Shown piece after piece: positions 1-37,434 of a stretch of DNA of 37,434 nucleotides (position 1 is its first letter; each line of letters opens with the position of its first letter). The notes beneath the pieces were generated by a model. The model was given only the letters and a program-made list of their open reading frames with translations. It did not search any database and was not told where the DNA came from. The translations under genes and the position numbers were made by a program. Origin of the DNA: Knoellia flava TL1 (GTDB taxonomy: Bacteria; Actinomycetota; Actinomycetes; Actinomycetales; Dermatophilaceae); contig NZ_AVPI01000024.1 in the NCBI RefSeq assembly GCF_000768675.1, forward strand, positions 1 through 37,434. The letters are read 5' to 3'.

Positions 1-1055
1 CCGGCGACCCCCGCGCCGCTCGGCCGGTCGGCGGTCGTCCCGAACGCCCGGCCCGTCCGGTCGACGACGCGCCCCGCCGCCGTCGCCGCTGGTGGCGCCT
101 CGTCCCCGTCGTCCTGCTCGCCTGGCTGGCGTTCCTGGTCTTCAGCCCGTTCCACGCCTGGAGCACGGTCTCGCGCGTCGACGACGCCCCCTCGGGCGAG
201 CGCCCTGCCGAGACCCCCGGCAGCACCTACCTCCTCGTCGGCTCGGACGCTCGCGACGACCTCACCCCGGAGCAGCGCAGGGAGCTCGGCACCGGCACCG
301 CCGAGGGGCGACGGACCGACTCGATCATGCTCGTCCACAAGCCGGCGGGCGGCGGCAAGTCGGTCATCGTGTCCATCCCGCGCGACAGCTACATGCCGAT
401 CCCCGGGCACAACAGCAACAAGGTCAACGCGGCCTTCTCGATCGGCGGCCCGCAGCTGCTCGTCCAGACGCTCGAGCAGGTCACCGGGCTCCGCATCGAC
501 GGCTACCTCGAGATCGGCTTCGGCGGCTTCGCCGACGTGGTCAACAGCCTCGGCGGCGTCGACATCTGCGTCCCGTTCGACATGGACGACCCCAAGGCGC
601 ACATCGACCTCAAGAAGGGCTGCCAGGTCCTCGACGGCAAGAACGCCCTCGGCTTCGTGCGCGCGCGCTACTCCGACCCGCGGGGGGACATCGGCCGGGC
701 CGACCGCCAGCGCCAGTTCCTCGGCGCGATCATGAAGGGCGCGGCCACACCGTCCACCGTCCTCAACCCGTTCCGCTACTGGGCGTTCACGCACACCGCC
801 GCGGGGGCCGTCGGGGTCGGCCAGGAGACCGGGATGCGCGACGCGGCCAACATCCTGCTCGCGATGCGCGGCGCGGGCAACGGGTCGACCCTCAGCCTCA
901 CCGTGCCGATCCAGAGCACGAACTACCAGACCGCCGCCGGGTCCTCGGTGAAGTGGGACACCGAGCGTGCCAAGGCCCTCTTCACGATGCTCCGCGAGGA
1001 CCAGCCCCTCGAGGCGCCGCCGGCCGGGACCGACGGCAAGCCCAGCGAGGGCTGA
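1..1055 (+). CDS. LytR-CpsA-Psr (LCP) family protein, 5' partial
   Basis: The 3' part of a gene that starts before the window; the reading frame is open from base 3. The visible protein has a basic, proline-rich cytoplasmic stretch, one membrane segment (WWRLVPVVLLAWLAFLVF) and an extracytoplasmic LCP domain. The domain motifs are present: RRTDSIMLV, IPRDSYMPIPG, KVNAAFSIGG and the arginine-rich FVRARYSDPRGDIGRADRQR. LCP enzymes transfer lipid-linked glycopolymers onto peptidoglycan (in mycobacteria, arabinogalactan ligation) and use the conserved Asp/Arg residues to bind pyrophosphate lipid. An LCP gene (Rv3267) lies upstream of fadE25-purE-purK in M. tuberculosis, which supports orthology. 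The polymer attached in this organism cannot be told from sequence. Confidence 0.93.
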   Translation, partial: GDPRAARPVGGRPERPARPVDDAPRRRRRWWRLVPVVLLAWLAFLVFSPFHAWSTVSRVDDAPSGERPAETPGSTYLLVGSDARDDLTPEQRRELGTGTAEGRRTDSIMLVHKPAGGGKSVIVSIPRDSYMPIPGHNSNKVNAAFSIGGPQLLVQTLEQVTGLRIDGYLEIGFGGFADVVNSLGGVDICVPFDMDDPKAHIDLKKGCQVLDGKNALGFVRARYSDPRGDIGRADRQRQFLGAIMKGAATPSTVLNPFRYWAFTHTAAGAVGVGQETGMRDAANILLAMRGAGNGSTLSLTVPIQSTNYQTAAGSSVKWDTERAKALFTMLREDQPLEAPPAGTDGKPSEG

Positions 1056-1087
1056 CCCGCACCTCCTTCACCCCAGGAACGACCAAA

Positions 1088-1123
1088 GGTATGCCGTCCG
1101 CCCACGCGGGCGGACGGCATACC
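1088..1123. terminator. Bidirectional hairpin terminator carrying the GTATGCCG motif
   Basis: Perfect 16-bp inverted repeat with arms GGTATGCCGTCCGCCC (1088-1103) and its complement (1108-1123) and a 4-nt loop. It lies between the convergent LCP and acyl-CoA dehydrogenase genes. No T-run follows on either side. The core of the arms is identical to the hairpin at 19832-19879. Confidence 0.75.
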
Positions 1124-1139
1124 GGCGTCCGGGGTCGGG

Positions 1140-2306
1140 TCAGCCCTTGAGGAGCTGGCGGGCCATGACGATGCGCTGCACCTGGTTGGTGCCCTCGTAG
1201 ATCTGGGTGATCTTGGCGTCGCGCATCATCCGCTCGAGCGGGAAGTCGCGGGTGTAGCCGGCGCCGCCGAGGAGCTGGACCGCGTCGGTCGTCACCTTCA
1301 TCGCGACGTCGGAGGCGTAGCACTTGGCCGCGGCGCCGAAGAACGGCAGGTCGGCGTCGCCGCGCTCGGACTTGGCGGCGGCGACGTAGACCATCTGCCG
1401 CGCGGCCTCGAGCTCCATCGCCATGTCGGCGAGCATGAACTGGATGCCCTGGAAGTCGGCGATGTGCTTGCCGAACTGCTTGCGCTCCTTGACGTAGGCC
1501 GTGGCCTGCTCGAGGGCGCCCTGGGCGATGCCGACCGCCTGCGCGCCGATGGTGACGCGGGTGTGGTCGAGGGTGCGCAGCGCGATCTTGAGGCCCTCGC
1601 CGGGGGCGCCGACGATGCGGTCGCCGGGGATGCGGACGTTGTCGAAGATCAGCTCGCGGGTGGGGCTGCCCTTGATGCCGAGCTTGCGCTCCTTCTCACC
1701 GAAGGAGAAGCCCTCGTCGGACTTCTCGACGACGAACGCCGTGATGTTGTTGCCGCGTGCGCCGTCGGGGTCGGTGACCGCGAGGACGGTGTAGTACTCG
1801 GAGACCCCGGCGTTCGTGATCCACGACTTCTGCCCGCTGAGGACCCAGTCGTCCCCGTCGGCCTTGGCCCGGCACTTCATCGCGGCGGTGTCGGAGCCGG
1901 CCTCGCGCTCGGACAGGCCGTAGGAGAAGCCGGCCTCACCGCGGGCGAGCGGCGGGAGGTACTTCGCCTTGACCTCCTCGGAGCCGCCGAGGATGACGGG
2001 CATCGAGCCGAGCTTGTTGACGGCCGGGATGAGCGAGGAGCTCGCGCAGACGCGAGCCACCTCCTCGATGACGATGCACGTCGCGAGGGCGTCGGCGCCG
2101 ACGCCGTCGTACTCCTCCGGCACGTGCGGGGCGAAGAAGTCGGACGCGACGAGTGCGTCGTGCGCCTCCTGCGGGTAGCGCGACTCCTCGTCCACGGCCG
2201 CCGCGAACGGCGCGATCCGGGCCTCGGCGATCTCGCGCACCGCCTCGCGGATCGCCTCGTGGTCCTCGTTGACCTGGAACAGGGGGAAGTCGGGGTTCGC
2301 ACTCAC
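1140..2306 (-). CDS. Acyl-CoA dehydrogenase (FadE25-like)
   Basis: A 388-residue protein of normal family length. FAD-dependent acyl-CoA dehydrogenases oxidise acyl-CoA to trans-2-enoyl-CoA and pass electrons to ETF. The N-terminal helical domain begins NEDHEAIREAVREIAEARI. The middle domain has FSYGLSEREAGSDTAAM and WITNAG. The C-terminal domain has RKQFGKHIADFQGIQFMLADM and IYEGTNQVQRIVMARQLL, with the catalytic Glu expected in YEGT. The GTG start at 2306 is chosen because the conserved N-terminus begins there and a TAGGAT -10 element lies 7 nt upstream, giving a leaderless transcript. A much longer open frame upstream is non-coding extension. Its place before purE-purK matches M. tuberculosis fadE25 (Rv3274c). 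The exact substrate is not determinable. Confidence 0.95.
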   Translation of the reverse strand: MSANPDFPLFQVNEDHEAIREAVREIAEARIAPFAAAVDEESRYPQEAHDALVASDFFAPHVPEEYDGVGADALATCIVIEEVARVCASSSLIPAVNKLGSMPVILGGSEEVKAKYLPPLARGEAGFSYGLSEREAGSDTAAMKCRAKADGDDWVLSGQKSWITNAGVSEYYTVLAVTDPDGARGNNITAFVVEKSDEGFSFGEKERKLGIKGSPTRELIFDNVRIPGDRIVGAPGEGLKIALRTLDHTRVTIGAQAVGIAQGALEQATAYVKERKQFGKHIADFQGIQFMLADMAMELEAARQMVYVAAAKSERGDADLPFFGAAAKCYASDVAMKVTTDAVQLLGGAGYTRDFPLERMMRDAKITQIYEGTNQVQRIVMARQLLKG

Positions 2307-2313
2307 GCCGCGA

Positions 2314-2319
2314 ATCCTA
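2314..2319 (-). promoter_or_regulatory. -10 element of a leaderless promoter for the acyl-CoA dehydrogenase
   Basis: TAGGAT read on the minus strand, followed by 7 nt and the GTG start. This spacing places the transcription start on the start codon itself. No Shine-Dalgarno sequence is present. Confidence 0.6.
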
Positions 2320-2326
2320 CCGACGC

Positions 2327-2389
2327 GTATGCCGTGCCCCTGCCGGTCTCCGTGTGGAACCGGCCACGCCGGCGCGCTCCACGGCATAC
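2327..2389. repeat. Spaced inverted pair of the GTATGCCGTG motif
   Basis: GTATGCCGTG at 2327-2336 and its exact complement CACGGCATAC at 2380-2389 lie in the divergent gap between the acyl-CoA dehydrogenase and the FG-GAP gene. The arms are 10 bp and the 43-bp loop is long. They could pair, but the position between divergent starts makes a terminator role doubtful. Confidence 0.6.
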
Positions 2390-2393
2390 ACTT

Positions 2394-2410
2394 CCCCCGG
2401 CTCGCGGGGG
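2394..2410 (+). other. Short GC hairpin upstream of the FG-GAP gene
   Basis: CCCCCG (2394-2399) and CGGGGG (2405-2410) separated by 5 nt, about 43 nt before the ATG at 2454. It would fold in the 5' leader if transcription starts upstream. Its function is unknown, and no convincing promoter for the downstream gene could be placed. Confidence 0.35.
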
Positions 2411-2453
2411 ACTCGTCGCAGGCCTTCCCTTCTGCTCGAGAAAGCCCGCTGCC

Positions 2454-4565
2454 ATGCGCCACATCCGCGCCCGCCTGTCCGTGCTCACCGTGGGGGCCGC
2501 CCTCCTGTCCACCACCGGCCTCACCCTGCCCGTCGCACACGGCGTCGAGCCCGGTCCACGCGACGAGGTCCGTGGTCGGGCCGGACATGTCATCGCCACG
2601 GCCGAGGAGCGGCTCGCCGACGCCAAGAGCCGACCCGCGCCGACCGCGACGGGGGCGGGCCCCACCGCCCCGAACGGCCCCCGCGCTCAGCGAGCGGCCG
2701 GTGACCCGCCGATCTGCGACAGCAACGCCCTCTCCGCCGCCAACCTCGGGGACCGCATGGTGGTCCGCGCCTACCACCCCGGAGCAGCCTTGCTGCGGGT
2801 CGAGCGCCAGCGCGACTACGGGGCGTGGCGACCCGTGTTCACCGTCGCCGGCGAGATCGAGCAGAGGTCCGACCGCGACATCAACATCGCGACCGTCTTC
2901 ACGTACCGCCTCACCGCGACGAGCTCCACCGGCGCGGTGCTCCTCGCCTGCGAGACCTACCCCCTTCTGGCCGCGGACAACGACGGCCGGATCCAACCGG
3001 ACTTCGTCGTCGGCACCGACAACCTGCTGCTTCGCGAGGCGTTCTGGAGTGGCTTCGTCCCCCCGGACGGGGTGTCCGGGACCCACGTCACCCCGGCGTT
3101 CTCCGCCGACGGCCGCCTCATCGCGTCGACCGTCGTCGACCCCGACACGGGTCTGGGCAGGCTCGTGGTGCGGGACGCCGCCACCGAGGTCGCAACCTTC
3201 ACGGTCGACCTCGGGGCCGAGGTCACCCCTGCGGACGCCGCCTTCTCCCCCGATGGGCAGACCCTCGCGTTCACGCGCTACGACAACATGACCGGCGACA
3301 GCCGCGGGCTCGCCTTCGTCGACGTCCACGGTCCCCACACGGTGCGCAACCACGGGGTACCCGCCATGCCCCTCGCCGAGCCGACGTGGCGTGCCGACTC
3401 CTCCGGGCTCGTGGCCACCGACCTGCGGCTGGGCGAGGGCCTGGTGTCGACCTGCGCCACGTGCACGAGCGCTACCCCGATCGCCGCCACCCGTGACGGC
3501 TACACGCCCGACGTGGGCGTCGACGGCGTCCTGCGGTTCGCCCTCACCGACGAGACCACGAGCCGGATCGTGCGCCACACCGGGACCGGGGTCGTCACGG
3601 TGGCCACCGGCGAGCCCGAGCACGTGCTGTCCACGCCCCGCACGTCGCCCAACGGGCGGGTGCACTACCTCGCGGAGGACTACGGCACCGCCTCGGAGTG
3701 GAGCGTGCGTGCGCGGATCATGTCGCTGCGCGAGGACGGTGGGCTGGAGTTCTGGCGCAACGAGGTCTTCAACGCCTACGGCTTCGACGTCCGGCAGGTC
3801 GCGAGCAAGGACACCTCCGACGTCGTCGGGTCAGCGCACCACGACATCGTCGCCCGCGACTCGGCGGGCGTCCTCTGGGCCTATGCCGGCGCGGGCTCCG
3901 TCGGTCTCGGCGCCCGCGTGCGGCTCGGTGGCGGCTGGAACGCGTTCACGCGCATCCTCGTCGCGGGCGACCTCACCGGCGACGACCGGGCCGACCTCCT
4001 CGCCACCGACTCTCTCGGCAAGCTCTGGCTGTGGAAGGGCACCGGTCGCGGCAGCTTCTCCGCCAAGGTCCAGATCGGCAGCGGCTGGTCGAGCGGCTAC
4101 ACCCTCGTCGCGCCCGGCGACCTCACCGGCGACCAGCGAGCCGACCTCGTGGCACGTGACGCGTCCGGCGTCCTGTGGCTGTATGCCGGCACGGGACGTG
4201 GCACTGTCGGCTCGCGCACCGCGATCGGGTCCGGGTGGATGAACCAGAACGCGATCCTCGGCAGCGGTGACGTCGACTACGACAGCCGGGCCGACCTGCT
4301 CTCACGCGACACCCGTGGGCGGCTGTGGCTCTGGCCGGGCGACGGCCGTGGACGGCTCGGCGCCGCACGGCTTCTCGGCACCGGGTTCGGCTCCTACACC
4401 GCCCTGACCGTGACCGGCGTGACGAACCAGCGGGCGCTCGTCTGGGGGCGCACCGCGGCAGGAGTCCTCGGGGCCCACGACATCTACGCCGACGGGTCGT
4501 TCTCGCCGAACGGCTACTACGCGCTCGGGTCCGGCTGGAACGCGATGAGCGTCATCACGTCCTGA
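2454..4565 (+). CDS. Secreted beta-propeller / FG-GAP (VCBS-like) repeat protein
   Basis: A 703-residue protein. The ATG is chosen because it opens a clear signal peptide (MRHIRARLSVLTVGAALLST... ending near THGVEP-like residues), although the Shine-Dalgarno match is weak. Residues ~85-180 form an Ig-like or fibronectin-like module of unknown type. Residues ~200-450 carry PD40/WD40-like propeller blades (FSPDGQTLAFTRY). From ~460 to the end there are at least four FG-GAP repeats of the form DLTGDDRADLLATDSLGKLWLW, with acidic DxxGDxxxDL calcium-binding loops. Such proteins are exported and often serve adhesion or envelope roles; some are appended to hydrolases, but no catalytic domain is seen here. 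It has no counterpart in the mycobacterial synteny block, so it looks like a lineage-specific insertion. Confidence 0.88.
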   Translation: MRHIRARLSVLTVGAALLSTTGLTLPVAHGVEPGPRDEVRGRAGHVIATAEERLADAKSRPAPTATGAGPTAPNGPRAQRAAGDPPICDSNALSAANLGDRMVVRAYHPGAALLRVERQRDYGAWRPVFTVAGEIEQRSDRDINIATVFTYRLTATSSTGAVLLACETYPLLAADNDGRIQPDFVVGTDNLLLREAFWSGFVPPDGVSGTHVTPAFSADGRLIASTVVDPDTGLGRLVVRDAATEVATFTVDLGAEVTPADAAFSPDGQTLAFTRYDNMTGDSRGLAFVDVHGPHTVRNHGVPAMPLAEPTWRADSSGLVATDLRLGEGLVSTCATCTSATPIAATRDGYTPDVGVDGVLRFALTDETTSRIVRHTGTGVVTVATGEPEHVLSTPRTSPNGRVHYLAEDYGTASEWSVRARIMSLREDGGLEFWRNEVFNAYGFDVRQVASKDTSDVVGSAHHDIVARDSAGVLWAYAGAGSVGLGARVRLGGGWNAFTRILVAGDLTGDDRADLLATDSLGKLWLWKGTGRGSFSAKVQIGSGWSSGYTLVAPGDLTGDQRADLVARDASGVLWLYAGTGRGTVGSRTAIGSGWMNQNAILGSGDVDYDSRADLLSRDTRGRLWLWPGDGRGRLGAARLLGTGFGSYTALTVTGVTNQRALVWGRTAAGVLGAHDIYADGSFSPNGYYALGSGWNAMSVITS

Positions 4566-4606
4566 CCCCGCGAGGTCCCAGGTCCGATGGCTCGCGTCCG
4601 GGTCAG
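4562..4606. terminator. Bidirectional hairpin spanning both convergent stop codons
   Basis: Nested inverted repeat: CTGACCC (4562-4568) pairs with GGGTCAG (4600-4606), and CGCGAG (4569-4574) pairs with CTCGCG (4591-4596). The outer arms contain the TGA stop of the FG-GAP gene and the stop of the convergent acyltransferase. No T-run is present. Confidence 0.5.
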
Positions 4607-6687
4607 CGCAGGCGCGAGTCGAGGAAGGGCGCGAGCATCCGGGCGTACTCGATGCTCAGGTGGCTGCGGTCGCGGTAGACGATGACGTCGCCCACCTGGC
4701 TGTAGCACGACGCCGCGTCGCAGAAGAGGTCGTTGAGGTCGACGACGGGTGCGCCCGCGCGTTCCGCGGCGGAGACCGCGAGATCCGGGACGACCGCCTC
4801 GGCCCGGGGCACCGCACATGCCTCGGGGTCGTTCAGGTGCTGGGCGATGCAGTTCGGCACCGGCTCACCCGCGGTCGCGGGCACGTCGGCGATGACGACG
4901 ACCTGCTTGCCCGCGGAACGCCACCGCTCGTAGCGGCTCGCGAACCCGGCGATGCCGGTCTCCGGTCCGTCGCCGGTGCCCTCCCAGCCGTAGGCCCGGG
5001 TGTAGGACGACGTGAGGACGAGCGAGACGGAGGCGTCGGCGAGCAGTGCCTCGTCCACGGCGGCGTTGTAGGCGGTGCAGCTGGCCTGTCGCTCGTCGGA
5101 GGTCTCGCCCTCCACGGTCCTGCGCGCGTCCGTCGCCGGGCAGGAGCCCTTGGTGTGCACGACGACCTTGAGGCCACGGCGCTTCCCGAGCTCGTCGACC
5201 GTCGGGATGAGGGCACCGGCGTGGGAGTCGCCGACGAGGGCGATGGTGCCCTTGGCCCCGCTGGGGTCGCCGAGCACGCAGTCGAGCAGAGCGGGGTTGC
5301 CGAGCGACTGCTGGCAGCGGGTGAAGAGCGGGTCCTTGCTCTGCGCGACGACGGCTTCGGGGGGTGACACGAGGGGGCCGTCGCCTGCGACCGAGGAGCA
5401 GCCGTCCTCGGGCACGAGGGCGCGCGGTCCGAGGCAGCGCTCCCCCGCCTCGATGCGCTGCGCCGCCTCGGTGGCGGCCCGTTGCTCCCGCTGCTCGAGC
5501 ACCGCGCCCCAGGTCGTCGTCGATCCGACGACGAGGGCCATCGCGGTGAGTGCGAAGACGAAGGCACGGCGGGGTGCCTTCGAGAGCAGTGGACCCGTGC
5601 GCAGGGGGTCCTCGACCCACGTCTTGGAGAGCCAGGCCAGGCCGAGGGTCGCCACGAGGATGAGGAGCTTCTCGGTCCAGCGCAGCGGGTGGCCCGTGAG
5701 GTGCGGGACGAGGACGATGAGCGGCCAGTGGACGAGATAGACCGAGTAGGAGATGTCGCCGACGAAGGTCATCGGACGAGTCGCGAGCACGCGGCCCACC
5801 GGCGTCTCCGCACCGGAGACGAGCAGCGCGACGGTGCCCAGCACGGGGAAGAGGGCGACCCAGCCGGGGAAGAGGCTGGCCTCGGTCAGGACGGAGCCGG
5901 AGCCGACGACGGCCGCCAGGCCGAGCCACGCGGCAACCGTGGCGCCGGGACGCCGGAGGCTGACGAGCGCAAGCGCGGTGATCCCGCCCGCGGCGAACTC
6001 CCAGACCCGGGTGAAGGTGCTCATGTAGGCGAAGGCCTGGTCCTGGAGGGTCGACACGACCGACCAGGTGAGCGAGGCCACGCTGAGCAGGGCCAGGCCG
6101 GCCAGCACGGCCTTGCGGGTGTCGCGGTGGCCCCGCAGCCGCATCACCGCGAGCAGGCCGAGGATGAGGACGGGCCAGACGGCGTAGAACTGCTCCTCGA
6201 CAGAGAGCGACCAGAAGTGCTGCGCCACCGTCGGGACGTTGTCGAGTGCCATGTAGTCGACCGCGGACGTCGCCAGCTGCCAGTTCTGGACGTAGAGGGC
6301 GCTGGCGGCGATCTCGCGCGCTGTCTGCGCCCACGTCGTGCTCGGCGCGAACAGGAGCACGCCGAGGCCGGAGAGCACGAGCACGAGCAGGCTCGCCGGC
6401 AACAGCCGTCGGATCCGACGCGCCCAGAAGCGCGTCACCCGGAGGTGGCCGGTCGAGACGATCTCGCGGTGGATGTGGGAGGTGATGAGGAAGCCGGAGA
6501 TGACGAAGAAGACGTCGACACCGACATAGCCGCCGGACAGTCGCTTGGGCCACAGGTGGTAGAGGACGACGAGTCCCACTGCGATGGCACGCAGGCCCTG
6601 GATGTCCGGGCGGAAGTCCGATGCCGGGCGTGGCTTCTGGTGGCGCTCGGCCCGGGTGGGTGCCAGCGTGGCGTCGGAGGTGCTCAT
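4603..6687 (-). CDS. Membrane O-acyltransferase with C-terminal SGNH domain (OafA/OatA type)
   Basis: A 694-residue protein. Residues ~30-380 form an acyltransferase-3 domain with about ten membrane segments, opening with the family signature DIQGLRAIAVGLVVLYHL and GGYVGVDVFFVISGFLI; the RRLLPASLL segment follows. Residues ~420-694 form an extracytoplasmic SGNH domain with the nucleophile block ALVGDSHAG and the C-terminal block DRSHLS, which supplies the catalytic Asp/His. These two-domain enzymes move acetyl or other acyl groups across the membrane onto cell-surface glycans or peptidoglycan. The acceptor is unknown. The ATG is supported by the fit of the N-terminal region and by a TAGCAT -10 element 9 nt upstream, which implies a very short leader. 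Confidence 0.93.
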   Translation of the reverse strand: MSTSDATLAPTRAERHQKPRPASDFRPDIQGLRAIAVGLVVLYHLWPKRLSGGYVGVDVFFVISGFLITSHIHREIVSTGHLRVTRFWARRIRRLLPASLLVLVLSGLGVLLFAPSTTWAQTAREIAASALYVQNWQLATSAVDYMALDNVPTVAQHFWSLSVEEQFYAVWPVLILGLLAVMRLRGHRDTRKAVLAGLALLSVASLTWSVVSTLQDQAFAYMSTFTRVWEFAAGGITALALVSLRRPGATVAAWLGLAAVVGSGSVLTEASLFPGWVALFPVLGTVALLVSGAETPVGRVLATRPMTFVGDISYSVYLVHWPLIVLVPHLTGHPLRWTEKLLILVATLGLAWLSKTWVEDPLRTGPLLSKAPRRAFVFALTAMALVVGSTTTWGAVLEQREQRAATEAAQRIEAGERCLGPRALVPEDGCSSVAGDGPLVSPPEAVVAQSKDPLFTRCQQSLGNPALLDCVLGDPSGAKGTIALVGDSHAGALIPTVDELGKRRGLKVVVHTKGSCPATDARRTVEGETSDERQASCTAYNAAVDEALLADASVSLVLTSSYTRAYGWEGTGDGPETGIAGFASRYERWRSAGKQVVVIADVPATAGEPVPNCIAQHLNDPEACAVPRAEAVVPDLAVSAAERAGAPVVDLNDLFCDAASCYSQVGDVIVYRDRSHLSIEYARMLAPFLDSRLR

Positions 6688-6696
6688 CGGGCGGCC

Positions 6697-6702
6697 ATGC
6701 TA
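6697..6702 (-). promoter_or_regulatory. -10 element for the acyltransferase
   Basis: TAGCAT on the minus strand, 9 nt before the ATG. This would give a leader of about 2-3 nt. No Shine-Dalgarno sequence is seen. Confidence 0.4.
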
Positions 6703-6763
6703 TCGGCGACCCCACGCAAGCCCCCAATCCGCGCATGTCCCGAGGGCTCGGGCGGACGGGTTG

Positions 6764-7780
6764 TCAGCGCAGGGCCGGGATGACCTCGCGCTCGAAGAGC
6801 TCGACGCCGGAGAGGTCGTAGGCGGACTCGACGAAGTTCGTGATCGCGTAGGTCATCCCGAGGTCCTGCATGTCGGCGAGCGCGCTCGCGACCTCGTCGG
6901 GCGTGCCGACCGCGGGACCCTTGCGGTAGTCGTTCAGCGTGCGCTGCACCGCCTCGTCGGGCACGCCCGCGCCGCGCAGGTGCGCCTCGATCCAGCGGAA
7001 CCGCTCCTCGACCTCGCGCGCGTCGCGCCCGATGACGACGTTGAAGTTCGACGACCGGACGATCGAGTCGAACTCCCGACCGACGTCGGCGCAGTGCTGC
7101 CTGAGGATCTCGCTCTTGTGCGCGAAGACGTCGGGCTGGCCGAGGAAGTTCGTGTAGTCGGCGTACTCCGCCGCGATCCGCAGCGTCTTGCGCTCGCCGC
7201 CGCCGGCCACCCACATGGGGATGCCGTTGCGCTCGGAGCCCTCGAACGCCGTGCCCTGGAGGGGCCGCGGGAAGCACATCGCCCCGTCGACCTGGTAGTG
7301 CTCGCCGTCGAGCGTGGCCGTGCCCGTCGTCCACATCTGCTGCATGATCTCGACGCCCTCGCGCAGCCGCGCCAGCCGCTCGCCCGCACCCGGGAAGCCG
7401 TAGCCGTAGGCGCGCCACTCGTGCTCGTACCACCCGGCGCCGATGCCCATCTCGAGCCGGCCCTCGGAGATGACGTCGACCGTCGCCGCGACCTTGGCGA
7501 GGTAGGCCGGGTTGCGATAGCTCATGCACGTGCACATCTGCCCGATCCGCACGCGACCGGTGACACCGGCGAACGCGGCCATGAGCGACCACGCCTCGTG
7601 CACCGCCTCCTCCGTCGGGTGCGGCACGGGGTGGAAGTGGTCGTAGACCCAGATCGACTCCCAGTCGCGGATGCCGTCAGCCCGCCGCGCGAGACCGGCC
7701 ATGACGCCCCAGTGCTGGTCGGGGTCGATGCCGACGAGGTCGTGACGCCAGCCCTGCGGGACGAAGATGCCGAATCTCAT
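6764..7780 (-). CDS. LLM-class F420-dependent oxidoreductase
   Basis: A 338-residue luciferase-like TIM-barrel protein. It opens MRFGIFVPQGW and has WVYDHFHPVPH, the segment RVRIGQMCTCMSYRNPAYLAKVAATVDVISEGRLEMGIGAGWYEHEW, and the C-terminal DEVASALADMQDLGMTY. These features fit the actinobacterial F420-dependent LLM oxidoreductases (TIGR03560-like) rather than FMN-dependent monooxygenases. The reaction would be hydride transfer with coenzyme F420, but the substrate is unknown. The ATG at 7780 follows a G-rich GGGTGGGGG stretch that may act as a ribosome-binding site; the longer frame upstream lacks family similarity. It diverges from the CoA-binding protein gene with a 61-bp gap. Confidence 0.9.
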   Translation of the reverse strand: MRFGIFVPQGWRHDLVGIDPDQHWGVMAGLARRADGIRDWESIWVYDHFHPVPHPTEEAVHEAWSLMAAFAGVTGRVRIGQMCTCMSYRNPAYLAKVAATVDVISEGRLEMGIGAGWYEHEWRAYGYGFPGAGERLARLREGVEIMQQMWTTGTATLDGEHYQVDGAMCFPRPLQGTAFEGSERNGIPMWVAGGGERKTLRIAAEYADYTNFLGQPDVFAHKSEILRQHCADVGREFDSIVRSSNFNVVIGRDAREVEERFRWIEAHLRGAGVPDEAVQRTLNDYRKGPAVGTPDEVASALADMQDLGMTYAITNFVESAYDLSGVELFEREVIPALR

Positions 7781-7829
7781 GCCCCCACCCAACCCGCACA
7801 CCCCGTCCCCCGCAAGCCCACCCGCGAGG

Positions 7830-7835
7830 CATGAT
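7830..7835 (+). promoter_or_regulatory. Probable -10 element, leaderless CoA-binding protein mRNA
   Basis: CATGAT followed by 6 nt and the GTG at 7842. The AGAGG just before the GTG is too close to act as a ribosome-binding site, so a leaderless start is the better explanation. Confidence 0.4.
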
Positions 7836-7841
7836 GCAGAG

Positions 7842-8294
7842 GTGACGCTTCGACACCGCAACGACCCCGACACGATCCGCGAGCTGCTCAACGACCCCGG
7901 CACCTGGGTGGTCGTGGGGCTGAGCACCAACCGGAAGCGCCCGGCATACGGCGTCGCCCAGTGGCTCAAGCACGAGCTGCACAAGGGGATCATCCCGGTC
8001 CACCCCAAGGCCGAGACCGTCCACGCCGAGCAGGGCTACGCGAGCCTCGCGGACATCCCGGACCAGGACGTCAAGGTCATCGACTGCTTCGTCAACTCCG
8101 AGCACGTGGGTGCCGTGGTCGACCAGGCCATCGAGCACAAGGACCGGCTCCAGATCGACGCCATCTGGATGCAGCAGGGCGTCGTCGACACCGCCGCTGC
8201 CGAGCGCGCCCGCAAGGTCGGGCTCGACGTCGTCATGGACACGTGCCCGCGCATCGAGTGGCCGCGCGTGCGCGGCGAGGGCTCCGCCCGCTAG
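7842..8294 (+). CDS. CoA-binding domain protein (CoA_binding_2, Rossmann fold)
   Basis: A 150-residue single-domain protein. The glycine-rich stretch WVVVGLSTNRKRPAYGVAQWL and the segment PVHPKAETV fit the small CoA-binding Rossmann proteins (YccU/YneT type). The GTG is chosen because family members begin with a short helix before the Rossmann strand (NDPDTIRELL), which this start gives. In this family the ligand is inferred to be CoA or an acyl-CoA; no catalytic activity is established. The gene stops 4 nt before the convergent purE stop, so the two transcripts must overlap. Confidence 0.88.
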   Translation: MTLRHRNDPDTIRELLNDPGTWVVVGLSTNRKRPAYGVAQWLKHELHKGIIPVHPKAETVHAEQGYASLADIPDQDVKVIDCFVNSEHVGAVVDQAIEHKDRLQIDAIWMQQGVVDTAAAERARKVGLDVVMDTCPRIEWPRVRGEGSAR

Positions 8295-8298
8295 GGGG

Positions 8299-8835
8299 TC
8301 AGGCGCGGCGGCGGTCGCGCAGGGCGGCGCCCTTGGCGTGCGCCTCGTCGCGCAGCGTGGCGCGGAACTCGCCCATCGCGGTGCGGATCCGGGCCGCCTC
8401 CTCGCCCTCGCCGGCCCCGAGGATGCGGGCCGCGAGCAGCCCGGCGTTGCGAGCCCCGCCGACCGAGACGGTGGCGACCGGCACGCCGCCCGGCATCTGG
8501 ACGATCGAGAGCAGCGAGTCCATGCCGTCGAGGTACTTCAGCGGCACCGGCACACCGATGACCGGCAGCGACGTGACCGAGGCGAGCATGCCGGGCAGGT
8601 GGGCCGCTCCCCCGGCGCCGGCGATGATGACGCGCAGGCCGCGCTCCTCCGCCTGCTGGCCGTAGGCGACCATCTCGTCGGGCATGCGGTGCGCCGAGAC
8701 GACGTCGACCTCGTGGGCGATGCCGAAGTCGTCGAGCGCCGCCGAGGCGGCCTCCATGACGGGCCAGTCGCTGTCGCTGCCCATGACGAGGCCGACGACC
8801 GGCATCCCTGCGGCGCTGCTGCTCGTGCTGGTCAT
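8299..8835 (-). CDS. purE: N5-carboxyaminoimidazole ribonucleotide mutase
   Basis: A 178-residue class I PurE. It converts N5-CAIR, made by PurK, to CAIR in purine synthesis. Hallmarks are GSDSDWPVM (phosphate and substrate binding), [11 protein letters not shown] with the catalytic His, and [12 protein letters not shown]. Family length is normal apart from a basic C-terminal tail (AALRDRRRA). The ATG overlaps the purK stop by 4 nt (ATGA), so translation is coupled and the two genes form one operon in the order purK-purE. Confidence 0.98.
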
Positions 8836-10004
8836 TCGGTGATCGCTCCCTCGATGTAGTCGGCCGCGTGCCGAGCCCGCTGGCGCAGGTCGGCGAGGTC
8901 GTCGCCGCTGACGTTGACATGCCCGATCTTGCGACCCGGGCGGACCCCCTTGCCGTAGAGGTGCGCCTTGACCTCGGGGTCGCGCGCCATGACATGACGG
9001 TATGCCGGGTAGAGGTCGCTGTGGTGTCCGCCGAGGACGTTGCCCATGACGGTCCAGCGGTGCCGCGAGCGCGGTGAGCCCAACGGCAGGTCGAGGACCG
9101 CGCGCAGGTGCTGCTCGAACTGGCCGGTGACCGCGCCGTCCATCGACCAGTGGCCGCTGTTGTGCGGCCGCATCGCGAGCTCGTTGACGACGAACTCGCC
9201 GCCCGGCAGCTCGAACATCTCGACGGCGAGGACACCGGTGACGCCCAGCTCGCCGGCGACGCGGAGCCCGGCCTCGGTGGCTCGGGCCGCGAGGTCGTCG
9301 TCGAGGTCCGGAGCCGGGGCGATGACCTCGGTGCAGATGCCGTCCGTCTGGACGGTCTCCACGACCGGCCACGCCGCGGCCTGCCCGGAGGGGCTGCGGG
9401 CGAGGAGGACGGCGATCTCGCGGGTGAAGGGGACCTTCTCCTCGAGGAGCAGCGGTGAGTCCTCACCCGCGGCGCGCTCGAGCCAGTCGGTCAGCTCGTC
9501 GGCGAACCCGACGACGCGCACTCCCTTGCCGTCGTAGCCGCCGCGCGGCGTCTTCGCGACGAGGGGCCAGCCGACCTCGTCACCGAACGCGGTGACCTCG
9601 TCGACGGTGAGCGCCGACGCCCAGCGCGGGCACGGGACACCGAGGTCGGTGAGACGGGCGCGCATCTGCAGCTTGTCCTGGGCGAAGACGAGCGCCTCGG
9701 GGCTCGGGTGCATGACCGTCCCGGCGTCGGCGAGCGCCGCGAGGACGTCGGCGGGGACGTGCTCGTGGTCGAAGGTGACGACGTCGCACTCGGCGGCGAA
9801 GGCGAGGACCGCGTCGACATCGGTGTGCTGGCCGACGGGGGCCGACGGGATGACGAGCGCCGCGCTGGCGTCGGGCGCCTCGGCGAGCACGCTGAGCGTC
9901 ACCCCGAGCTCGGCCGCAGGGCCGGCGCACATCCGCGCGAGCTGGCCACCGCCGATGATGCCGACGACGGGGAATCCTCCGGGGGCACGCAGCGGGGCAG
10001 TCAC
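8832..10004 (-). CDS. purK: N5-carboxyaminoimidazole ribonucleotide synthase
   Basis: A 390-residue ATP-grasp enzyme that makes N5-CAIR from AIR, bicarbonate and ATP. The preATP-grasp Rossmann block is [13 protein letters not shown]. The ATP-grasp region has [15 protein letters not shown], and the C-terminal block [17 protein letters not shown] holds metal- and substrate-binding residues. The GTG at 10004 is chosen because it gives a normal N-terminus and has a TATCCT -10 element exactly 6 nt before it, implying a leaderless mRNA. It is first in the purK-purE operon and diverges from the GtrA gene, as in M. tuberculosis. Confidence 0.97.
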
Positions 10005-10010
10005 CCCGGG

Positions 10011-10067
10011 AGGATATCGGCGGGTGGTGGGCGGACGGCATACGGGACGGGTTTCGGCGGCTACGCT
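10011..10067. promoter_or_regulatory. Divergent leaderless promoters of purK and the GtrA gene
   Basis: On the minus strand TATCCT (10016 to 10011) is 6 nt before the purK GTG. On the plus strand TACGCT (10062-10067) is 6 nt before the GtrA GTG at 10074. Both fit TANNNT. One CGGCATAC copy sits between them at 10036. No PurR-type operator was recognised. Confidence 0.55.
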
Positions 10068-10073
10068 CGGCCG

Positions 10074-10583
10074 GTGACGTCCACGACTCCCGCTGGGGGC
10101 CTCCTCGACCGGCTCCGCGGAGCCATCGACGTCCTCTACCGCGAGGCGATCAAGTTCGGCGTCATCGGCCTGCTCGCCTTCGTCGTCGACATGGGGACGT
10201 TCAACGTCCTGCGCCGCACCCTCCTCGAGGAGAAGCCGACGGCCGCCGTCGTCGTCTCGGCGTCGGTCGCCACGGCGTTCGCGTGGGTCGGCAACCGCAT
10301 GTGGACCTTCCGCCACCGGCGCAACCGGCCCGTGCACCACGAGGCGGCGCTCTTCGCCGGGACCAACGGGGTCGCCCTCGTCATCCAGGCCGCGGCGATC
10401 GCCTTCGTCCACTACGTCCTCGAGCTCGACTCGCTCACGGCCGACAACATCACCAAGGTCGGCGCCATCGGCCTCGGGACGCTCTTCCGCTTCTGGGCCT
10501 ACCGGAGGTTCGTCTTCGCCGGCGAGCCCATCGACGAGGACACCTCACCGCTCGCGGACCTGCACGACCGCCACGAGGGCTGA
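10074..10583 (+). CDS. GtrA family membrane protein
   Basis: A 169-residue protein with about four membrane segments: KFGVIGLLAFVVDMGTFNVL, AVVVSASVATAFAWVGNRMW, a segment around GTNGVALVIQAAAIAFVHYVL, and TKVGAIGLGTLFRFWAYRRFVF. The FxxNRxWTF and RFWxYRRFVF motifs are typical of GtrA/DPMS proteins. These are thought to flip or anchor polyprenyl-phosphate sugars for cell-envelope glycan synthesis. The position next to purK matches Rv3277 of M. tuberculosis. The glycan is unknown. The GTG start is fixed by the TACGCT element 6 nt upstream. Confidence 0.93.
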   Translation: MTSTTPAGGLLDRLRGAIDVLYREAIKFGVIGLLAFVVDMGTFNVLRRTLLEEKPTAAVVVSASVATAFAWVGNRMWTFRHRRNRPVHHEAALFAGTNGVALVIQAAAIAFVHYVLELDSLTADNITKVGAIGLGTLFRFWAYRRFVFAGEPIDEDTSPLADLHDRHEG

Positions 10584-10594
10584 CGCTGCAGCTG

Positions 10595-11611
10595 TCAGTC
10601 GGCCTCGGAGAGGAAGACGGCGAAGACGGCCGGCTGCGTGCTCACGAGCTCGAGCCGGCCACCGTTGTCCTCGGCGAGGTCGCGGGCGAGGGTGAGCCCG
10701 AGGCCCGAGCCGGTGGACGAGACCGACCGTTCGAAGATGTGCGGAGCCAGGCCGGGGGCAACGCCCTCACCCTCGTCGCCGAGCTCGATGACGACCGAGG
10801 GTCCCGTGCGACGCGCCGCGATGTCGACGGTGCCACGACCGTGGGCGAGCGCGTTCTCGACGAGGGTAGAGAGGATCTGTGCGAGGGCCACCGGCGTCGC
10901 GCGCACCCGGAGCCCACGCTCGCCGTGGATGCGCATGCTCCGCTTCGACGAGGCGAAGGCCGGCTGCCACTCGCGCTGGAGCGAGGCGAGGACGGCGTCG
11001 AGCGAGACGCTCGGCCGGGTCGGGTCGCTCACCCGCGAGCGCCCCATGAGGTCGTCGACGACCTTGCTCAGGCGCTCGACCTGCTCGATCGCGACCTGGG
11101 CCTCCTCCTGGACCACGCCGAGGTCGTCGGTCGAGGCGATCTCGTCGAGCCGCATGAGCAGCGCGGTGAGCGGGGTCCGCAGCTGGTGGGAGGCGTCGGC
11201 CGCGAAGTCGCGCTCGGCGGCGAGGTTGCGGGTCACCTGGTGTGCGCTGCGGGAGAGGACGTCGCTGATCCGGTCGAGCTCGCCGATCCCGGAGTCGAGC
11301 GGCATGAAGCGGGACTCACCGGCGCCGAGGCGCTCGGCCCGCGCGGCGAGCTCGGTGAGCGGGTCGCCGAGCAGCCTGGCCCGCCGCTGCGCGACGAACC
11401 ACCCGGCGGCGAGCCCGAAGAGGACGAGGACGAGGACAAACCCGGTGACGAGGAGCACCCCCGACGCACCGGTCGTCCGCGAGACGACCTCGGAGCGGCC
11501 TTCCGGTGGGGCGAGCGTCACGAGGATGCCCACGACGAGGATCGGGATGCCGAAGATCGCCAGGGCAGCGCCGACGGCGGCGAGCGTGGACCTCAGGAGG
11601 AGTCGACGCAT
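10595..11611 (-). CDS. Two-component sensor histidine kinase
   Basis: A 338-residue membrane kinase. Two membrane segments (residues ~9-32 and ~50-70) flank a very short extracellular loop, so it probably senses the membrane or an intramembrane signal. A HAMP-like linker (GDPLTELAARAERLGAGE) follows. The HisKA box is FAADASHQLRTPLTALL with the phosphoacceptor His. The ATPase domain has an N box (LVENALAHG), G1 (GDEGEGVAPG) and G2 (GSGLGLTLAR). It lies 6 nt downstream of the response regulator gene in the same operon. The signal and targets are unknown. Confidence 0.95.
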   Translation of the reverse strand: MRRLLLRSTLAAVGAALAIFGIPILVVGILVTLAPPEGRSEVVSRTTGASGVLLVTGFVLVLVLFGLAAGWFVAQRRARLLGDPLTELAARAERLGAGESRFMPLDSGIGELDRISDVLSRSAHQVTRNLAAERDFAADASHQLRTPLTALLMRLDEIASTDDLGVVQEEAQVAIEQVERLSKVVDDLMGRSRVSDPTRPSVSLDAVLASLQREWQPAFASSKRSMRIHGERGLRVRATPVALAQILSTLVENALAHGRGTVDIAARRTGPSVVIELGDEGEGVAPGLAPHIFERSVSSTGSGLGLTLARDLAEDNGGRLELVSTQPAVFAVFLSEAD

Positions 11612-11617
11612 CGAGCG

Positions 11618-12295
<678 letters not shown>

Positions 12296-12301
12296 GCGGC
12301 G

Positions 12302-12307
12302 ATGCTA
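12302..12307 (-). promoter_or_regulatory. -10 element of the two-component operon
   Basis: TAGCAT on the minus strand, 6 nt before the response regulator ATG at 12295, giving a predicted leaderless transcript. Confidence 0.55.
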
Positions 12308-12322
12308 GTGGTGGGACACGAT

Positions 12323-13381
12323 TCACGCGTGGTGGTCCCAGGGGCGCGCGCGCCGCGCCCCCGTGGACCTTGCCAGCTCGAAGGGCCGGACCTCGCCGAT
12401 CCCGCGCAGGTGCCGGGGGCGCTGCTCGACCATCGAGAAGCCCGAGAGTGACGCGAGCCGCCGGGCCACCTCGTCGTCGACGAAGACCCTGCCGGGCGGG
12501 GTCACCGCGGTGAGTCGGCTCGCGCGGTTGACCGTCGTGCCGAAGACGTCGCCGAGCCGGCTGATGACCTTGCCCGAGGCCATGCCGACCCGCACGTCGG
12601 GGAGCAGCGGGTCCTCGGCCATCGAGTCGACGAGGTCGAGCCCGATCGCCGCGGCAGCGTCGGCCTCGGCGTGGACGAAGAGCACCTCGTCACCCACGGT
12701 CTTGATGATCCGGCCGCCGTGGGTCGTCACGACGTCGCTCGCGAGCTCCTCGAAGCGCTGGACGAGCGTGCCGAGCTGCCGCTCGGTCATCCGTCGCACG
12801 AGGGTCGTGAACGAGACGAGGTCGGCGAAGCCGACGACCCGCAGCGGCGCACTCGGGTCGTGGTCCGTGTCGCGCGCGTCCTCGAGCATGCGGGTGATCG
12901 CCGAGGTGAGGTGCCGACGCCAGACGTAGACCATGAGGGGCTCGAGCTGGTCGACGAGGTCGGCGAGCTGGCTGGCCGCGGCCTCGGCGACGCTCCGCTC
13001 GGGGACGGCTCGGGCGTCCTTCTCCCCGATCTCGGCCTCCTGGTCGGCCGGTGTGAGGTACTCCGCGACGAGCTGGGTCTGCCACACGGCGAGGCGGTCG
13101 GAGGTGCGGGCGAAGGCCCGGGCCATCGACAGGACGAGGTCCTCGTCGAGGTCGTTGTCGCGCACGAGGTCGGAGACGCGGATCAGCGCCCCGAGGTCGG
13201 CCTCGGTGAACATCACCTCCTCGTCGTCGACGATCTGGAAGCCGAGGGCGTGCCAGAGCTTGCGGGCCGACTGCACCGACACCGATGCCTCGCGGCTGAT
13301 CTCGCGACGGCCCATCGTCGCGCGACGTCCGAGGAGGCGCTCCTCGATCTCGGCCTCGAGGTCGCGGGGCTGCTCGGGCAC
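12323..13381 (-). CDS. Class III adenylate cyclase with Rv1264-like N-terminal domain
   Basis: A 352-residue soluble protein that should make cAMP from ATP. The C-terminal cyclase domain (~185-340) keeps both metal Asp residues (GFADLVSFT and VGDEVLF), the adenine-specifying Lys (IIKTVGDE) and Asp (GDVFGTTVN), and the transition-state Asn and Arg (VNRASRL), so it should be active on ATP. The N-terminal ~180 residues ([21 protein letters not shown]...) are helical and resemble the autoinhibitory, pH-responsive domain of mycobacterial Rv1264. The start at GTG 13381 is chosen over an ATG at 13447 because AGGAGG lies 6 nt upstream and it avoids overlap with birA. It follows birA by 28 bp and is probably co-transcribed. 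Confidence 0.92.
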
Positions 13382-13387
13382 GTGGAC

Positions 13388-13393
13388 CCTCCT
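13388..13393 (-). promoter_or_regulatory. Ribosome-binding site that decides the cyclase start
   Basis: A perfect AGGAGG on the minus strand, 6 nt before the GTG at 13381. It is one of the few strong Shine-Dalgarno sites here and belongs to an operon-internal gene. Confidence 0.7.
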
Positions 13394-13409
13394 CAGGGGC
13401 TCGCGGGAC

Positions 13410-14171
13410 TCACCGGACGTGGACGACGTCACCAGCAGCCACGGCACGCGTGCCGGACCCCGTCGTCAGGGACAGTCTGCCGTCTGGGTCGACGTCGGTG
13501 GCCACACCCGTGATCTCCGAGCCGGGCAGCAGAACCCTCACCTCCCGGCCCACGGTGTCGCACGCCGCGACGTAGGACGAGCGGACGGCATACGGGTCGG
13601 CGTCGAGATTGCCCAGAAGCGTTGCGAGAGAACGAAGGTATGCCGTGAGCACGGCTTCGCGGCTCACTCCCGGCGCGCCGGCGAGACGGAGCGACGTGGC
13701 GGTGTCGACCGGCAGGTCGGATCGCTCCTGGTCGACGTTGACGCCGGTGCCGACGACGACGCCGTCCGGTGTGAGCTCGGCGAGGATGCCCGCGACCTTG
13801 CGGGCGCCGTCGGCCGGCAGCAGGAGGTCGTTGGGCCACTTGAGGGCGACCTCGACACCGGCCACGGAGGTGAGAGCGTCGCGCAGGGCGAGGCCGACCA
13901 CGAGCGGCACCCAGCCGAGCGGCGCGCGCGACGGGCGCGGCACGAGGACGCTCGCGGCGATGCTCGTGCCCGGCGTTGTCGTCCACGCCCTGTCGAGCCG
14001 CCCACGGCCCTGCGTCTGCACCTCGGCCGTGACGACGCGCCACGGCCGTTGGTCGCCCGCGAGCACGGCGTTGGTGGACCCGACGCTGTCGCGTACGTCG
14101 GCCGGCAGCCACGGCGGGCCGGGTGTGATGAGGGACGCATCCATCGGGCGGGAGGCAGCAGGAAGGGTCAC
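13410..14171 (-). CDS. birA: Biotin--[acetyl-CoA-carboxylase] ligase
   Basis: A 253-residue protein from the GTG at 14171 (244 residues from an alternative ATG at 14144). It activates biotin as biotinyl-AMP and attaches it to the carboxyl-carrier lysine of acyl-CoA carboxylases. The catalytic domain has GRGRLDRAW (biotin/ATP binding) and LKWPNDLLL with the conserved Lys, then the C-terminal SH3-like domain. There is no N-terminal helix-turn-helix, so it is a monofunctional ligase and not a biotin repressor. The GTG is preferred because a TAGCCT -10 element lies 7 nt upstream while the ATG has no ribosome-binding site. It is divergent from pccB, as birA is from accD5 in M. tuberculosis. Confidence 0.95.
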
Positions 14172-14178
14172 GGGGTCA

Positions 14179-14188
14179 AGGCTAGAGT
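14179..14188. promoter_or_regulatory. Symmetric bidirectional promoter for birA and pccB
   Basis: The 10-bp sequence AGGCTAGAGT contains TAGAGT on the plus strand (14183-14188), 7 nt before the pccB ATG. It also contains TAGCCT on the minus strand (14184 to 14179), 7 nt before the birA GTG. The two -10 hexamers share the central TA. Only 24 bp separate the two start codons, so both mRNAs would be leaderless. Confidence 0.6.
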
Positions 14189-14195
14189 CGCCTCC

Positions 14196-15836
14196 ATGGC
14201 GCAGACCGACACCCAGCCCATGGGCGGAACCGACCTCCCGGACGCCGACACGGGCATCGACATCCACACCACGGCCGGCAAGCTCGCCGACCTCAAGCGA
14301 CGCGTCGGTGAGGTCGCCCACGCCGGCTCCGAGCGTGCGGTCGAGAAGCAGCACGCGCGCGGCAAGAAGACCGCCCGCGAGCGCCTCGAGATGCTCCTCG
14401 ACGAGGGCTCGTTCGTCGAGATGGACAAGTACGCCCGGCACCGCTCGGTCGCCTTCGGCCAGGACGCGAACCGCCCCTACGGCGACGGCGTCGTCACCGG
14501 CTACGGCACCGTCGACGGGCGCACCGTCGCGGTGTTCGCGCAGGACTTCACCGTCTTCGGCGGCTCGCTCGGCGAGGTCTTCGGCGAGAAGATCACCAAG
14601 GTCATGGACTTCGCGATGAAGGTCGGCTGCCCGGTCGTCGGGCTCAACGACTCCGGCGGCGCGCGCATCCAGGAGGGCGTCGTCTCGCTCGGCCTCTACG
14701 GCGAGATCTTCCGCCGCAACGTCCACGCGTCGGGCGTCATCCCGCAGGTCTCGCTCATCATGGGCCCGTGCGCCGGCGGCGCGGTCTACTCCCCCGCCGT
14801 CACCGACTTCACCGTCATGGTCGACCAGACCTCGCACATGTTCATCACCGGCCCCGACGTCATCAAGACCGTCACCGGTGAGGACGTCGGCTTCGAGGAG
14901 CTCGGCGGCGCCCGCACCCACAACTCGAAGTCCGGTGTCGCGCACTACATGGGGACCGACGAGGAGGACGCCGTCGAGTACGTCAAGGCGCTGCTGTCCT
15001 ACCTGCCCTCCAACAACATGGAGGAGCCGCCGACCTTCGGTGACGAGGAGCTCTCGCTCGAGGTCACCGACACGGACCGGGCGCTCGACCACATCATCCC
15101 GGACAGCCCCAACCAGCCCTACGACATGCACCAGGTCATCGAGACCGTGCTCGACGACGGCGAGTTCCTCGAGGTCGCACCGCTCTTCGCGCCGAACATC
15201 ATCTGCGGGTTCGGCCGCGTCGAGGGCCGCTCGGTCGGCGTCGTCGCCAACCAGCCGATGCAGTTCGCCGGGACGCTCGACATCGACGCCTCCGAGAAGG
15301 CCGCCCGCTTCGTGCGCACCTGCGACGCGTTCAACGTGCCGGTGCTCACCTTCGTCGACGTGCCGGGCTTCCTGCCGGGCACCGACCAGGAGTGGGACGG
15401 CATCATCCGCCGCGGCGCCAAGCTCATCTACGCCTACGCCGAGGCCACCGTGCCCCTCGTCACCGTCATCACCCGCAAGGCCTACGGCGGCGCCTATGAC
15501 GTCATGGGCTCCAAGCACCTCGGCGCCGACATCAACCTCGCGTGGCCGACCGCCCAGATCGCCGTCATGGGCGCGCAGGGCGCGGTCAACATCCTCTACC
15601 GCAAGCAGCTCGCGGCCGCCGCCGAGCGCGGCGACGACGTCGACGCGGCCCGGCAGAAGTTCATCACCGAGTACGAGGACACCCTCGCCAACCCCTACGT
15701 CGCGGCCGAGCGCGGCTACATCGACACCGTCATCACGCCGTCGAACACGCGGATGAACGTCACCAAGGCGCTGCGGGCGCTGCGCACCAAGCGCGAGACT
15801 CTCCCGCCCAAGAAGCACGGAAACATCCCGCTGTGA
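14196..15836 (+). CDS. pccB: Acyl-CoA (propionyl-CoA) carboxylase beta subunit, AccD5-like
   Basis: A 546-residue carboxyltransferase. It moves the carboxyl group from carboxybiotin to propionyl-CoA (or acetyl-CoA), making methylmalonyl-CoA. Both crotonase-like halves are present. The N-terminal half has [16 protein letters not shown] and the oxyanion region [16 protein letters not shown]. The C-terminal half has [12 protein letters not shown] and [15 protein letters not shown]. Residues ~20-60 hold the usual [15 protein letters not shown] segment. The ATG is 7 nt after a TAGAGT -10 element, so the mRNA is probably leaderless. accE overlaps its end by 4 nt. The biotinylated alpha subunit is not in this window. 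Confidence 0.96.
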
Positions 15837-16060
15837 CCTCTTCTCAGGCTGAGAGCTCAAGCGGGCCGGTCATCGAGGTCGTCGGCGACGCGACGCCCGA
15901 GCAGGTCGCCGCGCTCGTCGCGGTCCTCTCGGCGGCGGCCGGTGCGGCGGCCGCCGAGGTGCCGGCACGGCATACGTCCGCGTGGTCGGCACCGGCAGGT
16001 CTGGTGCGGCGCCCCGTCGCTCCCGGCCCCGGCGCCTGGTCGCGCTCGCTCCGCGGCTGA
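15833..16060 (+). CDS. accE: Acyl-CoA carboxylase epsilon subunit
   Basis: A 75-residue protein that starts on a GTG overlapping the pccB stop (GTGA), so it is translationally coupled. The N-terminal strand-helix [24 protein letters not shown] and the C-terminal segment ending in a conserved Trp (GAWSRSLRG) match the small AccE family. Epsilon subunits bind the alpha-beta carboxylase complex and raise its activity in Streptomyces and mycobacteria. In M. tuberculosis accE5 is followed directly by maf. Here maf is almost 8 kb further on. Confidence 0.88.
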
Positions 16061-16090
16061 CCCAGCGGGGCGCGGGCGCCCCTCGAGTCC

Positions 16091-16178
16091 GTGCACAACT
16101 CGCCAATTCCTCGGGTTCGGTACGCCCGGGTGTGACTCGCCTGGCGTGCACAACTCGCCAATTCCTCGGGTTCGGTAC
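16091..16178 (+). repeat. 33-bp interspersed repeat, two direct copies (array A)
   Basis: Identical 33-bp copies at 16091-16123 and 16146-16178, each beginning GTGCACAACTCGCCAATTCC and ending TCGGGTTCGGTAC, with 22 bp between them. They lie in the convergent gap between accE and the MOSC gene. Read in reverse complement, they match the three copies at 17847-18015 at most positions, so this is one repeat family in opposite orientation. No gene is seen in 16061-16206. Confidence 0.85.
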
Positions 16179-16206
16179 ACCGCAACGGGGTATGCCGGTC
16201 GCTCGC

Positions 16207-16863
16207 CTACGCGGTCCGACGCGCCACCTTCCGGGCGAGTTCGGCGTGCCCGGCCGGCGGCAGCACCTGGTCGTCGAGCATCGCCTGGGCCATTTCGCGG
16301 TCACCCATCCACGCCCGGAAGGCCATCGGCACCGTCACGCCGTGCCCGGGACGCCAGAGGACCTGGATCTCGTCGCCGGGCCGGATCGTGCCGGGTTGGG
16401 TCACGGACAGGTAGGCGCCCGTCCGCCCACGGGCCGTGAACGCCTTCACCCATCCGCGCACGCCCATGTGGGCGGAGAAGGTCGCGCAGGGGACGCGGGG
16501 CGCCGTCACGGTCAGCACGACCGAGCTCCCCAGCCGCCACTGCTCGCCGATGACCGCGGCGTCGACGTCGAAGCCCGCCGTCGTGAGGTTCTCACCGAAC
16601 ATGCCCGCTCGGAGGTCTCGGCCGAGGTCGACACCCCACCAGTCGAGCTCCTCGCGCGCGAACGCGTACACGGCCTGCTCGCTCCCGCCGTGGTGCTTGC
16701 GGTTCATCACCGCATCGCCCTCGACACCGCTGCCTCCACGGCCTTTGGGGCCTGGATCGGCGACGGAGATCTCATCGGTGGGGCGCTTGTCGATACCGGT
16801 GGGGCGCTTGATGATTCCATCCATCGGCTGTCCGACGTTGACCGAGAGCACACGCGCTGACAT
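16207..16863 (-). CDS. MOSC domain protein (YiiM-like)
   Basis: A 218-residue single-domain protein. MOSC domains bind sulfur carried on a conserved Cys or pterin-bound molybdenum; YiiM-type proteins reduce N-hydroxylated bases. Visible features are GDAVMNRKHHGGSEQAVYAFAREELDWW, MFGENLTTAGFDVDAAVIGEQWRLG and PRVPCATFSAHMG with the candidate functional Cys. The C-terminal three-helix part is present. The ATG at 16863 has a TAGGAT -10 element 6 nt upstream, so the transcript is likely leaderless. It diverges from the DUF559 gene, and both lie between the two oppositely oriented repeat arrays. Confidence 0.88.
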   Translation of the reverse strand: MSARVLSVNVGQPMDGIIKRPTGIDKRPTDEISVADPGPKGRGGSGVEGDAVMNRKHHGGSEQAVYAFAREELDWWGVDLGRDLRAGMFGENLTTAGFDVDAAVIGEQWRLGSSVVLTVTAPRVPCATFSAHMGVRGWVKAFTARGRTGAYLSVTQPGTIRPGDEIQVLWRPGHGVTVPMAFRAWMGDREMAQAMLDDQVLPPAGHAELARKVARRTA

Positions 16864-16869
16864 GCCGGC

Positions 16870-16875
16870 ATCCTA
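16870..16875 (-). promoter_or_regulatory. -10 element, leaderless MOSC mRNA
   Basis: TAGGAT on the minus strand, 6 nt before the ATG at 16863. Confidence 0.55.
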
Positions 16876-16882
16876 GGCACGT

Positions 16883-16891
16883 TGTGGATAA
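16883..16891 (-). other. Perfect match to the DnaA-box 9-mer TTATCCACA
   Basis: TTATCCACA on the minus strand in the 67-bp gap between the divergent MOSC and DUF559 genes. It matches the E. coli consensus; the usual actinobacterial box is TTGTCCACA. A single copy is not an origin and may be chance. Confidence 0.3.
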
Positions 16892-16930
16892 CTGCGACTC
16901 GATGTGGCGCAGGTTGGGCACAGTCGACAC

Positions 16931-17845
16931 ATGCCCGACTTCGACCCGCGCCGCCCGTTCCGTACGGACTGGGCGGTCACGGCTGGGATGACACGGCGAG
17001 AGCTGGCGGGGCCGGCATACCGGCAACTCTTTCGGGGCATCCACATCGATGCCTCGGTCCCTGACACCCTGGTCGTGCGCGCCCGCGCCGCGCTCCTTCG
17101 GGCGCCGGAGCACGCACTGCTCAGTCACGACACCGCGGCCCAGCTCTGGGTGCCGTCATGGCCGAGCTCCAGTGACGTGCACCTGTCGTTCAGTCGCAGC
17201 GTGAAGACGATCGGGGAGGGCATCCGGACCCATCGCTTCCGCTATCGCATGGAGCGGTGGCAACGGCACGGGATGCCCACCACTGGGCCCGCGATGACGT
17301 TCATCCACCTCGCCGTGCGGATGGATCTCATCGAGCTGGTGTCGTTCGGCGACCGCCTGGTGGCGCGTGGGGCGGTCTCCACGCTCGACCTTGTCGCCGC
17401 AGCAGAGGCATGGCAGGGACATGGGCGCCGAGCTGCGATCTCGGCGGCCGGGTTGGTCCGGGAACGTTCGGAGTCGGTGCCCGAGACGCACTCGCGCCTG
17501 CTCGTGGTGTTGGCGGGGCTGCCCGAGCCCGTCTGCAACCACCCGTTTCTCGTCGACGGCGTGGAGCGCTTCCGGCTAGACCTCGCCTGGGTGGGCGTCA
17601 AGGTCGCGCTCGAGTACGACGGCCGGTGGCACGACGATCCGGAGCAGCGCGAGAAGGACGAGAAGCGGCGTGCGGAGATGCGAGCGGCCGGCTGGATCAT
17701 CATCGTGATCAGGGCGCGAGACCTGTACGACGAGCCGGACGAGGTGGTTGACCAGGTCACCGCCGCGCTGCGCAGCCGAGGGTGTGACGTCCAGCCGGAC
17801 CGGCGCTACCGGCGTTGGTTCCAGCCGCGGGGTCGGGTGGCCTGA
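16931..17845 (+). CDS. AbiEi-type winged-helix protein with DUF559 nuclease-like domain
   Basis: A 304-residue protein. Residues ~10-90 (VTAGMTRRELAGPAYRQLFRGIHI...ALLSHDTAAQLW) resemble the N-terminal winged helix and core of AbiEi-family antitoxins. Residues ~195-300 form a DUF559 domain related to very-short-patch-repair endonucleases. The likely PD-(D/E)XK acidic residues lie in ESVPETHSR, FRLDLAW and ALEYDGRWH, followed by KRRAEMRAAGWIIIVIRARDL. Whether it cuts DNA is unknown. No AbiEii-type toxin gene is adjacent, so a toxin-antitoxin role is unsupported. The ATG is chosen on the family N-terminus; a GTG at 16904 would add nine residues. Three 33-bp repeats follow its stop and two lie beyond the neighbouring MOSC gene. 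Confidence 0.82.
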   Translation: MPDFDPRRPFRTDWAVTAGMTRRELAGPAYRQLFRGIHIDASVPDTLVVRARAALLRAPEHALLSHDTAAQLWVPSWPSSSDVHLSFSRSVKTIGEGIRTHRFRYRMERWQRHGMPTTGPAMTFIHLAVRMDLIELVSFGDRLVARGAVSTLDLVAAAEAWQGHGRRAAISAAGLVRERSESVPETHSRLLVVLAGLPEPVCNHPFLVDGVERFRLDLAWVGVKVALEYDGRWHDDPEQREKDEKRRAEMRAAGWIIIVIRARDLYDEPDEVVDQVTAALRSRGCDVQPDRRYRRWFQPRGRVA

Positions 17846-17846
17846 C

Positions 17847-18015
17847 TCCGTGCCGAACGGGAGGAATTGGCGAGTTGCGCACACCGGTGGGCGGCCGGCA
17901 CACGGGGCATCTCTCCGTGCCGAACGGGAGGAATTGGTGAGTTGCGCACGGACCGTGAGGCACCGGCATACCGGTTCGCTCCGTGCCGAACGGGAGGAAT
18001 TGGTGAGTTGCGCAC
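17847..18015 (-). repeat. 33-bp interspersed repeat, three direct copies (array B)
   Basis: Copies at 17850-17882, 17917-17949 and 17983-18015 share GTGCCGAACGGGAGGAATTG, then G, C or T, and GAGTTGCGCAC. They differ at one position, and each is preceded by CTCC. Spacers are 34 and 33 bp and unrelated to each other. The ends are near-complementary (GTGCSSAAC...GTTSSGCAC), so each copy can fold imperfectly. The first copy starts a few bases after the DUF559 stop. They are inverted relative to array A at 16091-16178. Confidence 0.85.
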
Positions 18016-18028
18016 GGGAGGGGGCGGG

Positions 18029-18034
18029 TAACCT
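18029..18034 (+). promoter_or_regulatory. -10 element, leaderless DUF885 mRNA
   Basis: TAACCT followed by 7 nt and the GTG at 18042. The promoter lies immediately after the third repeat of array B, so the repeat may overlap the -35 region. Confidence 0.55.
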
Positions 18035-18041
18035 CCGTGCG

Positions 18042-19811
18042 GTGACCGACTCCCCCACCACCGCGCAGGTCGACTCCCCCACCACCGCGCAGGTCGACTC
18101 CCTCCCCACCGCCGAGGTCGACGCCCCTGCACCGGCCCGCACGCCCACCGCCGTCGACGCCGTTGCCGAGGCCCACTTCGACGCCGTCATGGAGAACAGC
18201 CCGATCGAGGCGACCTACCTCGGTGTGGACGTGCGCCAGGACGAGCTCGACGACTTCTCGCCGCAGGGATACCGAGCCCGGGCCGACCTCGCCCGCGCCA
18301 CCCTCGCCCGGCTCGAGACGGTCGAGCCCGTCGACGACATCGACCGGGTCACGGTCGCCGCCATGCGCGAGCGCCTCCGCCTCGACATCGACCTCCACGA
18401 GGCCGGGCTCGACCAGTGCGACCTCAACGTCATCGCCTCGCCGATGCAGTCGGTGCGCGACGTCCTCGACCTCATGCCGACCGACACCGAGGAGCAGTGG
18501 GCGACCATCACCCGCCGCCTCGGTGCCATCCCGCGCGCGCTCGAGCAGTGGCAGGGCTCCCTCCTCGCGTCCGTCGACGCCGACCCGACCCGGATCTCGG
18601 CCCGGCGCCAGGTCGAGTCGTGCATGGTCCAGTGCGACGACCTCGTCGGTGACGCGGGCTTCTTCGCGAGCTTCACCGGGCGCGCCCGCACGCAGGACGG
18701 CGAGCCGCTGCCCGAGGCCCTCGCCGCCGACCTCGACGCCGCCGGGCGACGTGCCGCCGACGCCTACGCCGGGCTCAAGACCTTCCTCGGCGAGCAGATC
18801 CTCCCCCGCGCCCGCGAGGAGGACGCCGTCGGCCGGGAGCACTACGCGCTCGCCAGCCGGCACTTCCTCGGTGCGAGGGTCGACCTCGAGGAGACCTACA
18901 CCTGGGGCCAGGAGGAGACCGCGCGCATCGCCGCCGAGATGCAGCGCACCGCCGAGCGCATCCTCCCCGGCTCGACCGTCAAGGAGGCGATGGCCCACCT
19001 CCTCGAGGACCCGGCCTACCGGCTGCATGGCACCGACGCGCTCCAGGCGTGGATGCAGACCAAGGCCGACGAGGTCATGGACCTGCTCGACGGCACCCAC
19101 TTCGACATCCCCGGGCCGGTCCGCACCATCGAGTGCCGCATCGCCCCGACCCACACCGGCGGCATCTACTACACCGGCCCCAGCGAGGACTTCACCCGAC
19201 CGGGCCGCATGTGGTGGTCGGTGCCCAAGGGCGTGGAGACGTTCGGGACGTGGGCCGAGCTGAGCACCGTCTACCACGAGGGCGTCCCGGGCCACCACCT
19301 CCAGGTCGCGCAGACGACCTACCGCGCCGAGCTGCTCAACCGCTGGCGCCGGATGCTCTGCTGGGTGAGCGGCCACGGCGAGGGCTGGGCTCTCTATGCC
19401 GAGCGGCTCATGGTCGAGCTCGGCTTCATGGACGACCCCGGCAACTACCTCGGGTTCCTCGACGCCCAGTCGCTGCGCGCCGCTCGCGTCGTCCTCGACA
19501 TCGGCATCCACTGCGGCTTCGAGGCACCCAAGGAGGTCGGCGGTGGCGAGTGGACCTACGACAAGGCGTGGCAGTTCCTCTCGGCCCACGCCGGCAACGA
19601 CGAGGCCTCGCTCCGGTTCGAGCTCGACCGCTACCTCGGCTGGCCTGGCCAGGCCCCGAGCTACAAGATCGGGGAGCGCATCTGGATGCAGCTGCGCGAC
19701 GAGACCGCCGCCGCGCAGGGCGACGCCTTCGATCCCAAGGCATTCCACCGCCGCGCGCTCGACGTCGGGTCCGTCGGCCTCGACGTCCTCGTCGAGGCCA
19801 TGCGCGCCTGA
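18042..19811 (+). CDS. DUF885 family zinc metallopeptidase
   Basis: A 589-residue protein. The metal-binding core is TVYHEGVPGHHLQVAQ, the HEGxPGHH variant of HExxH typical of DUF885, with a downstream Glu candidate in GHGEGWALYAERLM. The helical N-terminal domain (ATYLGVDVRQDELDDFSPQGYRARADLARATLARLE) and SCMVQCDDL region are typical. No signal peptide is seen, so it is probably cytoplasmic. The family contains peptidases, but the substrate is unknown. The GTG at 18042 is fixed by the -10 element 7 nt upstream. The first 26 residues are a Pro/Thr-rich tandem repeat. The open frame upstream runs through array B and is not coding. Confidence 0.92.
   Translation: MTDSPTTAQVDSPTTAQVDSLPTAEVDAPAPARTPTAVDAVAEAHFDAVMENSPIEATYLGVDVRQDELDDFSPQGYRARADLARATLARLETVEPVDDIDRVTVAAMRERLRLDIDLHEAGLDQCDLNVIASPMQSVRDVLDLMPTDTEEQWATITRRLGAIPRALEQWQGSLLASVDADPTRISARRQVESCMVQCDDLVGDAGFFASFTGRARTQDGEPLPEALAADLDAAGRRAADAYAGLKTFLGEQILPRAREEDAVGREHYALASRHFLGARVDLEETYTWGQEETARIAAEMQRTAERILPGSTVKEAMAHLLEDPAYRLHGTDALQAWMQTKADEVMDLLDGTHFDIPGPVRTIECRIAPTHTGGIYYTGPSEDFTRPGRMWWSVPKGVETFGTWAELSTVYHEGVPGHHLQVAQTTYRAELLNRWRRMLCWVSGHGEGWALYAERLMVELGFMDDPGNYLGFLDAQSLRAARVVLDIGIHCGFEAPKEVGGGEWTYDKAWQFLSAHAGNDEASLRFELDRYLGWPGQAPSYKIGERIWMQLRDETAAAQGDAFDPKAFHRRALDVGSVGLDVLVEAMRA
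18048..18119 (+). repeat. 24-bp tandem repeat inside the DUF885 N-terminus
   Basis: Two identical 24-bp units (18048-18071 and 18072-18095), each beginning GACTCCCCCACCACCGCGCA, and a third degenerate unit (18096-18119). They encode the octapeptide DSPTTAQV twice and then DSLPTAEV. The unit length keeps the frame, so copy-number change would only lengthen the tail. Confidence 0.85.
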
Positions 19812-19831
19812 CCCTCGCACGACGACCCACG

Positions 19832-19879
19832 GACAGAGGTATGCCGTCCGCCCACTCGGGCGGACGGCATACCTCTGTC
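19832..19879. terminator. Bidirectional 22-bp hairpin terminator carrying the GTATGCCG motif
   Basis: A perfect 22-bp inverted repeat (19832-19853 and 19858-19879) with a 4-nt loop between the convergent DUF885 and lipase genes. The inner arm GGTATGCCGTCCGCCC is identical to that of the hairpin at 1088-1123; the outer 6 bp (GACAGA) are private to this copy. Confidence 0.8.
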
Positions 19880-19907
19880 TGTCAGATGCGTTGCGGCAGA
19901 GGTGTGC

Positions 19908-21185
19908 TCACCAGATGGCCCAGCAGCCGTTGACCTGTGGGAGGCCGGCGAAGCGGGCCTCGAAGAACGCATAGCTCTCGGTCGACGACGGCGCGACGCC
20001 ACCGACGTGGAGCGGGACGACGTTGGTCGACAGCCGCACGTTCGCACCCTTGGCGCACCAGTCCTTCGCGAGCTGACGGCCGACGGCATAGGGGATGACG
20101 TCGTCGAGTCCCGAGTGCGAGATGAGGACGGGCACCGCCGGCTTGATGCGGCCGATGCGGTTGTCCGCGACGATCGACGCGAACGGCTCCTCGGCAAGGT
20201 AGGCCGTCAGCGGGCGACCGTCGCGGGTGAGGGTGCTCGAGTTCTGGAAGGCCGCCGAGGCGAGGTCGAAGACGCAGTGGTTCTCGGTCGCCGCGGCGAC
20301 GGCCCGGCCCCTGTCGTTGAGGTAGGAGTCGATGTCGACGCCGTAGCCCGCCGAGAGCCCGAGGAGCGCGAAGTTGAAGAACTCGGCGTAGAGGCTGCCG
20401 TCGAGGTTGGCCGCGACCTTGGTGAGGTCCGCGGGCGGGGCACCGGCGAGCGCACCCTTGATGCGGAGCTCGGGCGCGTAGGCCGGCGCCAGCTCCGCGG
20501 CCGCCGCCGTCGCGCCGCCGCCCTGCGAGTAGCCGTAGAGCCCGACCGGCGTCGACGCGGTGAGCGAGGTCCCGCTGCGACGGAGCGCCGCTCGTGCGAT
20601 GTCGAGGACGGCCCTGGCCTGCGCGACGCGGTTGACGTAGGTGTGGGTGCCGGGCGTGCCGAGGCCCTGGTAGTCGGTGAGCGCCACCGCGTAGCCGCGG
20701 ACGAGGTAGCCCTTGAGGAGGTAGTGCTCGTACTCGGTGAGCGTCTCTGCCATCTGCCGCGACGGGGCGCAGCGGTCACCCATGCCCTGCGTGCCGACGG
20801 CGTAGCTGATGAGTGGCCGCGCGCCGAGGCCGACCCACGGGGTCTTCGGCTCGAAGACGGTCCCGGTCACGGCGATCGGGCGGTCGAGCCGGTCGCGCGA
20901 GGAGTACATGACACGCGTCGCGGTGAGGCTGAGGTCCGAGAGCCCGAGCGGGTCGATGAAGAACGTCGCCGGTTCGGTGCGGATGACCGTGCCCGGCGTC
21001 CCCGGCACGGAGGCCGGCGGCTCGTAGAAGGCTGGACGCGCGGGCTCCGGCGTGTCCGTGACGGTCGTGGCACCCGCCGTGCCGGGGACCGAGTCCGGAC
21101 CGGCGGAGGCGGGCGCGGCCAAGGAGGCGAGCAGGCCGAGGGCGGCGAGGGGGACGAGGGTCCGGCGGAGCACGCGTGACGTCAT
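19908..21185 (-). CDS. Secreted lipase, LIP family alpha/beta hydrolase
   Basis: A 425-residue protein. A classical signal peptide (RRTLVPLAALGLLASLAAPASA) is followed by a Pro/Thr linker. The fold matches secretory lipases (Candida LIP type, common in actinobacteria): the nucleophile Ser is in GLYGYSQGGGAT, the acid in SHSGLDDVIPYA and the His in VVPLHVGG. It should hydrolyse extracellular triacylglycerols or other carboxyl esters. The ATG at 21185 gives the complete signal peptide. An imperfect palindrome about 60 bp upstream (21243-21254) could be its operator. Confidence 0.92.
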   Translation of the reverse strand: MTSRVLRRTLVPLAALGLLASLAAPASAGPDSVPGTAGATTVTDTPEPARPAFYEPPASVPGTPGTVIRTEPATFFIDPLGLSDLSLTATRVMYSSRDRLDRPIAVTGTVFEPKTPWVGLGARPLISYAVGTQGMGDRCAPSRQMAETLTEYEHYLLKGYLVRGYAVALTDYQGLGTPGTHTYVNRVAQARAVLDIARAALRRSGTSLTASTPVGLYGYSQGGGATAAAAELAPAYAPELRIKGALAGAPPADLTKVAANLDGSLYAEFFNFALLGLSAGYGVDIDSYLNDRGRAVAAATENHCVFDLASAAFQNSSTLTRDGRPLTAYLAEEPFASIVADNRIGRIKPAVPVLISHSGLDDVIPYAVGRQLAKDWCAKGANVRLSTNVVPLHVGGVAPSSTESYAFFEARFAGLPQVNGCWAIW

Positions 21186-21242
21186 TGTCAGCCTTCGTTC
21201 GGTGGTGGCACCGACCCCGACGGCGGCACCTCCCCGCGAAAC

Positions 21243-21254
21243 TACCGATCAGTA
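21243..21254. promoter_or_regulatory. Candidate TetR-type operator upstream of the lipase
   Basis: TACCGATCAGTA, a 12-bp imperfect palindrome (10 of 12 positions symmetric, GATC centre), in the gap between the divergent lipase and antiporter genes. Its shape resembles operators of TetR-family regulators of lipid metabolism. No TetR gene is in the window. Confidence 0.35.
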
Positions 21255-21312
21255 ACCAGTGCCGCAAGAGATGCGGACCCGGACGAGGGGTGGGGAAGTG
21301 TGTGGCCTGCCC

Positions 21313-21318
21313 CACAAT
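21313..21318 (+). promoter_or_regulatory. Probable -10 element for the antiporter
   Basis: CACAAT, 6 nt before the GTG at 21325. It matches the spacing of the other leaderless genes here, although the first base departs from TANNNT. Confidence 0.35.
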
Positions 21319-21324
21319 GTGCGG

Positions 21325-23223
21325 GTGACCCTCGCCCTCACCCTCGTCGCGATCGCCGTCACGGTCATCGTCGTCGCGCGCCTCTGCGCCCCAGTCGGTC
21401 TGCCCTCACCGATCGCCCTCCTCCTCGTCGGCCTCGTCGCCTCGGTGCTCCCCTTCGTGCCCGAGGTCTCGCTCGAACCCGACGTCGTCCTCCTCGGACT
21501 CCTGCCACCCCTGCTGTATGCCGCCGCGCGCGGCACGTCGCTCGTCGACATCCGTGCCAACCGCCGCGCGATCCTCGGCCTCTCCGTGGGCCTCGTCCTC
21601 TTCACGACCTTCGGGGTCGCGCTCGTCGCGTGGTGGCTGCTGCCCATCCCGTTCGCCGTCGCCGTCGCGCTCGGTGCCATCGTCGCTCCCCCGGACGCCG
21701 TCGCCGCGACCGCCGTCGCCCGCGGTATCGGGCTGCCCCGACGAGTGACGACCATCCTCGAGGGCGAGTCGCTCCTCAACGACGCCACCGCCCTCGTCAC
21801 CCTCCGCACGGCGATCGCGGCGGCCGGACTGGCGACGTCGCACCACGGCTTCGCCTCGCACGGCGAGGTCTCGGTCGGGTCCGTGGCCCGCGACTTCGGG
21901 CTCGCGGTCGTCGGCGGTGTCGGTGTCGGCTGGGTCGTCTTCGTCCTCATCGGCCTCCTCCGCAAGCACCTCACCGAGGCGTCCGCGGACACCGCCCTGT
22001 CGTTCACGGCGCCGTTCCTGTCCTACCTGCCCGCGGAGCTGCTCGGTGCGAGCGGCGTCCTCGCCGTCGTGACGACCGGCCTGCTTCTCGCCCACAAGGC
22101 GCCGGTGCTCCAGTCGGCCGCGTCCCGGCTGAGCGAGCGGGTCAACTGGGCCAGCCTCACCTTCCTGCTCGAGAACGCCGTCTTCCTCCTCATCGGGCTG
22201 CAGCTCTCACGCCTCGTCACCGACGTCGAGGCGAGCGAGATCTCGCTGGGGCGGGCCGTCCTCGTCGGGCTCGTCGTGCTCGTCGCGGTGCTCCTGCTCA
22301 GGCCCCTGTGGCTCTTCCCGTTCAGCTGGCTCTCCGGGCGGATGGGCTCCGCCGAGCGGGCATCGCTCGACGTGCCGAGCACGACCGTCACCTCCTGGGC
22401 CGGGATGCGCGGCGTGGTCACCCTCGCGGCTGCACTCACGCTCCCCGAGTCGACCGACCACCGCCCGACGCTCGTCCTCATCGCCCTCATCGTCACCGTC
22501 GGCACGCTCGCCCTGCAGTCCTCGACCCTGCCGATGCTCGCCCGAGCCCTCGACGTCCGCGGTCCCGACCCGCGCGAGGACGCCCTGCAGGAGGCGACCG
22601 TGGTCCGGGCGACGACCGGTGCCGGGCTGCGGGCGCTCGACGCACTGCCCGACGTCGACCCTGACGTGCGACGCGACCTCCACGGAAGCGCTGAGCTGCG
22701 CGTCAACCGGATCTGGGAGCGGCTCGGCACCCTGGGCCCGCGCGACGAGGAGACGCCCAGCGAGGTGAGGCGACGGCTGCGCACGGTGATGCTCGACGCC
22801 GAGCGGGCCGAGCTCCTGCGGATCCGCGACGAGGACGAGGTCGACCACGAGGTCCTCTCCGGCGTCATGAACCAGCTGGACGCCGAGGAGGCGGCGCTGA
22901 CGTGGACCACCGCACGGACGGCCCGCCTGCGCGACGCGGAGCTCCGGGCGCCGGACCAGGTGATGACGGCGTGCGAGCACCTCGAGTCCGAGCCGGACTG
23001 CGCCGTGCCCAGCACCTCCGAGGGTTGCGTGGACTGCCTGCGCGAAGGGCTCACGTGGGTGCACCTGCGGATCTGCACCCGGTGCGGCAACGTCGGCTGC
23101 TGCGACTCCTCGCAGGGCCGGCACGCGAGCCGGCACTACGAGGGGAGCCGTCACCCGGTCATGCGCTCGCTCGAGCCGGGCGAGGCGTGGCGCTGGTGCT
23201 TCGTCGACGAGGCGCTCGGCTGA
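21325..23223 (+). CDS. Na+/H+ antiporter (CPA1/NhaP type) fused to a UBP-type zinc finger
   Basis: A 632-residue protein. Residues ~1-420 form a CPA1 cation/proton antiporter with about 12 membrane segments. It has LLPPLLYAAA, the ion-binding IVAPPDAVAATAV and LEGESLLNDATALV, and the conserved SWAGMRGVVTLAAAL. Residues ~430-545 are a cytoplasmic helical region typical of NhaP-like C-termini. The last ~75 residues are a UBP-type zinc finger: ACEHL, the CVDC pair, LRICTRCGNVGCCDSS, and His residues in HASRHYEGSRHPV. In eukaryotes this finger binds the free C-terminus of ubiquitin. Here it may sense or bind another ligand. The GTG start is chosen because it begins just before the first membrane segment. 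Confidence 0.9.
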   Translation: MTLALTLVAIAVTVIVVARLCAPVGLPSPIALLLVGLVASVLPFVPEVSLEPDVVLLGLLPPLLYAAARGTSLVDIRANRRAILGLSVGLVLFTTFGVALVAWWLLPIPFAVAVALGAIVAPPDAVAATAVARGIGLPRRVTTILEGESLLNDATALVTLRTAIAAAGLATSHHGFASHGEVSVGSVARDFGLAVVGGVGVGWVVFVLIGLLRKHLTEASADTALSFTAPFLSYLPAELLGASGVLAVVTTGLLLAHKAPVLQSAASRLSERVNWASLTFLLENAVFLLIGLQLSRLVTDVEASEISLGRAVLVGLVVLVAVLLLRPLWLFPFSWLSGRMGSAERASLDVPSTTVTSWAGMRGVVTLAAALTLPESTDHRPTLVLIALIVTVGTLALQSSTLPMLARALDVRGPDPREDALQEATVVRATTGAGLRALDALPDVDPDVRRDLHGSAELRVNRIWERLGTLGPRDEETPSEVRRRLRTVMLDAERAELLRIRDEDEVDHEVLSGVMNQLDAEEAALTWTTARTARLRDAELRAPDQVMTACEHLESEPDCAVPSTSEGCVDCLREGLTWVHLRICTRCGNVGCCDSSQGRHASRHYEGSRHPVMRSLEPGEAWRWCFVDEALG

Positions 23224-23292
23224 GCGGCAACCCGGCAGGCCGGACGGACGAGGGGGAACTGAGCGTCTCCGGCACCACGCCACGGGCAGAGG

Positions 23293-23835
23293 TCAGCCGG
23301 TGGTGCGTCCGCGGTTGCCGAAGAAGTCGAAGAGCCCACCCAGCACGGAGTCGTCGTCATCCCCGCTCGGCGACGGCTTCGGGGAGGACGAGGGCTTGGG
23401 CGTCTTCGGCGGTCGCGGGCTCTTGGTCGGGCCGGACGTCTCGGTGCCGCTGGGCTGGGGCGACGTCGTCGGCGGCGGCGTCCGGGTCGCGGACCGCGAG
23501 ACGGGCGTCGAGCGGCTGACGTCGGTCGCGGCCGTGGTGGCGCTCGAGTCGGCGGCGCTCGGCGTGCCGTCGGGCGTGTCCTCGGGGGACCCCGAGGAGC
23601 CGGCCGGCTCCGAGCCCCACGTGGACGTCGCGGACCCGCTCGGAGTCGTCGCCGACGGGGAGGCAGCAGACGGGGAGGGCTCCACGGCAGCCTGCGCCGC
23701 GGGCAGCCGGTCGGCCTCGAGCGTCTGACGGACCTCGGCGGCGGCCCCGACGAGGACCAGCGCGAAGCCCAGCACGAGGATCCGTCGGGTCGTCGTGAGG
23801 GCACGCGTGCGGTGCCGTCGTGTCGTCGATCGCAT
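23293..23835 (-). CDS. Ser/Pro/Thr-rich membrane-anchored protein of unknown function
   Basis: A 180-residue protein. A basic N-terminus (MRSTTRRHRTRALTTTRR) precedes one hydrophobic segment (ILVLGFALVLVGAAA), which may be a signal anchor or signal peptide. The rest is low-complexity Ser/Pro/Thr with a Lys-Pro-rich stretch and an acidic DDDD block, then a short hydrophobic-aromatic tail (VLGGLFDFFGNRGR). No domain is recognised. The extended extracytoplasmic stalk suggests a cell-wall-spanning linker. An AGGA-containing ribosome-binding site lies about 8 nt before the ATG. It shares its promoter region with maf. Confidence 0.75.
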   Translation of the reverse strand: MRSTTRRHRTRALTTTRRILVLGFALVLVGAAAEVRQTLEADRLPAAQAAVEPSPSAASPSATTPSGSATSTWGSEPAGSSGSPEDTPDGTPSAADSSATTAATDVSRSTPVSRSATRTPPPTTSPQPSGTETSGPTKSPRPPKTPKPSSSPKPSPSGDDDDSVLGGLFDFFGNRGRTTG

Positions 23836-23896
23836 GCACAGTTCCTGTTCGTCGTTCGGGAGTCCCCTGCGGGTCTTCTTCACACAAACGCCCAAC

Positions 23897-23906
23897 ACCC
23901 TACGGT
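23897..23906. promoter_or_regulatory. Symmetric bidirectional promoter for maf and the Ser/Pro-rich gene
   Basis: ACCCTACGGT contains TACGGT on the plus strand (23901-23906), 6 nt before the maf GTG. It also contains TAGGGT on the minus strand (23902 to 23897), which would give a leader of roughly 55 nt for the gene starting at 23835. The hexamers share the central TA, the same architecture as at 14179-14188. Confidence 0.55.
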
Positions 23907-23912
23907 GTGGAC

Positions 23913-24581
23913 GTGCCATCCCACCCCCAGGCCCATGCCGCCCTCGTGCTCGCCTCCGCCTCACCCGCGCGTCTTGCGACCCTCCGTGCCGCCGGCGTCG
24001 ATCCTCACGTCCACGTGAGCGACGTCGACGAGGACGCCGTCGTCACGTCCGCCGAGGAGGTCCACGGGCCCCTCGAGCCGGCCGACGTCGCCCTGCTCCT
24101 CGCGCGGGCCAAGGCCGAGGCCGTGGCCGGTGTCCGGCGCGGCGACGATGGAGGCGAGTCCCTCGTCCTCGGCTGCGACTCGGTGCTCGAGCTCGACGGC
24201 GAGGTCCACGGCAAGCCCGTCGACGTGGACGAGGCGACCGAGCGCTGGCGCAGGATGCGCGGCCGCTCCGGCGTGCTGCACACCGGCCACTGGGTCGTCG
24301 ACGACCGCGGGCCCGAAAACGGCGGCACTCGCGGCAGCCTCGGCGCGACCGCCTCGACGACCGTGCACTTCGCCGACCTCGACGACGAGGAGATCGCCGC
24401 CTACGTCGCGACCGGCGAGCCGCTGCGCGTCGCGGGCGCCTTCACCCTCGACGGACTCGGCGCGCCCTACGTCACGGCGATCGAGGGCGACCCCTCGAAC
24501 GTCGTCGGCGTATCGCTGCCGCTGCTTCGCGAGCTCCTCGCGGAGCTCGGCTTGGCGTGGCGGGAGCTGCGCACCGGCTGA
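23913..24581 (+). CDS. maf: Maf family nucleoside-triphosphate pyrophosphatase
   Basis: A 222-residue protein. Maf proteins hydrolyse dTTP, UTP or modified nucleotides to monophosphates and clean the nucleotide pool. Hallmarks are the N-terminal LVLASASPARLATLRAAGV, the catalytic-region VLGCDSVLELDGEVHGKP, TASTTVHFADLDDEEIAAYVATGEPLRVAGAFTLDGLGAPYV and the Asn in GDPSNVVGVSLPLL. The ASASPARL start is standard. The GTG at 23913 is fixed by a TACGGT -10 element 6 nt upstream. In M. tuberculosis maf directly follows accE5, so the genes between accE and maf here mark an insertion or rearrangement. Confidence 0.95.
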   Translation: MPSHPQAHAALVLASASPARLATLRAAGVDPHVHVSDVDEDAVVTSAEEVHGPLEPADVALLLARAKAEAVAGVRRGDDGGESLVLGCDSVLELDGEVHGKPVDVDEATERWRRMRGRSGVLHTGHWVVDDRGPENGGTRGSLGATASTTVHFADLDDEEIAAYVATGEPLRVAGAFTLDGLGAPYVTAIEGDPSNVVGVSLPLLRELLAELGLAWRELRTG

Positions 24582-24602
24582 CCGGAACCGAGCCACGACG
24601 CG

Positions 24603-24639
24603 GGTATGCCGTGGCGCACGACGTGCGCCACGGCATACC
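24603..24639. terminator. Bidirectional 17-bp hairpin terminator carrying the GTATGCCG motif
   Basis: A perfect 17-bp inverted repeat, GGTATGCCGTGGCGCAC (24603-24619) and its complement (24623-24639), with a 3-nt loop. It lies between the convergent maf and subtilisin genes. Flanking bases extend the stem with two mismatches. It shares GGTATGCCGT with the hairpins at 1088 and 19832, but the inner part differs. Confidence 0.8.
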
Positions 24640-24649
24640 TGCGTTGTGG

Positions 24650-25711
24650 TCAGCGGGTGGACGTGACCGCGGCCTGGGCGTCGACGACGCCGTAGCCGTA
24701 GAGCGGGCTGAACTGGCCGCGCAGACCGAGGACCGGGGTGCGGGCCGTCGTCAGGATGGCCTGCTCGGTCTGGTCGACGGTGCGACCCTGCGCGAGCAGG
24801 AGCGCGGCGACGCCGGCGACGTGCGGGGTCGCCATCGAGGTGCCGGCGAAGGCGTCGTAGCCGGCCACGCCGCAGCTGCTCGTGGCCTCGGTCGGGACGG
24901 TCGACCACACGTCGTCGTCGCACGCGCCGAAGGCGAAGCCACCGGGGGCGGAGACGACCTTGAGGTCGGGCTTGATCGGGAGCTCCGAGAAGGCCGAGTG
25001 CAGCTCGTTCTTGTCGGTGGAGCCGACGCAGATGCCGGTGCTCGAGAAGCCGGGGCTCGTGCAGGCGATCGTCGAGGTGTTGCCGGCGGCGATCACCGAG
25101 ACCGCGCCCTTGGTGCGCGCGTAGTCGATGGCGTCCTCGACGTCGGTGTCGAGTCCGGTGATCGAGAGCACCTGGGTGCCCGGCAGCGAACCGAGGGAGA
25201 GGTTGATGACGTCGGCGCCGTGGTCGGCCGCCCAGCGGATGCCGTTGGCGATGTCGACGGTGGAGCCCGAGCCGTCCTCGAGGACCTTGATCGGCATGAT
25301 CTTCGCGTCGGGGGCCACGCCTGCGACGCCCGTGCCGTTGTCGGTGATGGCGGCGGCGATGCCCGAGACGTGAGTGCCGTGGGAGTCGACGTCCTGGCCG
25401 ACCCCGTCGGTGCCCTTCCAGTTGCCGTCGCTGCAGACGGCGGCCCCGCCGGCGCAGCCGACGAAGGTCGCGCCGGGCACGAGCTTGGCGGCGAGGTCGG
25501 GGTGGGAGAGGTCGACGCCGGTGTCGACGACGGCGATCGTCGCGCCGGCGCCGCGGGAGGTCGGCCATGCCTGCTCGGCACGGACCTGGGTGAGGCCCCA
25601 CTGCTTCGAGCGGAGCGGGTCGTTGGTGGCCGCGCTGGCAGGGGCGGCGGTGGCGACGACGGCGAGGCCGACGGCGCCGACCAGGGCAGTGGTGCGGCGA
25701 GGTGCGCGCAT
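24650..25711 (-). CDS. Secreted subtilisin-like serine protease (S8)
   Basis: A 353-residue exported protease. A signal peptide (TTALVGAVGLAVVATAAPASA) is followed directly by the catalytic domain, with little or no I9 propeptide. The triad is complete: Asp in IAVVDTGVDLSHPD, His in DSHGTHVSGIAAA and Ser in FAGTSMATPHVAG, with the oxyanion Asn in VIAAGNTS. Several Cys residues could form disulfides. There is no C-terminal membrane anchor, unlike the mycosins. The ATG at 25711 follows an AAAGG ribosome-binding site with about 8 nt spacing. The substrate is unknown. Confidence 0.95.
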   Translation of the reverse strand: MRAPRRTTALVGAVGLAVVATAAPASAATNDPLRSKQWGLTQVRAEQAWPTSRGAGATIAVVDTGVDLSHPDLAAKLVPGATFVGCAGGAAVCSDGNWKGTDGVGQDVDSHGTHVSGIAAAITDNGTGVAGVAPDAKIMPIKVLEDGSGSTVDIANGIRWAADHGADVINLSLGSLPGTQVLSITGLDTDVEDAIDYARTKGAVSVIAAGNTSTIACTSPGFSSTGICVGSTDKNELHSAFSELPIKPDLKVVSAPGGFAFGACDDDVWSTVPTEATSSCGVAGYDAFAGTSMATPHVAGVAALLLAQGRTVDQTEQAILTTARTPVLGLRGQFSPLYGYGVVDAQAAVTSTR

Positions 25712-25826
25712 CAGGGGAACCTTTCGCTGGGATCAGCCTCGACGGTGAGGCATGAGCAACGAAGTTACCGAGAGAAACCACCCAACGGCGGCTGGAGCCC
25801 CGGCGATGTCGCGGACGTGGGAAGGC

Positions 25827-27404
25827 TCACACCGGGGGGATGCCGCGCCTCTTCGTCGCGAAGTGCCGGTCGCGGTGCGCGGCGTAGCGCAGCCTGCGGA
25901 CGAGCTCGTCCCGCAGGTCCTCGGGCTCGACGACGTGGTCGATGACGAGGTCGGCGGCGAGGCGCTCGAGGTCGACGTCCTCCTCGTACTCGGCGCGGCG
26001 AGCGGCGACGAAGGCGTCACGCGCCTCGGGGCCCTCAGACGCCTCGACCTCGGCGATCTTGTTGGCGTAGACCGCGTTGACCGCGGCCTCGGGGCCCATG
26101 ACGGCGATGCGGGCGGTCGGCAGGGCGAGCGTCGCGTCGGGACCGAAGCCGGGGCCACCCATGGCGTAGAGGCCCGCGCCGTAGGCCTTGCGGACGACGA
26201 CGCAGAACTGCGGCACCGTCGCCGACGACACGGCCGAGACCATCTTCGCGCCGTGCCGGATGATGCCCCCGCGCTCGACCTCCGAGCCGATCATGAAGCC
26301 TGGCACGTCGGCGAGGTAGACGAGCGGGATCGAGTAGGCGTCGCAGAGCCAGATGAACCGGGCAGCCTTGTCGGCGCTGTCGGTGAAGAGCACCCCGCCC
26401 TTGACCATCGAGTTGTTGGCGACGATCCCGACGGTCTCGCCGTCGATGCGGCCGAGCCCGACGACGAGCTCGGCAGCGAAGAGCGACTTGATCTCGAAGA
26501 AGCTGTCGTCGTCGACGAGGCCGTCGATGACGTCGTGGACGTCGAAGGGCTGGCTCTCGCGCTCGGGGACGGAGTCCCGGGTGAGGGGCGCGCTCGGCTG
26601 CTCGACGGCATACGAGGGCAGGGGTGAGCGCCAGTTCTGCGGCATGTAGGAGAAGTAGAGGCGGGCGAGCTCGATGGCCTCGGCGTCGTCGGAGGCGAGG
26701 ATGTCGCCGACGCCCGAGACGGTGCAGTGCATCCGCGCACCGCCCATCTCCTCGAGCGAGACCTTCTCGCCGACGACCATCTCGGCCATGCGCGGGCTGC
26801 CGAGATACATCGACGCGTTGCCCTCGACCATGATGAGCAGGTCGGTGAAGCTCGGGATGTAGGCGCCACCGGCGGCCGACGGGCCGAAGAGGCAGCAGAT
26901 CTGCGGGACCTTGCCCGAGAGCGCGACCTGGTTGTGGAAGATCCGCCCGGCGCCGCGGCGCCCGGGGAACATCTCGACCTGGTCGGTGATGCGCGCGCCC
27001 GCCGAGTCGACGAACCAGAAGACCGGCAGCTCCTCGCGCAGCGCCATCTCGGTGGCGCGCACGATCTTCTCGACGGTGCGCGAACCCCACGAGCCGGCCT
27101 TGACCGTGGGGTCGTTGGCGATGACGACCACCGGCCGCCCGTCGACCGTGCCGCGGCCGGTGACGACGCCGTCGGCCGGCAGGCCGGTCGCGAGGGCGTT
27201 GGCGTAGCGGCCGTCCTCGACGAACGAGCCCTCGTCGACGAGGAGCGCGATGCGGTCGCGGACATAGAGCTTGCCCTGCGACGCCAGCTTGGCGGCGGCC
27301 TTCTCCGGGGCGCTCGCAGAGGCCGCGTGGGCGGCCTCGAGACGGGCGCGGACGTCGGCGACGCGAGGGTCGCTGGAGGGGTTCGAGGACTCGCTCACCG
27401 GCAT
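25827..27404 (-). CDS. Acyl-CoA carboxylase carboxyltransferase (beta) subunit, AccD1/MCC-like
   Basis: A 525-residue carboxyltransferase related to methylcrotonyl-CoA carboxylase beta subunits. It has WFVDSAGARITDQVEMFPGRRGAGRIFHNQVALSG, GPSAAGGAYIPSF in the first half, and DVPGFMIGSEVERGGIIRHGAKM and VVRKAYGAGLYAMGGPGFGP in the second. It is only distantly similar to PccB at 14196-15836, so the window encodes two different carboxylase systems. It follows the acyl-CoA dehydrogenase by 28 bp in one operon under the divergent MerR gene. This resembles the mycobacterial fadE19/accD1 leucine-degradation cluster (order not identical). No alpha subunit is present. The ATG at 27404 overlaps a CGGCATAC motif; a GTG at 27413 is an alternative start. 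Confidence 0.92.
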   Translation of the reverse strand: MPVSESSNPSSDPRVADVRARLEAAHAASASAPEKAAAKLASQGKLYVRDRIALLVDEGSFVEDGRYANALATGLPADGVVTGRGTVDGRPVVVIANDPTVKAGSWGSRTVEKIVRATEMALREELPVFWFVDSAGARITDQVEMFPGRRGAGRIFHNQVALSGKVPQICCLFGPSAAGGAYIPSFTDLLIMVEGNASMYLGSPRMAEMVVGEKVSLEEMGGARMHCTVSGVGDILASDDAEAIELARLYFSYMPQNWRSPLPSYAVEQPSAPLTRDSVPERESQPFDVHDVIDGLVDDDSFFEIKSLFAAELVVGLGRIDGETVGIVANNSMVKGGVLFTDSADKAARFIWLCDAYSIPLVYLADVPGFMIGSEVERGGIIRHGAKMVSAVSSATVPQFCVVVRKAYGAGLYAMGGPGFGPDATLALPTARIAVMGPEAAVNAVYANKIAEVEASEGPEARDAFVAARRAEYEEDVDLERLAADLVIDHVVEPEDLRDELVRRLRYAAHRDRHFATKRRGIPPV

Positions 27405-27432
27405 ACGCTCCACTCTTCCAGTCGCCCCGGGG

Positions 27433-28623
27433 TCAGGCGGTCGGCAGACCGAGGTGGCGCGCGATGACCATGCGCTGCACCTCGCTCGTGCCCTCGCCGA
27501 TCTCGAGGATCTTGGCGTCCCGGTAGAAGCGAGCGACGGGGTACTCCTCCATGAAGCCGTTGCCGCCGAAGACCTGCGTCGCGATGCGGGTCGCGGAGAC
27601 GGCGGCCTCGCTCGTGTAGAGCTTCGCGATCGCGGCGGCCTTCTTGACGTCGGCCACCGAGCGCCGGCCGGCGTCGTGCTCGTCCTTGAGCCAGGCGGCC
27701 TTGTAGGTGAGGACGCGGCCCGTCTCCGCCATGACGGCGAGGTCGGCGAGCTGGAAGGAGATGCCTTGGTTGACCGCGATCGGCTTGCCGAACGCCGTGC
27801 GCGACGACGCGTATGCCGTGCTCTCGGCGAGCATGCGCTCGATCAGTCCCAGCGCGAGGGCGGAGATGGCGATGCGGCCGTCGTCGAGGGTCTTGAGGAA
27901 CTGCTTGAAGCCGCTCCCCTGCTCGCCGAGGAGGTTGCCGGCCGGGACACGGGCTCCGGAGAAGCTGAGGCCGTGGGTGTCGGAGATGTGCCAGCCGAGC
28001 TTGTGGTAGGGCTCCTCGACGGTAAATCCCGGTGTGCCAGAAGGGATCATGATCGCGCTGATCTCGGGCCGGCCCTTGTCGTCGGTGCCCGTGCGGGCGG
28101 TGACGGTGACGACCGAGGTGATGTCGGTGCCGGAGTTCGTGATGAACGCCTTGGCGCCGTCGACGACGTAACTGTCGCCGTCGCGGACGGCCTTGGTGCG
28201 GGTGGCACCGGCATCCGACCCGGCGTCGGGCTCGGTGAGGCCGAAGCCCGCGAGCGCGCGGCCGGCGACGAGGTCGGGCAGCCACTGCTGCTTCTGCTCG
28301 TCCGTGCCGAAGGAGAGGATCGGGTTGATGCCGAGGCCCACGCCGGCGCTGAGCGTGATGCCGATCGACTGGTCGACGCGGCCGAGCTCCTCGATGGCGA
28401 CGCAGAGGCTCGTGAACGCACCGCCCTCCTCGGGGTCGAGGCTGCCGCCGAGCTCCTCGGGGACGACGAGCCCGAAGAGGCCGAGCTCGCCCATCTTGGG
28501 CACGAGGTCGGTCGGGAAGTGCGAGTCGCGGTCCCACTGGGCGACGTGCGGCTCGACCTCGCGCTCGGCGAAGTCGCGCACGACCTTGCGGAAGTCCTCG
28601 TGGTCCTGGCTGAGCTCGAACAT
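27433..28623 (-). CDS. Acyl-CoA dehydrogenase of a branched-chain acyl-CoA operon
   Basis: A 396-residue FAD enzyme. It has FGLTEPDAGSDAGATRT, FITNSGTDITSVVTVTA, RTAFGKPIAVNQGISFQLADLAVMAE and the C-terminal EIGEGTSEVQRMVIARHL. The canonical active-site Glu appears to be in GEGT, as in short/medium-chain enzymes. Isovaleryl-CoA dehydrogenases carry Ala there, so a strict isovaleryl-CoA assignment is doubtful. AGAGGA lies about 6 nt before the ATG at 28623, so this gene uses a leadered mRNA. It is the first gene of the operon with the carboxyltransferase and is divergent from a MerR regulator with a palindromic operator between them, which suggests induction by an acyl-CoA intermediate. Confidence 0.94.
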   Translation of the reverse strand: MFELSQDHEDFRKVVRDFAEREVEPHVAQWDRDSHFPTDLVPKMGELGLFGLVVPEELGGSLDPEEGGAFTSLCVAIEELGRVDQSIGITLSAGVGLGINPILSFGTDEQKQQWLPDLVAGRALAGFGLTEPDAGSDAGATRTKAVRDGDSYVVDGAKAFITNSGTDITSVVTVTARTGTDDKGRPEISAIMIPSGTPGFTVEEPYHKLGWHISDTHGLSFSGARVPAGNLLGEQGSGFKQFLKTLDDGRIAISALALGLIERMLAESTAYASSRTAFGKPIAVNQGISFQLADLAVMAETGRVLTYKAAWLKDEHDAGRRSVADVKKAAAIAKLYTSEAAVSATRIATQVFGGNGFMEEYPVARFYRDAKILEIGEGTSEVQRMVIARHLGLPTA

Positions 28624-28649
28624 CGTCGTCCTCTCGTGGCGGTCAGGTC

Positions 28650-28671
28650 TTGACGTTGACGTCAACGTAAA
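28650..28671. promoter_or_regulatory. MerR operator and promoter between the regulator and its operon
   Basis: A 22-bp near-perfect palindrome with the exact 12-bp core GTTGACGTCAAC. On the plus strand its left end TTGACG (28650-28655) is spaced 17 nt from CAGCAT (28673-28678), a plausible -35/-10 pair for the merR gene, so the operator occupies the -35 and spacer. No clear -10 was found for the opposite operon. ACGT-rich dyads of this kind are known for LiuR-type MerR regulators of branched-chain amino-acid degradation. Confidence 0.65.
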
Positions 28672-28686
28672 GCAGCATCTGCTCCC

Positions 28687-29085
28687 ATGGCAAGCCGCTC
28701 CGAGGACGAGCAGACCTGGACGATCCGCGAGGTCGCCGAGGAGTTCGGCGTGACCCACCGCACCGTCCGGCACTACGAGGAGCTCGGCCTCATCACACCC
28801 GAGAGGCGCGGGACGACGCGGGTCTACCGCCGTCGCGACCGGACCCGCCTCGGGCTCATCCTTCGCGGCAAGCGGCTGGGCTTCCCGCTCGACGAGATCC
28901 GCACGATCATCGACCTCTACGACGCACCCCGCGGCCGACGCAGCCAGCTCGAGTACGTCCTCGGCCAGATCGACGAGCGGCGCGCGGACCTCGAGCAGCG
29001 TCGACGCGACCTGGACGACGCCTTGACCGAGCTCGCCCGCTTCGAGGAACGTTGTCGCGAGGACCTGTCGAGGATCCCGCGCTGA
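28687..29085 (+). CDS. MerR-family transcriptional regulator (LiuR-like)
   Basis: A 132-residue regulator. The N-terminal winged helix has WTIREVAEEFGVTHRTVRHYEELGLI and RGTTRVYRRRDRTRL. A long C-terminal dimerisation coiled coil follows (RRSQLEYVLGQIDERRADLEQRRRDLDDALTELARFEERC). There is no metal-binding Cys cluster and no large effector domain, so it is not a metal sensor. The divergent acyl-CoA dehydrogenase and carboxylase genes point to control of branched-chain acyl-CoA catabolism and autoregulation through the palindrome upstream. The probable -10 element CAGCAT ends 8 nt before the ATG, giving a leader of only one or two bases. Confidence 0.93.
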   Translation: MASRSEDEQTWTIREVAEEFGVTHRTVRHYEELGLITPERRGTTRVYRRRDRTRLGLILRGKRLGFPLDEIRTIIDLYDAPRGRRSQLEYVLGQIDERRADLEQRRRDLDDALTELARFEERCREDLSRIPR

Positions 29086-29144
29086 GGTCGCCCGGACGGT
29101 CGTCCGGACCATCGCTCGGACCCACACACCACGAGGAGAGCACC

Positions 29145-29336
29145 ATGGACCGCTCGGACGAACCGTCCGCGTTCGCCTGGATCATGTCGGGGACGGTCGC
29201 CGTCGTCGTCGCCGGAGGGCTGGGCAAGTTCCTCCTCGACCGGCGGCACGCCAAGGCTGCGCTGGAGGCGGAGGCGGCCGCGGCCGCGGCGGCCGACGAG
29301 GCGGAGCAGGCGGAGTCCGAGGGCCACCCGAGCTGA
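29145..29336 (+). CDS. Small single-pass membrane protein
   Basis: A 63-residue protein with one membrane segment (FAWIMSGTVAVVVAGGLGKFLL), a charged RRHAKAA stretch, and an Ala/Glu-rich tail (ALEAEAAAAAAADEAEQAE) likely to be helical. A strong GAGGAGAG ribosome-binding site lies 4-5 nt before the ATG. It is 59 bp after the MerR gene and may be co-transcribed with it. No function is recognised. A real gene is supported by the ribosome-binding site and the coherent membrane segment. Confidence 0.7.
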   Translation: MDRSDEPSAFAWIMSGTVAVVVAGGLGKFLLDRRHAKAALEAEAAAAAAADEAEQAESEGHPS

Positions 29337-29377
29337 CCCTCATTCTGTTTGCGTGGTGTTCGGAGCGGACACGATGA

Positions 29378-29412
29378 CGAGGCCGGCGCCCTGAGGAGTG
29401 GCGCCGGCCTCG
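29378..29412. terminator. Bidirectional GC-rich hairpin terminator
   Basis: Perfect 13-bp inverted repeat CGAGGCCGGCGCC (29378-29390) and its complement (29400-29412), with a 9-nt loop, between the small membrane protein and the convergent surface-protein gene. It does not carry the GTATGCCG motif. The rest of 29337-29530 shows no gene. Confidence 0.7.
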
Positions 29413-29530
29413 CCGGTTCGGTGGGTGTCGAGGGGACCGAGCCGGAGCCTCCAGAGGGGTGGGAGCCCCGACCCGGCCGTCATGACGGGAGTGGACGTGC
29501 AGCCCGCCCCGCGTCAGTCGGAGACCGTCA

Positions 29531-31717
29531 TCACGGGTCGGTGATGACGATGGTGCAGGTGTAGGACCCGACGAGCAGGTCGGTGGCCGTCAGCGTCTTC
29601 GCCGCGGAGTCACCGGGCAGAGCATCGACATCGGTGCCGACCGGTGGCGTCGTCGTCCCGGTCTTCCGACACTGGATCGAGTCGGCATACGTCGATGTCG
29701 TCTGCGGGGTGACCGTCACCGAGAGGTTGGTCAACGGCGCATTGAGGAAATCGCCGACGTCGACAGTCTCTTGACCGAGCGACACAGTGACCGTCAGATG
29801 CGTGGCCGGGGCCATCTTTCGCCAACCGGTCTTGCCGGTCTCGACGACCGAGTAGGTGCCCGGCGCCACATCGGTGAAGGTGAAGGCACCCGTGCCAGTG
29901 GCTGACGTGGCCGTTCCCAGGACCGTGCCCACAGCGCCGCCACTGCCGGCGTACAACTTGAACTCGAAGCCGCCGAGCTTCGTGTCTCCGCCGGTTCCCG
30001 TGTCGAGGACACCGTCTGCGTCGACGTCCTTGTACTTCTCGCCCGACAGGTCTGCAAGCGGGAACGTCCTGTTGTTGTCCTTGCGGCACGTGAAGCCCGT
30101 CGCGGTCGCCGTTTCGACGATGCCGGTGTTCATCGCCTCGTCGTCCGCACCTGACACACTTCCGGACGGTGACCCCGACGTGTAGGCGTAGGACCAGTCG
30201 AGCGTGTCACTGTGCTTGAGTCCCGAGATCGTGACGGTTCGACTGGTCGCGACGTCCGGATCGACGGTCATCGCCACAGTCGTGGAAGGCCCGTTGTCAT
30301 CGGGGTCGTTGATGGCGTACGTCACCGACAGGTTCGCTCCGGTTGGCACCTGCGCCACCGTGATCTTCTTGTTGATGAGGCACGCGTTGCCGAAGATCAC
30401 CGTCGACCCGGAGGCTGTCTGGTTGACGTCCTTCTTGGGCGAGGCCGCTGCCGTGTTCGGGTCCGTGGAGTAGTAGCCGGCCTGCATCGTCTCGTAGACG
30501 TCGTACGGGCCGTTCGGCACGTCCTGGAACTCCAGCTTCGGGTCGGTGCCAGCGGTGGAGCCGGAGAAGTCGGCGGTCCCCGTGGGACCGAGGCCGTCCT
30601 TGAAGACCTTGTAGGCCCATCCGGGAAGCCAGGGCTCCGTGGTCTGCTTCTGCCCGTCGGCGTTGCGGTCGAAGTACTTCCGGATCGTCATCGGCCCACA
30701 CGTCGGCGACTCGATCTCGACGTAGTCGTAGAGCGTAGCCGTCGTCGATGTCGACGAACGCGTGTCGGCAAGAGCGGACGCGAAGCACGGCTGCGGCTCG
30801 TTGAGGTCGTCGAAGAATTGCGTGATGTCGAGGAAGCCCTCCACGAAGACGTTCTTCTGGAGGTCGGCCGTCGGCAGCTTGTTGTTCTTCTGCGGTGACC
30901 ACCAGGGCGAGTCGATCGTGCCACCACCGTTGGTGATGACGCAGAAGGTCTTGGTGTAGTCGATGTTGGCCGGGTCGCACTTTGCATCGGTGGACGTGAA
31001 GTCCGGGTCGTTCGGCAGACCGCCGTTCCACGAGTAGCCCTTGGCAGTGCCGACCGAGCCACCGCTGTCATAGCTCACGACCGCGAGCAGGTCGCCGTCC
31101 TCGTGCACGCCGGTGAACGAGGTGTTGCCCGAGCCCGCGGTGCAGCCGACGGACGGGTCCTGCAACAGCCAGATGCCGACGTTGTTCGTGCCGTTGTCGT
31201 CGTCCTTCTCGAGGCCGAAGAAGTAGACGGTGTGCGGGTCCGTCGTGGAGTTCCCGTCGTGGTCGACGAGGGCCGCGTAGCCGTAGGCGTTGACGAAGTC
31301 GCCCTTGTCGGTCGCGTTGTTCGTCTTCTTGCACTGCCAGCCGGGAGTGATGTTGAGGGTGTCCTTCGATCCCGTGGCGTAGTACGACGTGTCCCCGTTG
31401 ACGTAGGCGCCGTTGGTCACGAGGAAGTCGCGTGCGAAGTCCGGCTCGAGGATCGAGGCAGGCAGTCCGCTGTTCACCGTCGGCTCCGCCGTCGGCGTGG
31501 CCGCCGAGAAGATGTCGGACCAGTCGAACGGAGGGTCGGCAGAAGCGGAGTCGTCGAGGATGTTGCCATCGAGCTCGTGGAATCCGACTCCGGCTGCCAG
31601 CGCGCTGGGGAGCGTGAGGCCGACACCGAGGGCGAGTGCCGCGATTCCGCCGAGGGCGACACGGCGCCGACTGCGGGAAGACGAGCGTGAGCGCTCGCCG
31701 GTGGACGTGGAATTCAT
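29531..31717 (-). CDS. Large secreted SpaA/prealbumin-like surface protein
   Basis: A 728-residue protein with a basic N-terminus and signal peptide (RRRVALGGIAALALGVGLTLPSALA). Residues ~45-330 form an unrecognised Cys-containing N-terminal domain (WQCKKTNNATDKGDFVNAYGYAAL, DPSVGCTAGSGNTSFTG). From ~345 come SdrD-B/SpaA-like beta-sandwich repeats with the pattern KYFDRNADGQKQTTEP...FQDVPNGPYDVYET and KYKDVDADGVLDTGTGGDTKLGGFEFKLY...FTDVAPGTYSVVETGKTGW. The acidic DxDxDG loops could bind calcium. There is no LPxTG motif or C-terminal membrane segment, so it is not sortase-anchored in the usual way. The gene looks lower in GC than its neighbours. Translation may be controlled by a hairpin over its ribosome-binding site. 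Confidence 0.88.
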   Translation of the reverse strand: MNSTSTGERSRSSSRSRRRVALGGIAALALGVGLTLPSALAAGVGFHELDGNILDDSASADPPFDWSDIFSAATPTAEPTVNSGLPASILEPDFARDFLVTNGAYVNGDTSYYATGSKDTLNITPGWQCKKTNNATDKGDFVNAYGYAALVDHDGNSTTDPHTVYFFGLEKDDDNGTNNVGIWLLQDPSVGCTAGSGNTSFTGVHEDGDLLAVVSYDSGGSVGTAKGYSWNGGLPNDPDFTSTDAKCDPANIDYTKTFCVITNGGGTIDSPWWSPQKNNKLPTADLQKNVFVEGFLDITQFFDDLNEPQPCFASALADTRSSTSTTATLYDYVEIESPTCGPMTIRKYFDRNADGQKQTTEPWLPGWAYKVFKDGLGPTGTADFSGSTAGTDPKLEFQDVPNGPYDVYETMQAGYYSTDPNTAAASPKKDVNQTASGSTVIFGNACLINKKITVAQVPTGANLSVTYAINDPDDNGPSTTVAMTVDPDVATSRTVTISGLKHSDTLDWSYAYTSGSPSGSVSGADDEAMNTGIVETATATGFTCRKDNNRTFPLADLSGEKYKDVDADGVLDTGTGGDTKLGGFEFKLYAGSGGAVGTVLGTATSATGTGAFTFTDVAPGTYSVVETGKTGWRKMAPATHLTVTVSLGQETVDVGDFLNAPLTNLSVTVTPQTTSTYADSIQCRKTGTTTPPVGTDVDALPGDSAAKTLTATDLLVGSYTCTIVITDP

Positions 31718-31722
31718 GGGTT

Positions 31723-31766
31723 CCTCATTCCGCCCCGACGAGGGGCATGGTGATGCGGAAATGAGG
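31723..31766 (-). promoter_or_regulatory. 5'-leader hairpin sequestering the ribosome-binding site of the surface-protein gene
   Basis: On the minus strand the arm CCTCATTTCCGC (31766 to 31755) pairs with GCGGAATGAGG (31733 to 31723), with one bulged base. An inner CCCC/GGGG stem lies inside the loop. The 3' arm ends in GAGG, followed by AACCC and the ATG, so the only purine-rich ribosome-binding sequence is buried in the stem. Confidence 0.55.
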
Positions 31767-32084
31767 AGGTCGGGTGCCGGCTCAGGCGACCTCGATGACG
31801 CACTGCGTCAAAGCCCTCGGGCCGCCGGCTCAGCGAACGAGGGGTGGCTCAGCCACGACCTTCAGGATGCACCCGCAGGGGCCCCGTCGTCCACGGTTCC
31901 GGCAGATGGCGGCAACCTGCCAACGCCGGTGACGACCGCCGACACGGTCCGCCCAGGCGCGCACGAGGCAGGTCCGCGATTTCGTGGGTGTCGGCGCCGA
32001 GGGGACAGTCCACACACTGGCTCGGTGCACGCCCTGATCCCCCCTGCGCTCCGAGCGCACCCGACGTCTCCGCCCGCCGTGAGG
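31767..32084. other. Gene-free divergent intergenic region with a 15-bp dyad
   Basis: No credible gene on either strand. It contains the perfect dyad TGACGCACTGCGTCA (31796-31810), with 6-bp arms and a 3-nt centre, about 80 bp before the surface-protein start; its right end reads TTGACG on the minus strand and may be a -35. No matching -10 was found. The region otherwise shows nothing recognisable. Confidence 0.4.
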
Positions 32085-32090
32085 CAAGAT
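32085..32090 (+). promoter_or_regulatory. Probable -10 element of the second two-component operon
   Basis: CAAGAT followed by 7 nt and the GTG at 32098. It fits the leaderless spacing seen elsewhere in the window, with C in place of the first T. Confidence 0.35.
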
Positions 32091-32097
32091 TCCACCC

Positions 32098-33357
32098 GTG
32101 GCGACGACGAGAGGCTCCGGCGCGAGACCGCCGAGCCGGTGGACGGCATACGCCGGTCCGCTGCCGACCACGACGCGAGGGATGGAGTATGCAGTCGCGC
32201 TCCTCGTGCTCGGCGTTCGGCTCGGCACCCTCGTCCAGATGGTTCCAGGTCTGGCACAGGGCATCTCGGTCTCTCCCCGGCCGAGCCTGTATGCCGTGTG
32301 CTGGGCGGCCGCGGCGATCAGCAGCCTCGTCGTGAGCGTCGTCGTGTTCCGTCGTGGTGGTCCGCTGACCCGGCGCGGCTTCGCGGTGGACCTCTGCGTC
32401 GCGATGACGCTCATGCTGCTGGGGCCGCTCACCGTGCCCGATGCCTACCTCGTCGGGTCGTGGGTGGCGCCCTTCCCTGCGCACCTGCTGGCGGTCGTGT
32501 GCACGGGCGCGACGGTGCTCATGCTGCGGTGGCAGTGGGTCGCTGCGGTGGGTGCGGCCGTGGCGTCCAGTGCGGTCTTCACTGCGCCGGCGTGGAACCG
32601 CGACAGCGCGACGACGATCGTGGCCAACGTCCTCACGCTCATCGTCCTTTCGAGCGTGGGCCGGCTCATCCTCGGCTACTTCCGTCGGGTGGCCGAGGAC
32701 GGGGACCGCGCGCGGGCCGAGGCGACCGAGCTCGGCCGGCGCGAGGAGGAGCGACGCGCCCAGCTCGCGATCCACAACGGGGCGGCGGTGATCCGCATGC
32801 TCAGTGACCCGACCATCGACGAGGAGACCCGCGCCTTCCTCCAGAAGGAGGCCCAGCTCGAGTCCGCGCGCATGCGCTCCTACCTCCAGGGCCGCGGCTC
32901 CACCGACGACGCGGTCGCCCAAGGGACTGGCGGCGTCGAGGTGCGCGCGGTCGTGAGCGCCACCTGCGACCGATTCCTCGACCTGCCGCTCCAGCTCAAC
33001 GTCGACCTCGCCGAGGGCGCCCACGTCGACGCGCCCCGCGCCGCCGCTCTCGACCAGGCGCTCGCGAGCCTGCTTCTCAACGTCCGCGACCATGCCGAGG
33101 CCGAGTCCGTCGTCGTCCATGCCGATGCTCCTCCGGTCGGCCCCGGCGAGGACGAGACGTGGGTCGTCACGCTCCACGACGACGGCGTCGGCTTCGAGGT
33201 GTCGCAGGCGACGATGGGCGTCGGGCTGCGCGAGGTCGTCGTCGGCGAGATGCGCCGGCGCGACATCGACGTGTCGATCTCCTCCACCCCCGGCCTCGGG
33301 ACCACGGTGACGCTCACCGGTCCGTGCCTGACGATGTCCGGAGAGGGGGCGCGGTGA
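32098..33357 (+). CDS. Sensor histidine kinase of a LuxR-type two-component system
   Basis: A 419-residue protein. The first ~200 residues hold about five or six membrane segments (EYAVALLVLGVRLGTLVQMV, YAVCWAAAAISSLVVSVVVF, VAMTLMLLGPLTV and others), with no large extracellular domain. A coiled linker (RVAEDGDRARAEATELGRREEERRAQL) leads to the dimerisation helix with the probable phosphoacceptor His in LAIHNGAAVIRML. The C-terminal ATPase domain has a degenerate N box (LLLNVRDHAEAESV), G1 (HDDGVGFEVSQ) and G2 (MGVGLREVVVGEM). This is the NarL-partner type of kinase. It overlaps the response regulator gene by 4 nt. The signal is unknown. Confidence 0.92.
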   Translation: MATTRGSGARPPSRWTAYAGPLPTTTRGMEYAVALLVLGVRLGTLVQMVPGLAQGISVSPRPSLYAVCWAAAAISSLVVSVVVFRRGGPLTRRGFAVDLCVAMTLMLLGPLTVPDAYLVGSWVAPFPAHLLAVVCTGATVLMLRWQWVAAVGAAVASSAVFTAPAWNRDSATTIVANVLTLIVLSSVGRLILGYFRRVAEDGDRARAEATELGRREEERRAQLAIHNGAAVIRMLSDPTIDEETRAFLQKEAQLESARMRSYLQGRGSTDDAVAQGTGGVEVRAVVSATCDRFLDLPLQLNVDLAEGAHVDAPRAAALDQALASLLLNVRDHAEAESVVVHADAPPVGPGEDETWVVTLHDDGVGFEVSQATMGVGLREVVVGEMRRRDIDVSISSTPGLGTTVTLTGPCLTMSGEGAR

Positions 33358-34076
33358 GGACCGTCGCCGTCGTCGACGACGCCACCGTGATCCGCGAGTC
33401 GCTGCCGGCCCTCATGCCACGGCTGCAGTTCGCCGGAGGCTGGGCGACCATCGAGGAGATGCTCGCCGCGCGACCCGTCGCGGACGCGCTCGTGCTCGAC
33501 CTGCACCTCAGCAACGCGAGCCAGCCCGACGTCCGCCAGGGAGTCGCGGCGATCCGGGCGGCGGTCTCGGAGGGCTACCGGGTCTGCGTCTTCAGCCAGG
33601 AGGAGCGTCGGTTCGTCCTCGCCGCCTGCCTCGCGGCGGGCGCGAGCGGCGTGGTGTCGAAGTCCGCGCCCACGGCGAAGGCCGAGGAGGTCATCACTGC
33701 GGTCGCCGAGGGCGAGGTCGTCGTGCCGCCCTCGGTCATCGGCCTCGTCGAGGTGCTCGTGCGCCGCAACAGCCTGACGATCCTCTCCGAGCGGCAGCGG
33801 CAGGTGCTCGCCGGCCGCGCCCGCGGGCTCACCTATGCCGAGATGAGCAGCCAGATGCACCTCTCGGAGTCGACGCTGCGCGGCTACTGGGCCGAGGTGA
33901 GCCGCAACGTCTCCGAGCACTTCCAGCGTGTCGTGCCCTCCGAGCTCGAGCACGCGCTTGGCCTCGGCCCGGGCGACCTCCTCGAGTACTGGCCGGACCC
34001 GGACGCGGCCACCGCTCCGCCCGCCGTCGCCGAAAGGCACGCGGCGCCGTGGTGGAGGCTGCGCCCGACGAGGTGA
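33354..34076 (+). CDS. LuxR/NarL-type response regulator
   Basis: A 240-residue protein whose GTG overlaps the kinase stop (GTGA), so translation is coupled. The receiver has the acidic pair in VAVVDDATVIRESL, the phosphoacceptor Asp in DALVLDLHLSNAS and the Lys in GVVSKSAP. The segment after the phosphoacceptor (HLSNASQPDV) replaces the usual M/L-PxxDG motif, which is atypical. The C-terminal helix-turn-helix has LTILSERQRQVLAGRARGLTYAEMSSQMHLSESTLRGYWAEVSRNV, where LRGYW replaces the common VKxHV recognition pattern. A ~40-residue tail follows. The target genes are unknown; the neighbouring surface-protein gene is a candidate. Confidence 0.9.
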   Translation: MRTVAVVDDATVIRESLPALMPRLQFAGGWATIEEMLAARPVADALVLDLHLSNASQPDVRQGVAAIRAAVSEGYRVCVFSQEERRFVLAACLAAGASGVVSKSAPTAKAEEVITAVAEGEVVVPPSVIGLVEVLVRRNSLTILSERQRQVLAGRARGLTYAEMSSQMHLSESTLRGYWAEVSRNVSEHFQRVVPSELEHALGLGPGDLLEYWPDPDAATAPPAVAERHAAPWWRLRPTR

Positions 34077-34115
34077 GCGGACGGCATACGCGGGGTCCGT
34101 GCCAGGTGCGGTGGC

Positions 34116-35039
34116 TCAGGTGCGGTCGGCGAGGAAGGCGTCGATCTCCGCGGCGGTGGGAGCCGTGGCGGGACCGCGCCGGGTCACCTTGACCGCTCCG
34201 CCGGCGTTGGCCCGGCGCGCCGCCTCGACCCAACCCATGCCTGCGGCGCGACAGGCGACGAGGACACCGGTGTGCGTGTCTCCGGCGCCGTTGGTGTCGA
34301 CCGGCTTCTGCGGGTAGCCGTCGAGGTCCGTCGTCTCGCCGTCGGCGTGGACGGCACACCCCTCGGGTCCGTCGCGGACGATGGCGACGGCGCCATCGGG
34401 CAGGTGTTCGATGCAGAGCGCGGCCGCCCGGACGATGTCGGACTCACCGGTGAGGGCCTCGCTCTCCTCGGCGTTGCCGGTCCAGACCGTCGTGAGGTCG
34501 AGCATCGCGCGCCGGATCCCGTCGTCGAGCTCGGCGAAGATCGCGCCGGGGTCGAGGACGACCTCGACGCCGTCGGGCAGCCCGGCGAGCCACTCCAACA
34601 ACGGGTCCCGCGTCGTCCCCGTGAGGCTGTAGCCGCTCACGCAGACGAGGTCGCCTGCCTCGGGCCGTGAGGTCTGGAGCGACTCGACGCTGATGAGCCG
34701 CTCGGCCGCCTGGGTCGTGACGAAGGTGCGCTCGGCGGTGGGCTCGAGCATGACGACGCAGATGCCGGTGTCGAGGTCGGGCACGACGGGGCTCGACACG
34801 GTGACGCCCTCGGCCGCGAGCGCGGAGCGGACGAGGTCACCGTGCGGCCCGGTGCCGGTCGCACCGGCGTGCACGCACTCGGCACCCTGTCGCGCGGCGG
34901 CGAGGAGGATGTTGACCGCTCCGCCGGCATACTCCTCGGGCGGCGGCGCCATGACGTTGCCTCCGCGGCGCGGGATCGACGGGACCTCGACGACGACGTC
35001 GACGAGGGCCTGCGCGGTGTGGATCACCCGAGGAGACAT
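34116..35039 (-). CDS. PfkB-family carbohydrate kinase
   Basis: A 307-residue ribokinase-fold protein. It has the N-terminal substrate-binding block PSIPRRGGNVMAPPPEEYAGGAVNILLAAARQGA (in the place of GG-x-A-N) and the C-terminal DTNGAGDTHTGVLVACRAAGM with the catalytic Asp. The likely reaction is ATP-dependent phosphorylation of a sugar or nucleoside; the substrate is unknown. The ATG at 35039 has a TACGCT -10 element 7 nt upstream, which overlaps a GTATGCCG motif, so its promoter and the motif share bases. The 39-bp gap to the convergent response-regulator gene holds another motif copy and a weak 5-bp dyad. Confidence 0.9.
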   Translation of the reverse strand: MSPRVIHTAQALVDVVVEVPSIPRRGGNVMAPPPEEYAGGAVNILLAAARQGAECVHAGATGTGPHGDLVRSALAAEGVTVSSPVVPDLDTGICVVMLEPTAERTFVTTQAAERLISVESLQTSRPEAGDLVCVSGYSLTGTTRDPLLEWLAGLPDGVEVVLDPGAIFAELDDGIRRAMLDLTTVWTGNAEESEALTGESDIVRAAALCIEHLPDGAVAIVRDGPEGCAVHADGETTDLDGYPQKPVDTNGAGDTHTGVLVACRAAGMGWVEAARRANAGGAVKVTRRGPATAPTAAEIDAFLADRT

Positions 35040-35046
35040 GGACCGC

Positions 35047-35052
35047 AGCGTA
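35047..35052 (-). promoter_or_regulatory. -10 element of the PfkB kinase, overlapping a GTATGCCG motif
   Basis: TACGCT on the minus strand, 7 nt before the ATG at 35039. Read together the bases are CGGCATACGCT, so the last three bases of the 8-mer are the first three of the -10. Confidence 0.5.
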
Positions 35053-35104
35053 TGCCGGTTGCTCCCTTTCGCAGCGCGTGGCGCCTCGCGTCGTGCGAGC
35101 GGTG

Positions 35105-36469
35105 TCAGCGCGCCGGCCCGGCCCAGGCGTAGGAGCCGTCGTCCCTGCGGGAGCACACGACGTCGACGCCGTCCACGGTCTGCTCGCGGACGCCGACCTG
35201 GGTGAAGGAGCAGGGCTGCCCGGCCGACACGACGACCGTGCCCACGCCGACGGATCCGCGCGCAGTCGAGGGGCTCGGCCGGGGGGTCGGAGTGGCGACG
35301 GAGTCGGTCGAGGGCGCGGCCGACGCGCTCGCAACCGGGCTGGCGTCGGGTCGCGTCGTGGGTGTCTCGCCCGGGCCGGGACGACCCGCCTCCCCCGACC
35401 ACGGGGACCAGAGGAGGACACCGACGAGGGCCGCGACGGCCAGTGCGCCGCCGACGAGCGGGGCCCGACCGAGCCACGTCGGCCGGACGGATGCGTCTGC
35501 TGCGCCGGGGACCGGCGTAGGTCGATGGGCGGGTCGCGGCGTGCCGGCGCTGCCGACGGTGCTGGGCGGACGAACCCGGGTTGCGTCGTCGTCGTGGTTG
35601 CTCCCGAAGAGGGGGACGCGGGTCGGGGAGTCGGCCGTCGCCGAGAGCTGCGCCACCGTCGGGGCCGGCACGTGCCTGAGCACCTCCACCTCACCCATGG
35701 CTCCGGGACGCCAGGCCAGCACCGGCATGTCGAGCCGTCGCAGGACCTCGGCCGCCGACTGGGGCCGGGCCGAGGGCTCGGCAGCGGTGAGGTCGGCGAG
35801 CAGCGACCACAGCTCCTGGGGTGTGCCGACGGGGCGGGTCGGCGAGGGTACCGGCCGCTCACCGGTGAGCATCGCGATCCCGACCTGACCCACGGCGAAG
35901 AGGTCCGCGGTGGGGTGAGGCTCGGCTCCGGCCTGCGACTCGGGGGCGCTGTAGCTCGGGGTGCCCGTCCACTGCCCCGTCTGCGTGAGGCGGACACCGT
36001 CGAGCTCGATCGCGATACCGAAGTCGGTGAGGAACGCGTGCGGGCGGTCGAGCCCCGTGGCGGCGAGCAGGACGTTGGCCGGCTTGACGTCGCGGTGGAG
36101 GATCCCGGCGGCGTGGACGGCGTCGAGCGCGCTCGTCAGCTGGCGCAGCACCTCCGCCACGAGCAGCGGTGGGAGGGGGCCGTGGTCGCCGACGAGGCTG
36201 GCCACCGACCCTCCCTCCACGACCGGCATCGTGAAGAGGACTCGGTCGTCGTCCCCGGCCCAGCCCAGCGGGGTGAGGACGTGCGGGTGCACGACCCGGA
36301 ACGCCTGCTCCCTGACGAACCGGAGCAGCGAGACCGCGTCGGACTGGCGCAGCACCTTGGCGGCGACCAGGCGCTCCTCCTTCGCGTCCCAGGCGCGCCA
36401 GACCGTGCCCATGCCTCCCTCCCCCAGTGGGTCGACGAGCTCGTAGCGACCCGCGAAGACCTCACCCAC
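35105..36469 (-). CDS. Transmembrane serine/threonine protein kinase (PknB-like)
   Basis: A 454-residue protein. The kinase domain (~1-265) is complete: P-loop LGEGGMGTVWRAW, catalytic Lys in LVAAKVL, HRDVKPANVLL, TDFGIAIEL and a GTPSYSAPES activation segment. A linker and one membrane segment (~337-357) follow. The extracellular part is short: a Pro/Ser/Thr stalk and a ~45-residue tail with two Cys (QPCSFTQV and DVVCSRR) that could form a disulfide. No PASTA repeats are present, so it is not a canonical PknB. The GTG at 36469 is chosen because AGGAG lies 6 nt upstream and it overlaps the preceding XRE gene by 8 nt. An ATG at 36547 would overlap by 86 nt and lacks support. Confidence 0.92.
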   Translation of the reverse strand: MGEVFAGRYELVDPLGEGGMGTVWRAWDAKEERLVAAKVLRQSDAVSLLRFVREQAFRVVHPHVLTPLGWAGDDDRVLFTMPVVEGGSVASLVGDHGPLPPLLVAEVLRQLTSALDAVHAAGILHRDVKPANVLLAATGLDRPHAFLTDFGIAIELDGVRLTQTGQWTGTPSYSAPESQAGAEPHPTADLFAVGQVGIAMLTGERPVPSPTRPVGTPQELWSLLADLTAAEPSARPQSAAEVLRRLDMPVLAWRPGAMGEVEVLRHVPAPTVAQLSATADSPTRVPLFGSNHDDDATRVRPPSTVGSAGTPRPAHRPTPVPGAADASVRPTWLGRAPLVGGALAVAALVGVLLWSPWSGEAGRPGPGETPTTRPDASPVASASAAPSTDSVATPTPRPSPSTARGSVGVGTVVVSAGQPCSFTQVGVREQTVDGVDVVCSRRDDGSYAWAGPAR

Positions 36470-36914
36470 GCGCGGCTCCTGCGGCGCGACGGAGCAGGTC
36501 CCCGAGGCCGCCGGCACCGGCGCCGTCAGCAGCTCGCGCCACGTCACGGAGCTGGTCCGCGGTCGCCGAGGCGGCGAGGACCCGGACCGTGGAGAGGTCC
36601 TCCGACGTGGGGCTGGTCAGAGTGGGCTGCTCGTCCCGGATGGCGGCGATCCGTGAGTCGAGCTCGGGGGCAGTGAGGCCTGCCGCCTCGGACGAGAGGT
36701 CGAGCAACAGCTGCAGACGCCTCACCACGGCGGGGTTCCCGATCTTGATCCGCTGGCCACTGACCAGCTGCGAGAACATCGGTGCCGACAGTCCGAGGAC
36801 CTCCGCGAGCCGGCCTTGGGTCAGCCCGAGCGACGAACGCACCGTGGCGGCCAGCTCGGACAGTGGCGCCCCATAGAGGAGACGCTGCTGGTCGCGGGGG
36901 TCGGTCGTTGCCAC
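36462..36914 (-). CDS. XRE-type helix-turn-helix regulator
   Basis: A 150-residue protein. The XRE domain (~18-75) is LAATVRSSLGLTQGRLAEVLGLSAPMFSQLVSGQRIKIGNP. A helical C-terminal part follows (DSRIAAIRDEQPTL, LSTVRVLAASATADQLRDVARAADG) that ends in an Arg-rich tail. No catalytic or effector domain is recognised. It is the first gene of an operon with the Ser/Thr kinase, which is coupled to it by an 8-nt overlap, and it diverges from the VWA gene. The GTG at 36914 has a TAGGAT -10 element 6 nt upstream, so its mRNA is probably leaderless. Confidence 0.88.
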   Translation of the reverse strand: MATTDPRDQQRLLYGAPLSELAATVRSSLGLTQGRLAEVLGLSAPMFSQLVSGQRIKIGNPAVVRRLQLLLDLSSEAAGLTAPELDSRIAAIRDEQPTLTSPTSEDLSTVRVLAASATADQLRDVARAADGAGAGGLGDLLRRAAGAARG

Positions 36915-36920
36915 ACGCGC

Positions 36921-36926
36921 ATCCTA
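36921..36926 (-). promoter_or_regulatory. -10 element, leaderless XRE-kinase operon
   Basis: TAGGAT on the minus strand, 6 nt before the GTG at 36914. It lies about 30 bp from the palindrome in the divergent promoter. Confidence 0.55.
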
Positions 36927-36951
36927 GGTCGCACGATCCGGGGGCGGGGAG

Positions 36952-36981
36952 TTGTGTGTTTGCTATTGCAAACGCTAGGGT
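36952..36981 (+). promoter_or_regulatory. Promoter of the VWA gene with a palindrome in its spacer
   Basis: TTGTGT (36952-36957) and TAGGGT (36976-36981) are 18 nt apart. The perfect dyad GTTTGCTATTGCAAAC (36958-36973) fills the spacer. It is unusually AT-rich for this genome. Position and symmetry suggest an operator, most simply for the XRE protein encoded next to it. Confidence 0.55.
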
Positions 36982-37011
36982 CGGGGCATTCAGTCATCAG
37001 GGGGAACCACC

Positions 37012-37434
37012 ATGCGAGTCCTTGCCATCATCGCTGCGGCGAGCGTCGCGCTCTGCTCGACCGCGGCTGCCGCCTCGCCGGCGAACCAGACCACACGTCC
37101 GGCCGCCGTCGCAGCTGCCGCTCAGGTCCCTGCGTCGAACCTCGCCACGCAGACCGACGAGCAGGGCAAGCTCCTGCTCATGCTCGACGCGTCCGGGTCG
37201 ATGAAGGCGAAGGACCCGTCGGGGCTCACCAAGATCGAGGCCGCCAAGAAGGCGCTCACCGGCGTCGTCGGCGCCCTCCCCGCCACCGCGCAGGTGGGGC
37301 TGCGGGTCTACGGCGCCCAGGTCGACGGCAAGGGCAAGCCGACGCCCGCCGCCTGCGCCGACACCCGGCTCGTCGCACCCATCGCCCCACTCGACAAGGC
37401 CGGGCTCACGTCGACGATCGGCGCGATCAAGGCA
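37012..37434 (+). CDS. Secreted von Willebrand factor A domain protein, 3' partial
   Basis: The first 141 codons of a gene that runs off the window. A signal peptide (MRVLAIIAAASVALCSTAAAASPA) is followed by a short linker and a VWA domain with an intact metal-ion-dependent adhesion motif DASGSMKAKDPSG in LLLMLDASGSM. The continuing KIEAAKKALTGVVGALPATAQVGLRVYGAQ is typical of VWA helices and strands. A GGGGGAA ribosome-binding site lies upstream of the ATG. It is divergent from the XRE-kinase operon, which may regulate it. The rest of the protein, and any partner chaperone ATPase or phosphatase, lies outside the window. Confidence 0.88.
   Translation, partial: MRVLAIIAAASVALCSTAAAASPANQTTRPAAVAAAAQVPASNLATQTDEQGKLLLMLDASGSMKAKDPSGLTKIEAAKKALTGVVGALPATAQVGLRVYGAQVDGKGKPTPAACADTRLVAPIAPLDKAGLTSTIGAIKA

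Follow-up and report, generated by a model that had tools for sequence, protein, structure and literature searches.

A putative DNA-uptake sequence with dialects in the actinobacterial family Intrasporangiaceae

The window, by which we mean the whole 37,434-nt stretch of DNA that was analysed, carries 28 copies of the 8-mer GTATGCCG, 12 of which read GTATGCCG and 16 CGGCATAC, and all of them were found where an earlier note on this DNA had located them. With a simple gene caller, 16 copies fell between genes (not 13, as counted in that note, which had rightly pointed to an intergenic excess), one fell on a gene edge, and 11 fell in genes. Inverted pairs of the word form three near-perfect hairpins (z -7 to -12), all at convergent junctions, in line with the inverted-pair use at gene ends that had been proposed. 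The copies are as follows.

1089..1122 (copies 1089 +, 1115 -): inverted pair GTATGCCG...CGGCATAC, 16-pair hairpin, z -7.1, between convergent genes for a LytR-CpsA-Psr protein and an acyl-CoA dehydrogenase
2327..2334, + strand: GTATGCCG, intergenic, divergent junction
2382..2389, - strand: GTATGCCG, intergenic, divergent junction
4181..4188, + strand: GTATGCCG, in a gene
7942..7949, - strand: GTATGCCG, in a gene
9000..9007, + strand: GTATGCCG, in a gene
10036..10043, - strand: GTATGCCG, intergenic, with the GTATGCCGTCCGCCC extension
13586..13593, - strand: GTATGCCG, in a gene
13638..13645, + strand: GTATGCCG, in a gene
15968..15975, - strand: GTATGCCG, intergenic
16190..16197, + strand: GTATGCCG, intergenic
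17013..17020, - strand: GTATGCCG, intergenic
17964..17971, - strand: GTATGCCG, intergenic
19839..19872 (copies 19839 +, 19865 -): inverted pair of GTATGCCG, 23-pair hairpin, z -12.1, between convergent genes for a DUF885 protein and a secretory lipase
21516..21523, + strand: GTATGCCG, in a gene
24604..24638 (copies 24604 +, 24631 -): inverted pair of GTATGCCG, 24-pair hairpin, z -11.7, between convergent genes for Maf and a subtilase
26606..26613, - strand: GTATGCCG, in a gene
27399..27406, - strand: GTATGCCG, on a gene edge
27811..27818, + strand: GTATGCCG, in a gene
29683..29690, - strand: GTATGCCG, in a gene
32144..32151, - strand: GTATGCCG, intergenic
32289..32296, + strand: GTATGCCG, in a gene
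34082..34089, - strand: GTATGCCG, intergenic, with the GTATGCCGTCCGC extension
34925..34932, - strand: GTATGCCG, in a gene
35050..35057, + strand: GTATGCCG, intergenic

The hairpins have no T-run and would therefore be missed by any search for T-tailed terminators.

In 100 dinucleotide shuffles of the window the word occurred on average 0.58 times (sd 0.73, largest count 3), which upholds the reported over-representation and makes the chance expectation of one or two copies given at that time somewhat high. Of all 8-mers in the window, GTATGCCG came out on top with Markov models of order 1 and of order 2; at order 3 only the overlapping word TATGCCGT was ahead of it. A maximal-order model left it unflagged, because the signal already sits in its own 7-mers. 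The whole genome (3.56 Mb) contains 2,541 copies compared with 94 of a reversed control word, so that the word is neither ordinary genome-wide nor confined to the locus of the window, and this spread ruled out a local repeat or mobile element. The count also exceeds the approximately 1,000 or more copies of one short word per genome that are expected of an uptake sequence. Neither orientation dominates, with 1,268 and 1,273 copies on the two strands, as was said before of the 12 and 16 in the window. The 3' extension to GTATGCCGTCCGC proved to be real as well: T follows in 60% of 327 sampled copies, and between genes it is next in 70 of 94 copies, 34 of those 70 reading TCCG.

The density of the word is 1.59 per kb between genes versus 0.60 per kb inside them and peaks at convergent junctions (3.66 per kb), with a close +- pair at only 6 of 285 sampled junctions. 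Genes contain 226 of the 327 sampled copies, 130 in the same and 96 in the opposite orientation. Along 260 kb of one contig the strands were even (95 versus 93). Likewise, the earlier suggestion to look for strand skew around replication revealed no bias in two parts sampled from a single-contig chromosome (70/68 and 51/49), for which the replichore assignment is approximate, GC skew being positive in the first part and about zero in the second. Spacing was near random (CV 1.04 versus a null of 0.94), and even spacing was not seen. The 24 one-mismatch forms of GTATGCCG showed no excess, either overall (278 versus 300.3 expected) or between genes (32 versus 40.2 expected). Within genes, GTATGCCG overrides codon preference. 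Where the context completes the word, Tyr is encoded by TAT in 117 of 135 cases, as opposed to 107 of 2,190 elsewhere, and GCA is used in 77 of 125 cases, as opposed to 1 of 196.

Between species, the word was kept in place at 55 of 67 aligned sites in seven hand-chosen, partly overlapping locus pairs, compared with 20-58% for random 8-mers. Its scarcity in foreign DNA was partial. A 19 kb low-GC island held no copies (14.5 expected), and Tetrasphaera phage TJE1 (49 kb) held 2, where 36.8 would be expected at own-genome density. Prophages were mildly depleted: 11 prophage capsid genes had 15 copies at a distance of up to 3 kb, versus 33.8 expected (an approximately two-fold depletion), and the prophage neighbourhoods of the 11 loci held 74 versus 102.6 expected.

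The genome belongs to the Intrasporangiaceae, probably to the genus Knoellia. Across 89 genomes of this family the copy number of GTATGCCG was bimodal, with at least 939 copies in 51 genomes and at most 293 in the other 38. No comparable count was present in 58 genomes representing other families in the order, and none near the family counts in a phylum sample of 293 non-family genomes (5 of them shared with the 58). Within the genomes sampled, GTATGCCG is restricted to one family. A comparable 8-mer was also absent from 45 of 47 loci of other actinobacterial families, the remaining two, shorter than 9 kb, being skipped. The comparison with related genera that had been proposed yielded thousands of copies in many family members and dialect words in others. 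GGATGCCG is present in 3,816 copies in genome G024, 3,838 in G071 and 3,949 in G033 (reversed word 289-439), and in 241-1,038 copies in the remaining family genomes except G009 (1,336), G051 (2,195) and G085 (2,099), while GAATGCCG reaches 3,135 copies in G020 (reversed word 27). Both differ from GTATGCCG at position 2, and G051, G085 and G020 carry two dialect words at once. In G033, GGATGCCG has a density of 3.26 between genes versus 0.71 inside, and its codon context favours GAT in G033 (24/37 versus 26/1,911 elsewhere) and in G024 (10/12 versus 66/686 elsewhere). These codon-context tests ruled out a codon-usage artefact for GTATGCCG and GGATGCCG. The family contains the dialects GTATGCCG, GGATGCCG and GAATGCCG.

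A replacement word was sought for the 38 genomes low in GTATGCCG, and none was found for 26 of them. GCATGCCG was rejected as a dialect, as it did not exceed 597 copies in any of 39 genomes. GTACGCCG, a possible further dialect, occurs in 1,125-3,903 copies in eight family genomes and showed no intergenic excess; its codon context was nominally significant (uncorrected) in three of six genomes, namely G047, G087 and G075, and not in G030, G031 and G026. Sites of GTACGCCG aligned with GTATGCCG in relatives at 6/12 positions for G047, 3/9 for G087, 3/5 for G030 and 1/3 for G031, compared with 0/10, 0/10 and 1/8 for the control word GTACGACG in G047, G087 and G030; in Janibacter the figure for GTACGCCG was 1/3. 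This pattern would look alike under T-to-C decay of GTATGCCG, and words centred on CGTACG, included as a control column, are frequent in the GTACGCCG-rich genomes. GGATGCCG aligned with GTATGCCG at 3/17 sites in G033 (control 0/14) and at 2/3 in G051/G085, and none of its sites in G024 were alignable. Even in word-free genomes, 4/7 sites of GGATGCCG lined up with GTATGCCG, so that alignment alone is weak evidence for dialect status.

ComEC was detected in 77 of 80 family genomes, and ComEA adjoins it in 38 of 39 loci among those listed. The genome of the window itself has a Tad cluster that encodes Flp, TadE and TadG-like proteins. By contrast, PilM (PF11104), a marker of the type IVa pilus, was found in only 4 of the 80 and is absent here, so that the competence genes for which a search had been suggested earlier are present as ComEA, ComEC and Tad-pilus genes and not as a type IVa pilus, which we rejected as a correlate. 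The machinery would therefore be of the Tad type, as in Micrococcus luteus. Word-free family members also have ComEC, TadE, ComEA and a conserved Tad locus, which are therefore no predictors of the word; neither these nor the genome's own Tad cluster tracks it. Searching plasmids with TadA/CpaF did no more than put a name to that protein.

Taken together, we consider it likely that GTATGCCG, with GTATGCCGTCCGC as its extended intergenic form, serves as the DNA-uptake sequence in a lineage of actinobacteria with natural competence; what we infer here is the receptor, the bias in uptake and the molecular drive that would maintain the word. The likeness to the Neisseria and Haemophilus pattern that the earlier note had drawn holds for most of the tested hallmarks (copy number, even strands, intergenic enrichment, hairpins, site conservation, dialects and competence genes), and fails for the excess of one-mismatch forms and for the type IVa pilus. 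In such a lineage a surface DNA receptor would prefer DNA carrying the word, and the most plausible candidates would be a minor pilin of a Tad/Flp pilus or a partner of ComEA. Imported strands would cross via ComEC and then recombine, and word alleles would therefore be copied into the chromosome more often than word-free ones. The word would accumulate on both strands, chiefly where its cost is lowest, i.e. between genes, in gene-end hairpins and in tolerant codon frames, and would then be kept in place, presumably by molecular drive. If the preference of the receptor shifted, the words of the genome would follow and dialects would arise; if it was lost, the word would fade.

Other explanations account for parts of these data. 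A lineage-specific nucleoid-associated or chromosome-organising protein that binds each site, with selection keeping the sites while specificity drifts between genera, is consistent with a dense, genome-wide word without strand bias whose single sites are strongly conserved, with the missing one-mismatch excess (as if every exact site counted), and with the dialects. By itself it leaves unexplained the 38 of 89 family genomes with at most 293 copies, the hairpins at convergent ends, and the low counts in the island and in the single phage examined, and we regard it as unlikely. These low counts would suit a word that a modification, restriction or defence system uses as its target or self-mark, with HIP1 as a comparable case, and so would an exact 8-bp word with sharp edges and no surplus of near-misses. 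Restriction targets, though, are usually avoided and not enriched, and a non-palindromic word that is densest between genes and where genes converge fits such a target poorly, which makes this reading quite improbable.

A transcription or RNA element (a terminator stem, or an RNA processing or regulatory site) multiplied genome-wide would agree with the near-perfect hairpins at three convergent junctions of the window and with the peak in density at such junctions. The large share of copies within genes, in both orientations, already weakens it, as do the rarity of close +- pairs and the result of an Rfam search at gathering score (0 matches in the window), so that we give it very little credence. 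Finally, a strand-oriented chromosome processing site, either a Chi-like hotspot or a KOPS-like polarity site, would share the high copy number and is contradicted by the even strands at every scale considered (overall, along the 260 kb, and in both chromosome parts); with no orientation bias to point to, its probability is close to nil.

With somewhat less confidence than for the uptake sequence as such, we think that Gram-positives probably evolved a system of this kind independently, in which Tad-pilus competence reads GTATGCCG-type words with at least three position-2 dialects and several losses of specificity. If true, sequence-selective sex would be tied neither to outer membranes nor to type IVa pili. 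An actinobacterial uptake sequence was not described among the literature matches listed (open-licence papers, no preprints), and in these searches we found no data on transformation in Intrasporangiaceae. As far as the cited sources go (e.g. PMC13020248, PMC4212676), just two families, Neisseriaceae and Pasteurellaceae, have described uptake sequences. Which benefit these bring (repair, kin recognition or selfish drive) remains a matter of debate. An actinobacterial case, the third and apparently an independent one, would make a comparative test possible, with its dialects, its genomes of mixed dialect and its relatives free of the word. One would further expect natural competence among environmental genera that can be cultured (Knoellia, Terrabacter, Humibacillus, Ornithinimicrobium and Phycicoccus/Tetrasphaera). 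The word would also suggest how transforming DNA for them might be designed, and could lead to a sequence-specific DNA receptor of the Tad type.

Among known systems, HIP1 of cyanobacteria is a very frequent, lineage-restricted palindromic 8-mer of unclear function. GTATGCCG is likewise a very frequent 8-mer confined to a lineage, but it is not its own reverse complement and has intergenic hairpins and dialects. The DUS of Neisseriaceae, with ComP as receptor, resembles it in a copy number that runs into the thousands (943-5,918 per genome according to PMC3630211), its dialects inside one family, the co-occurrence of two dialects in one genome (S. muelleri there; G051, G085 and G020 here), and the existence of word-free family members. 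DUS are described as conserved above their flanks and rare in recently acquired genes (PMC2397512). The present case differs in phylum, in its Tad pilus genes with PilM so rare, and in the word GTATGCCGTCCGC itself. AT-DUS, printed as GCCGTCTGAA, has the 12-letter form ATGCCGTCTGAA; it has ATGCCGTC.G in common with GTATGCCGTCCGC (9/10 letters), which we take as coincidence or convergence. Over-representation of mismatched forms has been discussed for DUS and USS (PMC1939737), unlike the one-mismatch forms of GTATGCCG. The USS of Pasteurellaceae (AAGTGCGGT and variants) is likewise short, non-palindromic and present at a very high copy number, with an unrelated sequence, in another phylum and with another pilus. 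Its complementary pairs are reported in terminator hairpins (PMC1852404, PMC13020248), from which the GTATGCCG hairpins are set apart by having no T-run. The putative system apparently evolved apart from both DUS and USS. In Micrococcus luteus, like the organism studied here an actinobacterium with genes of these kinds, Flp/Tad-pilus-dependent natural transformation with comEA, comEC and tad genes has been described, in a paper whose text does not use 'uptake sequence', 'uptake signal' or 'DUS' (PMC4322843).

All 28 positions at which the earlier note had placed the 8-mer GTATGCCG in the window were recovered, and its over-representation held, since 100 dinucleotide shuffles gave a mean of 0.58 and a maximum of 3 copies. 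The word ranked first among window 8-mers under Markov models of order 1 and 2; at order 3 it came second, after the overlapping TATGCCGT. A maximal-order model did not flag it in the window, because the word's own 7-mers carry the signal. Genome-wide (94 contigs, 3.56 Mb; the window is contig 24), it occurs 1,268 times on one strand and 1,273 times on the other; the reversed word, our control, occurs 44 and 50 times. In a sample of 437 kb (20 stretches of 20 kb and the window) we found 327 copies versus 8 expected at Markov order 2, the order-4 expectation of 84 being itself inflated by the word. Strands were balanced along every contig sampled, and likewise in two parts of the single-contig chromosome of a relative, G074 (70/68 in 140 kb, 51/49 in 120 kb), and spacing in the sample was approximately random (CV 1.04, null 0.94).

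We then considered 89 genomes of the Intrasporangiaceae including that of K. flava, a group whose GTDB name we take to be Dermatophilaceae. The word had 939 or more copies in 51 of them (word-bearing) and at most 293 in 38 (low). It reached at most 167 copies in 58 genomes from other families of the order, and in a phylum sample of 296 genomes (3 from the family, 5 others shared with the 58) the top non-family genome had 386 in 7.5 Mb (control 176). Consistent with these counts, named loci with the word came from Knoellia, Phycicoccus elongatus, Humibacillus, Terrabacter, Terracoccus, Intrasporangium oryzae, Ornithinimicrobium and Arsenicicoccus, and the stretches examined from three Janibacter, Phycicoccus jejuensis, another Phycicoccus, Intrasporangium flavum, Dermacoccus abyssi and two MAGs had none; 47 loci judged non-family by title held 19 copies in 943 kb.

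Genes in the sample were called approximately (413 genes) with a simple home-made codon-usage caller, which placed 94 copies between genes, 7 on gene edges and 226 within genes, or 1.59/kb intergenic versus 0.60/kb genic. Genic copies lay 130 times in the orientation of the gene and 96 times opposite (p = 0.03), mainly in the frames NNG TAT GCC GNN (117) and NCG GCA TAC (77). TAT made up 117/135 Tyr codons where it completes the word and 107/2,190 elsewhere, and GCA preceded TAC in 77/125 cases following NCG versus 1/196 otherwise; the word overrides codon preference in this genome. Since Tyr in a word-fitting codon context was several-fold commoner in word-bearing genomes, the word may also shape protein sequence. 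Tyr codons in that context numbered 135/2,325 in K. flava and 100/1,393 in G074, versus 2/347 in another family genome, G048.

Three +- pairs in the window, 26-27 bp apart, each lie between convergent genes and each fold into a long stem:

1089-1122, +- pair, hairpin 1 at a convergent junction, fold z -7.1
19839-19872, +- pair, hairpin 2 at a convergent junction, fold z -12.1
24604-24638, +- pair, hairpin 3 at a convergent junction, fold z -11.7

The two hairpins lying in the first 20 kb showed no T-run terminator pattern. Junctions across the sample were tallied by gene orientation.

The word at intergenic junctions of 10-1,500 bp in the 437-kb sample
Convergent: 3.66/kb; word in 18/52; close +- pairs in 4
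Divergent: 1.96/kb; word in 22/65; close +- pairs in 0
Codirectional: 2.19/kb; word in 36/168; close +- pairs in 2

The word has sharp edges, GTATGCC being followed by G in 327/329 occurrences in the sample. The soft 3' extension noticed earlier is also real: T came next in 60% of copies, and among intergenic copies T followed in 70/94 and TCCG in 34/94. One-mismatch words showed no excess overall (278 observed, 300.3 expected over 24 words, of which three, CTATGCCG, GGATGCCG and GTAGGCCG, were mildly elevated) or between genes (32 observed, 40.2 expected). The extended K. flava consensus GTATGCCGTCCGC has ATGCCGTC.G (9 of 10 letters) in common with Neisseria AT-DUS, which we take to read ATGCCGTCTGAA; this likeness may be coincidental, reflect convergence on DNA shape, or have some other cause.

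Across seven pairs of orthologous loci, chosen by hand and overlapping in part, the second species had the identical word at 55 of the 67 copies that could be aligned, compared with 20-58% for random 8-mers; between K. flava and K. subterranea the figures were 9/10 and 22%. Only two word-free gaps above 6 kb, adjacent and of 19.3 and 8.1 kb, occurred in the sample, the larger with 0 copies against 14.5 expected:

Contig C1 of K. flava, 30273-49623 (sampled loci L008 and L009), 19 kb word-free stretch, GC 0.652

This stretch encodes an rve-type integrase and an OmpA-domain protein, along with three proteins that match nothing in Pfam, and with its low GC looks like an acquired island. Tetrasphaera phage TJE1 (49 kb, GC 0.577) has 2 copies versus 36.8 expected at the K. 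flava density; some published abstracts give Dermatophilaceae as the family of Tetrasphaera. A prophage survey of 47 word-bearing genomes gave capsid matches in 12 of them, 17 in total, from which 12 places were taken and one 3.7-kb contig dropped. The remaining 11 loci held 74 copies versus 102.6 expected, and 15 versus 33.8 within 3 kb of the capsid gene, so that the word is depleted in prophage loci, not absent.

Alternative words, abundant in a relative in place of GTATGCCG or beside it (dialects), were sought by k-mer discovery in 40 kb samples of 12 of the 38 low genomes. Genome-wide, GGATGCCG numbered 3,816 copies in G024, 3,838 in G071 and 3,949 in G033; 2,195 in G051 and 2,099 in G085, which both retain about 1,200 GTATGCCG; 1,336 in G009; and 241-1,038 in the remaining genomes of the 80. 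GAATGCCG had 3,135 copies in G020 (reversed word 27) alongside 1,025 GTATGCCG, 730 in G058 and 388 in G050. In G033, GGATGCCG has the same signature as GTATGCCG in K. flava, with 3.26/kb intergenic versus 0.71 genic and GAT in 24/37 Asp codons when completing it versus 26/1,911 (p = 3e-32); in G024 the codon figures were 10/12 versus 66/686. Two dialect words, GGATGCCG or GAATGCCG with GTATGCCG, are elevated together in G051, G085, G020, G058 and G050, genomes perhaps caught mid-switch. GCATGCCG was rejected as a dialect (0/39 genomes). GTACGCCG was elevated in eight low genomes, where codon usage and possible decay confound a dialect reading. The reversed control word GCCGTACG was very frequent in G075 (2,409 copies), G047, G083, G055 and G031, which together with GTACGGCG/GTACGCCG suggests a CGTACG-centred word bias in these five. 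In one locus of G030 (L070, 5012-5636) a 24-bp unit that includes TCGAACTG is present 27 times head to tail. With G009 and the eight GTACGCCG-elevated genomes tallied apart, and discovery covering 12 of the 38, no word was found in 26/38 low genomes. On a quick ComEC tree (59 rows; 20/55 inner branches weak) word states clustered, with 14 changes for seven labels versus a shuffled mean of 24.5 and 12 for four merged states, and the GGATGCCG state stood at two separate places.

The search for competence genes that the earlier note had advised found ComEC in 77/80 family genomes, and the named relatives nearest to the K. flava protein were K. subterranea (76%) and K. remsis (73%), followed by Phycicoccus, Janibacter and other Intrasporangiaceae. 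ComEA (SLBB and helix-hairpin-helix) adjoins ComEC in 38 of the 39 loci listed, with or without the word in the genome; the single exception is interrupted by a contig end. TadE occurred in 78/80. Pfam identifies Flp, TadE and TadG-like proteins in the K. flava Tad cluster (L178, contig C41); the names of the other genes in the cluster, and of the directly adjoining mtrAB two-component genes, are presumed from how their sequences look. The VWA-TadB protein of this cluster, present in 42/80 genomes (E 1e-10 or better), does not track the word. A second locus, tadA-B-C-flp-tadE-F-G, followed by what we take to be prfB, occurs in relatives including two word-free genomes and dialect genomes (close TadA homologue in 15/20 loci), and the type IVa marker PilM in 4/80. 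No gene tested (ComEC, ComEA, TadE, VWA-TadB, the TadA locus, PilM) separates word-bearing from word-free genomes. The family nevertheless has machinery of the kind needed in the known case of Micrococcus luteus (PMC4322843).

Among the matches listed from open-licence papers, there was no earlier report of an actinobacterial uptake sequence; a 2026 prokaryote-wide terminator survey, in the part available, mentions such words for Neisseriaceae and Pasteurellaceae (PMC13020248). According to passages of the respective papers, Neisseriaceae DUS number 943-5,918 copies in eight dialects, with two in one genome and none in some family members (PMC3630211), are conserved, occur more often than expected in the core and are missing from genes of recent acquisition (PMC2397512), and uptake words occur in terminator hairpins (PMC1852404, PMC13020248). 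The family word differs from DUS and USS in phylum, pilus type, the word itself and its lack of near-miss forms. The overall pattern is nevertheless close, and the view that this putative uptake sequence would work like DUS/USS is well supported by the comparison.
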